Positions 1-64,000 of a DNA stretch of 64,000 bases are shown here, in pieces. The notes below the pieces were generated by a model. That model was not told the DNA's origin, did not search any database, and worked only from the letters and a program-made list of their open reading frames with translations. The position numbers were made by a program, and so were the translations under genes. Position 1 is the first letter of the stretch, and the number at the start of each line of letters is the position of its first letter. The stretch is from assembly GCA_025617745.1 (NCBI GenBank), contig CM046854.1:60345606-60409605 (forward strand), in the 5' to 3' direction. The DNA is from Heliocidaris erythrogramma. Taxonomy: Eukaryota > Echinodermata > Echinoidea > Camarodonta > Echinometridae.

Positions 1-1210
1 TTGTTAATTCTTGCCATTATTTTAATTTCATTTTATATGCCGATGACACCACTCTTATTGCCTCCAATAGTAATTTTAATGATTTATGTGAAAATGTTTC
101 GTTTAATCTCTCAAAAGTTGCAATATGGTTTCAGTGCAATAAATTATCTTTAAATTTAGAAAAAACCAATTTCATTTTATTTCAAAAGAATAACTCTGAG
201 AAAAATGACATGTGTGTGTTGAAAATTAACAATAAATTAATCAAACGTTGCAATTCTATAACATTTTTAGGGGTAATACTTGATGAACATTTAAACTGGA
301 AGAAACATATTGATAATGTGTCTATAAAAATTTCAAAATATATTGGTATTATGAATCGTTTGAAATATGAATTACCGTTTAACATTTTATATCATTTGTA
401 TAATGCATTTATTTTACCACATTTAATTTATTGTAATTCAATATGGGGCAACACATATGGTAAAAGGATTGAAGGATTATTTAAATTACAGAAAAAAGCA
501 ATCAGAATTATTACTAAATCCAATTATTTAGAACATACACCCCCGTTATTTAAGCATATTAAAACCCTAACAATATATGATCTCAATAAATCCTGTCTCT
601 AATGCAACGATTTTATTCACATACATTGTCCCCATATATAATGAATATGTTTTCTATAAATTCTCAAATACATGCTTATAATACTAGGTCCCAATATAAA
701 ATTCACAGGTGGAAATACAATAATGATAGAAGCAAACAAACTCTTCGTCATACAGGCCCTGTTTTATGGAATTTACTAATCATCATTTAACTTACAACAT
801 AATAATTCATTTAAAAGACAGTATAAGAGTCATCTATTGACTTTCTATTAAATTTTGTGATTTTTGCTGTCGCTTTTGTTTTATTGTATTTTATTTATTG
901 CTTTGCTTTGTTGACAATTTCAATTTTAATTTGATATGACTTTGGTATATGCATTTTACAAGCCATGCCTTGGCTTTTCGCGTACACTAGTTTCCGATCA
1001 ATTACTTTGTTTTTGTTTTTGTACTTGTTTCGTTTTGTTTTTGTACTTGTTTGTTGTTTTTTTACTCCTTTTGACTGTTTAACCTTATTGTTATAATGTG
1101 ATATTGTACACAGCCGCTGATTTTTTACGTGTTTTTTTTTCTATCTTATCAAATGTTACGTTTGTATTTTTATGTTTGAATTGAATTGGAAATAAATCTT
1201 ATCTTATGAT
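1..1210 (+). mobile_element. CR1/Jockey-type LINE, 3' end (reverse transcriptase C-terminus and tail), window-edge truncated
   Basis: Frame 3 is open from the window edge to 602 and encodes the last part of a non-LTR reverse transcriptase. The catalytic box reads YADDTTL at 36-56, followed by the usual thumb motif FLGVILDEHLNWKKHI near 265-324 and the WG box near 444-455. At about 600 the frame shifts. The C-terminal tail (HAYNTRS, GPVLWNLL) continues in another frame to 790, so this copy is dead. A T-rich untranslated region follows and ends in short TCTTA/ATCTTA repeats near 1196-1208, as is usual for 3' ends of CR1/L2/Jockey relatives. The 5' part lies outside the window. Clade assignment is by motif only. 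Confidence 0.85.
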
Positions 1211-1400
1211 AAGGATGAACACTGATAATTATATTGGATGGCTTTATTTCATGGAATACCACAAAATATTCCACTCGTCAGGGCCAATATTGCACTCAAC
1301 TTCGATTCATGCAATATTGGCCCTAACTCGTGGAAAATTCTCTGGTATCCCATTCAGTGCCATCCAATATAACATAAATATCTGTGCCAAGAACGGGCAT
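1204..1400. repeat. foldback MITE (imperfect 170-bp palindrome)
   Basis: The sequence reads the same on both strands over most of its length. ATATTGGATGGC near 1231 pairs with GCCATCCAATAT near 1360-1371, and GGGCCAATATTGCA near 1281 pairs with TGCAATATTGGCCC near 1308-1322. This is the form of a small non-autonomous DNA transposon. No clean target duplication was identified. Its position directly after the LINE tail suggests insertion near that tail. Confidence 0.6.
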
Positions 1401-2747
1401 CATTAATCATTCAAACAACAATTTATATCAAGCTTTCAGCAAATACATGTAGAAGAGAAAATGAGAAAATGACATAGGAAACTAATTTTTTTAATCGCCA
1501 CCCCCCCCCCCCCCCCTCTCTCTCTCTCTCGCTTTCTCTCTTTGTCTCCTTCCCTCTCTTATTAGTTTAAGCTATACTTGGGAATAATAAATCTACAATA
1601 TTAGGATTTCACACTTCCATCACATAATCATACATTATGCTGAACATTTTGTATGAATTTTCACACCCAAAACGAGAAAAATAGAATGTTACAATATACA
1701 TTCAATTATCTTATCAGTGCATCATATCTGGAGTAGGCAATGATATGTTACAGCAACTTGCATGACATATTTTGTCAAATTCAGATAAATGCTATAAACA
1801 TGTATTTCCAGGAAAGACTGTTTTAATGTTCTGTAACAGATGATGATTACACTTGAATGAATGTATCAAAGTGTACTTTTAGAGATCCCTTCTTTTAGAA
1901 ACAAGTTACAAATGAGTGACTTTATCTCCCTTCATTAAATGATTGATTGACTGATTAATAGACTGACATGGTTTAATAGATATACAAATCATTGGAGCTG
2001 AAATCTGAATTGAGATTAAATTTTTACATTAAATAAATACAGAGTAAAAGTAACAATAACAATAACAATAATCAAGATGGTTGATTATTATAAATATATA
2101 TAAACTGCAGTAATCACAAAGTATGTATAAATGAATCTTTCGTTGAAATATTTGGGATAGTAAGTAATTATAACGAGTCTTTAACAAAACTATCGTTTTA
2201 TTTCAAGGGAAAACGGTACTTTACAATTTCCATCGAAATGTGAAAAAATACTTAAAGAAAAATATGTATTTTTTTTTACAAAAAATGAAAGCAGATGTTT
2301 ATAACCCATTCGATTATTCATATTTGCAAATATATGAAAAAATATAACAAGAAGTGGAAATGGATAGATAACACCATGACAAGAAATACTGAAATCAACG
2401 ACAATTACCCCAAACGTATTTATATATTAATTCAGTGATAACAATATCATAGCTAACCCATTCAATGATATATAATACTCTAGGAACGGCAACAACAACA
2501 AAATAAAACTGGTACATGATAATTTAACTGTGAATTCATTACGAAAGAGTTACAAAAAATATTATAAGATCTATAAAATAAGAGTATCTTTAAATCTCGA
2601 GTAATTTTTCAAGTTTAAAAATGTCAACTGTTTACAACACAAAGTAATCATTCAAGAGCAAAAGTGAAAGCACCTAATATGGAAAGCAGATAAAAAGTGA
2701 ATACCTATAATCAAGAAGTTTAACATCATGAGAACTTACAAGATATC
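1401..2747. other. non-coding AT-rich DNA, no gene seen
   Basis: There is a poly-C tract (about 1501-1516) running into a CT microsatellite (1516-1560) and a short AAC/AAT repeat near 2050-2070. I see no open frame with recognisable protein features and no structured RNA. Confidence 0.5.
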
Positions 2748-2900
2748 TGTGGTATCTGAACGTTTGGTTGTAGTGGCATTACGTCGGTTGGAATAAAAGA
2801 TGGCGATGGCCATGTAACGTTAGAAAGGACTCGACTGGAATTGTCATTGGAATGTCTCTATAATTAAGCAAATTTCAGTAATGAACACTCGGTTATCACA
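2748..2900 (+). repeat. 5' LTR of the Gypsy element
   Basis: It starts TG and ends CA and is near-identical to 7754-7915. It lacks 9 bp present in the 3' copy (after GTGGCAT). It is very short for a Gypsy LTR. Confidence 0.92.
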
Positions 2901-2985
2901 GTGGCGACGAGGATAAAGTAGCAGAGCTCGGCGTCATCGCCATCGGTGCCTTTTGTAGTCAAGAACTGTGTCTTTCTCGGCGAGA

Positions 2986-4010
2986 ATGGCGACCATTGGG
3001 AGTATTGCCCAGTATGATGGTAGTGGTGAGTCGTGGATGGATTATGTGGAGCGAATGGAACATTTTTTGATGCTAATGATATACAAGCTGGCAAGAAGAA
3101 GTCCATATTGTTGTCCTCGGTCGGGCCGAAGACTTACAACTTAATGAAAACATTGCTGGCTCCTGCTAAGCCAGGGGACAAGACTTTCGATGAACTGGTT
3201 AAGCTTGTAAAAGAGCATGAGTGTCCCCAACCCAGTATCATAGTGCAGAGGTTTAAGTTCAACAGTCGGGTTCAACGTGAAGGGGAGAGTGTGGCAGATT
3301 TTGTAGCTGATTTGAGACGTATTGCAGAACACTGTAGTTATGGGACTACGTTGGAAGAGATGCTACGAGACAGGATTGTGTGCGGTACGAATGATGTGCG
3401 CACTCAACGAAGGTTGTTGAGTCAGAAGGAGCTTAAGTTTGCTGAGGCTCTGGAGATGGCGCAAGCGATGGAATCTGCTACTAAGAATGCTCAAGATCTT
3501 TCTGGGATGGTCAGTTCCAAGAGCGTGCACAAGTTGACCTCTCCCAGTAAGGGCAATCCACTGAAGGGGCGCTGTTTTCGATGTGGTTGTCCTGATCACA
3601 TAGCCCGCGATTGTAAACACATCAACACAACATGCCACAATTGTGGTATTAAGGGACATTTGGTAGCTGTTTGTAGAAAACCAAAGCAGAATAACAAGAA
3701 AGCATCACAAGCTGAGAAGAAGTCTACGAAGCCTAAAAGTAGTGGTAAGGTGAAAGGGAAAGGGAAAGGACACCCTACGCATGCCCTTGATGCTGGTAGT
3801 GAGACAGACGAAGGTGAAGAGACGTATACACTGTACACTATCAGAGATAAATTTACTGAACCTTACTTCACTACAGTTGATATTGATGGAGAGTCCATTG
3901 AGATGGAAATCGATACTGGTGCAGCGATATATGTGATGAACGAGTCGGAGTTTAGAAGCCATTTTCCAAACAAGAAACTACAAGCTTCGAGAGCTTATCT
4001 GAGAACATAA
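2986..4010 (+). pseudogene. Gypsy gag plus start of protease, frameshifted
   Basis: The likely gag start is ATG at 2986, because the frame from there (MATIGSIAQYDGSGESWMDY) has the usual Gypsy gag opening. The T-run at 3063-3068 shifts the frame, and the rest of gag continues from about 3066 in another frame. Two CCHC zinc knuckles follow (CFRCGCPDHIARDC and CHNCGIKGHLVAVC, about 3572-3672), then a basic linker. Next comes the aspartic protease active site (IDTGA, about 3910-3924). A stop at 4008-4010 interrupts protease. The 4-bp repeat TAAT just after ACA looks like the inserted bases. In life the product would bind RNA and form the particle shell. Frameshift positions are inferred from protein continuity. 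Confidence 0.88.
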
Positions 4011-4437
4011 TTATACAGAGCATAAGGTCAAGATCATGGGACTGTGTGATGTACAAGTCTCCAGTTCGAGAGGAACTGCTAAGTTACCACTGATGGTAGT
4101 ATCTGGAAAAGGAGCTGCCTTGCTTGGACGCAACTGGCTTCCATACTTGAAACTGGATTGGGGCCAGGTCAAGCGTGTGAGGGGTCCTGTGCTAGAGGAT
4201 GTGACACATAAGTACTCGTCAGTCTTCAAGGAGGAGTTGGGCAAGGTGAAAGGACAGAAAGCTAAAATCCACTTGAAGGAAAACGCCACTCCTCATTTCT
4301 TCAAACCACGCCCAGTGCCTTTTGCTATCAAGGAGAAAGTTGAACAAGAGCTAAGACGTCTTCAAGATGAAGGGATAATTTCTCCTGTTGAGTTCTCTGA
4401 ATGGGCAGCCCCCATAGGGTCTATTTCAGTACAATAG
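4011..4437 (+). pseudogene. Gypsy protease end and reverse transcriptase N-terminus
   Basis: This continues the polyprotein in the next frame. It contains the C-terminal protease strand (GAALLGRNWLPYL) and the RT entry region (FFKPRPVPFAIKEKVEQEL, then GIISPVEFSEWAAPI). The frame then jumps from the fingers straight to LFQYNRLPFG, giving a stop at 4435-4437. Roughly 70-80 codons normally present here are missing, including the motif that carries the first catalytic aspartate of RT. This is a deletion rather than a point change, so this copy cannot encode an active polymerase. Confidence 0.85.
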
Positions 4438-6688
4438 ACTGCCCTTTGGAGTGTCGTCCGCACCAGGTATTTTCCAGAGGACCATGGATAGTTTGATCCA
4501 GGGTTTACCAGGAGTTGTGGGGTACCTGGATGATGTGCTGGTGACAGGAAAGAATGACGAGGAGCATAGAGAGAACCTAGAGAGAGTACTCCGGCGATTT
4601 GAAAAGGCAGGGGTTCGTCTGAGAAGAGAGAAGTGTGTGTTTGCAGCCCCTGAGGTTATCTACTTGGGCTATAAGATAGATGCCTGTGGTTTGCACCCAG
4701 TAGAGGACAAGGTTCAAGCAGTGTTGGAAGCCCCAAGTCCAACCAATGTAACAGAATTGAAGGCATACTTGGGTCTCCTGAACTATTATGGGCGCTTTCT
4801 ACCCTCTCTGAGCACTGTGTTGGCACCTTTACATCAGCTCCTTGCTCGTCATGTTAAGTGGCAATGGACTGAACAGCAAGAGACTGCCTTCAAGAAGTCA
4901 AAACGACTGCTGTTGACCTCACAAGTTCTGGTGCATTTTGATCCAGCGAAGCCACTAGTTCTGTCGTGCGATGCTTCACGATATGGTGTTGGAGTAGTGT
5001 TGTCGCACCAGATGAGTGATGGTCAAGAGAGGCCCATCGGATTTGCTTCCAGGACTCTGTCAAAGGCTGAACAGAATTATTCTCAGTTAGATAAGGAGGG
5101 CCTCGCCATCGTGTACGGCGTTAAAAAGTTCCATAAGTACATATATGGTAGACATGTCACTATACTGACTGATCATAAGCCCTTGCAAGGAATCTTTGGA
5201 GAGACAAAGGGCATTCCACAGATGGCATCTGCAAGAATTCAGAGATGGGCATTAACGTTATCGGCCTATGACTATACTCTGAAGTACAAGGCAGGGTCTA
5301 CTCATCAGAATGCAGATGCACTGAGTCGTCTACCACTGAATAAGTCACCTGACAAGACGCCACTTCCTGGAGATGTAGTGCTTCTCTTGGAGTACATTGA
5401 CTCATCCCCCATCACCAATAGTGATATTGTGAATTGGACAAAGCATGATCCAGTGTTGTCTAAAGTCTACCATTTGGTGCAGGAAGGTTGGGGAGATGAA
5501 TGTGATGAGGAAGCACTAAGGCCATACTTCAGAAGGAGAAGTGAACTGAGCACACAGGATGGATTACTTTTGTGGGGTTCTAGAATCATCATACCCCCCA
5601 AAGGTAGACGTGCTATCCTGGGACAGTTGCATGAAGGCCATCCAGGTATAACCCGAATTAAGCAGATAGCCAGAAGCTTCATCTGGTGGCCTAATGTAGA
5701 CAGTGATCTGGAGCAGACAGTGAGAAGTTGTCAGCAGTGCCAGGAGAATCTCAAAGCTCCACCACCAGCACCAATGAATCCATGGCCTTGGCCAGAGAAG
5801 CCGTGGAGCCGAATCCATGTTGACTTTGCCGGACCTGTTTTGGGTAAGATGCTGATGATCGTTATCGACGCTCATTCGAAGTGGATTGAAGCTATACCCA
5901 TGAATGGCTCCACTTCGCAAGCAACCATCTCGGGACTACGTACATTGTTTGCTACCCATGGTTTACCCGAGATGCTAGTTACTGACAACGGCAGTAACTT
6001 CACCAGTTCCGAATTCAAGGACTTTGTGAGCAGAAATAGCATCAAACATGTGAGGACAGCTCCTTACCATCCGTCGTCAAATGGTTTGGTGGATAGAGCA
6101 GTACAGGTAGTGAAAGGAGGATTGAGAAAGATGAAGGAAGGAACAATTGAAACAAAGCTGGCAAGGTTCCTATTCCATTATAGGAACACTCCTCACACTA
6201 CGACAGGACGCACACCTTCACAGTTGCTCATGGGTCGTGAGGTCAGAGGACACCTAGCTTTGATGAGACCATCACTTGAATCATTTGTCCGATTCAAGCA
6301 GGCCAAGCAGAAAGAGCAACATGATCTCCATGCTCATGATCGTCACTTAAAGGAAGGAGATCCAGTGCTAGTTCGTGATCTAGGCCATGGTCCACGAACA
6401 AGATGGCTTAGTGGTGTAATCATCGAGCAGAGAGGACCGGTGTCTTTCGTTGTTCGGCTAATGGATGGGCGAATTTTCAGACGACACCAGGATCATCTTC
6501 GACATCGCACCTTCTCAGCTGATGAACCTGTGAACGAAGACGATTGCCAACCTGAGGTGGCATCTGTCCCATCATCCGAAACAACCCAGGGGCCAGAGGC
6601 AGAGCAAACTCCTGACAGTAGCATACCACCACCCGAGCTACGCCGATCTACAAGAGTTAGGAAACCTCCTGATAGGTTAAACTTGTAA
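4438..6688 (+). pseudogene. Gypsy RT C-terminal part, RNase H and integrase
   Basis: One long open frame. It holds the second RT catalytic box (YLDDVLVTG, about 4523-4549), RNase H (LSCDASRYGVG, then TLSKAEQNYSQLDKEG and TDHKPL), and the integrase HHCC zinc finger (HEGHPGITR to CQQCQ). The integrase core has DFAGP with the first Asp and VTDNGSNF with the second. At the third catalytic position the usual Glu appears to be Asp (SNGLVDRAVQ). The tail ends RRSTRVRKPPDRLNL. The open frame of about 750 codons shows that decay is recent. Without the lost RT segment and continuous gag it is not functional. Confidence 0.9.
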
Positions 6689-7753
6689 TTCATCATTATC
6701 ATGAGGGGCAGAATAATCCCTGATGACTGATAATGATATAGGCCAGGGTAGTCTACCCCTGAGTCTAGATAGGTATTTTTTTTTTTTTTTTTGTTTGTTA
6801 TTAGGTTTAGTATAGCTAGTGTTTTGTTTTGCAAGACGAAGAAGCAGTCTTCATGGACCTGAACTTTTGTTAGTTTTGCAAGATGGGAAGATCTCCACGG
6901 ATTATTGGACTTCCACCACCAATGGACTTTGCTGCAGTTCTGAACTTATGATCTGCAGTTCTTCTGTGTTTTTTTTTTTTTTTTGGGGGGGGGAGGCTGC
7001 ATTTTTCTTTTTGTTATTTTCAAGTGCATGCCTCATGTATGTATGTTCCATACACATCTTTTTGCTACTCATGATTTCTTACAACTGCATACCTCCTGGT
7101 CATAATTTTACGCAGTACATGTATTTCAATGTTTTGATACTGATGCCTTGCGTTTGGTTTTTTGCGCGGGCAAAACATGGCAATATGCGAACATTGCTTA
7201 TTTTTTGGTTTTCGTTTTTTTTCTGGTAAAATAGTGGTTTGCAGTTTGAATTTTGGATTTCAAGCGAGGGAGGGGAGAAAAGGGTTAGTGTATCTCCTGA
7301 TATATGAGGTATGTGCCATAAGGTAAACAGTATACTTGTATATGCAGTTTGCATGTTTTATATGCTTTGGAAGGTAAACAGTATATATATATATGCAGTT
7401 TGTATGTTTATATGTTTTTATTTTTGTGGTGATTAAGTAGTATGGTTTCAGTATTTTGTCAGTTTAACAAGACAAAATCTTGCACAAGGCTAACTGGAAA
7501 AAGATCAATATACATGTAGTATTTTATGGTATACAGCAGAGGATATGTGAAGTCAAAAGTATAGGATTTATTTAGTGTAAAAAAATGATTTGCTTGATTT
7601 CTGTAAGATGGTTATATTACTCGAAGGGTGCCAACCTGTTGATTAGTATACTCTTGAAGACTTGAAACATCATTTTTTTTTGTAAATTGTTTTTGGCTGT
7701 CAGGATTAAGGAAAACAGAAACATGCTTGTTTCTAAAGTGAGGGGGAAGGAAA

Positions 7754-7915
7754 TGTGGTATCTGAACGTTTGGTTGTAGTGGCATAGCGCCAGCTACGTC
7801 GGTTGGAATAAAATATAGCGATGGCCATGTAACGTTAGAAAGGACTCGACTGGAATTGTCATTGGAATGTCTCTATAATTAAGCTAATTTCAGTAATGAA
7901 CACTCGGTTATCACA
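7754..7915 (+). repeat. 3' LTR of the Gypsy element
   Basis: It is preceded by a polypurine tract and followed by the 5-bp target duplication ATATC. It matches the 5' LTR apart from the 9-bp indel and a few substitutions. Confidence 0.92.
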
Positions 7916-7920
7916 ATATC

Positions 7921-8340
7921 AAAAGCGGCTATATAGTTTTAAAAAATTATATGTTAAGCCTCGGTCACAAATACCACTAAGAACTGCTCCGAACGCCGTA
8001 CGAACGATTTTTAGACCATTTTGTAAGATCTCCTCAAGAAGGCCGTAAGAAACCAGCGTTCGTAGACCGTTCGTAAGTTTGCAGCCTGGGCGATGGTCTT
8101 GTCCAAGATTTTTTTTAAACGCCGTACGAAACCCCCTCTTCTTATGAATGGAGATCCGTACGGCGCTCTTACGAACGATCCTTGGCGTTTGTAAGGCGTT
8201 CGTAAGTTGCTCGTAAAGCGAATTAAACGGCGTTCGTACGAACTTCTTGAGAAGGCCGTAAGAAGCTATGCCCAATCCACGAATGCTTACGAACTCCAGA
8301 ATGCTTACGAACCTTTGAGGCCCCCCCCCCCCCATGCCCA
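7921..8340. repeat. non-autonomous repeat with internal CGTTCGTA-rich subrepeats
   Basis: The stretch is dense in variants of CGTTCGTAAG and CCGTACGAACG on both strands and starts GCCTCGGTCACAAATACC. The opening recalls the GGCCCGGTCACACCGCC terminus of the MITE at 62842, which suggests a related family. A poly-C run ends it near 8321-8333. No protein is encoded. Confidence 0.5.
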
Positions 8341-8419
8341 AACTCAGATTAATGAAATTAATTTTTAATTTAGAAATTATGGCACTATAATTTTTATGAA
8401 AATGAATTTTGATGCACAA

Positions 8420-9330
8420 ATTTGATGAATTATTGTATAAGCGAGGGAGCAACGCGACCGAGAGGCAGATACATTTTCCTTTTCACCCCTCAAAACATTC
8501 CTATTTGGTGGCGCAAAATGAATGAAAACCCTGAAGAAATGTATTGGAGGAATTGAGCAAGGAAATTGCGAGACAAATTTATGATTTCTTTCGAATGTTC
8601 TATACTTTGAAACTGCTATTAATATGCACTTTTATCCCATCTGGGGGCGCAAAATTTAACAAGCTTCTGCCTTATGGGGGGAGGGGGGCAAAGCAACTAG
8701 AGGTGATTGATGGTTAACACTTTAAAAACGCCATTGGGGCTCGAAATAGCTAGATGCTGAACATAATTATGCGAGGGAGCAAAGGGACCGAGCTTTAGAA
8801 AATTTTCGCATTTCAAACCCTTTAAAAAACCATTTCCTACGCCTTTTGTCCTTGACTGGCAGGCAAATAACCCCCAAAGACCATCATTTTTGGGGGTATT
8901 TCTCCCCCTTTCTTTGTCTTTTGGCGTTTTTGCGCCCCCTTCAAGTGCCACCCGGGGTACGTGCCCCCTCTCCCCCCCCCCCCTCCCCCCCCCCCCCCCC
9001 TCCCCCCCCCCCCCCCCCCCCCCGTAGATACTCCACTGCTTCTTACTTTTTTATGAGCCTAACCTAGGCAGGCCATCAAAGTTTTCGCATTTCAAACCCT
9101 ATAAAACACCATTTCCTACGCATTTTGTCCTTGACTGGCGGGCAAATAACCCTCAAAGACCATCATTGTTTTTTCCCCCCGTTTTCTTTCTCTTTTGGAT
9201 TTTTTTTTTGCGCCCCCTTCAAGTGCCACCCGGGGCACGTGCCTCCTCTGCCCCCCGTAGATACGTCACTGATTCTTACTGTTTTATGAGCCTAACCTAG
9301 GCAGGCTATCAAAGCCATAGAGGGCACTCT
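8420..9330. repeat. dispersed repeat, partly duplicated in tandem, with long poly-C/CT tracts
   Basis: The block beginning near 8805 (TTTCGCATTTCAAACCC ... CCTTGACTGGC) is repeated about 275 bp later near 9083. The same family recurs at 43320-43780 and in fragments at 38915 and 39600 (TATTGTATAACCGAGGGGGC). A C-rich run at 8969-9023 interrupts it. Any proline-rich translation across this run is an artefact. Confidence 0.6.
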
Positions 9331-9340
9331 TTGTAATTGG

Positions 9341-9519
9341 CATATAGTGTTCCTGTATTAAAGAGTTGCGACATGGACGTCTCACTTTTCTGAAAACAAA
9401 ATGGCGTTCGAACACCCAGGTGCTCATCGGAATTGAATAGAAATGTTACGTAATAATGGAAACAAAATGGCGTACAAATCCCCAGTTGTCGCAACTCTTT
9501 AATACAGGGACGCTATGGG
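9341..9519. mobile_element. short MITE with about 30-bp terminal inverted repeats
   Basis: The left end, CATATAGTGTTCCTGTATTA followed by AAGAGTTGCGAC, pairs with the right end, GTCGCAACTCTTTAATACAG followed by GGACGCTATG. The roughly 100-bp interior has no coding potential. The target duplication is not clear. Confidence 0.7.
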
Positions 9520-10269
9520 CATACACATTGCACAGGCATTTTTGTACACAAGGCCTACCCAAGCAGATATGAATGTTCACTGTGTGGAAATAGCAAGGTG
9601 ATGAAAATTTGAAAATTTTCAACAAGAAATGGAGTTGTCACAATTTTTTTTAATCTTCAGTAATTTAAATGATAGATCCAGCTTCTATAAATAGCTAATA
9701 CAGCTTGTTTGTTCCATAAATTTATTTATTGAATTTAGCACATAGATTTGCATAATTTTTGGGTGCATTTTTTTCCTTAAAAAATCATTTATGGGATGAT
9801 TTCTCTATGATACTACCAGATACCATTAACCTGACTATGTTTTCTGAAAAATGCAGGACTTAATTGACGTGTATCATTTTAACTTAGAGCTACCGGACTC
9901 TACCCTGGGTTTAGAGATACAGTTGAAATAACCCATCCCTTTTAAAATTTTGTCCCTTTTTTGGCCCTGCCCTCAAATTAGTGCGTATGGGGACAGTTTT
10001 CTGCGTAAAACAATCGTGTGGCATGTGGCATGTATAATGTTCGAATGGAGTAAAATTTGAATAATTAACACCAAAATGCCCCGTACAGCCTTGATCATGT
10101 CCGAGCTTGCATGCTAGCTGATCAGGCTTGGCAGAATAAAAATCAATGTAAATAGGCCACATTCAGCACACATTTTTGGTCTGTATCCTGTTTTCTTATG
10201 AAGTAATATTATTCAGGCCATTTTCATGATGGATATGTCTGAGGTGGAGTATAATGTACAAGATAATAA

Positions 10270-10290
10270 TAACAATAATAATAATAATAA
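10270..10290. repeat. AAT microsatellite
   Basis: A run of TAA/AAT units sits just upstream of the Penelope fragment. Confidence 0.7.
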
Positions 10291-10376
10291 TAATACGGAA
10301 GCCTTCTACAGCGCCGGTATCCGCCAACTCAGGCGCTACATAGCGCCTGCTCCAAAATTTAAAAAAAAATAATAAT

Positions 10377-11340
10377 TTCTTGGTACTACAAAATTTCAAT
10401 TTATCACTTCCGTCTACCGCAAGCCCACATTCACCGGGCAATACACGAGATGGGACTCGTACAGTGCAACTTCATACAAGATTGGGCTCATTAGAAACTT
10501 AGTGTGCCGCGCCCTTAGGATTTGCTTTGAGTGCAAATTAGCTCCCGAAATCGCGAAAATCAAAACTATTCTCCTTGACAATGGTTACCCTGAGCATGTT
10601 ATATCTCGCACCATAACACGGACGCTGGAGGCACAATCCAAATCTGACACCAGATTTGGACCTGCCAAATGCCCCGTGTATCTCAAACTACCCTGGAGGG
10701 GTAAGGTATCTGACAAATACGCCAGTCAGATCAAACACGCAGTGTCACGTTGCTATTACGCGGTTTCGACACGCATTGTGTTTTCTACACACAGGATGCT
10801 ACCGTTAACTAGCAAGGATGTACTTCCCACCCCCCACTTGAGTAATGTTATTTACCAATTTCAGTGCCGGTGCGATGCCAGGTACGTGGGCCGTACTTCT
10901 CAGCGGTTGGCTGATCGCATTAAACAACACGTCCCCTCGACTATTCGGAACCGTACAACCAATCAGCGCACGCAGCCCGTCCGTGCCTGCAAATCTGAAA
11001 TGCACGCTAACAGACCAAAGATAGCCAAATGCGATTCAGCGATTGGTCTCCACTTGCTGAACAATCCAGCTTGCGCACAAAGCTATGCCGATGATCAATT
11101 CTCAATTTTGTCCCGGGCCAGAAGCTCTCTGGAAGCCGCCTACATTCAATCGCACGAACCCCTTCTGTGCAGACAATTGTTCTGAAATTACGGCGTCTGG
11201 GTTGCCTCCGTGTTCATCGAGTATAATGTAGTTGATTTCAAGTAATTTGTTATATACCTGCGTGATAACCTGATGAGTGCAGGTCGAAAAACTTCGTTAT
11301 CATTTCTCTTTTTCGTACCATATTGATATAATACATAATT
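10377..11340 (+). mobile_element. Penelope-like element, 3' part (RT end plus GIY-YIG endonuclease)
   Basis: The frame that includes VYRKPTFTGQYTRWDSY (about 10411-10461) runs to a stop near 11185. The first motif is typical of the end of Penelope reverse transcriptase. It is followed by a GIY-YIG-type nuclease (VIYQFQCRCDARYVGRTSQR, then LADRIKQH, about 10846-10935) and an HLLNNPACAQ region. The element is truncated at 5'. Compared with the copy at 45.5 kb it lacks two short stretches near the C-terminus (after LSRARS, and before the final LF). The untranslated tail ends near CTTCGTTATCATTTCTC. Not an active copy. Confidence 0.85.
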
Positions 11341-13668
11341 CATGAATTTCGTAGTGCTCTGCTGCGGGTATTTACAGTTAAAACAAAATGAAATAATTCC
11401 AAAAAGTAATTATCTACAATGTTCAATCATTCGGATCATTGAATGGCTAGTGTTTTGTTTTTGTTTTTGTTTATTTGTTGTTGTTGTTGTTGTTGTTTTT
11501 TTTTGGGGGGGGGGGTGGGTTCAAATTAAAGGGATGCGTCTTGAAAGATTTTTTTTTTGGGGGGGGGGGATTGTTTAATGTGTACAAAACTGAATTGTAC
11601 ACTTCCTCACTTCAGTAACCACATTTTTTCAACATTAAACAGACTTTCTCCATTTAGGGCAAGCGTGACTTAGAATTTCATATCCATCAGCATGATTTGT
11701 TTGTGGTGGGCAAGAAGCATAGTAATTTGTTATACCCTAAATCTCTCTCTCTCTCTCTCTCTCTCTGAGGAATGGTGGTATTGAGCGGAACTGCAGAAGA
11801 CTGATTCAGAGGTCGAAAGTGCATGTCATTGCCGATCTCAGTGACCTGGGTCGCACGCAGTCTCTGATATAGGGCACACACAAGTAATTCACCACACCCC
11901 CTAGAAACACGTGTTAATTATTGAAGACCATCAAAATTCTGATAATCTCACATAATTCGTGTACTTTTCCATGAATCTAGTTCGTGGTGCAAGTTGGATG
12001 CTGCTCTTAGGTATTCTGTAGCCTGAGTAGCTTCTCATGTAATTAAGAATCGCCTTTAGACCCATTATTATTGATGAATGGGACGAATTGTGGAAATGCT
12101 ATAGAAAAACTGCAGTCTGTTTGTTTCCTGTTTCTACACTTTCTTTCTTTCTGGAAGCATTGCTAGTATACAAAGAAAGCTTCCTCACGGAGAGAGAGAG
12201 AGAGAGAACAAGGCTGATGGTCCATTGTTTACATGCTACTTTAATCAGATCACCATAATTGCAAACTACTTTCGACTTACTTTTCCTGCTCTATTTCTGC
12301 ATTTTTCTACTTAATTGTGTCTCAAATTGCATAAAAAATATATGAACGTAAAGCCATCGATCCCCAATAATCAGTAGCGACGTATTCGTCCCGTAAGGAA
12401 TTTATTTAATAGCATCTGCAAAGCTCCAGTAACAGTCGACGCTCTCCGAGCAATGCTGCTGGGTTATGCTTTCGTATAGGGCTCACACGAGTAATTCGCC
12501 CCCTCCCCCTAAGAACACGTGTTAAATCAAGAAGGTACTAGGCACCTCCAGGGTTAAATTGAAGCGCATTTTGATAATCTTTCGACAAAACTCGTTTTAA
12601 TTCATGGAGTAGCAACAACACCGGTGGTACTACAAAAATGGGTACTTTGTTTTGGCTCTTAATTGGCTTCTGGTTCCATTTTACCATTTTTTCTCCTTGT
12701 TTTTGCCATGAAATATTGTCAATATTATGTATTGTATCTTGTTATTGGTAAATAAATACAATCATATATCATCAAACAAATACTGTGAAGGCTGAAACGA
12801 GTTTAATCACGAACCACGACTTCTCACTGCTGGGAACAGTACAGTGGAAATTCACTGCAGATCAAATAATAAAATACACCGAGGCGTCCAAGCTTCAGCA
12901 TAGGGGTAAAATATTTTTTAAATGTGACTTCTAAACAATTTCTTTTGAATGAAGTTACAGCCGACAAGTATTCATTTTTTTATGAATTACTCATGTGTGC
13001 CTAATATATCTCTCTCTTCATTTGTATCACTTTTCTCTCGCGCTCTCTCTCTCTCTCTCTCTCTGTTACTTTCTCTTTTAACGCAACGCGGGCACTTGCT
13101 CCCTTGCCCCTATGTCACTGTGTAGGGCAGTCCTTCAAGAATTAAAGCCATCCGTCTGCGTGTTTATGTTCAAGCCTTTCCGAACATTGAACTCGCTGAT
13201 CTTTCTTACGCCTGTCCAAAATGCATCGACAGCGGATGAATTACTCATGTGTGCCTAATATATTTCTCTCTTCACACTATGAACATGGCGAACAAAGAAT
13301 GCAGCTCCTCAATGTAACTTCCACACTTGCTCTGGTAGACAATAAGCCACTTCGGGGATGCAATCTGAGCATGAGCAGATAATGGTCATTTGTACCAAAT
13401 TCTAAAACCCACTGACACTAATATTCGATATGTGCTCATGAATGTCATGTAATCATTATTCAATTATGCACTAATGGTGCATTCCATGATATCCAGGTGG
13501 AAGTGTTCTTTTTAAAGGGGGAAACAAAAGCTATTCATGAGGCACCTCTATCACTCCCAGAGTTATTTTTCTGAAGTGCACATAAAGGAACCCTCCATGT
13601 CTAAAATATCTGTGGATATTTGGGGTCATTTGTACCATGCGCTAACCCCGAACTGGCTTATTAGTTAT
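11341..13668. other. non-coding repeats and microsatellites, no gene seen
   Basis: Contains TTG repeats followed by T-run/G-run junctions at 11480-11515 and 11550-11570, CT runs at 11743-11766 and 13047-13063, and a GA run at 12188-12208. A repeat pair shares GAATTACTCATGTGTGCCTA at about 12982 and 13239. Another pair shares the AACACGTGTTAA core near 11907 and 12519. None of these stretches looks coding. Confidence 0.5.
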
Positions 13669-14019
13669 GTTCATACGTAGTACATAGCATCGATGCTATG
13701 TAAGTCTCGAAACTATTTCCAGTACGTTCAGACAGGCCATGATCGACTTGCTTCTATCACCCACTCGTGACTATTCATCGCTCACTCGCTGCCAAAACAA
13801 TAATTACTGCGCCACACACGGTGACCCGAGTATAATTGGTATGCATGGTCAAAACGCGCGGAAGTTTGTGCACAGGGGTCATATCATGCGAAGTTTTTGT
13901 TTTGAATAATATTTTATTTGTCTTCATAAATCAACATAATAACACAGAAAACTATTTGGTCATCACCAAAATAGTCTCGAAACCTAGATAGCATCGATGC
14001 TATCGCTTTACGTGTGATT
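13669..14019. mobile_element. MITE with AGCATCGATGCT palindromes, plus partial copy to about 14200
   Basis: Starts GTTCATACGTAGTACATAGC and ends near CTTTACGTGTGA. AGCATCGATGCT palindromes lie just inside both ends, and CCAGTACGTTCAGACAGGCC lies inside the left arm. The first 100 bp are repeated at about 14098-14200. A 1.38-kb relative sits at 39932-41309. Confidence 0.65.
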
Positions 14020-14508
14020 ACAGAGGAACTTGTCATGTATCTGTGGAATGTGCCTGCCAGGCTGAAATGTACTATTCATGTGTTAATTACACAAGTTATG
14101 TTTATACGTAGTACATAGCATCGATGCTATGTAAGTCTCGAAACTATTTCCAGTACGTTCAGACAGGCCCTGATCGACTTGCTTCTATCACCCACTATCG
14201 ACTATCTTGCCCCTATGCCACTGTACATGTGTAGGGCAGTCCTTCGTCCGCGTGTTTATGATCAAGCCTTTCCGAACTTTGAACTCTGTTCATGGCGATA
14301 GTTTGAACAGCCAACTCCTTGGGAAAGATTGACTTGAAGAGCGCCATCTATTAACCTCGAATCAGCCAACCGTCAATTCATGCTACGCGTGTAATGCGTA
14401 TATCAATTTTTCAAATCATAATCTAACAAACTGTCGTAGATTCTTGGCGCACACTAGAACCATTCTAAGCCACATTTTCGTGTGAAGCAGTATGTGACGT
14501 CTGGAACC

Positions 14509-14578
14509 ATGTTTGCAATTTCAAATATACCGATTGTTGGATTCACAGGATTACTTATCTCTGTGTGCCTTTTTTCTG
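14509..14578 (+). CDS. Receptor exon 1: start codon and signal peptide
   Basis: ATG at 14509 has A at -3 (ACCATGT). The 23 full codons have a short polar start and then the hydrophobic stretch IPIVGFTGLLISVCLF, followed by SG, a plausible secretory signal with a small-residue cleavage site. The exon ends at the donor G|GTAAGT in phase 1, which matches the acceptor of the Ig exon 7.3 kb downstream. An upstream in-frame GTG exists but the ATG is preferred. The long intron and the small exon make this the least certain join. Another first exon could be used instead. Confidence 0.62.
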
Positions 14579-17500
14579 GTAAGTTTATAACAGGCGACCA
14601 CAACCATGGCAACGGTCAGAAAGTGTGCATCCATTCTAGGGTTCACTGGTTATACCTCTACTCATCACCGTGTGATAAATGCATGGACTTTGTAGATTAT
14701 TATGACTATCGTGCTTTTATCATCTGCCACATGGTGATGCAAAAAAGATGGGTCAAAAAACTGATTTTTCTTTCTTCTTGCATTTAAACGATACCTTGCA
14801 AAAGTATTCAGAACATTTATGAAGGAAAAATCTATTTAAATTACTTTACGCCAATCGTGTACTGATTCTTGTAAATGTTTGGAAAATGCAAAGTCATACC
14901 AGAAAATCACAGCTTTCTTTTTCTTGCTTGAATCCGTGTAAAATTCAAATCAGTCCTAGGTTATACACGAACAATATTAACGAGGAAGTGTTATTGAAGT
15001 TTATCTTTTCTTCTCCAAGACAACCCGTACAATAATTTAAAGGTCATGTACAGTTCTGGTAAGCCCTCAAACATTGACAAAACTTTTCGTCAGATTTCTT
15101 TGCTTAGAGATGATAAATAGCAAGATACTAGCAAAACTTAGAAGCTGGGAAGTTTGTTTTCCTCCTCAACTAGAATATTAAACAAATGAGAGGCAAAAAA
15201 TAATTTAGACACACACTGTTAAAAAATATGTGGGTATTTTTACAGGAAATTTCCTGGCAGTCGAAACGCCAGGAGTGCACCTTATTTTACAGCCTCATGT
15301 AAAACTACAGTCTGTAAAAAATATTTCCGTTTTTTTACAGGAAAGAGACTGTAAATTTAAAATAATTTGTAGTCAGTCTCAAGGAAAGCCAGAAAGTCTG
15401 TAGTTTTACAGTTATTAGTGTATAGCCATGCTTTATGTTATCCTATTCTCTACCTTAATCTATCCTATCCTAAACATATCCTATCTAGTTAATTGTGTGT
15501 GTGTGTGTGTGTGTGTAATTGGGTTTTTACAGACGTGTATCAATCAGATATGATTATTTACGTCTGGGACCGACCTTTAACGTCACCATCCGAAAGACGT
15601 GACTCAGTCTCGAACCTGGGTCCGCTGAATCAGTTTATAACTTCCACTGGTAGCTGGATTACAGGCGCACGCCACAACGCCCAGTTATCTAGTTAATTCA
15701 ATTTAATGCAATCTTTTATATGCACCTTATAGTTGTTTTTTTATTCCTTTTGTGACAGTTACTAAATCGGGCAACCCCAAACCATACGCTTACTAAAAAT
15801 TCATGAATATTCATATAAGTGTTTTCCCACATATTTGGTAATTTAACAGGGTAACTTGTTAAAATATGAGAAAATGTTTTTTAACGGTGTTTCTTATCGG
15901 GCGATTGAAAATAAATGCTGATTTCCGGTAAACCAACAAACTTGCTGTTGTTTAACAGGAAAAAGCCTGTAAAATACGTGAGGGAGGCGCGCAAAAGAAA
16001 GAAAGAAAAAGGGGATAAAGGAATGAAAAATAATGCTCCTTAATGAGTATGTGCCCCAAATCCAGTTTTAATCGCAAAAGAATTATCGTTCCAAAGATGT
16101 TAAAAATGCCCAGTTTTCCAAAGCTCCCTCGTACACGATCTCGTAATCAATTCGCGCCCCAATAAAGGATTTAATTCATATATTGTGTTTTTTTAAGGGT
16201 TCAGATTAGACATTTTCTAACTCCCTTTTCTTTGCTCTAGAGCATATAAGTTTCATCAGGGTCCTGTTGCATTCTTCTCCTCAATAAAGAATAAAGTGCA
16301 TAAGGTACCATTTCTCAAATTTCGAAGGAAAAAATACCAACCTTCGTTTACCTTGCTAAATTTCCTCGAATGTGTTTCGGTTTTTGGTTAATTCTGCGCT
16401 CCGAGGAAGAGAAAGAAGTTAATAGAATAGCATTTTCAAGAGTTCAATATTTGAAAGAAACTCTAACACTCAGTGGATGTGCTCTCTTGCGACTTTGTTC
16501 TAAGGGTGTAATGATTTTTTTTTTAATGCGGTTTTGAGGGGTGAATTAATGCAACATTTCTACCGCTCGGGAGCTGTGCTTCGTCGCTTGTTTTTCATCA
16601 GAAATTTGTTACAAACCCCGGGTTAAGTGCATAAGAAATTATTTTACGTAGTCCTGTAATTTCTCAATCTAAATCGGGAAATATTGTCACCAAATGATTT
16701 CTATCAAGAATACAAATGATGAAAATAAAATGAATATAGATCTATGGTTTGTACTTTTGTACTTTTAAGCTGATAAGCTTAGTTGTGGGGCGCAATGTTA
16801 TTGTTTGCTCCGGGCGCCACGATCCCTAGATACGCCATGCACTGATCGTGATCCAAAGAATCCAATGCTCTTCCGAAAGTCAAATGAAGTAATGAATCCG
16901 TTTTCTCGTTCAGTGCAAAGAAGATGAAAGGCATCATGCATTTTTCGAAAAGCTTCAGCTATTGATCTTCCAAGTATCTGAGTGAATTATTTCATCTAAG
17001 ACATGCTTTTCGTCCATACGCTAACACTTTTGAACATAATTATTTTTGCGTCTACATTAATCAATGATATTGGCCAATAGCTCTCCAAAAGACCTTTATC
17101 TTTATTCGGTTTCGCGATCCCCCCCCCCCCCCTCCAACGGTAGGGAGATTTCTTTATTTTGGGATATGAAATTATGTGATTTGGTGCATACCTATAATGC
17201 AACTTTATTACTAAACTTGATGATAACAATAAGAGAATTGTGCATTTATTGCATCATTGGAAAGAAAAGGTCCAGGCTGGAAAAGTCTGTGTGAGATCGC
17301 ACGAGATACAACCGTTTTTATTCAGTCTATGAATCAAAGAAAAGAGTAAGCAAGCCTCCCCAGTATCATGATCATAAAATTGTGTTACTGTATTACTAAG
17401 GTTTCAACAAAACCATTCAATCTGATAAACCACATATGTACACGCTTATATTGCATTATATATGCATGCTTATATTCAAAACAAACCGCGATCGATTCGT

Positions 17501-20500
17501 CTTGTCTATTTTTTTTCCTTGCCGCGCCGGACGGCGTGAGAAAATGAGTCATGGGTGGCCGTGAGATGAGGCGCTGGGGCGTGAGACTTGGTAGGTCTGT
17601 ATGAACATGACGGACAAAGAGAGGGGACAAAATAAACAACTCCTCATTGTACCCTTCACAATGGCTCTTGTACATGTAGACAAAAAAAAATCCCTTCACT
17701 GCTATTCTGTAAAAATATGTAGAACAGGTGTCACATGCATATTCCATAGACACATTTGGTTCAGTTACTTTTCTTTTTGTGATTTTTGTTGGCCTTTTGT
17801 TTCCTCTTTCCTTTTTCTCTTTCAGGTGTTGGCATTTTCACGACTTCCGGCGATTCTGGCATTATTTCTGATTCACTACTGCTGCTATCTTTCTGCTCTA
17901 ACGTATCTTCCTCTTCTGATACATTTCCGTCTCTTTGGGAAAGACACCGTGATTTTTGCTTGTGATTTCATTGGTGTCATCCTGAGCGGTGTTCGGCGGC
18001 TTTTTGCGAGGTTCTATACTATCTGAGATGCTCGAAGGTTGGACATGGTAGATGACGTCGTCTCGATGTCCCCCCAAAATGCTGATCATGCATATAATTA
18101 TGTCACGCTGAACTACACCCAAACGGCTTCCAAGCTACATGAACTATTGCATAAACATAAACCCAAGACCTGCCTTTATCTTGATGTCCTTAGGCAATCA
18201 ATGTACCTACATGTATTACTAACATAAAAGATTAGAATACATCCCGTGTTTCTGTAATGTGTTTTTTCACATCCAAGCAAATAAAATGTTATTTCATGGA
18301 TAGCCTAACGAACTGATAATACACTGTAGCTTATACTAGATTGATGATTTATTGGCAATATATTCGAAGGTGCTCACTGCTTACGATACACCTTCTGTAC
18401 GGAGAGTTGGACCATAACCACGAAATTATAAAATAGGCCCGCCATTCTTTTTTACTTGGTGCAGGCTATAATGTTAATTTAATTTAAGAAGACCTATATT
18501 CCAATTTTGTTGTTGCTGTGAAGTGAATTTGTTTGAGATCAACCAACGAGTTTTGAGGTTCAACATCCAATATCTCCCTGGTTCAACTTCCATGCATTCA
18601 AACAATAAATTACTAATCTTGAATAAATGTATATAGAGCCCTGGAAGGAGTTATTAAACCAACTACCCCCTAGGACAACTACCCCCAGGACAACTACCCC
18701 CGGACAACCACCCCCTAGGACAACCACCCTCTAGGACAACTACCCCCCGGACAACCACCCCCTGGACAACTACCCCCAGACAACTACCCCTAGGACAAAT
18801 ACCCCCTAGGACAACTACCGCCAGGACAACTACCCCCCGGACAACCACCCTCTAGGACAACTACCCCCTGGACATCCACCCCCTGGACAACTACCCCCAG
18901 ACAACCACCCCCAGACAACTACCCCCTAGGACAACTACACTCTAGGACAACTACCCCCAGGACAACCACCCTCTAGGACAACTACCCCACTGACAACCAC
19001 CCCCTGGACAACTACCCCTAGGACAACCACCCCTAGACAACTACCCCCTAGGACAACTACACTCTAGGACAACTACCCCCAGGGCAACCACCCTCTAGGA
19101 CAACTACCCCCCCCCCCCCTCCCCCGGACAACCACCCCCTGGACAACTACCCCCTAGGACAGCCACCCTCTAGGAAAAGTACTCAGATTGTAATCCAGAT
19201 TGTGGTTCTCTACGGTATTTAGTTCAGGTGCAAGCTCTTCCACTCCATAAACAAATATTGATCCTCATTATCTTTTATAGTAGATCAATGTGGGCAGAAA
19301 ATTGTCAAAACTTTCAGCGTTTTGCTATTCAAGGACAGGCCCTCCGATAGCCTTAAGTTAATGGACATTTATCTTCTTTAAAAACAATAAATGGATTGTG
19401 ATATTATTATCTTATCTTATATCTAATATCAACCTTTATTCAACCTTTATCGGTAGCCTTGAATTTACACAAATATCAGTGACACGAGATTCATTAGCTT
19501 GCAAAAACACCATAGTCATAAATATGAAATAAGATAAATTCGTTGCACAAATATTCTACAAGCAGCCAGCAAATTAAAGACTGTGGTACTATAATCATTA
19601 GCGTGACCAAAGAAGGGGCGGAGAAATTGACCTTATAATTGATACTTTGGGATTTGAGAGGCGCATTTTAGTTTGTCGGCAAATGTCAGCCTGTTCTATT
19701 CGTTATAAATATATTGGAATGTTTACTTGCACCCTCAACTGATAAGGCAATCCACTGGCGTGCTGGTGGGGTGGTGCTGCAACCCCTTCGAAGTTAAACG
19801 CATTAAAGCGGCTTCCTTTCACATATTAAACCTCGTCAACCTTTAAAAGTTCATACACATCAGTTAAACAATGTATACAAAATGTCTTCATGGACCGTCA
19901 AATTAGAGTGCATGGTATGTTTCGTTTTAGGAACCATAATCTATTTATCTTACACGTTTACATTTTTCAAGAGATTGTATTTGCTGAACTTTCTTGTGAT
20001 TCATATGTGTTCATGTCAATAAGTTTCGCGCAATTTACTGCATCTGCACGTAGCCTGAATGTCATCAGCCTAGCCATATACACGTGCGCGCACACAGATC
20101 GGTCGTGTGATCAGTCTAAACACACCGATATTTCATGATTAATTCATAAAAAGGTCGGAATTCTACGGAACCAATTACAGAAGTCAAACTTGGGGTGTGT
20201 TTATCGGGGCGATTCTACCTTCTAATTGGCGACTCAAGTCCCTGATTAGCTTACCAGTTACCGGCCGTAACCCTCGATAAACACGAACGCGACTTGATTA
20301 CCTCATTAGCTTACCAGACTTGAGTCCCGCAAAAAGGTGGGATTTGATTACCGTTTGAGCCAGATACGCGACTCTAGTACCGGCGATAAACACAACGCGA
20401 TTTGATTCGCGAATACATTTCGCAACTTCACACACACACACACACTCCCGTTTCCGGTTAGGACGAAAGCGCGCGCCTACGTACTAGCCTACTAGCTAAC

Positions 20501-23500
20501 TAAACAGCACATAGTGGGCGCGGTTCGGAGAAATTGAAAAAGCGCGCGCCGGAATTGACCTTTACTTCCTAGGTCATTTAGCTGGATCCTGTGCGATGCA
20601 AAGCAACGGAGTGTCGTCACATATCTCAGCAGCGTTCGAGGAGCTCTTCAGCTGCTATATCGGGGGCTGTATTTTACCGTTTTATAATTGATAATAATCA
20701 TTAATTCAAATGTTTCCAAGCTTTAAATTTGGATAACCTTGTTTAATTTATGCCATCTATGCAATAATAAGTATTAAGCCAATATTTAAAATCATTAACG
20801 TTCTACTTTAAAGTTTCAAGGTCTGAGTTTTAAATCAGCAAGTAGATAAATTGTCTGAAACTTGCACTCTAAATTCTCACAAGAGACATGAACAAATAAG
20901 GTATACACTGCAGTTAGAGTATAAATACGACTAATTCTTTAATGAGGGTTGAACTACTCCATAACAGAGTAAAAGTGACGTACAATATACCTGGTTAAAT
21001 CTGGTTTGAAAATATTAAACGAAAGGCCGATTATTTAAATATACATATAAATTATTCTAACAGACCATTGTCAGTTCATCGTGAAGTTACACGAAACAAA
21101 GCGTTGGGTGTTGAGACAAGTGTCCATGGTGCATGCACAGAACGATAAAAAAAATAAATAAATAAATAAATCCCTTCGCCTCCCCCCCCCCCCCCACAAA
21201 CTCCCTCTCTCTCTCTCTCTCTCTCTCGGTGGCGTTTCTAGGGATTTGATGCCTGGGGCAAACAATAGAATTGCGGTTCACCCCCCCCCCCAAAAAAAAA
21301 AAAACAAACAAACAAACAAACAAACAAAAACAAAAACAAAAACAAAAAAAAAATCTCACCCGTCCTCCCAAGCTTATCAGCTCAATAATTAAAAAAGAAA
21401 CAAATTAATTCCCAGTTAGAATTAAGGAATTGTTGCACGTCGTGAAAATTATTTTCGTTGCTCTAAACATTTTTATTTTTAAACCCAGAAACGCAATTTA
21501 TTATGCATTTGTCCATGGGAAAATTCGCAAGGGAGTAATGCAACCCGCTTTAGAAATTCTTTCAAATCTTAAACATATTTGTTTATATAACCCCTAACCC
21601 TAAACCCTTCAAATGCCTTTTTCTCATGCTGCACCTTTCACTGCATTGGGGCTTTAGGCCTAATTCATTATCAGTTTAAAACATATGCACCGTAAGGAAA
21701 ATTTGACAGTAGGCCATATCATGCCAATTTGTCTGGATAATGAAATAATTGTTATATCCCTTATTATTTCTGCATTTAGGGATTGTTACTAGGGATGATG
21801 TAAATTAATAGACAGTATGATTTATATCCGTATTGATCTAGGCCTTGGTATTTCTGGGCAGACTGTTGACACATCAGATCGGGAGATTATTGTGGAAGTG
21901 GGAACTACAGGTATTCTACCATGTCCTACCCACAGACGGTCCTACTCAGTTGAATGGACAAGAGAAAGGACATCCGAACATGAGGTCCTTGTATCTCTTG
22001 ACACTTACTTTATAGTTGGTGCCAGAGATGGCCCTGGTTATAAGGCAGGGTTGTTCAATATCACAGAGGACTATTCGCTGGTCATCAAAGATGTCAAAGT
22101 GCAGGACGAAGGACTATACGTCTGCGAAGTGGCTGATTATGAAACGGGGAAACTCTTCCGGAACAGGATATTAGTATCCGTGCAAGGTAAGACAAACACC
22201 CGCACACACAAGTAGTCAAAGGGTCAGAGACAGAGAGAGAAAGAGTGTCGGAATAGATCTTGAGATTCTATTCTTTTTGTTTCACAGCGAATAATCATTC
22301 AATTAAAGAGCTCATATGTTGATTTTTTTCCGACCCCCAATTGCAAGAATATGGTTTGTAAATAAATAATAAACATTGAAATAAAGGTTTCATCAATTTT
22401 AGCAAATAATTTTTTTTTTTTGAATAAAATGCACCCTTGATTATTGCCCTTATTGAGCCAGATTTCTCAAACAGACCGATAAACATCAAAGCGGGGTTGA
22501 CCTGCTATGACGTCACTGGGTAGAGTTGATCAATTCATCCGGTGCATAACGCGCGCTATTGAAATTGTGTGTAAAAAAACATCAACGAGAGTCGCTTTCT
22601 TTCGGGGGAATCCTCACGTTTTGTGGCTAAATGCCACGAAATTACGTTGTGTGTTGGGGGGGGGGGGGGGGGGGGGGGTTACAATACTTTAAAGAACCCC
22701 AACATCAGTTTCTTCACCTTTCCAAAGCTCAATAAGCAACGGAATTTGTGGGTGAAGTTTGTGAAAATTCGGCGAAAAGATTTCACAGCAGCAACACACA
22801 GCAAGCATGCACGAATTTGTAGCGACCATTTCGAAAAATCAGCCTTCGAACGTCACTGCAAGATTGACTTTGGAGATGTAGCTGGCCCGAAATACAAGGC
22901 TAGGTTGAAGAAGGACGTCTTGCCCACTTTCGCCGTATTGTGAAATTGTATTGTTGAATCAATGCCGACATGGTCGTTCTTGCGCTGATTTTGTGGACTC
23001 AGTTCGAAGTCATAGTATCGTTTTTTCCAAAAAATGTCAAGTGACAAGTTAAAACTAACCTTTATTAGGTGTTTCACCAGATATTTCACGGCTGTGACCA
23101 ATATAAGGAAGAAAAGAGCGATTCTCGTAGAGTAGCTCTGTTCTTTTGCAGTGTATCAGATCAAGCCCAGTTTTTCAGAAGTCATTAACTGAAAATGACG
23201 TGCTCACTTTAAATCATCACTAAGAAAGTTATTGATGTTTGAAACCAGTGATGTTGTTGCTGCCTTGGGCTGTCTTTTTTTCCCTTTTGTACTTTATTTA
23301 TGTATTTCCTATCCTCCTCCCTCATGTCAGTTGTATTCATGAATCTCAATTTGCAGTTCTATAGCACATTGTCTACTTCTTTACTCTTTAAATATGACCC
23401 AATCTGAAGATGATGTTTGCAGTTTATTTGAATCCAATGCAAGTACCTTGGAACAATATGATGAAAATGATAAAATTACAATAGATTGTAAATACTGTAC

Positions 23501-26500
23501 TGAAAATCATTTCTTTGATACGATATGTGGTGCAGAGAGTGATGAACTCACATTAATTCACTTGAATATTTGTAGTATGTGTAAGAATTTCGAAAATTTC
23601 AGTATTTTTACTAAAAATGTTTCCTCAAGATGTACGGTAATCGGCATTTCTGAGACATGGTTTTCTACTGAATTTGATGCTAACTTATATTCAATTCCTG
23701 GTTATAATTTGGTCTCTAACAATAGATATAGTAAAAGAGGTGGATATGTCATGAGCTTACTATTATGAATGATGTGCTGGAAACTTTATTTGTTGATATT
23801 TTAATTCCTGGAAAACGAAATACGGTTTTAGGTGTCATCTTTCGGCCGCCGCAGAGCAATATAAGTCTCTTTATAGATGAAGTACACACTATTTTGTCAA
23901 ATCCACTACTTAATAACAAAACCATTTTCCTAATGGGTGATTATAATCTGAACCTTCTCAATTGCGATAGTAATAGCCATATTGACGATTTCTTGAACCT
24001 GTTAGTGTCTTTTTCCTCAATGCCTTTAATAACTAAACCTACAAGAGTATCTGACAATTCTTCTACTCTTATTGACAATATCTTCACTAATTTACAACCA
24101 TTTCCAGATGCAGGTATCATAATTTCTGAATGCCATGGATTACAAGATCACTACTGAAATCCATCAATAAGAAAAATAAGCTCTATTACAAATACCAGAG
24201 AACCAAAGGAGAACTCTCGCGTAGGAAATACACTAGATACCGAAACACCTTAACTACAACATTACGTGTCGCAAAGAAAAATTATTATTCCCTTTAATTT
24301 CAGGCAACCTTGAATGACATTAAGGGAACGTGAAAGGTCATCAAAAATCCTTTTAAAAGCAATATTAAAACATCAAGTATTAGATCTCTAGAAATTGATG
24401 GTAAAACAATAGATGATACAAAATCTATTGTTGAAAATTTCAATAATTATTTTTGTAACATCTATTCTAATCTTTCGCAGGACATACCAAAATGTGATAA
24501 ATCATTCCACGATTTCTTAAAAGAACCTAACCAGCAAAGTTTGTTTTTATTGCCAACAAATGAAGAAGAAGTACAAAGTAAGGTAGATTCTCTAAAAATT
24601 GGAAAAAGTCCCGGATGTGATAACATCTCTAACAACCTAGTTAAGAATAATTAAACATAGAACTAAAAATTGAAATTATGATCTCTCCCAGCATATAAAA
24701 TTTATTTACCCTTCGTACAATAAAAAGAGGTTGAGATTATGCTTTATAACTTTGAAAGCTATTTATTCAAAACTAACTTTCTTTTAGTTGCGCGCTCATC
24801 CGCCACTTCGTAAAGACAGTAACGGTTAGAGTACTAACAGAAGCAAAACATGTGTATGATAATTTCTTCATTTTTATTACAAAAAGTGCATTATTTATCA
24901 GATACCACACCAAACTTAAACTGTGAATCGTACATACATGTATATAATATTCTGTTTAAAATGTTGCTTTCGAACTTCTCATATTGATATGTATTGTTGA
25001 TTGGAAAGAAATTAGACATGACCCCCAGCGTTCATCCTGAATACCTGATATTTCTTTCCACTTTGTGAAACTTTTGCATTCTTGGACTTTGCATTTAGAA
25101 TAAAAGACTGATACATATCGGAACAACCAGAGATTGTTTTCACTATAAGTAAAATAGTAAATCGATCACTGGGATGGGGTCATCCCTATAGCTAGAAGGT
25201 CCGATAGTTAGCGGGTCCGATAGACCGACACCCAATAGATAGAAGGTTCGATAGACCGAATGTACGAGAGGGTCCAGTAGACAGAAGGTTCTATAGACCG
25301 AATCGCTCACTAGCATTATTAGGGTTATTTACCAATGCCCATTATATTTTCATTATTGATATTAATTAGTTATTAATATAATCGCCATATTTGTGTATAT
25401 AAACCAATGCCAATTATATTAATAAGTAATATTCTTATGGAAGTTATTTGGTTTGCATCTTGAATCTCTAGCTAATGTTATGCTATTTTTCTACTCAAAG
25501 AATGTTAGCAACATAACTGAAAAGAATCGAGCGGCAAGTTGACCTAAAGGGGCTAAAGAGATGAATTTTCAGAAATAATGGCCTGTGACCAATAGTCTCT
25601 TCCCAATATGAGAACGGAAGATGCCGATAACATGTTACACAGATTATGAGAACGGAATAACAATACGCTAGAACCTATTCTCAGGATACAAAATTCTTCT
25701 TTTTTTTCTCTCTCTCTCGTTCGCTTGCTTTGCTCGCTCATACAATCAAGAAATTAGGCCTAGATTGTTTCTTGCAGCAAGCACCTCTTACGTCCTGCAG
25801 CAACAAGAAGCCCGAATATCATAATATTCGGGCAGTGAGGTATCAAGGTAGTAGTATGGGTGTAGTCGGTGAACATTCAAAAAAGTATAAAAGCTGACAT
25901 CATAGCTGGTAGGAAAATATCACATGACAACCCTAAAAAAAAAAAAAATGGAAACGCCCCCTCTCAAGATGTTTGTTACATTTAATGAAAATTCAACTAT
26001 AAAGTGTGCACCCCATAAGATTTCTTTGTTTAAAAAATAACACTTGTGTTAGAAGGGGACGCCCTTTCCTCAGCTTGCTCCACTAGAAAAATATGCTTCG
26101 GGCATGATGGGCCTCGGGGCTTTAGTGTGCACCATATAATTAGATTTCCATGTTTCAAACAATGGTCAGCGTTCCCTATTGCCAATACATCGGTTTAGTG
26201 GCAAAATTAACCGGGGGGCTGAGCTGCATGGGTGGACCACCCCCGCCCCACGGTGATGATGATGATGCTGTGATAAAAATACTTTTAACATGTTGAAAAT
26301 GTATAAAACAAAACTTTAAAATAAGTTCCCCATTTTTTTTTTTTTGGGGGGGGGGGGGGGGGGCCTACAGACCTAGTACATCGGTTTATTACAATACACG
26401 TAGAAAAAGATAAGGCATTACCCTTTTCCTTTTATATATTATTTTAGATAAATCTATCAAAAACGTATTGTATTCACTTATTTTACCTTTTTTACGTTAT

Positions 26501-29500
26501 TGTCGGACTATCGGACCTTCTAACTATCTTACCCCTACTGCACTAGAAAAAATATGCTTCGGGCATGATGGGCCTCGGGGCTTTTAGTAGACCAGCCAAG
26601 AAGAATTTTTGAACTTCGGACGGCATTTTTGGGTAATGCTCGGCGTTTATGCTTAAAGTCTTGCAAAAATACTGACGAATAACGTACGGGCGGATGCCAC
26701 GCGAATTTTTGCCTAAAAATGCCATTTTTGGCTCAAATTTTGAAAGAATGTCAAAAATCACGATTTTTAATTTTTTGACCTAATATGTAATACCTGATTA
26801 AGACTTTTCAAGTTATATCACATTTATTTTGAGTTTCAAGTTATAAATCGTATTAATATACAATTGAAAGTTGGATATTACACACACATGTATGGCGTAA
26901 TGAAACATAAAACTGTGATTTACTCAAAATAATAGGTTGTGAAAACTACCAATATTTCAAAGTTTTTTACCCAACGTAAATTTGTCATTTTAAACACTTT
27001 TTCTTGATTAAACATATCATGTATATTGTCATGTCACACACAGAAAAGAAATTATCCGATAAGGTGATAGATAACTCATTTTATGGAACGATGTGCTTTT
27101 ACTGGATGCGCATTTTGACTGAAAAACACTATTTGAAGGCACATCTAGAGTGTATTATGTACATAAGGCAATTATCCCATGTTTATCAGTAAAGTCTATG
27201 GGCCAAAAACTGAACTGTCTCCACCCCCTTAGAAATAATCTTAAATTATTTTTTTGCTGTTAGATGGGACCATTAACTATCAGAATATGCTTCTTTGCCC
27301 TAAAATAAGAGGTGGGCGTGGCCACAAGGGCTATTACTATGGCAACAGATCAAAAACAGTAGAATTTAAGAAAATGTCATGTATTTGTGATTAAGAAAGG
27401 ACAAAAACACATTGTAACATTTTAAAATAATGTATCAAAAGTTTCTCACTTGATAAAAACTCAAATAAGAGTTACAAAAGGTGTCCATCATGTTTGAAAA
27501 TGGCTGTTGCTATGGAAACAGTAAGAAAAACCCCACATTTTGAGCAACCAAAAAAACAACCCACGATGCTACCGAAAAAAAGTAAATATTAATACATTTG
27601 TATTGTACATGATTATCTTCTCTTTTACAGGACACTCACTTATCAAAATTTGTTTAAGTAAAGGGATGATGGAGGAGACCACTAAATGTGTAGGCCGTTA
27701 CCATGGTAACAAATACATTTATTGCATTTCTGATGAAATACAGAACTATATTTGTTTTCAACATGAAATACTGGTAAACATCTAATAATTGTCTGTTTGA
27801 TTATATTCAAAATTTGATTTTTGAATATAATGATGATGGAAACAGAATTAATGAAGATGACATCTTTCAACTAAAGAAGGAAATGTAACTAACCAATACA
27901 AAATATATAGCAATTAGATTAACAAACACCGTCAGCGATTAGAATCTGCTAGTTGGCTGTGAATGTGACCACTATCATAATAGCTGTTACCAAAATTTGG
28001 TAGCTGATACAAAAGTGGTGTTGTCTTTCTACCAAAATTTCTGTTTACTTGATTCCAATCTAGATCCAGAAGATTTGTGTCCCCTATTAAATGGGTGATA
28101 CCAAAATTTTCACATTGAACATGATGACAAGACCTGCTACTTGATTCATTGAAAATTTGTTTTATATAAAGTGCGTATCAGAAAAAAGTATACCCAACTT
28201 AAGTAGCTTCTAATTAAAGGGGAATTAACCTCAAAATATAAATGTGCTCATATTCAAAGATGTAATCTATTCCTTCTTGTTGGCCTACGTAGTTTTGCAT
28301 TAAAATATACGAGATGGGTATAAATCAGGATTTTCTCAGGAAGATTTTTCGTCTGCTAGCGATACCAGGTGGCTGCCATATCTTTATGTACACATGAAGA
28401 AAATGGCAGTGCCATTTTCTTGATGTGTACATAAAGATATTTTTAATCCGAATGCAAAATTGTCTTTCTTCCTGATACAAAATTCCATCTGAGATTTAAA
28501 ATATTTAACAGATATATACATATATTCTAAAAACGAAAATGTGTTTTATATTTCTTTGAAAATTACGATTTTATCTATTTTCTTGATACTATGACGTACG
28601 TGACGGAGCGAATTAATTCAAATTCATTGATGATGACTTTCCCGAGCGTCAATAGTGACAAACGATGCATTCACCTGCTTTGAGATAATGGACTTCAAAA
28701 GTCAGAATGCGCGTTGTATAAATTATGTTCTGCTCTGCCAGGCAAGACCAAGAAATCGATTTCTAGTTAGCAAACCCGGAGAATTTAAAAAGAAATCTAT
28801 AAATTTCAAATTTTAAAATAAATGTATACAACTGTTGTGTATTTTCCATCATATATGGGGCTTTTTTTTATAATGAATAGAAGCAATTTAACTCGTGGAT
28901 TAAAAATATCTTCCTGACCGGAACGGTCTCCAATGGTTCATGTACAACTCCATGTTATCAAGAAAATGGCAGCCCCCATGAAGTGTTAGCAGATGATACC
29001 GTGTGCTAGAATGTCTTGATTTAAACCCTTTTCTGATATTTTATTTCTAAAGTGATACAGGTCAATGATTAAGAATATATTACACCTTTGAATATAAGTA
29101 CATTTATATTCTAGTGTTAATTCTCCTTTAGAAAGTTATAACCTCTATGAGCTTGAAATTTATTTCATAGTAAAGAACAACTTATATTCTGGGCAATGAT
29201 ACCTTATTCATAACTTTATTGCCACGGATGACTGAGCAGCAGGCTTTTCAAACAGTATTGTCAAACTCCTATTGTACCAAGTTCGGGCTTTGCACGACAA
29301 ATTAAAAGAAAAACGAGATATCAAATAATTTTTCAACCACTGATTTAGTATGCAATATCGCAAATTGTAACTTACGATTATGGGGTAAATATGATTCAGC
29401 ATTATTTAAATAATTACACGTTATAATGTTAAAAGCTGATGATTAATCCTCGAATAATTTCGCCTAATGCGTATAATCATTTCATTTGTAGACTTATTCT

Positions 29501-32500
29501 AATTCATTATTTATTCATTTATTTTTTGAACTTGATGTATTAGTGTACTTCGATAGTATTTTGTTGCTCTGATAATAAGCTTCACATTAGCATCAAACTG
29601 CATACATAACATGTTAAAAGAGAGGGGTTTTATCATCCATAAGTTCTGTGTCTCTGACAGTAGGCCCGATCAGACTTCACCGATTTGCACTACAATAAAA
29701 ATTAATAGTTGGACACTGCCAGGGGCAGATTTGGGAGTGCAATTCGGTTATAGGGAACTGCTATGTGACCGGCCCATCCATCCTACAACGTATATGCAGG
29801 CAAGTTTTCTTACATATTCAATATGATTTTGATACATTATCAATATACCTTGGCGAGACCGACTTCCGAGTGGTCGACCAAATGATGAAAGCCATGCAGA
29901 CGTAATTTTGATGGGGTGGGTGCTAATATTCTGTATATCTCAAAATTAGCTTTACAGTTTTTAAAGTTTGTGAGCGAGCAACAATTTTGACACTGTTTAG
30001 TCAAAACACTTCTTTCTGATATCTAGAAAGATTTGAATTGAAAGCTCAGAATATATATATTAAGAATGGGCATTTGCTTGCATGTTGTTCAATTAGGAAT
30101 GTGTGATAATTTTCAAATTCCAATAGTTTCGTGATGTGTAACTCATTATTGACCATGACAACGTCCATGAGGAACACATCCGCAACCAACTTTAAAGGCC
30201 AAGTTCACCCCCCAAAATTGAGTTAAATCAATAAAATAAAATTCAACAAAAAAGGTTAAAATATTAATGTTAATGTTTTGCATTGTTTCATGAAACAATG
30301 ATATGCATAACATGGGCTGCATTCAAATTGAGCCGATAATGTCATAAGCTCACTTTTCCTTTTGTATTTTATTATATGAAATTTCAAATATTTCAGTTTT
30401 CTTCTCCAAGAATGTAAAACAAAGTTTGACTCCTAGTAGAATGGGTACGATCATCATTATTATAACTTATTGTGATACAATGAAAAGAATCTTTATAGAC
30501 ATCTATGAAATAAATGAAATATTTGAAATTTCATATAATAAAATACACAAGGAAAAGTGAGCTCATGACATCATCGGATCACTAATTTGCATACAGCCCA
30601 TGTTATGCATGGCACTGTTTTACGAAACAATGCAAAACTTCAAAATTTCTCATTTTTATCCGATTTTGATATTTTTTTACTGTTTCTTACTGTGGTGATG
30701 GACACCTTTTGTAACTCTTATTTGAGTTTGTATCAAGTGAGAAACTTTTGATACTTTATTTTAAAATGTTACAATGTGTTTTTGTCCGTTCTTAATCACG
30801 AATACGTGACATTTTCTTAAATTCTACTGTTTTTGATCCGTTGCCATGGTAATAGCCCTTGTGGCCACGCCCACCTCTTATTTTAGGGCAAATAAGCATA
30901 TTCTGATAGTTAATGGTCCCATCTAACAGCAAAAGAAATCATTTAAGATTATTTCTAAGGGGGTGGAGACATTTCAGTTTTTGGCCCATAGACTATACTG
31001 ATAAACATGAGATAATTGCCTTATGTACATAATTACACTGTAGAAGTACCTTCAAATAGTGTTTTTCAGTCAAAATGCGCATCCAGTAAAAACACATCGT
31101 TCCATTTGGGATAACATAAAATGAGTTATCTATCACCTTATCGGATAATTTCTTTTCTGTGTGTGACATGACAATATACATGATATGTTTAATCAAGAAA
31201 AAGTGTTTAAAATGACAAATTTACGTTAGGTAAAAAACTTTGAAATATTGGTAGTTTTCACAACCTTTTATTTTGAGTAAATCATAGTTTTATGTTTCAT
31301 TACGCCATACATGTGTGTGTAATATCCAGCTTTCAATTGTATATTAATAGGGTTTATAACTTGAAACTCAAAATAAATCTGATATCACTTGAAAAGTCTT
31401 AATCAGGTATTACATATTAGGTCAAAAAATTAAAAATTGTGATTTTTGACATTCTTTCATATTTTGAGCCAAAAATGGCATTTTTAGGCAAAAATGCGCG
31501 TGGCATCCGCCCGTACGTTATTCGTCAGTATTTTTGCAAGACTTTAAGCATGGATGCCGAGCATTACCCAAAAATGCCGTCGAATCTTTTTCTAGAGCCT
31601 TTTTGGATGTTTGGCTGGTCTACTATTTAGTGTGCACCATATAATTAGATTTCCATGTTTCAAACAATGGTCAGCTTTCCCTATTGCCAATACATCGGTT
31701 TAGTGGCAAAATTAACCGGGGGCTGAGCTGCATGGGTGGACCACCCCCGCACCACGGTGATGATGATGATGCTTTGATAAAACTACTTTTAACATGTTGA
31801 AAATGTACAAAACAAAACTTTAAAATAAGTTCCCCATTTTTTTGGGGGGGTGGGCCTACAGACCTAGTACATCGGTTTATTACAATACACATAGAAAAAG
31901 ATAAGGCATTACCCTTTTCCTTTTATATATTATTTTAGATAAATCTATCAAAAACGTATTGTATTCACTTATTTTACCTTTTTTACGTTATTGTCGGACT
32001 ATCGGACCTTCTAACTATCGGACCCTTTTGCCGATTCGGTCTATAGAACCTTCTGTCTATCGGACCTTCTGACTATCGGACCCCGTTGGACATTCGATCT
32101 ATAGAACCTTCGGACTATCGGACCCTCCGCCGATTCGGTCTATAGAACCGTCTGTCTATTGGACCCTCTCGTACGTTCGGTCTATCGAACCACTGGGATC
32201 CCATTCTACACAAAGCAAAGAACAAACTCCAGGGCTGGACTATCAAAGGCATTTCTATTTGGGGGTTATTCCAAAGAGGTTGACATGACAAAACAAAACA
32301 CAGCTGGTGTTTGCCTGAATGGATTAATATAGATGATAGACTTTTTTAAACTGTTAACTTTTATTTCTGGGACGCACTGCTATCGAACTATAAGTGAAAC
32401 GAACAATAGAAGAAGATATTCTTTACATCTTTTGTGACCTTGCAAAGGTATGATTTTTTTTGTCTGTTGATGAATAGAACTAATGAAACATGCAGTCTAG

Positions 32501-35500
32501 ACGTATTCAATACGCAGGACATTTTGTCGTACTGTGCATGTACATGTATGTTTAATGACTTTATGCCTAGTCTCGTGCCTAGTCCCATTACATCTTCCCT
32601 CTCAATACAAAATTTATGGCACTACTTACTCCTTCGCGCCACGATAATATCGTGTTATGTTAGGGCATTTGACAAAGGTCAATACCCAGATGGTGTTTTC
32701 ACATTATCAAATCTCCGCTTTGTTTGTAGAGTCATTGATTTGAATACATGATTTGGATATGCTCATAATGGTCTGAAATCAAAGATAATAGGACTTGTGG
32801 TAGGCTTGCAAAAATGCATAGCTTTGTGTTAGTTGTACACAATACACCCATGTTGCTTTGCTGGGCAAGCACACAACAAATAATGTGCGTCAGTGTGTCC
32901 AGCTGAAATAGAGTCGGCCAATCTATTTGTGTAGTTGGCTCTGTTGTTGCTTATATGGAAAATGGAAAATAATTATCACTGATTTGGGGTATTTTTCAAC
33001 CATTTCAACCAATTGGATTCCTTTTTACATGTTAGTAGGTGTATTTCTATGGTACTAGAACAGCTGAAATAATTTCTGTTGCAATTAGTAGGAGGTTCAT
33101 GCCATTTTTTTCACACAATGACTGTACTATGAGTGATATCTGTGTTGAGACACGTGTGGTAATAGCGTTGTTTAAAGAGTACAATGAGTGTGTGGGAGAG
33201 GAACTTCGTTAAACATATTCAAGTTTCTGGTTCGTTCCTTGCAACATTGAAAGAGGAAGCAGAACTTCGAAAAACATACTGCAGTTTTGGTTTGCTAATT
33301 CCCTTCAACAATGAAATGTTGAATTTGCATTGTTGGTGCGTGGCCTCGAAATTTACGGTAGGTCATGTATAAACAATGCATATTTTTAACCTCTCAATGA
33401 ATTGGTTTTTACTATTTTAAGACGAATACGTAATATGTCTGATTAACAACTCCAACTCGGGAACTAGGGAAAGTACAGTGGTCATATTTCGCAATATTGA
33501 GTAGTGGGGGGGGGGGGTTCTGTTCAGTAAGATGCAAAATATAAATGTCTACCTGCACATCATTTTTTACACGTACGCTTATATGTTTACAAATGTACAA
33601 AGGGAGAATAAAAATAGGTTACAGATGAATTGTTGAAACGGAATGTCAAATCATCATTGCAAAATAACTAATTAAGCAAAAGACAAAAGCAACAAAATAG
33701 GAGGAAAGTACAATGTAAATGAGGAAAATACAATATACATGTAGGCAGCCCTCTTGTCAAACTCTTCCTACTTTTACTGATGATTTAGTGTGCACCATAG
33801 AATTAGATTTCCATGTTTCAAACAATGGTCAGCGTTCCCTATTGCCAATACATCGGTTTAGTGGCAAAATTAACCGGGGGGCTGAGCTGCATGGGTGGAC
33901 CACCCCCGCCCCACGGTGATGATGATGATGCTGTGATAATAATACTTTTAACATGTTGAAAATGTACAAAACAAAACTTTAAAATAAGTTCCCCATTTTT
34001 TTTTTTTGGGGGGGGGGGGGTGGGCCTACAGACCTAGTACATCGGTTTATTACAATACACATAGAAAAAGATAAGGCATTACCCTTTTCCTTTTATATAT
34101 TATTTTAGATAAATCTATCAAAAACGTATTGTATTCACTTATTTTACCTTTTTTACGTTATTGTCGGACTATCGGACCTTCTAACTATCTGACCCCTACT
34201 GCATATTTCTGGGACGCCCTGCTATCGAACTATAAGTGAAACGAACAATAGAAGAAGATATTCTTTACATCTTTTGTGACCTTGCAAAGGTATGATTTTT
34301 TTTGTCTGTTGATGAATAGAACTAATGAAACATGCAGTCTAGACGTATTCAATACGCAGGACATTTTGTCGTACTGTGCATGTACATGTATGTTTAATGA
34401 CTTTATGCCTAGTCTCGTGCCTAGTCCCATTACATCTTCCCTCTCAATACAAAATTTATGGCACTACTTACTCCTTCGCGCCACGATAATATCGTGTTAT
34501 GTTAGGGCATTTGACAAAGGTCAATACCCAGATGGTGTTTTCACATTATCAAATCTCCGCTTTGTTTGTAGAGTCATTGATTTGAATACATGATTTGGAT
34601 ATGCTCATAATGGTCTGAAATCAAAGATAATAGGACTTGTGGTAGGCTTGCAAAAATGCATAGCTTTGTGTTAGTTGTACACAATACACCCATGTTGCTT
34701 TGCTGGGCAAGCACACAACAAATAATGTGCGTCAGTGTGTCCAGCTGAAATAGAGTCGGCCAATCTATTTGTGTAGTTGGCTCTGTTGTTGCTTATATGG
34801 AAAATGGAAAATAATTATCACTGATTTGGGGTATTTTTCAACCATTTCAACCAATTAGATTCCTTTTTACATGTTAGTAGGTGTATTTCTATGGTACTAG
34901 AACAGCTGAAATATTTTCTGTTGCAATTAGTAGGAGGTTCATGCCATTTTTTTTCACACAATGACTGTACTATGAGTGATATCTGTGTTGAGACACGTGT
35001 GGTAATAGCGTTGTTTAAAGAGTACAATGAGTGTGTGGGAGAGGAACTTCGTTAAACATATTCAAGTTTCTGGTTCGTTCCTTGCAACATTGAAAGAGGA
35101 AGCAGAACTTCGAAAAACATACTGCAGTTTTGGTTTGCTAATTCCCTTCAACAATGAAATGTTGAATTTGCATTGTTGGTGCGTGGCCTCGAAATTTACG
35201 GTAGGTCATGTATAAACAATGCATATTTTTAACCTCTCAATGAATTGGTTTTTACTATTTAAGACGAATACGTAATATGTCTGATTAACAACTCCAACTC
35301 GGGAACTAGGGAAAGTACAGTGGTCATATTTCGCAATATTGAGTAGTGGGGGGGGGGGGGGGGGGGGGGGGGGTTCTGTTCAGTAAGATGCAAAATATAA
35401 ATGTCTACCTGCACATCATTTTTTACACATACGCTTATATGTTTACAAATGTACAAAGGGAGAATAAAAATAGGTTACAGATGAATTGTTGAAACGGAAT

Positions 35501-38500
35501 GTCAAATCATCATTGCAAAATAACTAATTAAGCAAAAGACAAAAGCAACAAAATAGGAGGAAAGTACAATGTAAATGAGGAAAATACAATATACATGTAG
35601 GCAGCCCTCTTGTCAAACTCTTCCTACTTTTACTGATGATTTAGTGTGCACCATAGAATTAGATTTCCATGTTTCAAACAATGGTCAGCGTTCCCTATTG
35701 CCAATACATCGGTTTAGTGGCAAAATTAACCGGGGGGCTGAGCTGCATGGGTGGACCACCCCCCCCCCACGGTGATGATGATGATGCTGTGATAAAAATA
35801 CTTTTAACATGTTGAAAATGTACAAAACAAAACTTTAAAATAAGTTCCCCATTTTTTTGGGGGGGGGGGGGTGGGCCTACAGACCTAGTACATCGGTTTA
35901 TTACAATACACATAGAAAAAGATAAGGCATTACCCTTTTCCTTTTATATATTATTTTAGATAAATCTATCAAAAACGTATTGTATTCACTTATTTTACCT
36001 TTTTTACGTTATTGTCGGACTATCGGACCTTCTAACTATCTGACCCCTACTGCACTAGAAAAAATATGCTTCGGGCATGATGGGCCTCGGGGCTTTAGTG
36101 TGCACCATATAATTAGATTTCCATGTTTCAAACAATGGTCAACGTTCCCTATTGCCAATACATCGGTTTAGTGGCAAAATTAACCGGGGGGCTGAGCTGC
36201 ATGGGTGGACCACCCCCGCCCCACGGTGATGATGATGATGCTGTGATAATAATACTTTTAACATGTTGAAAATGTACAAAACAAAACTTTAAAATAAGTT
36301 CCCATTTTTTTTTTTTTGGGGGGGGGGTGGGCCTACAGACCTAGTACATCGGTTTATTACAATACACATAGAAAAAGATAAGGCATTACCCTTTTCCTTT
36401 TATATATTATTTTAGATAAATCTATCAAAAACGTATTGTATTCACTTATTTTACCTTTTTTACGTTATTGTCGGACTATCGGACCTTCTAACTATCGGAC
36501 CCTTTTGCCGATTCGGTCTATAGAACCTTCTGTCTATCGGACCTTCTGACTATCGGACCCCGTTGGACATTCGATCTATAGAACCTTCGGACTATCGGAC
36601 CCTCCGCCGATTCGGTCTATAGAACCGTCTGTCTATTGGACCCTCTCGTACGTTCGGTCTATCGAACCACTGGGATCCCATTCTACACAAAGCAAAGAAC
36701 AAACTCCAGGGCTGGACTATCAAAGGCATTTCTATTTGGGGGTTATTCCAAAGAGGTTGACATGACAAAAAAAACACAGCTGGTGTTTGCCTGAATGGAT
36801 TAATATAGATGATAGACTTTTTTAAACTGTTAACTTTTATTTCTGGGACGCACTGCTATCGAACTATAAGTGAAACGAACCTTTTTTACGTTATTGTCGG
36901 ACTATCGGACCTTCTAACTATCGGACCCTTTTGCCGATTCGGTCTATAGAACCTTCTGTCTATCGGACCTTCTGACTATCGGACCCCGTTGGACATTCGA
37001 TCTATAGAACCTTCGGACTATCGGACCCTCCGCCGATTCGGTCTATAGAACCGTCTGTCTATTGGACCCTCTCGTACGTTCGGTCTATCGAACCACTGGG
37101 ATTCCATTCTACACAAAGCAAAGAACAAACTCCAGGGCTGGACTATCAAAGGCATTTCTATTTGGGGGTTATTCCAAAGAGGTTGACATGACAAAACAAA
37201 ACACAGCTGGTGTTTGCCTGAATGGATTAATATAGATGATAGACTTTTTTAAACTGTTAACTTTTATTTCTGGGACGCACTGCTATCGAACTATAAGTGA
37301 AACGAACCTTTTTTACGTTATTGTCGGACTATCGGACCTTCTAACTATCGGACCCTTTTGCCGATTCGGTCTATAGAACCTTCTGTCTATCGGACCTTCT
37401 GACTATCGGACCCCGTTGGACATTCGATCTATAGAACCTTCGGACTATCGGACCCTCCGCCGATTCGGTCTATAGAACCGTCTGTCTATTGGACCCTCTC
37501 GTACGTTCGGTCTATCGAACCACTGGGATCCCATTCTACACAAAGCAAAGAACAAACTCCAGGGCTGGACTATCAAAGGCATTTCTATTGGGGGTTATTC
37601 CAAAGAGGTTGACATGACAAAACAAAACACAGCTGGTGTTTGTCTGAATGGATTATTATAGAAGATAGACGCACTGCTATCGAACTATAAGTGAAACGAA
37701 CAATAGAAGAAGATATTCTTTACATCTTTTGTGACCTTGCAAAGGTATGATTTTTTTGTCTGTTGATGAATAGAACTAATGAAACATGCAGTCTAGACGT
37801 ATTCAATACGCAGGACATTTTGTCGTACTGTGCATGTACATGTATGTTTAATGACTTTATGCCTAGTCTCGTGCCTAGTCCCATTACATCTTCCCTCTCA
37901 ATACAAAATTTATGGCACTACTTACTCCTTCGCGCCACGATAATATCGTGTTATGTTAGGGCATTTGACAAAGGTCAATACCCAGATGGTGTTTTCACAT
38001 TATCAAATCTCCGCTTTGTTTGTAGAGTCATTGATTTGAATACATGATTTGGATATGTCATAATGGTCTGGAATCAAAGATAATAGGACTTGTGGTAGGC
38101 TTGCAAAAATGGGTTTTAGGGGTAAGGGTAGGGTTAAATATATAATGTTTAGTCCAAGATTGAAATTAGGAGTTTCGTTAGTGCAAGATTTTCATGGTCA
38201 GTTTTCATGGTCACCATCCTACTAATCGACTCTTCTCCAGTTGACTCTGTCTTTCTCTTTCACTTTCTATTAATTTTTCTTTCTATCACTCTCTTTATCT
38301 TTACCTTCTTCTCTCATTCTCTCCCACCCCCCCCCCTTTTTTTTTTGCTCATTATATTCCTTTTCTCTCTCTCTCTTAAATCGTGTAACATCGCTACATA
38401 ATGTTTTTGTTGGTTGGTTCTTGATATGAAAGCGCTCTTCAATCTCTTCAGATTATTTGCGCCAGTCACTTTAGTAGGTTTTGGCGTAGGCCTCGGAAAG

Positions 38501-41500
38501 CCCACGAGCGACTTTTTTTTTTTGTGAAAATGGTGTTATTAATGGTCATCATTAATCATTAATGTTAATATTTGCTTTCTTCAGAGGGCGTCCTTGTTAG
38601 CCAGACTTATCGATATAAATAAATACATAGCTTTGTGTCAGTTGTACACAATACACCCATGTTGCTTTGCTGGGCAAGCACACAACAAATAATTGGATAC
38701 CTTTTTACATGTTAGTAGGTGTATTTCTATGGTACTAGAACAGCTGAAATATTTTCTGTTGTAGGAGGTTCATGCCATTTTTTTTTCACACAATGACTGT
38801 ACTATGAGTGATATCTGTGTTGAGACACGTGTGGTAACAGCGTTGTTTAAAGAGTACAATGAGTGCGTGGGAGAGGAACTTCGTTAAACATGTACATAAC
38901 CGGGGTTGTTAGCCAAATGTGATGAATTATTGTATAACCGAGGGGGCAAGGCGATCCCTACTGAACCTTCGGACTATCGGACCCTTTTGCCGATTCGGTC
39001 TATAGAACCTTCTGTCTATCGGACCTTCTGACTATCGGACCCCGTTGGACATTCGATCTATAGAACCTTCGCACTATCGGACCCTCCGCCGATTCGGTCT
39101 ATAGAATATTTAAATATATATAAATGTCTACCTGCACATCATTTTTTACACGTACGCTTATATGTTTACAAATGTGCAAAGGGAGAATAAAATAGGTTAC
39201 AGATGAATTGTTGAAACGGAATGTCAAATCATCATTGCAAAATAACTAATTAAGCAAAAGACAAAAGCAACAAAATAGGAGGAAAGTACAATGTAAATGA
39301 GGAAAATGCAATATACATGTAGGCAGCCCTCTTGTCAAACTCTTCCTACTTTTACTGATGATTTGCCTATTTTGAGCCTGTATTAGTTATTGCATAGTCA
39401 CTACTTTGGTATGACAGTTAAGGGTTTTATTTACATAGATGTCATGTTTGCAGTGACGTATCTAGGTATTTTGGCGTCCGGGGCAAACTATCCAATCTGC
39501 GCTCCCCCCCCCCCCCCCCACCTCCATTCCAAAACTCAGATTAAGGGAGCGTTTAATTCGAAATGATGGCAATACGTGAAAATGAGTTTTGATGTACATA
39601 ACCCGGGGTTGTTAGCCAAAATGTGATGAATTATTGTATAACCGAGGGGGCAAGGCGATCCCTACTGAACTGACTATCGGACCCTTTTGCCGATTCGGTC
39701 TATAGAACCTTCTGTCTATCGGACCTTCTGACTATCGGACCCCGTTGGACATTCGATCTATAGAACCTTCGGACTATCGGACCCTCCGCCGATTCGTTCT
39801 ATAGAACCGTCTGTCTATTGGACCCTCTCGTACGTTCGGTCTATCGAACCTTCTATCTATTAGGTGTCGGTCTATCGGACCCGCTAACTATCGGACCTTC
39901 TAGCTATAGGGCTGTTACTATTAATAGGTACGTTCACACGTAGAGCGATAGCATCGATGCTATCGAGGTGTCGATGCTATTTTGGTGAAGACCAGATAGT
40001 GTCGAGACCAAACGCTGTCTGAACGCAGATAATCGCGAGATAGAAGCGAGTTTCCAAACTATTCTTGCAGCGAGTTTAGCAGGAGTAAATCTCAGGATCC
40101 AGCGACATAGCATCGACACTTTGCGGTAGACCACCCACCGCGCTTGTGACTATTTGTCGTGTGAGCGCAATCGCTGTTATCTTCACTCGCTGCTATTATA
40201 ATTCTGTTTCATGTGGTGCTATAATATAATGCAATGTATGTATTCATGTGATGTACCCTCTTCCCTACTTTTTTTTCTATTATTCTGTCTGTTTCATCTG
40301 GTACTGTAATGTAATGTATGTATTCATGTGATGTATATAGGGGTATAGTAGGGTAATGTGTATACTGTGTGGTAAGGAAGGGGGTTCCTGAAAGAGTATA
40401 CTTTTTTCTAAGTAATCTAAAATGTGGAGGCACCAAACAATCTAGAAGTGGTATTTTTGCCAGCTTTTTATCAGACTTATGTGTGTCTTCTCTGGATTTT
40501 GTTGTATTACTTTTCTTTTTCACGACCCTGAATACTTGTCTCATTTTAATCTCCCATAAATCTTCCGGAGTAAGTTCTTGCATTGATACTTGTGCACTAT
40601 GATAAACAGGATATGTCTATGTAGTATGCCAAGTTTAAGGACAATCTGATAATCCCTTCATAGAAATTTTCATTGAGTTCTAATCTCCATTTGTCACCTT
40701 TAGCACAACACTTTGCAAGCCAGAGTGCTTCAATAGACTGCAAACTTTAAACCTTAAGAAGTAACATTTTGAGGGACTGTGCATTCTTCTCTTTGTACAT
40801 TGAGTTATGAACATCCAATGAGTTATATATCATTTTAAAGCTGAGAATCTGCTCTTTCAGAATCAGACCTTAACTAAAGTATGATGTGGTCTTTAGATAT
40901 TGATTTACATGTGCTTACCAGAGAATATAGTGTGCATGCATGTGTTTTATTTTGGCATATTGGAGTTCAGTCAATTTTGACATGTACAAGGTTTATTTAA
41001 AATTTAGTATTATAACACATGTATTTGCTACTTGATTGTATTATCGATTTTACAAATGAATTGTTATTGTGTTATGTTGATTTATGAAGACATTTAACTT
41101 CCGCGCGTTTGACCATGCATACCAATTATACTCGGGTCACTCTGTGTGGCGCAGTAATTATTGTTTTGGCAGCGGGTGAGCGATGAATAGTCACGAGTGG
41201 GTGATAGAAGCAAGTCGATCACGGCCTGTCTGAACGTACTGGAAATATTTTTGAAACTTACACAGCATCGATGCTAACATAGCATCGATGATATGTACTA
41301 CGTGTGAACATAACTAATATTTGCTTTCTTCAGAGGGCGTCCTTGTTAGCCAGACATATCGATATAAATAAATACATAGCTTTGTGTTAGTTGTACACAA
41401 TACACCCATGTTGCTTTGCTGGGCAAGCACACAACAAATAATGTGCGTCAGTGTGTCCAGTTGAAATAGAGTCGGCCAATCTATGTGTGTAGTTGGCTCT

Positions 41501-44500
41501 GTTGTTGCTTATATGGAAAATGGAAAATAATTATCACTGATTTGGGGTATTTTTCAACCATTTCAACCAATTGGATTCCTTTTTACATGTTTAGGTGTAT
41601 TTCTATGGTACTAGAACAGCTGAAATATTTTCTGTTGCAATTAGTAGGAGGTTCATGCCATTTTTTTTCACACAATGACTGTACTATGAGTGATATCTGT
41701 GTTGAGACACGTGTGGTAATAGCGTTGTTTAATGAGTACAATGAGTGTGTGGGAGAGGAACTTCGTTAAACATATTAAAGTTTCTGGTTCGTTCCTTGCA
41801 ACATTGAAAGCGGAAGCAGAACTTCGAAAAACATACTGCAGTTTTGGTTTGCTAATTCCCTTCAACAATGAAATGTTGAATGTGCATTGTTGGTGCATGG
41901 CTTCGAAATTTACGGTAGGTCATGTATAAACAATGCATATTTTTAACCTCTCCATGAATTGGTTTTTACTATTTTAAGACGAATACGTAATATGTCTGAT
42001 TAACAACTCCAACTCGGGAACTAGGGAAAGTACAGTGGTCATATTTCGCAATATTGAGTAGTGGGGGGGGGGGGGGGTTCTGTTCAGTAAGATGCAAAAT
42101 ATAAATGTCTACCTGCACATCATTTTTTACAGGTACGCTTATATGTTTACAAATGTGCAAAGGGAGAATAAAAATAGGTTACAGATGAATTGTTGAAACG
42201 GAATGTCAAATCATCATTGCAAAATAACTAATTAAGCAAAAGACAAAAGCAACAAAATAGGAGGAAAGTACAATGTAAATGAGGAAAATACAATATACAT
42301 GTAGGCAGCCCTCTTGTCAAACTCTTCCTACTTTTACTGATGATTTGCCTATTTTGGGCCTGTATTACTTATTGCATAGTCACTACTACTCTTTATTATA
42401 ATTTATATACATGTATATTACTTTCCAAGTTCGCTTATATAATTATTTAAATGAAGGTTTATTCCCTAGGCTGTTCACTCACCATCAAATTATTTACACA
42501 TGACTCATATACTGATTAAATGTTTCTGGGTGTATATTTTTATAGAGGAAGTTAAAGAAAATGAAATTCAGAGAGACGAGGAGGGGAGAAACAGAAACAG
42601 AAAATATAGAATATAGTTAGTGTAGGAATAAAGAGAAGGAATATAAGGATGTAGGAAGGGGGAGATTGGAGCTCAGTGAAGAGCCATAACTGACACTGAT
42701 TTAAATACTGCAAGAACATAAAGGAGGAAAAGTAAATTGTGATTATGAGATCCGACATTTATGTTCCCTTTCAGAAAATGTTGAAGCCCTTGATAGTGAA
42801 AAACAAGAAACATTTCTGTAAGTTGTTTGTAGAGCAAAAATGAAGCCACGAATGAATAATACAAACACGATATACCATAATCACACTAAATTATGCAAGA
42901 ATAAATTTGGGCGGGGGGGGGAGGGGTATCTTCAGAACAAATTAAGTGACCCTATTTAGGAACATTTCATCTCATTATCTGAACTTTAGAAATTCAAAAT
43001 GATATGAAATCCTTTGTTCAATAATATTCATCAGAATGGTTTGAATCGGTTTTCCAACACATGTCTGAGGGTCACAGGAAGGTGTCTGAATTACAGACAT
43101 CAAAACTCATATTTTGTTCATCTTTGATGTTTCGTATGACAGTTAAGGGTTTTATTTACATAGATGTCATGTTTGCAGTGATGTATCTAGATGTATCTTG
43201 GCGTCCGGGGCAAACTATCCAATCTGCGCCCCCCCCCCCCCCCCCCTACCTCCATTCCCAAACTCAGATTAAGGAGCGTTTAATTCGAAATGATGGCAAT
43301 ACGTGAAAATGAGTTTGGATGTACACCCGGGGTTGTTAGCCAAAATGTGATGAATTATTGTATAACCGAGGGGGCAAGGCGATCGATCAGCAGATTTTTT
43401 TCTTTTCTTTCTAACCCCTCAGAAATGAAATATGTTATGTATTTTACACTTATAAAAAAATGTCCATGGGAAACAACGACGTACTAATATTTTTTTTGGG
43501 GACGGAAAATGAATGAAAACCCTGAAGATATATTAATAGGGGCGTGAAATAGCTAGATCCTGAACATTAATTTTGCGAGGGAGAAAAGCGACCGATCTTT
43601 AGGGATTTTTCGCATTTCAAACCCTATGAAACACTACTTATTGTACGCTTTTTTCCTTGAGTGGGGCGCAAATAACCCTCAAAGCCTATAAATTTTCTTG
43701 TATTTCTCCCCATTTCTTTCTCTCTTTTGCGATTTTTTTGCGTCCCATTCAAGTGCCGCCTCATGCTAATAAACCCTTTAGTGAAGAGATAAATAACTGG
43801 AAGTGATTAAAGAAGATTTTAGGTTTTGTATTACCCAAATACATAGAGTATTGCCCGAATTAATTTACCAATCAAAACCATGGGTTTATCCTTTAAACCT
43901 TCCTTGCCCGCGGGACCGGGGGGGGGGGCTGCAGCCCCTCAATTGTTTATTTTTTTTTGTAAAAAGGGGATATGACTTTAACGTCTGACATCAGACGTTA
44001 TGGGTCATCTCAAAGGAGCAACAAAACAAAGAAATACATAAGTCTTGTGGACTGTCAGTCTCTTGGGCCATCGGTCTCCAGAGCTTTTGGTTCTCGGGCC
44101 GTCGGTTTTATGGGCCGTTAGTCTCGCGGGTTGTTTGCTTCGTGTCACTCTTATGCGCTGAGCCGTCTGTCTAGTGGACAGTAGTCGTGTGACAAGATAG
44201 TACCATGGAAACATTCCAAATGCAAAATGTTTATAATCAGCATTACGCACTTATTTACGACCAAGGCCGTCGAAATAAAAGGGGGAAAATAACAGGGGAA
44301 AGAAGATGGTGTCTTTGCAGCTTTTGGGGGACTTCACTGTAAAACGCGGGGAAAAGAAATGTTAGCTCGCAGACCTTATAAACATGTGTCAGAGATTGTA
44401 TGACATAAATTCCTAACTTCAACACTATAGTAAGCACTAACCATATTCCTAAGCATTTCCTAAAACCCGATCACTACCCAAACCCTAGCCATATATATTG

Positions 44501-47500
44501 AAAGAAATACATTTCGGAGCAATAATTATTGGATCCCCGTGTCAGAAGATGCATGAAACCGAAGGTTAACGAAACCTTATCAATTGGTCTAATGGACTTA
44601 CATTCTTCTGGGCTGCGCCCGATGTGGTCAATATTTCTTGGTGGATCATTCTTGATTATGGTATAATTTGTCATTATATTCTGTACTAGCATCTCCTGAT
44701 GAACAGTATCCATTCATCCGGAAATGTATCGGACAATATGTACAGCGTGGAGCCTGCACTCTTACCGTCGATTCGACATCAAAACTCACCTGCCTTGTGA
44801 AGGGGTATTATCCAGACATTGAACTTTACTTCCTGCACGGATCTGACATTGTGGCATCCACTGAATATCGAGAATGGAACAACACAGATGGGACAAAAAA
44901 TAAGAATGTGACAATTTTGATCGGTGTTAGTGACGAACCCTACAGATGTGTAGCCTCAGGATTACGTGGAATGATTGGAAACAGAACCGTTTCGGTCTAT
45001 GTCGAAGCCCGTTCTCAAGGTCCAAATGCTGCTGCAATCGTTGTTCGTAAGTCTTTATCCATTTACACCCATATCTTTTTATTGCACTTGCTAGAATAGG
45101 AGGTTAGGCCGAATGAAATTGATTCCCGGTTTCTTGTCCCCTCCTCCTTTTTTTACAGCCCGCCTCGATGTCTTTAATATTTAGTAGTTTCTGTTAGACA
45201 TGAAACAAAGAAGAATCTGATGAACCTATACAATTAGAATTTAAGAAAAAAAATGTAGTGCCGTTCCAACTTGTTTTGAGCCACCTTAGTGCTTAGCTAT
45301 ATAAAATTTCATTTCAAAGAGTTTGTGTTGAAATTGATCCAACAGCATTTGTTTGAGCAACGAAAATATCAAACTGAAAAAACTATGTAATCTACAATTA
45401 GATTTTACTTGGCCATACGCATAATTTCAAACATACATTTAAAGGGTAAATAATTTATTGGTACTTCAAAATTTCAATATTGCACGAAAAAAAAAGACAT
45501 GGTAACGAAGCTTTTCGACCGGCACTCATCAGGTTATCACGCAGGTATGTAACAAATTACTCGAAATCAACTATATTATACTCGATGAACCCGGACGCAA
45601 CCCGGACGCCTTAATTTCAGAACAATCGCAAAGCTTGGACGAACTCCTTTTGTCTACACAAAAGGCGTTCCTGCGATTGAATGTAGGCGGCTTCCAGAAA
45701 GCGTAAATGCGCTGCGCTTCTGGCCCGGGACATAATTGAGAATTGATCGTCGGCATACCTTTGTGCGCAAGCTGGATTGTTCAGCAAATACAGACCAATC
45801 CCTGAATCGCATTTGGCTGTCGTTGGTCTGTTAGCGTGCGTTTCAGATTTGCAGGCACGGACGGGCTGCGTGCGCTGATTGGTTGTACGGTTCCGAATAG
45901 TCGAGCGGACGTGTTGTTTAATGCGATCAGCCAACCGATGAAGTCTTCGTTATCATGTCTCTTTTTCGTGCCATATTTAATGGGTACCTATCACCAACAA
46001 ATATTTTGCTCTATATTTTGGGGGTTTCATGCGGCCATAGGATTTTGGGATATTTAGGTCAAAGGTCAAAGGTCACAGAGGTCAATTTCTGAAATTTCAG
46101 GTGTTAGCCTCGTTCTAGCGATAACCCAAGAGCCATTTGGTGTAAGAACTTCAAACTTGGTGCTCAGTGGTATGTATCACCAAACAGTCAGACCCAACTC
46201 CGTAATACCGAGCACAAAGTCAACCTGCCAACGATATAATATTGTTAAAAATAATGCTGCGTGTCAATTATCTTCAAAATCATTGAATGATCGTCATATG
46301 AAGTGAATTTCATATGACAAACATTTGAAATAAATATATCCGCAGCATTATTTTTTTAAAATATATTATCAACAGCAGGTCGACACTGCACGATTAGCCC
46401 ATGCCTTTTGTACACACTGCCTCGCACTGAACGATGAGGGCTCTATATTCATCTTGTTCTATACGCCGTTTTCGGAGTATATACCTGTGCTCGGTATTAC
46501 GGAGTTGGGTCTGAATGCCAAAGGGAGATGATCTGACTAGATTTTGGGGTACGTAGGTCAAAGGTCAAGATCAAAGAGGCAAATTTCTGAAATTTCAGGT
46601 GTTAGCCTCGTTCTCGCGATAACTCAAGAACTATTTGAGGTATGAACTCAAACTTGTACTAGTATGTATCACGATAGGAAGATGATCTGGTTAGATTTTG
46701 GGATACGTAGGTCAAAGTTCAAAGGCCATAGAGGTCAATGTTACAATTTCAGGTGTTAGCCTCGTTCTAGCGATAACCCAAGAACCATTTGATGTAAGAA
46801 CTTCAAACTTGGTACTCAGTGGTATGTATCACCAAAGGAGGATGATCTGACTAGATTTTGTGGTACGTAGGGTAAAGGTCAAGGTCACAGAGGCCAATTT
46901 CTGAAATGTCAGACGTTAGCCTCCTTCTAGCGATAACACAAGAACCATTTGAGGTAAGAACTTCAAACTTGGTCTGGTATGTATCACCAAAGGAAGATGA
47001 TCTGACTAGATTTTAGGGTATGTAGGTCAAAGGTCACAGGTCAATTTCTGAAATTCCAGGTGTTAGCCTTGTTAACGCGATATCTGAAGAGCCATTTGAT
47101 CCATTAACTTCAAACTCGGAAATAGTATGCATCACCATAATGATACGAACTGATTAAATTTTTGTTCATATAGGTCAAAGGTGACAAGTCATAGAGGTCA
47201 TTATACAGGTGTATGTTAAATTAATGTTGTTTTTACCTTTATCACCATATCTCAACTATTTTGTATTCATCACTACGAGGAGATAAGTGATCAGAATTTT
47301 GGGTTATAAGGTGTAAGGTTAAATGTCAAAGAGGTCAATTAACATGTGATTAGAGGCTTTTTATTCGGGTTATCACAATATTTCAAGAACAGTTTGAGCA
47401 ATTAACTGAATTTAGGCGGATGCATATAGGAGACGCAGTCGCATTCATCTTGTTTTCTTCATACTTCTTAACCATTTACCCATATAAGGTCAGGTAAAGT

Positions 47501-50500
47501 GTTTTGAGGTTAGCTTATTATACATTACCCTATGTGTAACACATATATTAAAATGGGAGAAAAAAATCGTATAAATAAGAATAATATAAAGCGTATCACT
47601 GCGTTATGGTTTCCACTATATTTTTAAAATACCACATCAATCACGGTCATATATGACCATGATTATAAAAACTAGTTTTTTAAAAATTGTATCGTAAATC
47701 ATGAAAATTTCAATATGTCGTATATAAAATTAAATTGTCGTATATAAAATTAAAATTAAACTCGTTCATAATATTCCACTTATATTGTTTCCCAGGGGGT
47801 AAAATGAAATGAAGGAGACTTGAGAACAATTCAGGTGTTATGCAGTATACGCAGAGAGCATACGAGACGTTTCAATTTACATATTCGATTTACGATATCA
47901 GAAAAAGAGTAATTTCACTCATTGTATCTTGTATACGCATCGCCTTAATGTTCTCTTTATACTTTTATTTTTTTTTCTAAATACGTTTGTTTTTGCATTA
48001 TTTTGTTGATCAAGCTATACTTATGGTTCTTGGAGTATGCCTTGGCATAGCTGTAGTTTTCAAATCTTATCGTGGAAATGGCAGAGGTGAGTTTATGATC
48101 AGGAGTATTCAATAATGTAGATTTAGAAGGCATATTGTATAATTTAACTATATATTTTCGTTGTATCTAAACCGCAAAAAAATCCCTCGATATTAAAGCT
48201 AAGGCAATTCCAGCATAGCGGACATGACATTCAGACCTATTTGGGTTTATTTAAGACAGTCTTAAGCAAAATCAAAAGTCCTAGAACATATAATATTGTA
48301 TACATATTCAATAAGTGACTTTCATGGAAATATACTGAGCAAATTTCACAATATTGCACTGAATACATGAAATGAAAATGGACTCTTTATAAAGGACATG
48401 ACACAAAATGGACAAGGATTTTTCACTCCTGTGAACAGTTTTGGAGTTTCATGAGTCTAATTTAGGTATTAACAGAAGTTTATAATCATTCTCTAAATAT
48501 GAATATAGTTTGTGAAACGATTAGAGTGCACATTTCCTTGACAGTGCTAAAAAGTGGGTTAACAGACATGACACTTTTGTCTGTTTCTTTTTAAACTCCT
48601 AAAACTTCCCTTTAAAATATTCAAAGGCTCATACAAACCTGATATCAGTAATTTTTGTTGCATTTATATCAATTTACAACCAAAAAATCAAAGCTGAACA
48701 TTGCTTTTGGTGTGAAATAATGAGACTTAAAGTTTTGCCCAAAATTGTCGTCACATTTTGCCCCAAAAGTGAGTTTTTTAAGAAAATCATAAGTAAATGT
48801 ACTTGAATCCTATTGAAAAACCAATCATATTAACGGGGGAGTTTACCGCCAATATGTTACAATCGACTCATCAAATTGTCAATTTGAGATTAGCATAAAT
48901 TTAGTGATCTCATTTTTTAAAACATACATTACTTTCTTTTTCCTTGTCAGATTTCTTTCAAACTTTCACCATCCTGTTTTTCTTATTTTATGCTTTCACA
49001 CATATCACCTTATTACCAATTTCGGATTGCCCTCTAAGCTTTTCTGTTTGATACTAAATATGCCATGGTAGCCTAAATAATTATGGAGTTATTTTCAATT
49101 TTATGATTTTTGGCAAGTGAACATTTTCCGTGGAATTACGCGATCTCCCCCTTCCTGCTTCTGCCAGCCAAAGACGGCGTTTCCAAGAATTCGTACCCCG
49201 ATGGAAAAAATAAAATACGCCAGAATCTGAACTAATACCCGTCGAGCGGTTTTGAATTCCCCATGAGAATCCAAAGCCAAGATTGTATTCTTAAGATAAT
49301 TAGTTTTATTGGGTATTCGATCATTTTAGGGATTGCTTGTTTATTTATTTGTTTTTGTGTGTGTTTGTTGTTGTGGGTTGTTTTTTTTTTGGGGGGGGGG
49401 GGGGGGGGGTGGGGTGTATCTCAACAGATTTGTGAATGAAATTACCCTAATTCGACTTATTAGTCGCTTTATTTCCTTTAATATTAGCATACGCCATAAA
49501 CTCCAGTGGCGTATATACAGCATACTTGCATATGATGAAGCCGGCGTACGACCTCTCACGGTTTAAATGCTCCCATAAATAAGATCATTAAACGTGCACA
49601 GGTTATATGGCACATGTGCAGTCTAGATAATATTACACCGCCCCACCTCCACCCCCCCCCCCCCCCCCTTCCATGTCTGGGCAGGATTTGGCCTCTTGTT
49701 TATCTATTTTTGGATATGCCACTTAACTCCTTACACTAAAGTCACGGTATGGTTCATTTTCCTTTGCAGTTAGGTGCAGTAGACATGACTTTATGCCCGT
49801 ACCCATCGTGACGCATATAAAGGGTGAGACATCATTGAACAATTCTGTATTATGGTCTTTAAAAGATACATTCATAGATTTATCACTGAAGTTCATTTTG
49901 ATATATTCGATAACCCGCTCAGTCGTTTGTACGATTTATTGCATAATTATATGCATATATGCCGGTGTAAAAAACATATTTTTTATTAGTATTTCCTATT
50001 TTCCTAGAAAACTATCAATTTAATGCTGCTTATTTAATTAATTTATATCACATCAATTCGGCAAAGTTCGAGCACTGTGAAAGGCCAGTTGGCAAATTAC
50101 TAATTTGCGGTCATTTTGTCTTTTTAAAGGAGGCAAGTCAATATCTCGATCTTGAAAGACTCTGCCGGACGGTCAAATGACTTATTTTCACACAATAGGC
50201 ACTATTTGAAGGTTAAGATTATAACCAGTTACTATCTAAAATTTTCTTTATTATATTTATAAATCTAATTGAGAAATATTGTGAAACTAAAATGAACAGA
50301 AGTAATATATAGAAATCTACTTATCATAAGGACAACGCTAAATTGGGGCTTTCGTTTACAATTGTATGCTTTTAAAGCATAAACACTTTACTCAATTTGG
50401 TTTTTAAAAGAAAAAGCGTAATTAGCAGTGTCTGACTTACACTTTCAATTAAATACAGTCATGTATAAAACCAGATTATTATGACACACACATGATGAAG

Positions 50501-53500
50501 AGGTTATTTGAATAAATGTATATCACATGATAAACATGATAAAGAGGATGCCTTTTCATTATATTCTTAAATATCAAGACAAAAATAATATCGTTTTGTT
50601 TACATTTATAGCACCCAGACTTATATCAAAACTTGAACTGTGGAAATTGGTGCAAAAAACTAAAGAGAGCAAATCTCTCCTGAAACTAAAGGAAGCTTTA
50701 CGTCGTCTTAGACGGCTGCCGAAAATTGCCGCCTCAAAATTGCTCAAGGACGACGACTACTACGAAAGTCTCTGCATGTGGAAAAGTGAAAAGTCTTCTG
50801 ACTTTGATCAGAGAAAGACATTGTATTCTGCCTGTTGCAGAGTTGGAATGTCCGACGTCATCAGGAAAATGAAAGGTGTGTGAACTGAACATCCAAGGCA
50901 TCACCAAGCCTGCCATCCGTCAAATAGCTAGAAGGGGTCTGGTCTTATTTTCGGATAAAACAAACCAGAGATCCTCTTGATGCCACCCCTTCTAGCTACT
51001 CGACGGATTGATTTTTACTATAAAAATGTGATAGCTCACTTCACTCGATAGCAAAAATGTAGGATGGGAAAAGTTCATATTCTGACTCCTCTCCCCCCTC
51101 CCTCCTCCCTTCTTGAAAAATGTGCCCTTACGCTTATGCCCAGATCGTAGTAAGTGTCCATGGCACTAATGGAATCTAATCATAAATCTCAAGCGGAAAC
51201 ATGTATAGATATATTGTTGTGCCTATGGTATACTCGTACTTATGCTGAAAGATTACATTATTAATATTGTTATCCATAAGGTATACCAAGCGAGTTCGTT
51301 TGTTCGATTTTTTTAATCGTCAAGACATGTAATTTTCTCGGTACAATACTTCTGCGCGTGTTATATCAATCAGTGGGTTTTTTTTCGTTAAATTATCTAG
51401 GGTCTATCTTTAACAGCTTACTTCTTATTGTTCTTAATTAACTATATTTAGAGCGTTGATCGTATGAAGGTATATAATTAATTTCTGAAAATTGCAAGCA
51501 TATATTCATACATACTATAACAAGGAGATAAGTCAACTGTTTACCATGTTTCAGATGGAGTTATGCAAATAGGTATTTTGCATTTTAAAAAATTAGAAGA
51601 AAAAAATATATCTACTCTTTTCTTGGTTTTGCACACAGATTTTGTTATGGAAACATCTGATGAACTATCCAGAGAAAACATGGAGCACATTTTATGGGAC
51701 ATTCGAGATACGAGCACAATAATTGAACTTTTAAAAGCCCTGGGACTAGATCATGAAGCAGTTGCTTTAGCGCATGAAAAAGGGAGAAGAGTGGTGATTG
51801 ACATGGCACTGAAGGAGCTACTGAAATGGCGAATTCGAGACTTCGCAATTAACCCCATGGTTACCTTGAGTTTGAAGTTAGATGACCTTGAGTGCGAGAC
51901 AAACTTTTTTAAAGGTAAGTTAACAAAATGTCTTAAGGATTTAAGTGTGAAAGCCTCTTTCGATTCTGCATATTGTGGTGTTAATAATGAAAGCTTCTTT
52001 ATGTTTTTAAAAGTTCAGAAAGAAGCACTTGGATTTTTTTTTTGCGAAAGAATAGTCATTTGACAAGTTTATGTCATCACTTAAATCAGATCAAAATTCA
52101 TTGACTGTGATACACAATCATCAATATTAAGCATAAGGTTAGTAGTTTTGTAGAAAAGAATGTAATGTTGACATTAATTGTTGCCTTCAGACTTTACATA
52201 ATCATAAAGGATTCATTTGTTTTGGATGTATATGTCTTTTTTAATAAAAAAAAACAATAAATAAGCATTTTCTTAGAAACAGGCAGGGGCGTTGGTAGCG
52301 GCGGGGTGGGGGGGGGGGGGTGTCGGCAAATGCGCCACCTCTGTCGGCAAATAAGAAAATGAGAAAATGAAAACGGGAATAGGCTGCAGTCAACCCCCCC
52401 CCCCCCCCCCGAGGATTTTCAAAGTTCCAATATTCGGGCAACAACCACTTCATATTCGGGAGGCGAAGTTAGGTGCCAGAATATTAACATATTTGGGCAG
52501 GGAGGTTCACAGGTAATTATGTAACTGCTCTATGTAGCTTCTGTACATGTTCTCTACGAACAGTTTCTAAAGATTGACATTTTGAAAATTTTGAAATTGG
52601 AAAGTTGATATTCGGGCAAAAGGCGTCCCCTTTCGGCAATGGGCTGCAGCCCCCCTCCCCCGAGAATTTTTAAATTTCCCATATTCGGGCAACCACCACT
52701 TCGTACTCGGGCAGCAAGAAGCCAGAATATCCACATATTTGGGCAGCGAGGTTCCCAGATAAACTTCCATATGTAACTTATGTACATTTTCTCTACAAAA
52801 AGATTTACAGATTTTTCTTGCTCGCTTCACTTGCTCATAAAAATTTGGAAATTGAAAACTTGATATTCGGTCAAAAGGCGTAAGCCCCCTCCCTGCAAAA
52901 ATTGGCTTGTATAATCAAGATTTCTACATCTGTGATTTCCTTTTATCGTACTTTGGATTCAGCAGCGTTACGCCGCAAATTGGGCCATGTGTGAGTAATA
53001 GTGCGCCAAAATAGGGATTTGGTCAATGAAACATAAAATTAAATTTTTTCACGTTCTAAGTAAAGATTTCAACGTGTAGAATACCTCTGAGCAGTATTCC
53101 TTCTTGAAATTAGTTCTAAGTGGGTAATTGTTATTCCAAAAGACCGGAAACTTTTATTATTTGTTATGCATTGTGTAAAATGCAATACTGCGTTTCATTA
53201 AAGGTTTTTGCCAAAACGGATTGTTTAATGCACTTCAAATTGAAGATGCTTACTTCAGAATAGTTTTTTTTTTTAAATAATGATTATGAGTTAACAGGCG
53301 AACTCTTATTTCTCTCGAAAGTAATTTTGGATGAAACACAAAATATTGCAGAGAAAATAGCATTATTTATACGCAAAGTTGGTCAACATTTCCGCGCTGA
53401 AAATCTCATGATCGCCTTTCTTATAGTTTATGCTTTACACTGCTACCAAATTTGTCTGCTACTTTTTGCAACTTTTTGAGTAAGAACCAATTTTCCACCA

Positions 53501-56500
53501 GCATGTTTGCCTCTGTTTTCGCCTAAATCTACCATGCCATAGAAGCGCGCCCTGTGTTCATAAAAATGCGCATGCAGGCAAAGCACACACAGCAAAGAAT
53601 AAAAGTTCAATGCTTTTTAACATGTGTACCGAAAGATGCTTTAATAGTCTTCTGGCCCATTTTTGATGACGAGACATGTCAGAAAACAACTAATATCCAA
53701 ACATATGGATTGCATTTTAACATTTAGTCCAGTCTTCAGTCGTCGGTCAAGAAGAGATTCCCAAGTTTCCTCAATGAAGTTAGGAAACCAAAAAGTAGAG
53801 GGGAACAGAACAGAAAGCGAAAACTGAGATAGAAAAAGAAAATATAGAGAGAGATGGAGAAGAAGAGAGAGAAAAAACAAAGAAAGAATAAAAAGAGAGA
53901 GAGAATGAGAAGAGAAGGGGCGACTGGGGCGTCAAGTTCATCGAGTTTGTATGGAGGTGTATCTTGGTAAAATCTAGACACCTATAATTTTGGGTGATGT
54001 TGCCCCCAGTGTTCCGTCTTTTATAGGGTTAAAGGCGTGAGTGCACTCACATTTCTAGATGGATTTCTTTCAAATTTTGTATGAAGATGTATCTTGGTAG
54101 AAACTACACATCTTTACTCTTTGGTGATGCTGCTCTCATTTCTCCGTCCATTATAGGGTCAAAGGTCATTTGTCCCTTTTGTGCGCCCTTACTGCCACAT
54201 TTCCTACAGATTTTTCTCAAATTGTGTATGGAGGTGTATATTCCTCAAATATACACATCTTTAAATTTTGGTGATGCTGCCACCGCTGTTCCGTCTTTTA
54301 TAAGGTCAAAGGTCATATTTTAGACGATGTCTGGTGTGCGCTCTGTAGACCATATTTTTTGATGGATTCCTTTCAAACTTTGTATTGAGATGTGTTTCAG
54401 TACAATCTACATGTTATACTTTTTGATAATGCTGCCCTCATTATTCCGTCCTTTATAGGGTCAAAGGTTACATTATTTTTTGCGCTCTAGCTGCCACATT
54501 TCCTCATGGATTTCTTTCAGATTTTGTATGGAGGTGTGTCTTAGTAAAATCTACACATCTTTAGTATTTGGTGATGCTGCCCTCATTGTTCCCTCCTTTA
54601 TAGGGTCAAAGTGTCCATTTCGTGCACTCTTCCGCATTTCTTGACAGATTTCTTTCAAATTTTGTATGGAGATGTATCTTGGTCAAATCTTCATTATCTT
54701 TAGTTTTTGGTGATGCTGCCACCAGTTTTCCGTCTTTTATAATGTCAAAGGTCATATTTTCGATGATGTCTTGTGTGCGCTCTGCAGGCCACATTTCTTG
54801 ATGGATTCCTTTCAAATTTTGTATTGAAATGTATCTCAGTGCCCTCCGTCCTTTATAGGGTCAAAGGTTATATTCTTTTTGCGCTCTAGCTGCCACATTT
54901 CCTGATGGATTTCTTTCAGATTTTGTATTGAGATGTATCTTAGTGCAATCTAGATATTTGTACTTTTTGATAACGCTGCCCTCATTGATCCATCCTTTAT
55001 AGGGTCAAAGGTCATTTGTCGCTTTGTGAGTTCTTACTGCCACATTTCTCAACGGATTTCTCTCAAATTTTGTATGGAGGTGTATAATGGTCAAATCTTT
55101 AACTTTTAGTGATGCTACCACCAGTGTTCCGTCTTCTAAAAGGTCAAAGGTCATATTTTGGACGATGCCTTATGTGCTTTCTGTAGACCATATTTATTGA
55201 TGGATTCCTTTCAAACTTTGTACTGAGATGTATCTCAGTGCAATCTACATATTTATACTTTTTGACAATGCTGGCCTTATTGTTCCGTCCTTTATAGGGT
55301 CAAAGGTCATATGTCTTTTGTGCGCTCTAACTGCAATATTTTTTTGATGGATTTCTCTCAAATTTTGTATAGAGGTGTGGCTTAGTAAAATCTACACATC
55401 TTTAGTGTTTGGTGATGCTGCCCCAGTGTTTCGTTTTCAAAGGTCATATTTTAATTGATACATTGTGTCATATTTTGTTGCTGTCTTGCATGCACTCTGG
55501 CGGTCACATTTTCCGACTGATATTTTTTCAGATTTTGTATGGATGTCCATTATAAGTTACTCTACACCTCTACAGTTTGTGGTGATGCTGCCCCTGTGTT
55601 CCGTCTTTTATAGGGTCAAAGGTCATATTTTAGTGGATTATTGTGCACGCTCTGCATGTCATATTTCGTGACAAATATCTTTCGAATTTATATAGAGATG
55701 GATTATACTGTTGTTCTGCTGCCCCAGTGTTCCGTCTTTTATAGGGTAAAAGGCTAAATTTTTGTGGATGGCGTGAGTGCACTTTGCAGGCCACATTTCT
55801 AGATGGATTTCTTTCAAATTTTGTATGCAGATGTATCTTGGTACAAACTACACATCTTTACTCTTTGGTGATGCTGCCCTCATTGTTCCCTCCTTTATAT
55901 GTCCATTTCGTGCGCTCTTCTGCATTTCTTGACAGATTTCTTTCAAATTTTGTATGGAGATGTATCTTGGTCAAATCTTCATTATCTTTAGGTTTTTTTT
56001 ATGCTGCCACCAGTTTTCCGTCTGTTATAGGACCAAAGGTCATATTTTCGATGATGTCTTGTGTGCGCTCTGCAGGCCATATTTCTTGATGGATTCCCTT
56101 CAAATTTTGTATTGAGATGTATCTCAGTGCCCTCCGTCCTTTATAGGGTCAAAGGTTATATTCTTTTTGCGCTCTAGCTGCCACATTTCCTGATGGATTT
56201 CTTTCAGATTTTGTATTGAGATGTGTCTTAGTAAAATCAACAAATCTTTACTTTTTAGTGATGCTGCCCTCATTGTTCCGTCCTTTATAGGGTCAAAGGT
56301 CATATGTCCCTTTGTGCGCTCTTATTGCCACATTTCTTAACGGATTTCTCTCAAATTTTGTATGGAGGTGTATAATGGTCAAATGTTTAACTTTTAGTGA
56401 TGCTACCACCAGTGTTCTGTCTTTTATAAGGTCAAAGGTCATATTTTGGATGATGCCTTGTGTGCGCTCTGCAGGCCATATTTCTTGATGGATTCCCTTC

Positions 56501-59500
56501 AAATTTTGTATTGAGATGAATCTCAGTGCCCTCCGTCCTTTATAGGGTCAAAGGTTATATTCTTTTTGCGCTCTAGCTGCCACATTTCTTGATGGATTCC
56601 TTTCAAATTTTGTATTGAGATGTATCTCAGTGCAATCTACATATTTGTACTTTTTGATAACGCTGCCCTCATTGATCCATCCTTTATAGGGTCAAAGGTC
56701 ATTTGTTCCTTTCTTAACGGATTTCTTTCAAATTTTGTATTGAGATGTATCTCAGTGCCCTCCGTCCTTTATAGGGTCAAAGGTTATGTTCTTTTTGCGC
56801 TCTAGCTGCCACATTTCTTGATGGATTCCTTTCAAATTTTGTATTGAGATCCATCTCACTACCATCTACATATTTATACATTTTGATACTGCTGCCCTTA
56901 TTGTTCCGTCCTTTATAGGGTCAAAGGTCATATGTCTTTTGTGCGCTCTAACTGCAATATTTTTTTGATGGATTTCTTTCAAATTTTGTATGGAGGTGTG
57001 GCTTAGTAAAATCTACACATCTTTAGTGTTTGGTGATGTTGCCCCAGTGTTTCGTTTTCATAGGGTCAAAGGTCATATTTTAATTGATATATCGTGTCAT
57101 ATTTGGTTGCTGTCTTGCATGCACTCTGGCGGTCACATTTTTCGACTGATATCTTTCAGATTTTTTATGGACGTCCATTATAGTTTACTGTAGACCTCTC
57201 CAGATTTTGGCGATGCTGCCCCCAGTGTTCCGTCCTTTATAGGGTCAAAGGTCATTTGTCCCTTTGTGCGTTCTTACTGCCACAAATTTTGTGTGGAGGT
57301 GTATCTTGGTCAAATCTACACATTTTAAACTTTTGGTGATGCTGCCACCAGTGTTCCCTCTTTTATAAGGTCAAAGGTCATATTTTGGATGATGTCTTGT
57401 GTGGGCCCTACAGACCATATTTCTTGACAGATTCCTTTCAAATTTTGTATTGAGATCCATCTCACTACCATCTACATATTTATACATTTTGATACTGCTG
57501 CCCTTATTGTTCCGTCCTTTATAGGGTCAAAGGTCATATGTCTTTTGTGCGCTCTAACTGCAATATTTTTTTGATGGATTTCTTTCAGATTTTGTATGGA
57601 GGTGTGGCTTAGTAAAATCTACACATCTTTAGTGTTTGGTGATGCTGCCCTGGTGTTTCGTTTTCATAGGTTCAAATGTCATATTTTAATTGATACATTG
57701 TGTCATATTTTGTTGCTGTCTTGCATGCACTCTGGCGGTCACATTTTCCGACTGATATCTTTCAGATGGTGTATGGACGTCCATTATAGTCTACTCTAGA
57801 CCTCTCCAGTTTTTGGTGATGCTGCGTGTGTGTGTGTGTGTAATTGGGTTTTTTACAGACGTGTATCAATCAGATATGATTATTTACGTCTGGGACTGAC
57901 CTTTAACGTCACCATCCGAAAGACGTGACTCAGTCTCGAACCTGGGTCCGCTGAATCAATTTATAACTTCCACTGGTAGCTGGATTACAGGCGCACGCCA
58001 CAACGCCCCTGCTGCTCCCAGTGTTCCGTCTTTTATAGGGTCAAAGGTCATATTTCATCCCATCCATGATTGTTTTTCTTTTTTTTTTTCTTTTTTTCTT
58101 TTTCTTCTTCTTGTTCTTCTTATTTCTTTCTTTTTGAAGACACATACTAACAGAAAAAGTGAAGCCACACTTGGAGGTTGTTCTCTTTTTAGGTATTGAT
58201 AATACATCCTATATTTACGATACGCTTTCTCGTGTTTTATTTAATTAGTACCAATGGGCCAGAAGGAGGAAATAAGTGTGGATGATATTAAGGACATATG
58301 TTGTCAGATGTCTAAGCAACACTACGCGTATTTGCTGGAAGCTATTCGAGATAAACATCGAGAAGAGCTGTGCTATCACGTCGAGAGCTTTGTTGATGAA
58401 AACAACGCATCGCTCTTCGACACGACCCAAATGCTCATTGACTGGTTAGAAGGTCAAGAGTGCAGTGATTATGAGAAAAGAAGTAGACTTCAAAAAGCTT
58501 CAGAAGCTTTTTCACACAGAGATCTCAAAGGTGAATAGTGAGATATCTATTCCTTTGTTTATTTTTTTAATAGAACAGAGAATTTGTGAAAACAATAGTT
58601 TCCCTGATCGTTTTCAGATACCGTCATTATTTGTATATATTTTCAACTTGTTTTCAATTAATTTTTTCATTACCATTTGTAAATCGGGAAAATGAGCCCT
58701 GGAGAAAGATAAATGAAGCAATATAATTCATTTGCTTTCTCATGTACATAAACATGCCAATTGTATATCGGGTACGATTACACAATACAATGTACGAGCA
58801 ATTAGATCTAATTCCTCAGTTCTTAACAAAAAATCTTGTCTTGTCTTTCCGTTGATGCCCACAATCAAATTAGCATGGCACTAAATAAACCATTGTCCAA
58901 GTTTTGCGTTAATTCTTATCAGTATTCGCTTCTCTGTATGGTCTAATCTATAAAAAAAAAACACACCCAGAAACAGTAAAGTGGCCTCCTGACGATGAGC
59001 TGAGAGTCATCGCAAGTTTTCTCTCTTCTGCGTCAATGGGACTACTATGCTCAAAGCTTCACATCAAACGCCCCCCTTTTGAAGCTAATGGTGAAAAACG
59101 ATTCCAGGCACTCGTCGAGTGGAGAGACAATAGTGTCTTGTCAGACGTTCTGACAAAGAAACACACTGAGCTTTTCACTGCACTCAAAGAGATCTGTCAA
59201 GGAGGTAAATGTCACATTATTTCAAAAAGTTTTATTCATGTAAAAGGATGGCCTGTAAGAGAGGGGACTAGAGGTTTCGATCTTTATCTGCTTTCGTAAA
59301 ACATTGGGGTCAATTTCTTATCTAATTTGATGATTCCAAAACAAAGTATAAAACAATTCTTATGTAGACATGGTCAAACTTTCACAATTCCTTTGAGACA
59401 GTTTCTTTCACAATGTAATTACATGACCAGAACTCTACTTTATATTTAACCTATTTTCTCCCACATTTTGGTAGGCCTGATAAGTAGTAAAAAAGGCCAG

Positions 59501-61567
59501 TTTGTCTACAAAGCTGAACTAGTGGACTTGGCGTTTCACCTGTTCGCGCAGGACCTTCTTCCTTTTACGGAGGCTCTGTGTATCAGTGCTGCTAGACTCA
59601 TTACCTACAAACCTGTATTTCATCCTTCGCACATGACGATGGGTACCATCGGCCTTGTCTGTCAGCTCTTCGGTGGTGTTACCAAGCAGGAAAATGAAGA
59701 CAGCTCCCTTTTCTTCAGTCTTCTAAGTCAGATGCCATATCCAAACGTATCTGCAAGTGGAATGCTTGGTGAGTCGTTGTGGCAACGGAAGTACTTTTAT
59801 CTTTAGCAATTTATATTTAAGAAAATAGCTACAGGATATTTCGAATATACATGTACTAATCTTTTTTTTTCCTTTTTCAATATTTACTTTCTTCCTTTTT
59901 TATAGACTGATTAACAGCATCAAAGACTTAATCACTATATTAGCATACTGTGAATGCTAGGTTAAGTAGGCCTGTATCTTTTCCGACTTTAGATACAAAA
60001 GAAAAAGAATGGCATACCATTTCTTTATGTGTCTTATGAATTAATTCAAGGCCAAGTAATAATATTGATTTATTATTTTTATTCTCATCAAGCTCTTAAA
60101 ATTAGCTACGGAGAAATGTGTGCCATGTCTGTTGATCCTGAAAGTTGTCATGAGCAACGAAGAATGCAGCCTTCAAGAATCAGAGTTTCTATGTCCAACT
60201 CTGAAGCAGATCATAACAGCTTCAGAGGTTTCATCGGAAACAACATTCGCCAAGTGGATGACGTCAAGGTCATGCTATCAAGATCAAATCTCGAAGCATC
60301 TCGTTTGGAAATGGGGAAAGATACCACATACGACGAAACAATGAATGGTCTTATGACCATGCTAACTTCAACAGATAAAGTTGAAGACAATAATTATATG
60401 TGTCCTCAAACCATGTCCGCCCTCGAGCACTTCAAAGTTTGGAGGGAACAGCCACGCCTGACACCATTTAATTTTCGCCTAGCTATAGCTAAGGGTTTGA
60501 GAAGCATGGGCAAACATCACCGGGTATCTGCTATCCTTCAAGGTTAGGAAACCTATCCATTGTATTCATTGGTCATTATAGTGAATATTTCATAAAGTAT
60601 AACTATATGCAAATAAGCTTGTCCTCATGCATTGCTGAATCCTCTTGCCATTTGTATACTGTTTGGAACTTGTTGAAAGCAAGCTACTTATCCTGTGTGA
60701 TTAGTCGTCAATAAAATCGTTGGCATTGTTTCAAAGTCTCAAGGTGATGAAGCTTAAAGGGACATGTAGACCGACAGCCCACGAGACCGACAGCATTGGT
60801 GTAGTTAACCCTCAGAAAGGTTGACAGCTGGCTCACGAGTTCGACAGGTTTGGTGGGCTGTAGTCGAAGTTTAAATGATATGGAATACCTGATAGGAACT
60901 GATTTTATGTAAGACTGTTGAGGAATGAGCTATTTCCTATTTCTAATAAATGTATGTCGCTCTTTTCAGTAAGGCTGTTTTTAAAGAAAAAGATCATATT
61001 CACTGATGTGCAGTGGAAACATCGGCTAACGCTGGGGTCTTAACTAAAAATTGGGCTGCATTTTGTTTTGTTTTCTTGTATTGATTTTATTTATATGTTG
61101 TTGCATTTGAAACTGATATGTGTTCCATACCTGCTGCAATTTTTCATACAGGGGATTACAAGAAAGGGAAGATACCGTTTACATTCATTTGCAACATTCT
61201 CCGAACCATGGATCCTAAGGAACGTTGCATCCTTGGTAATCTAATCAGAGACGCACCGTTCACCCCAGTCGCAGCGAGAGTGTCTATTTTCCCCATGGAA
61301 GAGGAAGAATGGTCTCGAATGGCAGACGATGCAGTAAGTCGAAATATGCATGCCTGGACAGAGGAATGGATACAACAGATGATTCCAACCAAGTGGAACA
61401 AAGGAAAGAATAGTTTTCTGTCGACTACAGAAATAGCCAAGGAGCACAAGGAATTCAACGACAAGCTTGTGGATCATGGCTTTTTCGACCTAGCACGCGA
61501 GATAATGATAAGCGAGCAACAACTGATAAATGTAGATTGCAGCTATCAGGGATTTGATTTGATTTGA
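14509..61567 (+). CDS. Predicted 12-exon gene: Ig-superfamily transmembrane receptor with tandem death-like modules (1037 aa)
   Basis: Spliced by hand: 14509-14578, 21842-22186, 44690-45046, 48015-48086, 49770-49823, 50612-50875, 51639-51914, 58249-58530, 58971-59204, 59475-59768, 60093-60542, 61152-61567. Lengths sum to 3114 nt including the stop, with every join in frame and every intron phase 1. Predicted layout: signal peptide 1-23; Ig V-type 24-138; second Ig 139-250; membrane helix about 252-273; basic juxtamembrane segment to 299; then seven exon-encoded helical modules to 1037. Death folds normally pass signals by homotypic assembly at the inner membrane face. Ig ectodomains bind ligands. 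I infer an immune or cell-death receptor. Uncertain points are exon 1, exon 5 and whether modules 5-7 are true death folds. No transcript data were available. Confidence 0.75.
15190..15990. repeat. MITE-like repeat with CTGTAAAA motifs, interrupted by a SINE
   Basis: CACACTGTTAAAAAATATG near 15211 and TGTAGTTTTACAGTTATTAG near 15399 suggest inverted ends, and TTTTACAGG recurs inside. The second part after the SINE has more TTAACAGG motifs. Lies in receptor intron 1. No coding. Confidence 0.45.
15495..15685 (-). mobile_element. SINE with 7SL/Alu-like head and (AC)n tail, copy 1
   Basis: On the minus strand it opens with GGCGTTGTGGCGTGCGCC then TGTAATCCAGCTACC, closely resembling the start of 7SL RNA and Alu. 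GGTTCGAGACT follows, a good B box for RNA polymerase III, with the A-box-like TGGCGTGCGCC upstream. The middle has GGTGACGTTAAAGGTCGGTCC, similar to domains shared by marine invertebrate SINEs. The 3' end is an (AC)n run. The element is flanked by a perfect 13-bp duplication, TATCTAGTTAATT, at 15482-15494 and 15686-15698. Copy 2 is at 57826. Confidence 0.8.
15991..16904. other. non-coding intron 1 sequence
   Basis: AT-rich with short A and T runs. I see no gene or clear repeat here. Confidence 0.4.
16905..17135 (-). pseudogene. Tx1/L1-like LINE reverse transcriptase scrap
   Basis: On the minus strand the frame reads KPNKDKGLLESYWPISLINV then DAKII, the classic RT block with YRPISL (here YW). 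After a frame break comes GRSIAEAFRKMHDAF, close to the next RT block. Only about 200 bp are left and there are stops, so it is a relic inside receptor intron 1. Confidence 0.65.
17750..18095 (-). pseudogene. possible coding remnant, unknown product
   Basis: On the minus strand a frame reads GHRDDVIYHVQPSSIS and EPRKKPPNTAQDDTNE. After a one-base shift it continues as SEEEDTLEQKDSSSSESE, then MPESPEVVKMPTPEREKG and a Lys-rich tail ending at a stop near 17758. Acidic-Ser then basic composition looks protein-like, and the start might be the end of a retroelement integrase. I do not recognise it and the frame is broken. Confidence 0.3.
18657..19175. repeat. minisatellite, about 17-bp unit, about 30 copies
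   Basis: Tandem units of the form GGACAACTACCCCCTAG vary at a few positions (CCA for CTA, loss of TAG). Higher-order repetition is visible: blocks ending CCACCCTCTAGGACAACTAC recur. One unit has an expanded poly-C. It lies in receptor intron 1. The long glycine/valine-rich reading on the minus strand is an artefact. Confidence 0.9.
20190..20425. repeat. repeat with GTGTTTATCG inverted ends and internal duplications
   Basis: GTGTGTTTATCGGGGCGA near 20195 is mirrored by CGGCGATAAACACAACGCGA near 20382. CGATAAACACGAACGCGACT occurs mid-way near 20275. The segment GATTAGCTTACCAG is repeated (ATTAGCTTACCAG at about 20245 and 20307). It looks like a MITE built from subrepeats. CpG content is higher than its surroundings. 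Confidence 0.5.
20426..21841. other. non-coding end of intron 1 with low-complexity tracts
   Basis: Contains an AC run near 20430, poly-C and CT runs at 21181-21228, and a C-run/A-run block with AAAC repeats at 21281-21352. The rest is AT-rich with a CCCTAACCCTAAACCC-like stretch near 21591. No gene is seen. Confidence 0.5.
21842..22186 (+). CDS. Receptor exon 2: immunoglobulin V-type domain
   Basis: 115 codons, phase 1 at both ends (acceptor TGATCTAG, donor AAG|GTAAGA). It has the full V-type signature: Cys51 in GILPC, Trp62 in VEW, and the F-strand pattern DEGLYVC with Cys118. The 67-residue gap between cysteines and the extra strand region (YFIVGARDGPGYKAG) fit a V-set rather than an I-set or C2-set fold. 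A glycosylation site NIT is at 96-98. The final strand NRILVSV leads straight into the splice. There is no recombination signal and no J segment, so the domain is germline-fixed. It should be extracellular and ligand-binding. Confidence 0.9.
22629..22943 (+). pseudogene. THAP zinc-finger domain relic with poly-G insertion
   Basis: After a poly-G run (22657-22678) the frame reads ISFFTFPKLNKQRNLWVKFV, then KIRRKDFTAATHSKHARICSDHF and RLKKDVLPTF, ending TGA at 22941-22943. FP, W, ICSDHF and LPTF are the diagnostic THAP positions, including the C-x2-H of the zinc site. The beginning, ATG at 22631 with MPRNYVVC, is in a different frame from the rest, so the poly-G has probably expanded into the first zinc-site loop. 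THAP domains occur in host regulators and in P-element-type transposases. Only the domain remains, inside intron 2. Confidence 0.72.
23240..24655 (+). mobile_element. LINE 5' half: ORF2 endonuclease and start of RT, decayed
   Basis: From 23394 an ORF2 start is followed by the AP-endonuclease motifs LIHLNICSM and VIGISETWFS. The endonuclease goes on after a frame break at 23760 with FLMGDYNLNLLNCD and TKPTRVSDNSSTLIDNIFTN to 24157. After a deletion the linker and RT start follow (KNKLYYKYQRTK, KVDSLKIGKSPGCDNISNNL) to about 24655, where the element stops. The family looks the same as or close to the LINEs at 1-1210 and 61600-64000. Frameshifts and deletion make it inactive. Confidence 0.85.
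24656..25183. other. non-coding intron 2 sequence
   Basis: AT-rich, with no gene or obvious repeat structure. Confidence 0.4.
26122..26530. repeat. module X, copy 1 (also 31629-32020, 33785-34195, 35641-36048, 36095-36500)
   Basis: About 400 bp starting TTTAGTGTGCACCATA, holding a T-run/G-run junction (TTTTTTTTGGGGGGGG) that varies in length between copies. It ends near GTCGGACTATCGGACCTTCT. Copies are almost identical outside the homopolymer, so duplication is recent. None encodes a plausible protein. Confidence 0.75.
28217..29128. mobile_element. MITE, 912 bp, TA target duplication
   Basis: Ends AAGGGGAATTAAC and GTTAATTCTCCTT are inverted, each next to TA. Homology of the arms continues inwards with mismatches (AATATAAATGTGCTC against AAGTACATTTATATT). 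This fits a Tc1/mariner-type non-autonomous element. A perfect hairpin near 28376-28440 (ATATCTTTATGTACACATGAAG with its complement) lies within. It sits inside the 5.0-kb element. Confidence 0.7.
30190..30680. repeat. long hairpin repeat, one end decayed
   Basis: GCTCACTTTTCCTTTTGTAT and the following AT-rich stretch near 30349 are mirrored near 30520-30570 (AAATACACAAGGAAAAGTGA). TGCATTGTTTCATGAAACAA pairs with TACGAAACAATGCAAAAC. The left end AAAGGCCAAGTTCACCCC has no matching right end, so one terminus is lost. Nested in the 5.0-kb element. Confidence 0.65.
32380..36050. repeat. tandem duplication of a 1.84-kb unit (two near-identical copies)
   Basis: 32388-34195 recurs at 34230-36048, offset by about 1842 bp, later 1856 bp because of a longer poly-G. 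Each copy holds module Z (ending GATGATTT) followed by module X. Further partial copies of module Z are at 37695-38110, 38620-38890, 39115-39365 and 41340-42350. A 105-codon open frame is repeated at 32434, 34276 and, shortened, 37763. It is kept only because the copies are young. Confidence 0.85.
36454..37675. repeat. tandem array of about 427-bp units (three copies, last truncated)
   Basis: The junction CCTTTTTTACGTTATTGTCG occurs at 36454, 36880 and 37307, spacing 426 and 427 bp. Each unit carries the TATCGGACC/TATAGAACC minisatellite followed by a unique stretch (CACTGGGATCCCATTCTACA). The third unit is cut short near 37668 and continues into module Z. Confidence 0.88.
39932..41309. mobile_element. 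1.38-kb MITE-type element with GTTCACACGTAG ends and AGCATCGATGCT palindromes
   Basis: The left end GTTCACACGTAG is the exact inverse of CTACGTGTGAAC at 41298-41309. Near both ends are AGCATCGATGCT-type palindromes. CTGAACGTACTGGAAATA near 41230 is the complement of the motif in the element at 13669, so they belong to one family. No coding region is recognised in the centre. Confidence 0.7.
42360..44689. other. non-coding end of intron 2
   Basis: Holds a repeat of the 8420-9330 family at about 43135-43780 with a poly-C run near 43230. At 44040-44180 there is a degenerate minisatellite built from GGGCCGTCGGTCTC-like words. No gene is recognised. Confidence 0.5.
44690..45046 (+). CDS. Receptor exon 3: second Ig domain, constant-domain-like, with stalk
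   Basis: 119 codons, phase 1 at both ends (acceptor GTACTAG, donor GTTC|GTAAGT). The B-strand region LTCLVKGYYPDIEL strikingly resembles the core of vertebrate C1-type constant domains. The disulfide pair is Cys173 and Cys225 (YRCVAS). The A' region holds two more cysteines (151, 161) that could form another bond. The usual core Trp two strands on is not clear (YFLHG takes its place), so the set assignment is uncertain. Sites for N-glycosylation are NNT, NVT and NRT. The exon ends with a short stalk and AAAIVV, the first residues of the membrane helix. Confidence 0.88.
45455..45960 (-). mobile_element. Penelope-like element 3' end (GIY-YIG C-terminal part), fused to an inverted Penelope tail
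   Basis: On the minus strand the nuclease end is read from LADRIKQH near 45930 through HLRFLEAAYIQSQERLLCRQ to a stop at 45617-45619. It matches the + strand copy at 10.4-11.2 kb. Its untranslated tail runs to about 45470. On the right side at about 45938-45978 the sequence AAGTCTTCGTTATCATGTCTC resembles a Penelope 3' tail in the opposite direction, so two element pieces are joined head to head. Lies in receptor intron 3. Confidence 0.82.
46050..47450. repeat. tandem array, about 155-bp unit, with AGGTCA direct repeats
   Basis: About seven diverged units share GGTGTTAGCCTCGTTCTAGCGATAA-type and GTATGTATCACCAAAGGA-type blocks. Each starts with TAGGTCAAAGGTCA or a variant. The unit at 46055 has AGGTCAAAGGTCAAAGGTCA. 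A MITE splits the array at 46185-46517. Located in receptor intron 3. Confidence 0.85.
46185..46517. mobile_element. MITE, 333 bp, with CCAAA target duplication
   Basis: The ends CAGTCAGACCCAACTCCG and CGGAGTTGGGTCTGAATG are inverted with one mismatch near the tip, and the TIR extends through TAATACCGAGCA. CCAAA flanks it at 46180-46184 and 46518-46522. Neighbouring array units show the uninterrupted sequence, which supports the insertion. Confidence 0.82.
47451..48014. other. non-coding end of intron 3
   Basis: AT-rich. A short direct repeat (GTCGTATATAAAATTAAA) lies near 47720-47750. Nothing coding. Confidence 0.4.
48015..48086 (+). CDS. Receptor exon 4: transmembrane helix
   Basis: 24 codons. 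Joined to the end of exon 3, residues 252-273 form an uninterrupted hydrophobic run (AAAIVV then PILMVLGVCLGIAVVF). It is followed by KSYRGNGR, a basic stop-transfer sequence, placing the C-terminal part in the cytosol. Acceptor is CAAG after a T-rich tract and donor is GAG|GTGAGT. Both boundaries are phase 1. The small separate membrane exon is typical of Ig-superfamily receptors. Confidence 0.82.
48087..49769. other. receptor intron 4, non-coding
   Basis: No gene. It contains a T-run/G-run junction at 49380-49415 and poly-C at 49652-49668 close to the exon 5 acceptor. Confidence 0.5.
49770..49823 (+). CDS. Receptor exon 5: short juxtamembrane segment
   Basis: 18 codons between acceptor TTTGCAG and donor AAGG|GTGAGA. 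The translation (VRCSRHDFMPVPIVTHIK) is basic and polar. Exons 4 and 6 would also join in frame without it, so it could be an optional or alternatively spliced cassette. Support rests on good splice signals and matching phase only. Confidence 0.62.
50612..50875 (+). CDS. Receptor exon 6: cytoplasmic death-like module 1
   Basis: 88 codons, phase 1 at both ends (acceptor TTTATAG, donor AAAG|GTGTGT). The first half is basic and helical (KLKEALRRLRRL). The second half carries the death-domain-like end: YYESLCMWKSEKSSDFD, with Trp356, then a last helix TLYSACCRVGMSDVIRKM. This matches the usual helix-5 Trp and the helix-6 pattern of death domains. The N-terminal half is less typical, so a CARD or DED relative cannot be excluded. 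Confidence 0.83.
50910..51015. repeat. small foldback palindrome just after exon 6
   Basis: CATCCGTCAAATAGCTAGAA then GGGGT near 50913 is mirrored by ACCCC then TTCTAGCTACTCGACGGATTG ending near 51012. The spacer also contains complementary words (GGTCT, AGAGATC). A MITE or an RNA hairpin near the donor site. Confidence 0.6.
51639..51914 (+). CDS. Receptor exon 7: cytoplasmic death-like module 2
   Basis: 92 codons, phase 1 at both ends (acceptor TTTGCACACAG after a good pyrimidine tract, donor AAAG|GTAAGT). The layout follows a six-helix death fold: an early helix NMEHILWDI, then TIIELLKALGL followed by DHEAVALAHEKG, the helix-5 motif DMALKELLKWR with Trp451, and a last helix MVTLSLKLDDLE. 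It is one of the clearest of the modules. It lies 28 residues from its Trp to the exon end, close to its neighbours. Confidence 0.85.
51915..53985. other. start of intron 7 with dispersed repeats
   Basis: Two copies of a TATTCGGGCAA / GGGCAGCGAGGTTC repeat lie at about 52300-52520 and 52610-52770, with poly-G and poly-C runs at 52306-52320 and 52396-52410. A purine-rich GAGA stretch lies at 53835-53915. No gene is recognised. Confidence 0.5.
53990..58070. repeat. tandem array, about 150-bp unit, about 26 copies, each with a GGGTCAAAGGTCA motif
   Basis: Units share GATGGATTTCTTTCA, TTTTGTATGGAGGTGT, ACATCTTTAGT, GGTGATGCTGCC and TTTATAGGGTCAAAGGTCAT. Starts of the last motif include 54159, 55002, 55298, 55612, 56289, 56688, 56920, 57063, 57241, 57521 and 58038. 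Higher-order blocks recur (for example, 56985-57180 matches 57590-57790). Short open frames inside it repeat with the unit and are not genes. It fills receptor intron 7. Confidence 0.9.
57826..58009 (-). mobile_element. SINE with 7SL/Alu-like head and (AC)n tail, copy 2
   Basis: Nearly identical to the copy at 15495-15685, including the head TGGCGTGCGCCTGTAATCC, the B box GGTTCGAGACT and the (AC)n end. It is inserted in a unit of the tandem array. TGCTGC flanks it on both sides (57820-57825 and 58010-58015), a short duplication. Confidence 0.78.
58249..58530 (+). CDS. Receptor exon 8: cytoplasmic death-like module 3
   Basis: 94 codons, phase 1 at both ends (acceptor TTTAATTAG, donor AAAG|GTGAAT). 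Helical throughout: DDIKDICCQMS, then HYAYLLEAIRDKHREELCYHV, then the helix-5 motif TTQMLIDWLEGQ with Trp545, then RSRLQKASEAF. The Trp is 28 residues from the exon end. A 6.3-kb intron full of tandem repeats separates it from exon 7. Confidence 0.83.
58971..59204 (+). CDS. Receptor exon 9: cytoplasmic death-like module 4
   Basis: 78 codons, phase 1 at both ends (acceptor ACACCCAG, donor GGAG|GTAAAT). It has DELRVIASFL, then SMGLLCSKLHIKRP, the helix-5 motif RFQALVEWRDN with Trp624, and a last helix TELFTALKEICQ. The L/V-x-W-R pattern is the same as in modules 2 and 6. The length matches a minimal death domain. Confidence 0.83.
59475..59768 (+). CDS. Receptor exon 10: cytoplasmic module 5, divergent death-like
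   Basis: 98 codons, phase 1 at both ends (acceptor TTTTGGTAG, donor CTTG|GTGAGT). Helical pattern: ELVDLAFHLFAQDL, ALCISAARLITY, TIGLVCQLFGG, SLFFSLLSQM. At the position where the other modules have Trp this one has Phe in QLFGG, 32 residues before the exon end. The module is included because its length, phase and helix spacing fit. On sequence alone it is the weakest death-fold candidate. Confidence 0.76.
60093..60542 (+). CDS. Receptor exon 11: linker plus cytoplasmic death-like module 6
   Basis: 150 codons, phase 1 at both ends (acceptor CTCATCAAG, donor CAAG|GTTAGG). The first 50 or so residues are polar and look like a linker (MQPSRIRVSMSNSEADHNS). The rest fits a death-like fold: VKVMLSRSNLEASRLEMG, TMNGLMTMLTS, then MSALEHFKVWREQ with Trp866, and a last helix FRLAIAKGLRSMGKHHRV. 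The Trp is 33 residues from the exon end. Confidence 0.78.
60543..61151. other. receptor intron 11, non-coding
   Basis: Contains a degenerate repeat of GACCGACAGCCCACGAG-like words at 60765-60860. No exon was found. Confidence 0.45.
61152..61567 (+). CDS. Receptor exon 12: last death-like module and stop codon
   Basis: 137 codons and TGA, acceptor TTTCATACAG. It holds FTFICNILRTMDPKERCIL, an acidic stretch EEEEW, HAWTEEWIQQM, then EFNDKLVDHGFFDLAREIM, which looks like a death-domain last helix (L..G..DLA..I). The tail is QLINVDCSYQGFDLI. A LINE begins within about 50 bp of the stop, so the 3' untranslated region and polyadenylation signal may come from that LINE. No AATAAA is seen just after the stop. 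Confidence 0.78.
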
Positions 61568-61623
61568 ATTTGAATCAAAATCAGTTCCAAAGAATATAAT
61601 TTAATTCCTTCTTCGTCAAATGC

Positions 61624-62083
61624 ATGAAACTACAGTTGTATAAGCAAAAATATTTAAATACAATTGAAAGAGTCGCGGTCAATGACATCCTCAAAGTCGA
61701 CCTAAAAGTTGAAGACATCGAAAGAAGCCACAGAGTTGGTGTGCCGAATCAATCTACAGAGGAGCGTGCCCCAGAATCCACCGGAAATTCTACATCTACC
61801 AAATAGAAAGCACCGCGTGGGATTATTGTGAAGTTCAAGTCATAAAGGAAGCGTCAAGAAATAATAGCAAATACTGTAGACGAAAACTGACATGACGCGA
61901 GCGAGAGTGGAAGATCTTACAACAACAAATCAAAAGCTTCTGACTACCACAAAAGGACATCCTAATATTGAAACTGCCTGGAGCAATGATGGTAGGATTA
62001 TTACTCTACTGAAAGGAAGTGAACATAAGAAAAGGCTCATGAGAAATGAATATGGCCTGAAAACATTGCAATACGATAAATGA
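61624..62083 (+). pseudogene. LINE ORF1 C-terminal fragment
   Basis: The two frames at 61624-61806 and 61892-62083 cover an RNA-binding ORF1 end. IERSHRVG and IIVKFKS are typical of this family. A stop at 61804-61806 and a frame break at about 61845-61890 inactivate it. It starts 57 bp after the receptor stop codon. Confidence 0.75.
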
Positions 62084-62841
62084 AGTGTAATTATGAACTG
62101 TTCTAATCTTCTGGAAGGTAATGTTTCTTCTTTTCACCTGAAATAGTGAACACTCACCTAATTTTATACTTGTATAATCTTCCCTTATATAGTTTATTAT
62201 TTGAAATTTGTATGTAGTAAATTTGTTATTCATTCATTTTGTTTGTGTTTTCTCAAATCTTTTTTCTCTGATGCATCATACTTATATGACCATCATGAAA
62301 GAGATTAGACATTTTAAATTTTCGTGGTTTGCTCATATACATGAGCTTTTGTTGTATGTTTTAATATCATGGTTTCAGATTTCACAGTACTATCTCTTAC
62401 AGAGTTGCATTTCTTCATCCTCTTTTGCTCTTTTGCTCTTTTGCAAAGCGTGCAATGTTATCAAAAAGAACGTACCTTTGTATGAACAACCCACTTAACG
62501 ATCTTGATCCTGAAACACAAATGAATGGCTTATCAGACCTTTACACTTGTAACTGTTACACACCTTTTGAGTTTAATGAACATGCCACAAGTTGTAACGA
62601 TTTCAGTTTAATTCATTTCAACACTAGGAGCCTTCATAAAAAGCTTTTACAATATCTCTGATTTTTTGTCTAATCCAAATAACAGTTTTTCAGTAATAGC
62701 TATATCAGAAACCTGGATATCTGGGTCGCCAGTAATTCAGTTTCATTTAGATGGATATAATTTTTATTAATTTTGATAGACTACCTGGTAGAGGCGCATG
62801 TGTTGGTTTTTCATTAAAAATGATATACATTACAATATAAA

Positions 62842-63540
62842 GGCCCGGTCACACCGCCAGAACTTTGTTGGAGCGTTCCTTGAACGGAGAGGGGGCCGAA
62901 TTTCGACAACGCTCGTCACCGCGCACAAAATGGGGGAAAAAATCGAAAACACGGGCGTTGCCTTAGCGGTGCACCGCTGAAGCCGGCGTTGCTTTAGCGT
63001 TGGTTTAACAGTAGCGAGCGGTAGCGAACGTTGGTCCCGCTCCGACACCTCCATACCAACGCCAAACCAAAGTTCGCAATGGATCGCTGCTTCAACGCCT
63101 GACACCGTTCCAGCAATCCCGTGTCCGCTCGTAAAACGCTTACAACCGCTCCACTAAAGTATGTGCAACATTTAATCACCGCCCGGGCAAAGCTGGCGAA
63201 GCAGCGGTGGTCCAGCGTTCAAGATTTCTGCGTTGGCCTAGCGGACCCAAGCGTCCACGAACTTGCGTCTAGCGGTGCCAAACTTTGACTGGGCGTTGTT
63301 GGAGCGGTGGTGAACTTTGCCGGAGCGGAAAATTGCCCGCTCCTCACCGCTCGCAATATTTTGTGCAGCTCAAAACTTTCGGAGCGGTAGGAGGGACCAT
63401 CAGAGGTGGCCGAGCGTATACGGCGTTGCCTTAACGGGGGCCAACTTCTGTTAAACGGTGGTGAACGGTTACGAGCGGTGATGAATTTTTTTCAACGCTC
63501 CAGGAACGCTCCAGCAAAGTTCTGGCGGTGTGACCGGGCC
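62842..63540. mobile_element. 699-bp MITE with about 40-bp terminal inverted repeats, inside the LINE
   Basis: Ends GGCCCGGTCACACCGCCAGA and TCTGGCGGTGTGACCGGGCC are perfect inverses and pairing goes on through ACTTTGTTGGAGCGTTCC with few mismatches. The interior is GC-rich relative to its flanks and full of AGCGGTGG / GAACGTT words. The LINE frame resumes just after the right end. ACAATAT occurs left of it (62832-62838) and again at 63555, but that offset does not give a clean duplication. Confidence 0.85.
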
Positions 63541-64000
63541 TTTTCCTACAAGAGACAATATTTCTCACTCCGTAGAAAGAGAAATCACTTGTGAATTGGT
63601 TGATTTATTTAGACATGACAGAGATAAGTTGACGGTTGGTGTTTTTTACAGAAAGCCTAGCACAGATATTAAATCATTTATGAATTTTTATTCTGAAACA
63701 CTTAATAAACTGAGCACTGACAAAAGATAATTAATTATGACAGGTGATTTTAATATAACCTGTTGAAATTATGTGATGCAAATACAAATTATTTCTTAAA
63801 TATTAATTTTTCATTTCGTTTCACTCCTGTCACTAGTCATCCAACTCCTATCACTATGGATGCTGCATCTCTCCTTGATAATATTTTTATGCATTTATTC
63901 GAGACATACTGAAAGTGGAAGTTTTTCAGTTGATGTAACAGACCATTTACCTGTATTTCTTGTGTTAAAAAATGATTTATTATCAAAGAGACAGCAGGAT

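What the first reader, a model, noticed from the sequence alone, without database searches (positions are those of the whole stretch)
14509..61567. New receptor architecture: signal peptide, two Ig domains, one membrane helix and about seven tandem death-like modules
Seen: 12 exons that join in frame to 1037 residues, with V-type Ig (C51, W62, DEGLYVC), a second Ig (C173, C225), a 22-residue membrane helix and a roughly 740-residue cytoplasmic tail of helical modules. Five modules hold an L/V/M-x-x-W-type helix motif. Known: death folds assemble by homotypic contact. UNC5 has two Ig domains and one death domain but also thrombospondin, ZU5 and UPA parts, and MALT1 has death plus Ig but no membrane helix. 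Inferred: a single chain could present a pre-built multivalent death-fold scaffold to the cytosol after ligand binding. I know of no described family with this layout.
Basis: partly seen in the sequence, partly recalled or inferred. Interest (0 to 1): 0.92.

Follow-up and report, generated by a model that had tools for sequence, protein, structure and literature searches.

The report
Expanded Ig receptors with death-fold tails
This sea-urchin-like genome carries dozens of clustered genes for a cell-surface receptor that looks antibody-like outside and, inside, ends in a chain of death-domain-like modules, a layout that could wire recognition straight into a cell-death or inflammation switch.

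Summary
Eleven GT-AG exons, all joined in phase 1, give 1019 residues: signal peptide, V-set Ig, C1-like Ig, one membrane helix and a seven-exon helical tail; a twelfth exon is not needed. Chance or mis-joined genes are very unlikely. A tandem paralogue repeats signal peptide, V, second Ig, membrane exon and tail in order, though it lacks exon 8 and its exon 10 is broken. A gene 55 Mb away keeps exons 5-10 in order. A Strongylocentrotus purpuratus protein joins a related Ig to tail modules.

Best reading: an expanded IgSF receptor family that seeds death-domain signalling on clustering. The mechanism is inferred. Eight paper searches listed no such family.

The parts
14509..14578 (+). Exon 1: start codon and signal peptide (MFAISNIPIVGFTGLLISVCLFS)
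   Evidence: ATG, hydrophobic core, phase-1 GT donor; 73% identical copy over 22 residues in tandem gene A at C2:60206427
21842..22186 (+). Exon 2: V-set immunoglobulin domain
   Evidence: Pfam V-set E 1.2e-10, 42 bits, cut-off 26; 112 related stretches in the genome
44690..45046 (+). Exon 3: second Ig domain, C1-set-like (CLVKGYYP...YRCVAS), plus start of the membrane helix
   Evidence: Pfam C1-set 13.8 bits, below the cut-off of 21; the gene A copy scores 21.7
48015..48086 (+). Exon 4: rest of the membrane helix and first cytoplasmic residues
   Evidence: Hydropathy maximum at residues 255-273; equivalent hydrophobic exon in gene A at C2:60212273-60212347, same preceding intron end
50612..50875 (+). 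Exon 5: tail module 1, death-domain-related
   Evidence: Pfam Death E 1.1e-3, 19.4 bits, below the 22.6 cut-off; hhalign to own-genome death domains score 27.9, probability 61%, 0 of 60 shuffles reach it; single-sequence AlphaFold model does not match death folds
51639..51914 (+). Exon 6: tail module 2, possibly death-like
   Evidence: hhalign score 19.9, probability 9%, 0 of 60 shuffles; no death family in Pfam
58249..58530 (+). Exon 7: tail module 3, weakly death-like
   Evidence: hhalign 14.6, probability 1%, 0 of 60 shuffles but 2 of 60; 14 aligned columns only
58971..59204 (+). Exon 8: tail module 4, probable death fold
59475..59768 (+). Exon 9: tail module 5, death-domain-related by profile; the tail module with most genomic matches of the two searched
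   Evidence: hhalign 24.2 over 64 columns, probability 29%, 0 of 60 shuffles (best shuffle 24.0); 54 matches in the genome
60093..60542 (+). Exon 10: tail module 6, death-like C-terminal part
   Evidence: hhalign 16.6, probability 2%, 0 of 60 shuffles, 2 of 60
61152..61567 (+). Exon 11: C-terminal helical-looking module and stop codon; not shown to be a death fold
   Evidence: hhalign 15.5, 3 of 60 shuffles reach it; 69% identical in gene A

Best explanation
The window holds one member of a large, clustered family of single-pass IgSF receptors of a sea-urchin-like echinoderm. The ectodomain is V-set plus a C1-like domain. The cytoplasmic tail is a string of one-exon modules, of which exons 5, 8 and 9 are probably derived from death domains. 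Most likely it is a germline-encoded recognition receptor. A ligand binds the V domain and clusters receptors (inferred). The clustered tails, each offering several death-fold surfaces, seed assembly with cytosolic death-domain adaptors (inferred) and trigger caspase or NF-kB type signalling (inferred). Shown here: the gene structure, the conservation of Ig plus tail as one unit, the family expansion, and a death-domain relation of three modules by profile, one of them also by predicted fold. Confidence is about 0.85 for the architecture and family and about 0.45 for the signalling mechanism; the figure below is for the whole statement.
For: Exon joins. V-set and C1-set in the paralogue. Tandem gene A with the same order and Ka/Ks 0.47-0.76 in seven Ig and tail exons. 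Distant gene B with exons 5-10 in order. S. purpuratus XP_011668564.1 with an Ig plus parts of exons 7-9; its Ig is 62% identical over 92 residues to an Ig exon of the C7 cluster. Family size and co-location: of 54 exon-9 places, 44 have a V-like exon within 60 kb; the nearest is upstream on the same strand in 32, downstream on the same strand in 8, on the opposite strand in 4; on C7 it is upstream in 12 of 12; exon 5 is within 30 kb of 14 exon-9 places and upstream on the same strand in all 14. Death relation by profile and by predicted fold for the exon 8 module. Exon 5 carries net charge +12, exons 6 and 7 carry -7 and -8, which would suit charge-driven death-fold contacts (inference).
Confidence: 0.58

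Rival explanations
1. The tail is a structural scaffold: the death-fold modules have lost assembly surfaces, and the receptor serves adhesion or membrane anchoring, as the death domain of ankyrins is not a cell-death switch (recalled).
Against: A large, tandem, diverging family is more typical of immune recognition than of structural proteins (general knowledge).
Confidence: 0.22
2. The receptors are regulators or decoys: the degenerate death-like modules cap or titrate other death-fold assemblies, as FLIP-type proteins do (recalled), and damp signalling.
For: Degenerate modules. vFLIP death-effector domains are among the fold matches.
Against: No positive evidence; the same fold matches include activating receptors such as TNFR1 and Fas.
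Confidence: 0.12
3. Exons 1-4 and 5-11 belong to two neighbouring genes.
For: No transcript examined; long introns (7.3 and 22.5 kb after exons 1 and 2), one of them holding a THAP frame.
Against: Phase-compatible joins; the same order in gene A within about 20 kb, with a membrane exon between second Ig and tail; Ig fused to tail in an S. purpuratus gene model; all 12 exon-9 places on C7 have a V-like exon 5-26 kb upstream on the same strand.
Confidence: 0.03
4. This copy is a dying duplicate with no function.
For: Gene A lacks exon 8 and its exon 10 reads in two frames; 3 of 54 exon-9 matches hold a stop codon.
Against: All 11 exons of the window copy are open with GT-AG splice sites; Ka/Ks 0.47-0.76 in the seven non-membrane exons compared with gene A.
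Confidence: 0.05

Closest known systems
UNC5 netrin receptors (features recalled)
   Different: No thrombospondin, ZU5 or UPA domain was found; several death-like modules instead of one.
TNF-receptor death receptors (Fas, TNFR1, DR3; features recalled)
   Same: Single-pass receptor with cytoplasmic death fold; their death domains match the exon 8 module.
   Different: Ig ectodomain instead of cysteine-rich repeats; multi-module tail; large clustered family.
V-C1 receptors of vertebrates (T-cell receptor chains, tapasin-related protein, CD80; features recalled)
   Same: V-set followed by a C1-like domain and a membrane helix; T-cell receptor alpha, CD80 and tapasin-related chains are among the best 60 of 258 PDB sequence matches of the Ig part, mostly over the V domain.
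   Different: Those do not carry death-fold tails (recalled); recombination was not looked for here.
XP_011668564.1, uncharacterized LOC105440288, Strongylocentrotus purpuratus
   Same: Ig domain plus modules equal to parts of exons 7-9, 35% identity (77 of 219 columns).
   Different: 432 residues, no membrane helix seen by eye in the model; its Ig is 62% identical to an Ig of the C7 cluster, so it may be a relative of that cluster rather than of the window gene.
Amphioxus innate-immunity hybrid proteins (PMC2575513, passages read)
   Same: Deuterostome domain shuffling that joins receptor ectodomains directly to cell-death domains, e.g. TNFR with caspase.
   Different: No Ig receptor with tandem death modules appeared in the passages read.

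Membership tests
Immunoglobulin superfamily, V-set (PF07686) | Profile match above the curated cut-off with both cysteines and core tryptophan | tested here: met
   42 bits against 26; C51, W62, C118 in the chain
Immunoglobulin C1-set (PF07654) | Profile match above the curated cut-off | tested here: inconclusive
   Window domain 13.8 bits against 21; gene A copy 21.7 against 21
Death domain (PF00531) | Profile match above the curated cut-off for any tail module | tested here: not met
   Best is exon 5, 19.4 bits against 22.6; gene A copy 14.3; gene B copy no match
Death-fold superfamily | Six-helix death fold | tested here: inconclusive
UNC5 receptors | Thrombospondin repeats, ZU5 and UPA domains | tested here: not met
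   No such Pfam match in any of the eight pieces, which cover the whole chain
MALT1 | N-terminal death domain, paracaspase, no membrane helix | tested here: not met
   Signal peptide and membrane helix present; no protease match
TNF receptors | TNFR cysteine-rich repeats | tested here: not met
   No TNFR match in the ectodomain
IL-1R/Toll-type Ig receptors | Cytoplasmic TIR domain | tested here: not met
   No TIR match in the tail
Signalling death receptor | Tail recruits death-domain adaptors and activates caspase or NF-kB | not testable with these tools
   Needs protein or cell assays

The most novel reading that the evidence does not exclude
An echinoderm has evolved a germline repertoire of dozens of V-type receptors, in tandem arrays, in which each chain carries its own pre-built multi-death-fold signalling strand, so that recognition by a varied V domain couples directly to a death-fold signalosome. 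In the window cluster, an extra V exon (C2:60297952) with a candidate signal-peptide exon (C2:60283712), and no constant or tail exons detected before the window gene, may be an alternative V cassette spliced to the shared C1-membrane-tail part.
Probability: 0.27. Interest if true: 0.9.

Novelty: new variant of a known kind. Interest (0 to 1): 0.74.

Why it matters
If the tail signals, this is a receptor class in which V-type recognition and a multivalent death-fold platform sit on one chain, multiplied in tandem arrays in an animal without rearranging antigen receptors. It would give a testable system for how many death folds per receptor are needed to seed signalling. It would also add a C1-like domain next to a V domain in an invertebrate, which bears on the origin of vertebrate V-C receptors. 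Pfam-level C1-set annotations already exist in a mussel (PMC5549309, passages read), so the label alone is not new.

Tried and rejected
Two genes instead of one: rejected because the same order of Ig, membrane and tail exons recurs in gene A and an Ig-tail fusion occurs in another species. A twelfth exon: no need found; alternative acceptors at 51555 and 58923 would lengthen exons 6 and 8. Pfam on ten exon-9 sequences: no death-family match, only four weak unrelated families. Pfam on five gene B modules and the S. purpuratus exon 8 piece: no death-family match. Folding exon 5 alone: six helices, pLDDT 71, but PDB matches were helical repeats and designed proteins; I weigh it lightly, since it had no alignment. 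The S. purpuratus homologue model is poor outside the exon 8 module (mean pLDDT 46.5). Protein database searches: one relative, none, none (which did not return the known relative either). Tail modules against each other: only exon 5 with 8 (score 27.2) and 6 with 8 (18.5) gave pairwise E below 0.02. Genome searches: exons 2, 5 and 9 were answered; exons 3 and 11 were asked for but the machine was busy; the other exons were not asked. So the spread of the C1-like exon is unknown. Papers: eight searches, read as listings; passages of four papers. None described this architecture, but the library lacks most subscription journals. The tyrosine-motif scan printed misplaced letters for one motif and is not used.

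Full report
The gene. Translation and splice-site checks give 11 exons between 14509 and 61567 that join, all in phase 1, to 1019 residues with one terminal stop. Exon 1 is a signal peptide. Exon 2 is a V-set Ig domain (E 1.2e-10). Exon 3 is a second Ig with a CLVKGYYP motif. Exons 3 and 4 together form a membrane helix, the strongest hydropathy window of the chain. Exons 5-11 form a tail of about 740 residues.

It is one gene. I fetched 100 kb on each side of the window and then 60 kb further upstream. At C2:60206427-60226603, same strand, lies gene A: signal peptide 73%, V 71%, second Ig 68%, a membrane exon (26%), and tail exons 5 (64%), 6 (60%), 7 (52%), 9 (71%), part of 10, and 11 (69%), in the same order within about 20 kb. 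Exon 8 was not found there and exon 10 reads in two frames, so gene A may be partly decayed. DNA similarity between gene A and the window gene follows the exons with flanks of up to about 400 bases, apart from shared repeats. Ka/Ks is 0.47-0.76 for the seven non-membrane exons compared; the 23-codon membrane exon gives 2.28 but is too short and diverged to use. A distant paralogue, gene B at C2:5.46 Mb on the minus strand, has exons 5, 6, 7, 8, 9 and 10 in order at 32-45% identity within 6.7 kb, exon 10 matched over 37 residues only. Its ectodomain and membrane exon were not found in the 2.4 kb I had upstream of its exon 5.

It is a family. The exon 9 protein finds 54 places in the genome (68 candidates scored), 51 without a stop inside. 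Exon 5 finds 17 (35 scored). The V exon finds 112 (150 of 192 candidates scored). Exon 9 places lie on C7 at 20 Mb (12) and on C2 at 5 Mb (9), 12-13 Mb (17), 48-50 Mb (11), 56.6 Mb (1) and 59-60 Mb (4). Of the 54, 44 have a V-like exon within 60 kb: the nearest is upstream on the same strand in 32, downstream on the same strand in 8, on the opposite strand in 4; 10 have none. On C7 it is upstream in 12 of 12. Exon 5 is within 30 kb in 14 and upstream on the same strand in all 14. These are exon counts, not gene counts, and some copies may be pseudogenes. Some V-like exons lie where exon 9 has no match (C2 26-27 Mb, C6, C11, C17). One C7 locus (L043) shows two consecutive Ig exons: the second passes the V-set cut-off, the first passes Ig_2 and falls just short of V-set (24.9 against 26). 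So the ectodomain may vary between clusters.

Another species. The protein database gave one relative, XP_011668564.1 of Strongylocentrotus purpuratus, uncharacterized, 432 residues (E 6.3e-28). It aligns to parts of exons 7-9 at 35% identity over 219 columns, and its N-terminal Ig is 62% identical over 92 residues to the second Ig exon of the C7 locus, although that Ig alone scores below the V-set cut-off. This supports Ig plus tail as an old unit, and suggests a sea-urchin-like source; I did not identify the species.

Are the tail modules death folds? Pfam Death matches exon 5 at 19.4 bits, below the 22.6 cut-off, and no other module. I built an alignment of six Pfam-positive death domains of the same genome (of the eight loci I left out two, identical or nearly identical to one kept) and compared each module by hhalign. 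With relatives added, the scores (and probabilities) were: exon 5 27.9 (61%), exon 8 25.3 (45%), exon 9 24.2 (29%), exon 6 19.9 (9%), exon 10 16.6 (2%), exon 7 14.6 (1%), exon 11 15.5 (1%). Of 60 column-shuffled controls, none reached the score for exons 5-10, though one came to 24.0 for exon 9; three did for exon 11. In the first run with fewer relatives, exons 7, 10 and 11 were each reached by 2 of 60. The control destroys helical periodicity, so it is lenient. In the exon 9 alignment, the DLLPFTEALCIS stretch aligns with the DWRQLARRLGLS stretch of the death domains.

The second Ig. The window domain scores 13.8 bits to C1-set, below the cut-off of 21; gene A's scores 21.7, just above it. 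I call it C1-like.

How it may work. The layout fits a recognition receptor. V-domain binding clusters receptors, and tails with several death folds seed assembly with adaptors, leading to caspase or NF-kB output. Exon 5 is very basic (+12) and exons 6 and 7 acidic (-7, -8), which could serve charge-driven contacts within or between tails. All but the charges is inference.

An open point. Between gene A and the window gene lies another V exon (C2:60297952-60298293, 73% identical, Ka/Ks 0.48, splice sites present) with a candidate signal-peptide exon at 60283712. Between it and the window gene, tblastn gave no second-Ig, membrane or tail match with E below 0.1, though the short, diverged membrane exon could be missed. 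It may be an alternative V cassette or a remnant. The signal-peptide candidate is one of three candidate exons (four rows) from a motif scan of 15 kb and was not found at DNA level.

Comparison and novelty. It works most like a death receptor (inferred) and is built most like UNC5 or a V-C1 receptor, but meets the definition of none (see membership table). Eight literature searches, seen as listings, showed no described family with this layout; the library is open-access only. I rate it a new variant of a known kind, IgSF death-fold receptors, with the expansion and the multi-module tail as the new features.

Noticed in passing
C2:60283712 and C2:60297952-60298293 (window -61893 and -47653): Candidate signal-peptide exon and open V exon with no second-Ig, membrane or tail match before the window gene; possible alternative V cassette or remnant.
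   Followed up: partly
C2 26.4-27.3 Mb and C6 50-52 Mb of G000: V-like exons (44-48% identical on C2, 73-76% on C6) in clusters where exon 9 has no match: related V domain, perhaps another tail or soluble forms.
   Followed up: no
C7:20511800-20512900 (L043): Two consecutive Ig exons, the second V-set, the first just below the V-set cut-off, instead of V plus C1-like: ectodomains may differ between clusters.
   Followed up: partly
G000, whole genome: At least 137 stretches match Pfam Death (150 of 338 candidates scored), many close together on C6, C21, C10 and C11: a strongly expanded death-domain repertoire.
   Followed up: no
window 3030-6688: Open frames that read by eye as gag-pol of a Ty3/gypsy-type retroelement; not searched.
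   Followed up: no
window 22575-22943: THAP-domain open frame (Pfam E 1.4e-13) just downstream of the V exon, inside intron 2.
   Followed up: partly
window 10376-11185 and 45617-45949 (minus): GIY-YIG endonuclease frame (Pfam E 1.2e-4 for the first) and a similar frame by eye in intron 3, probably mobile-element pieces.
   Followed up: partly
window 32073-32751, 34230-34593, 36550-37248, 37751-38047: Near-identical blocks repeated within intron 2 (seen in the frame list), a recent local duplication.
   Followed up: no
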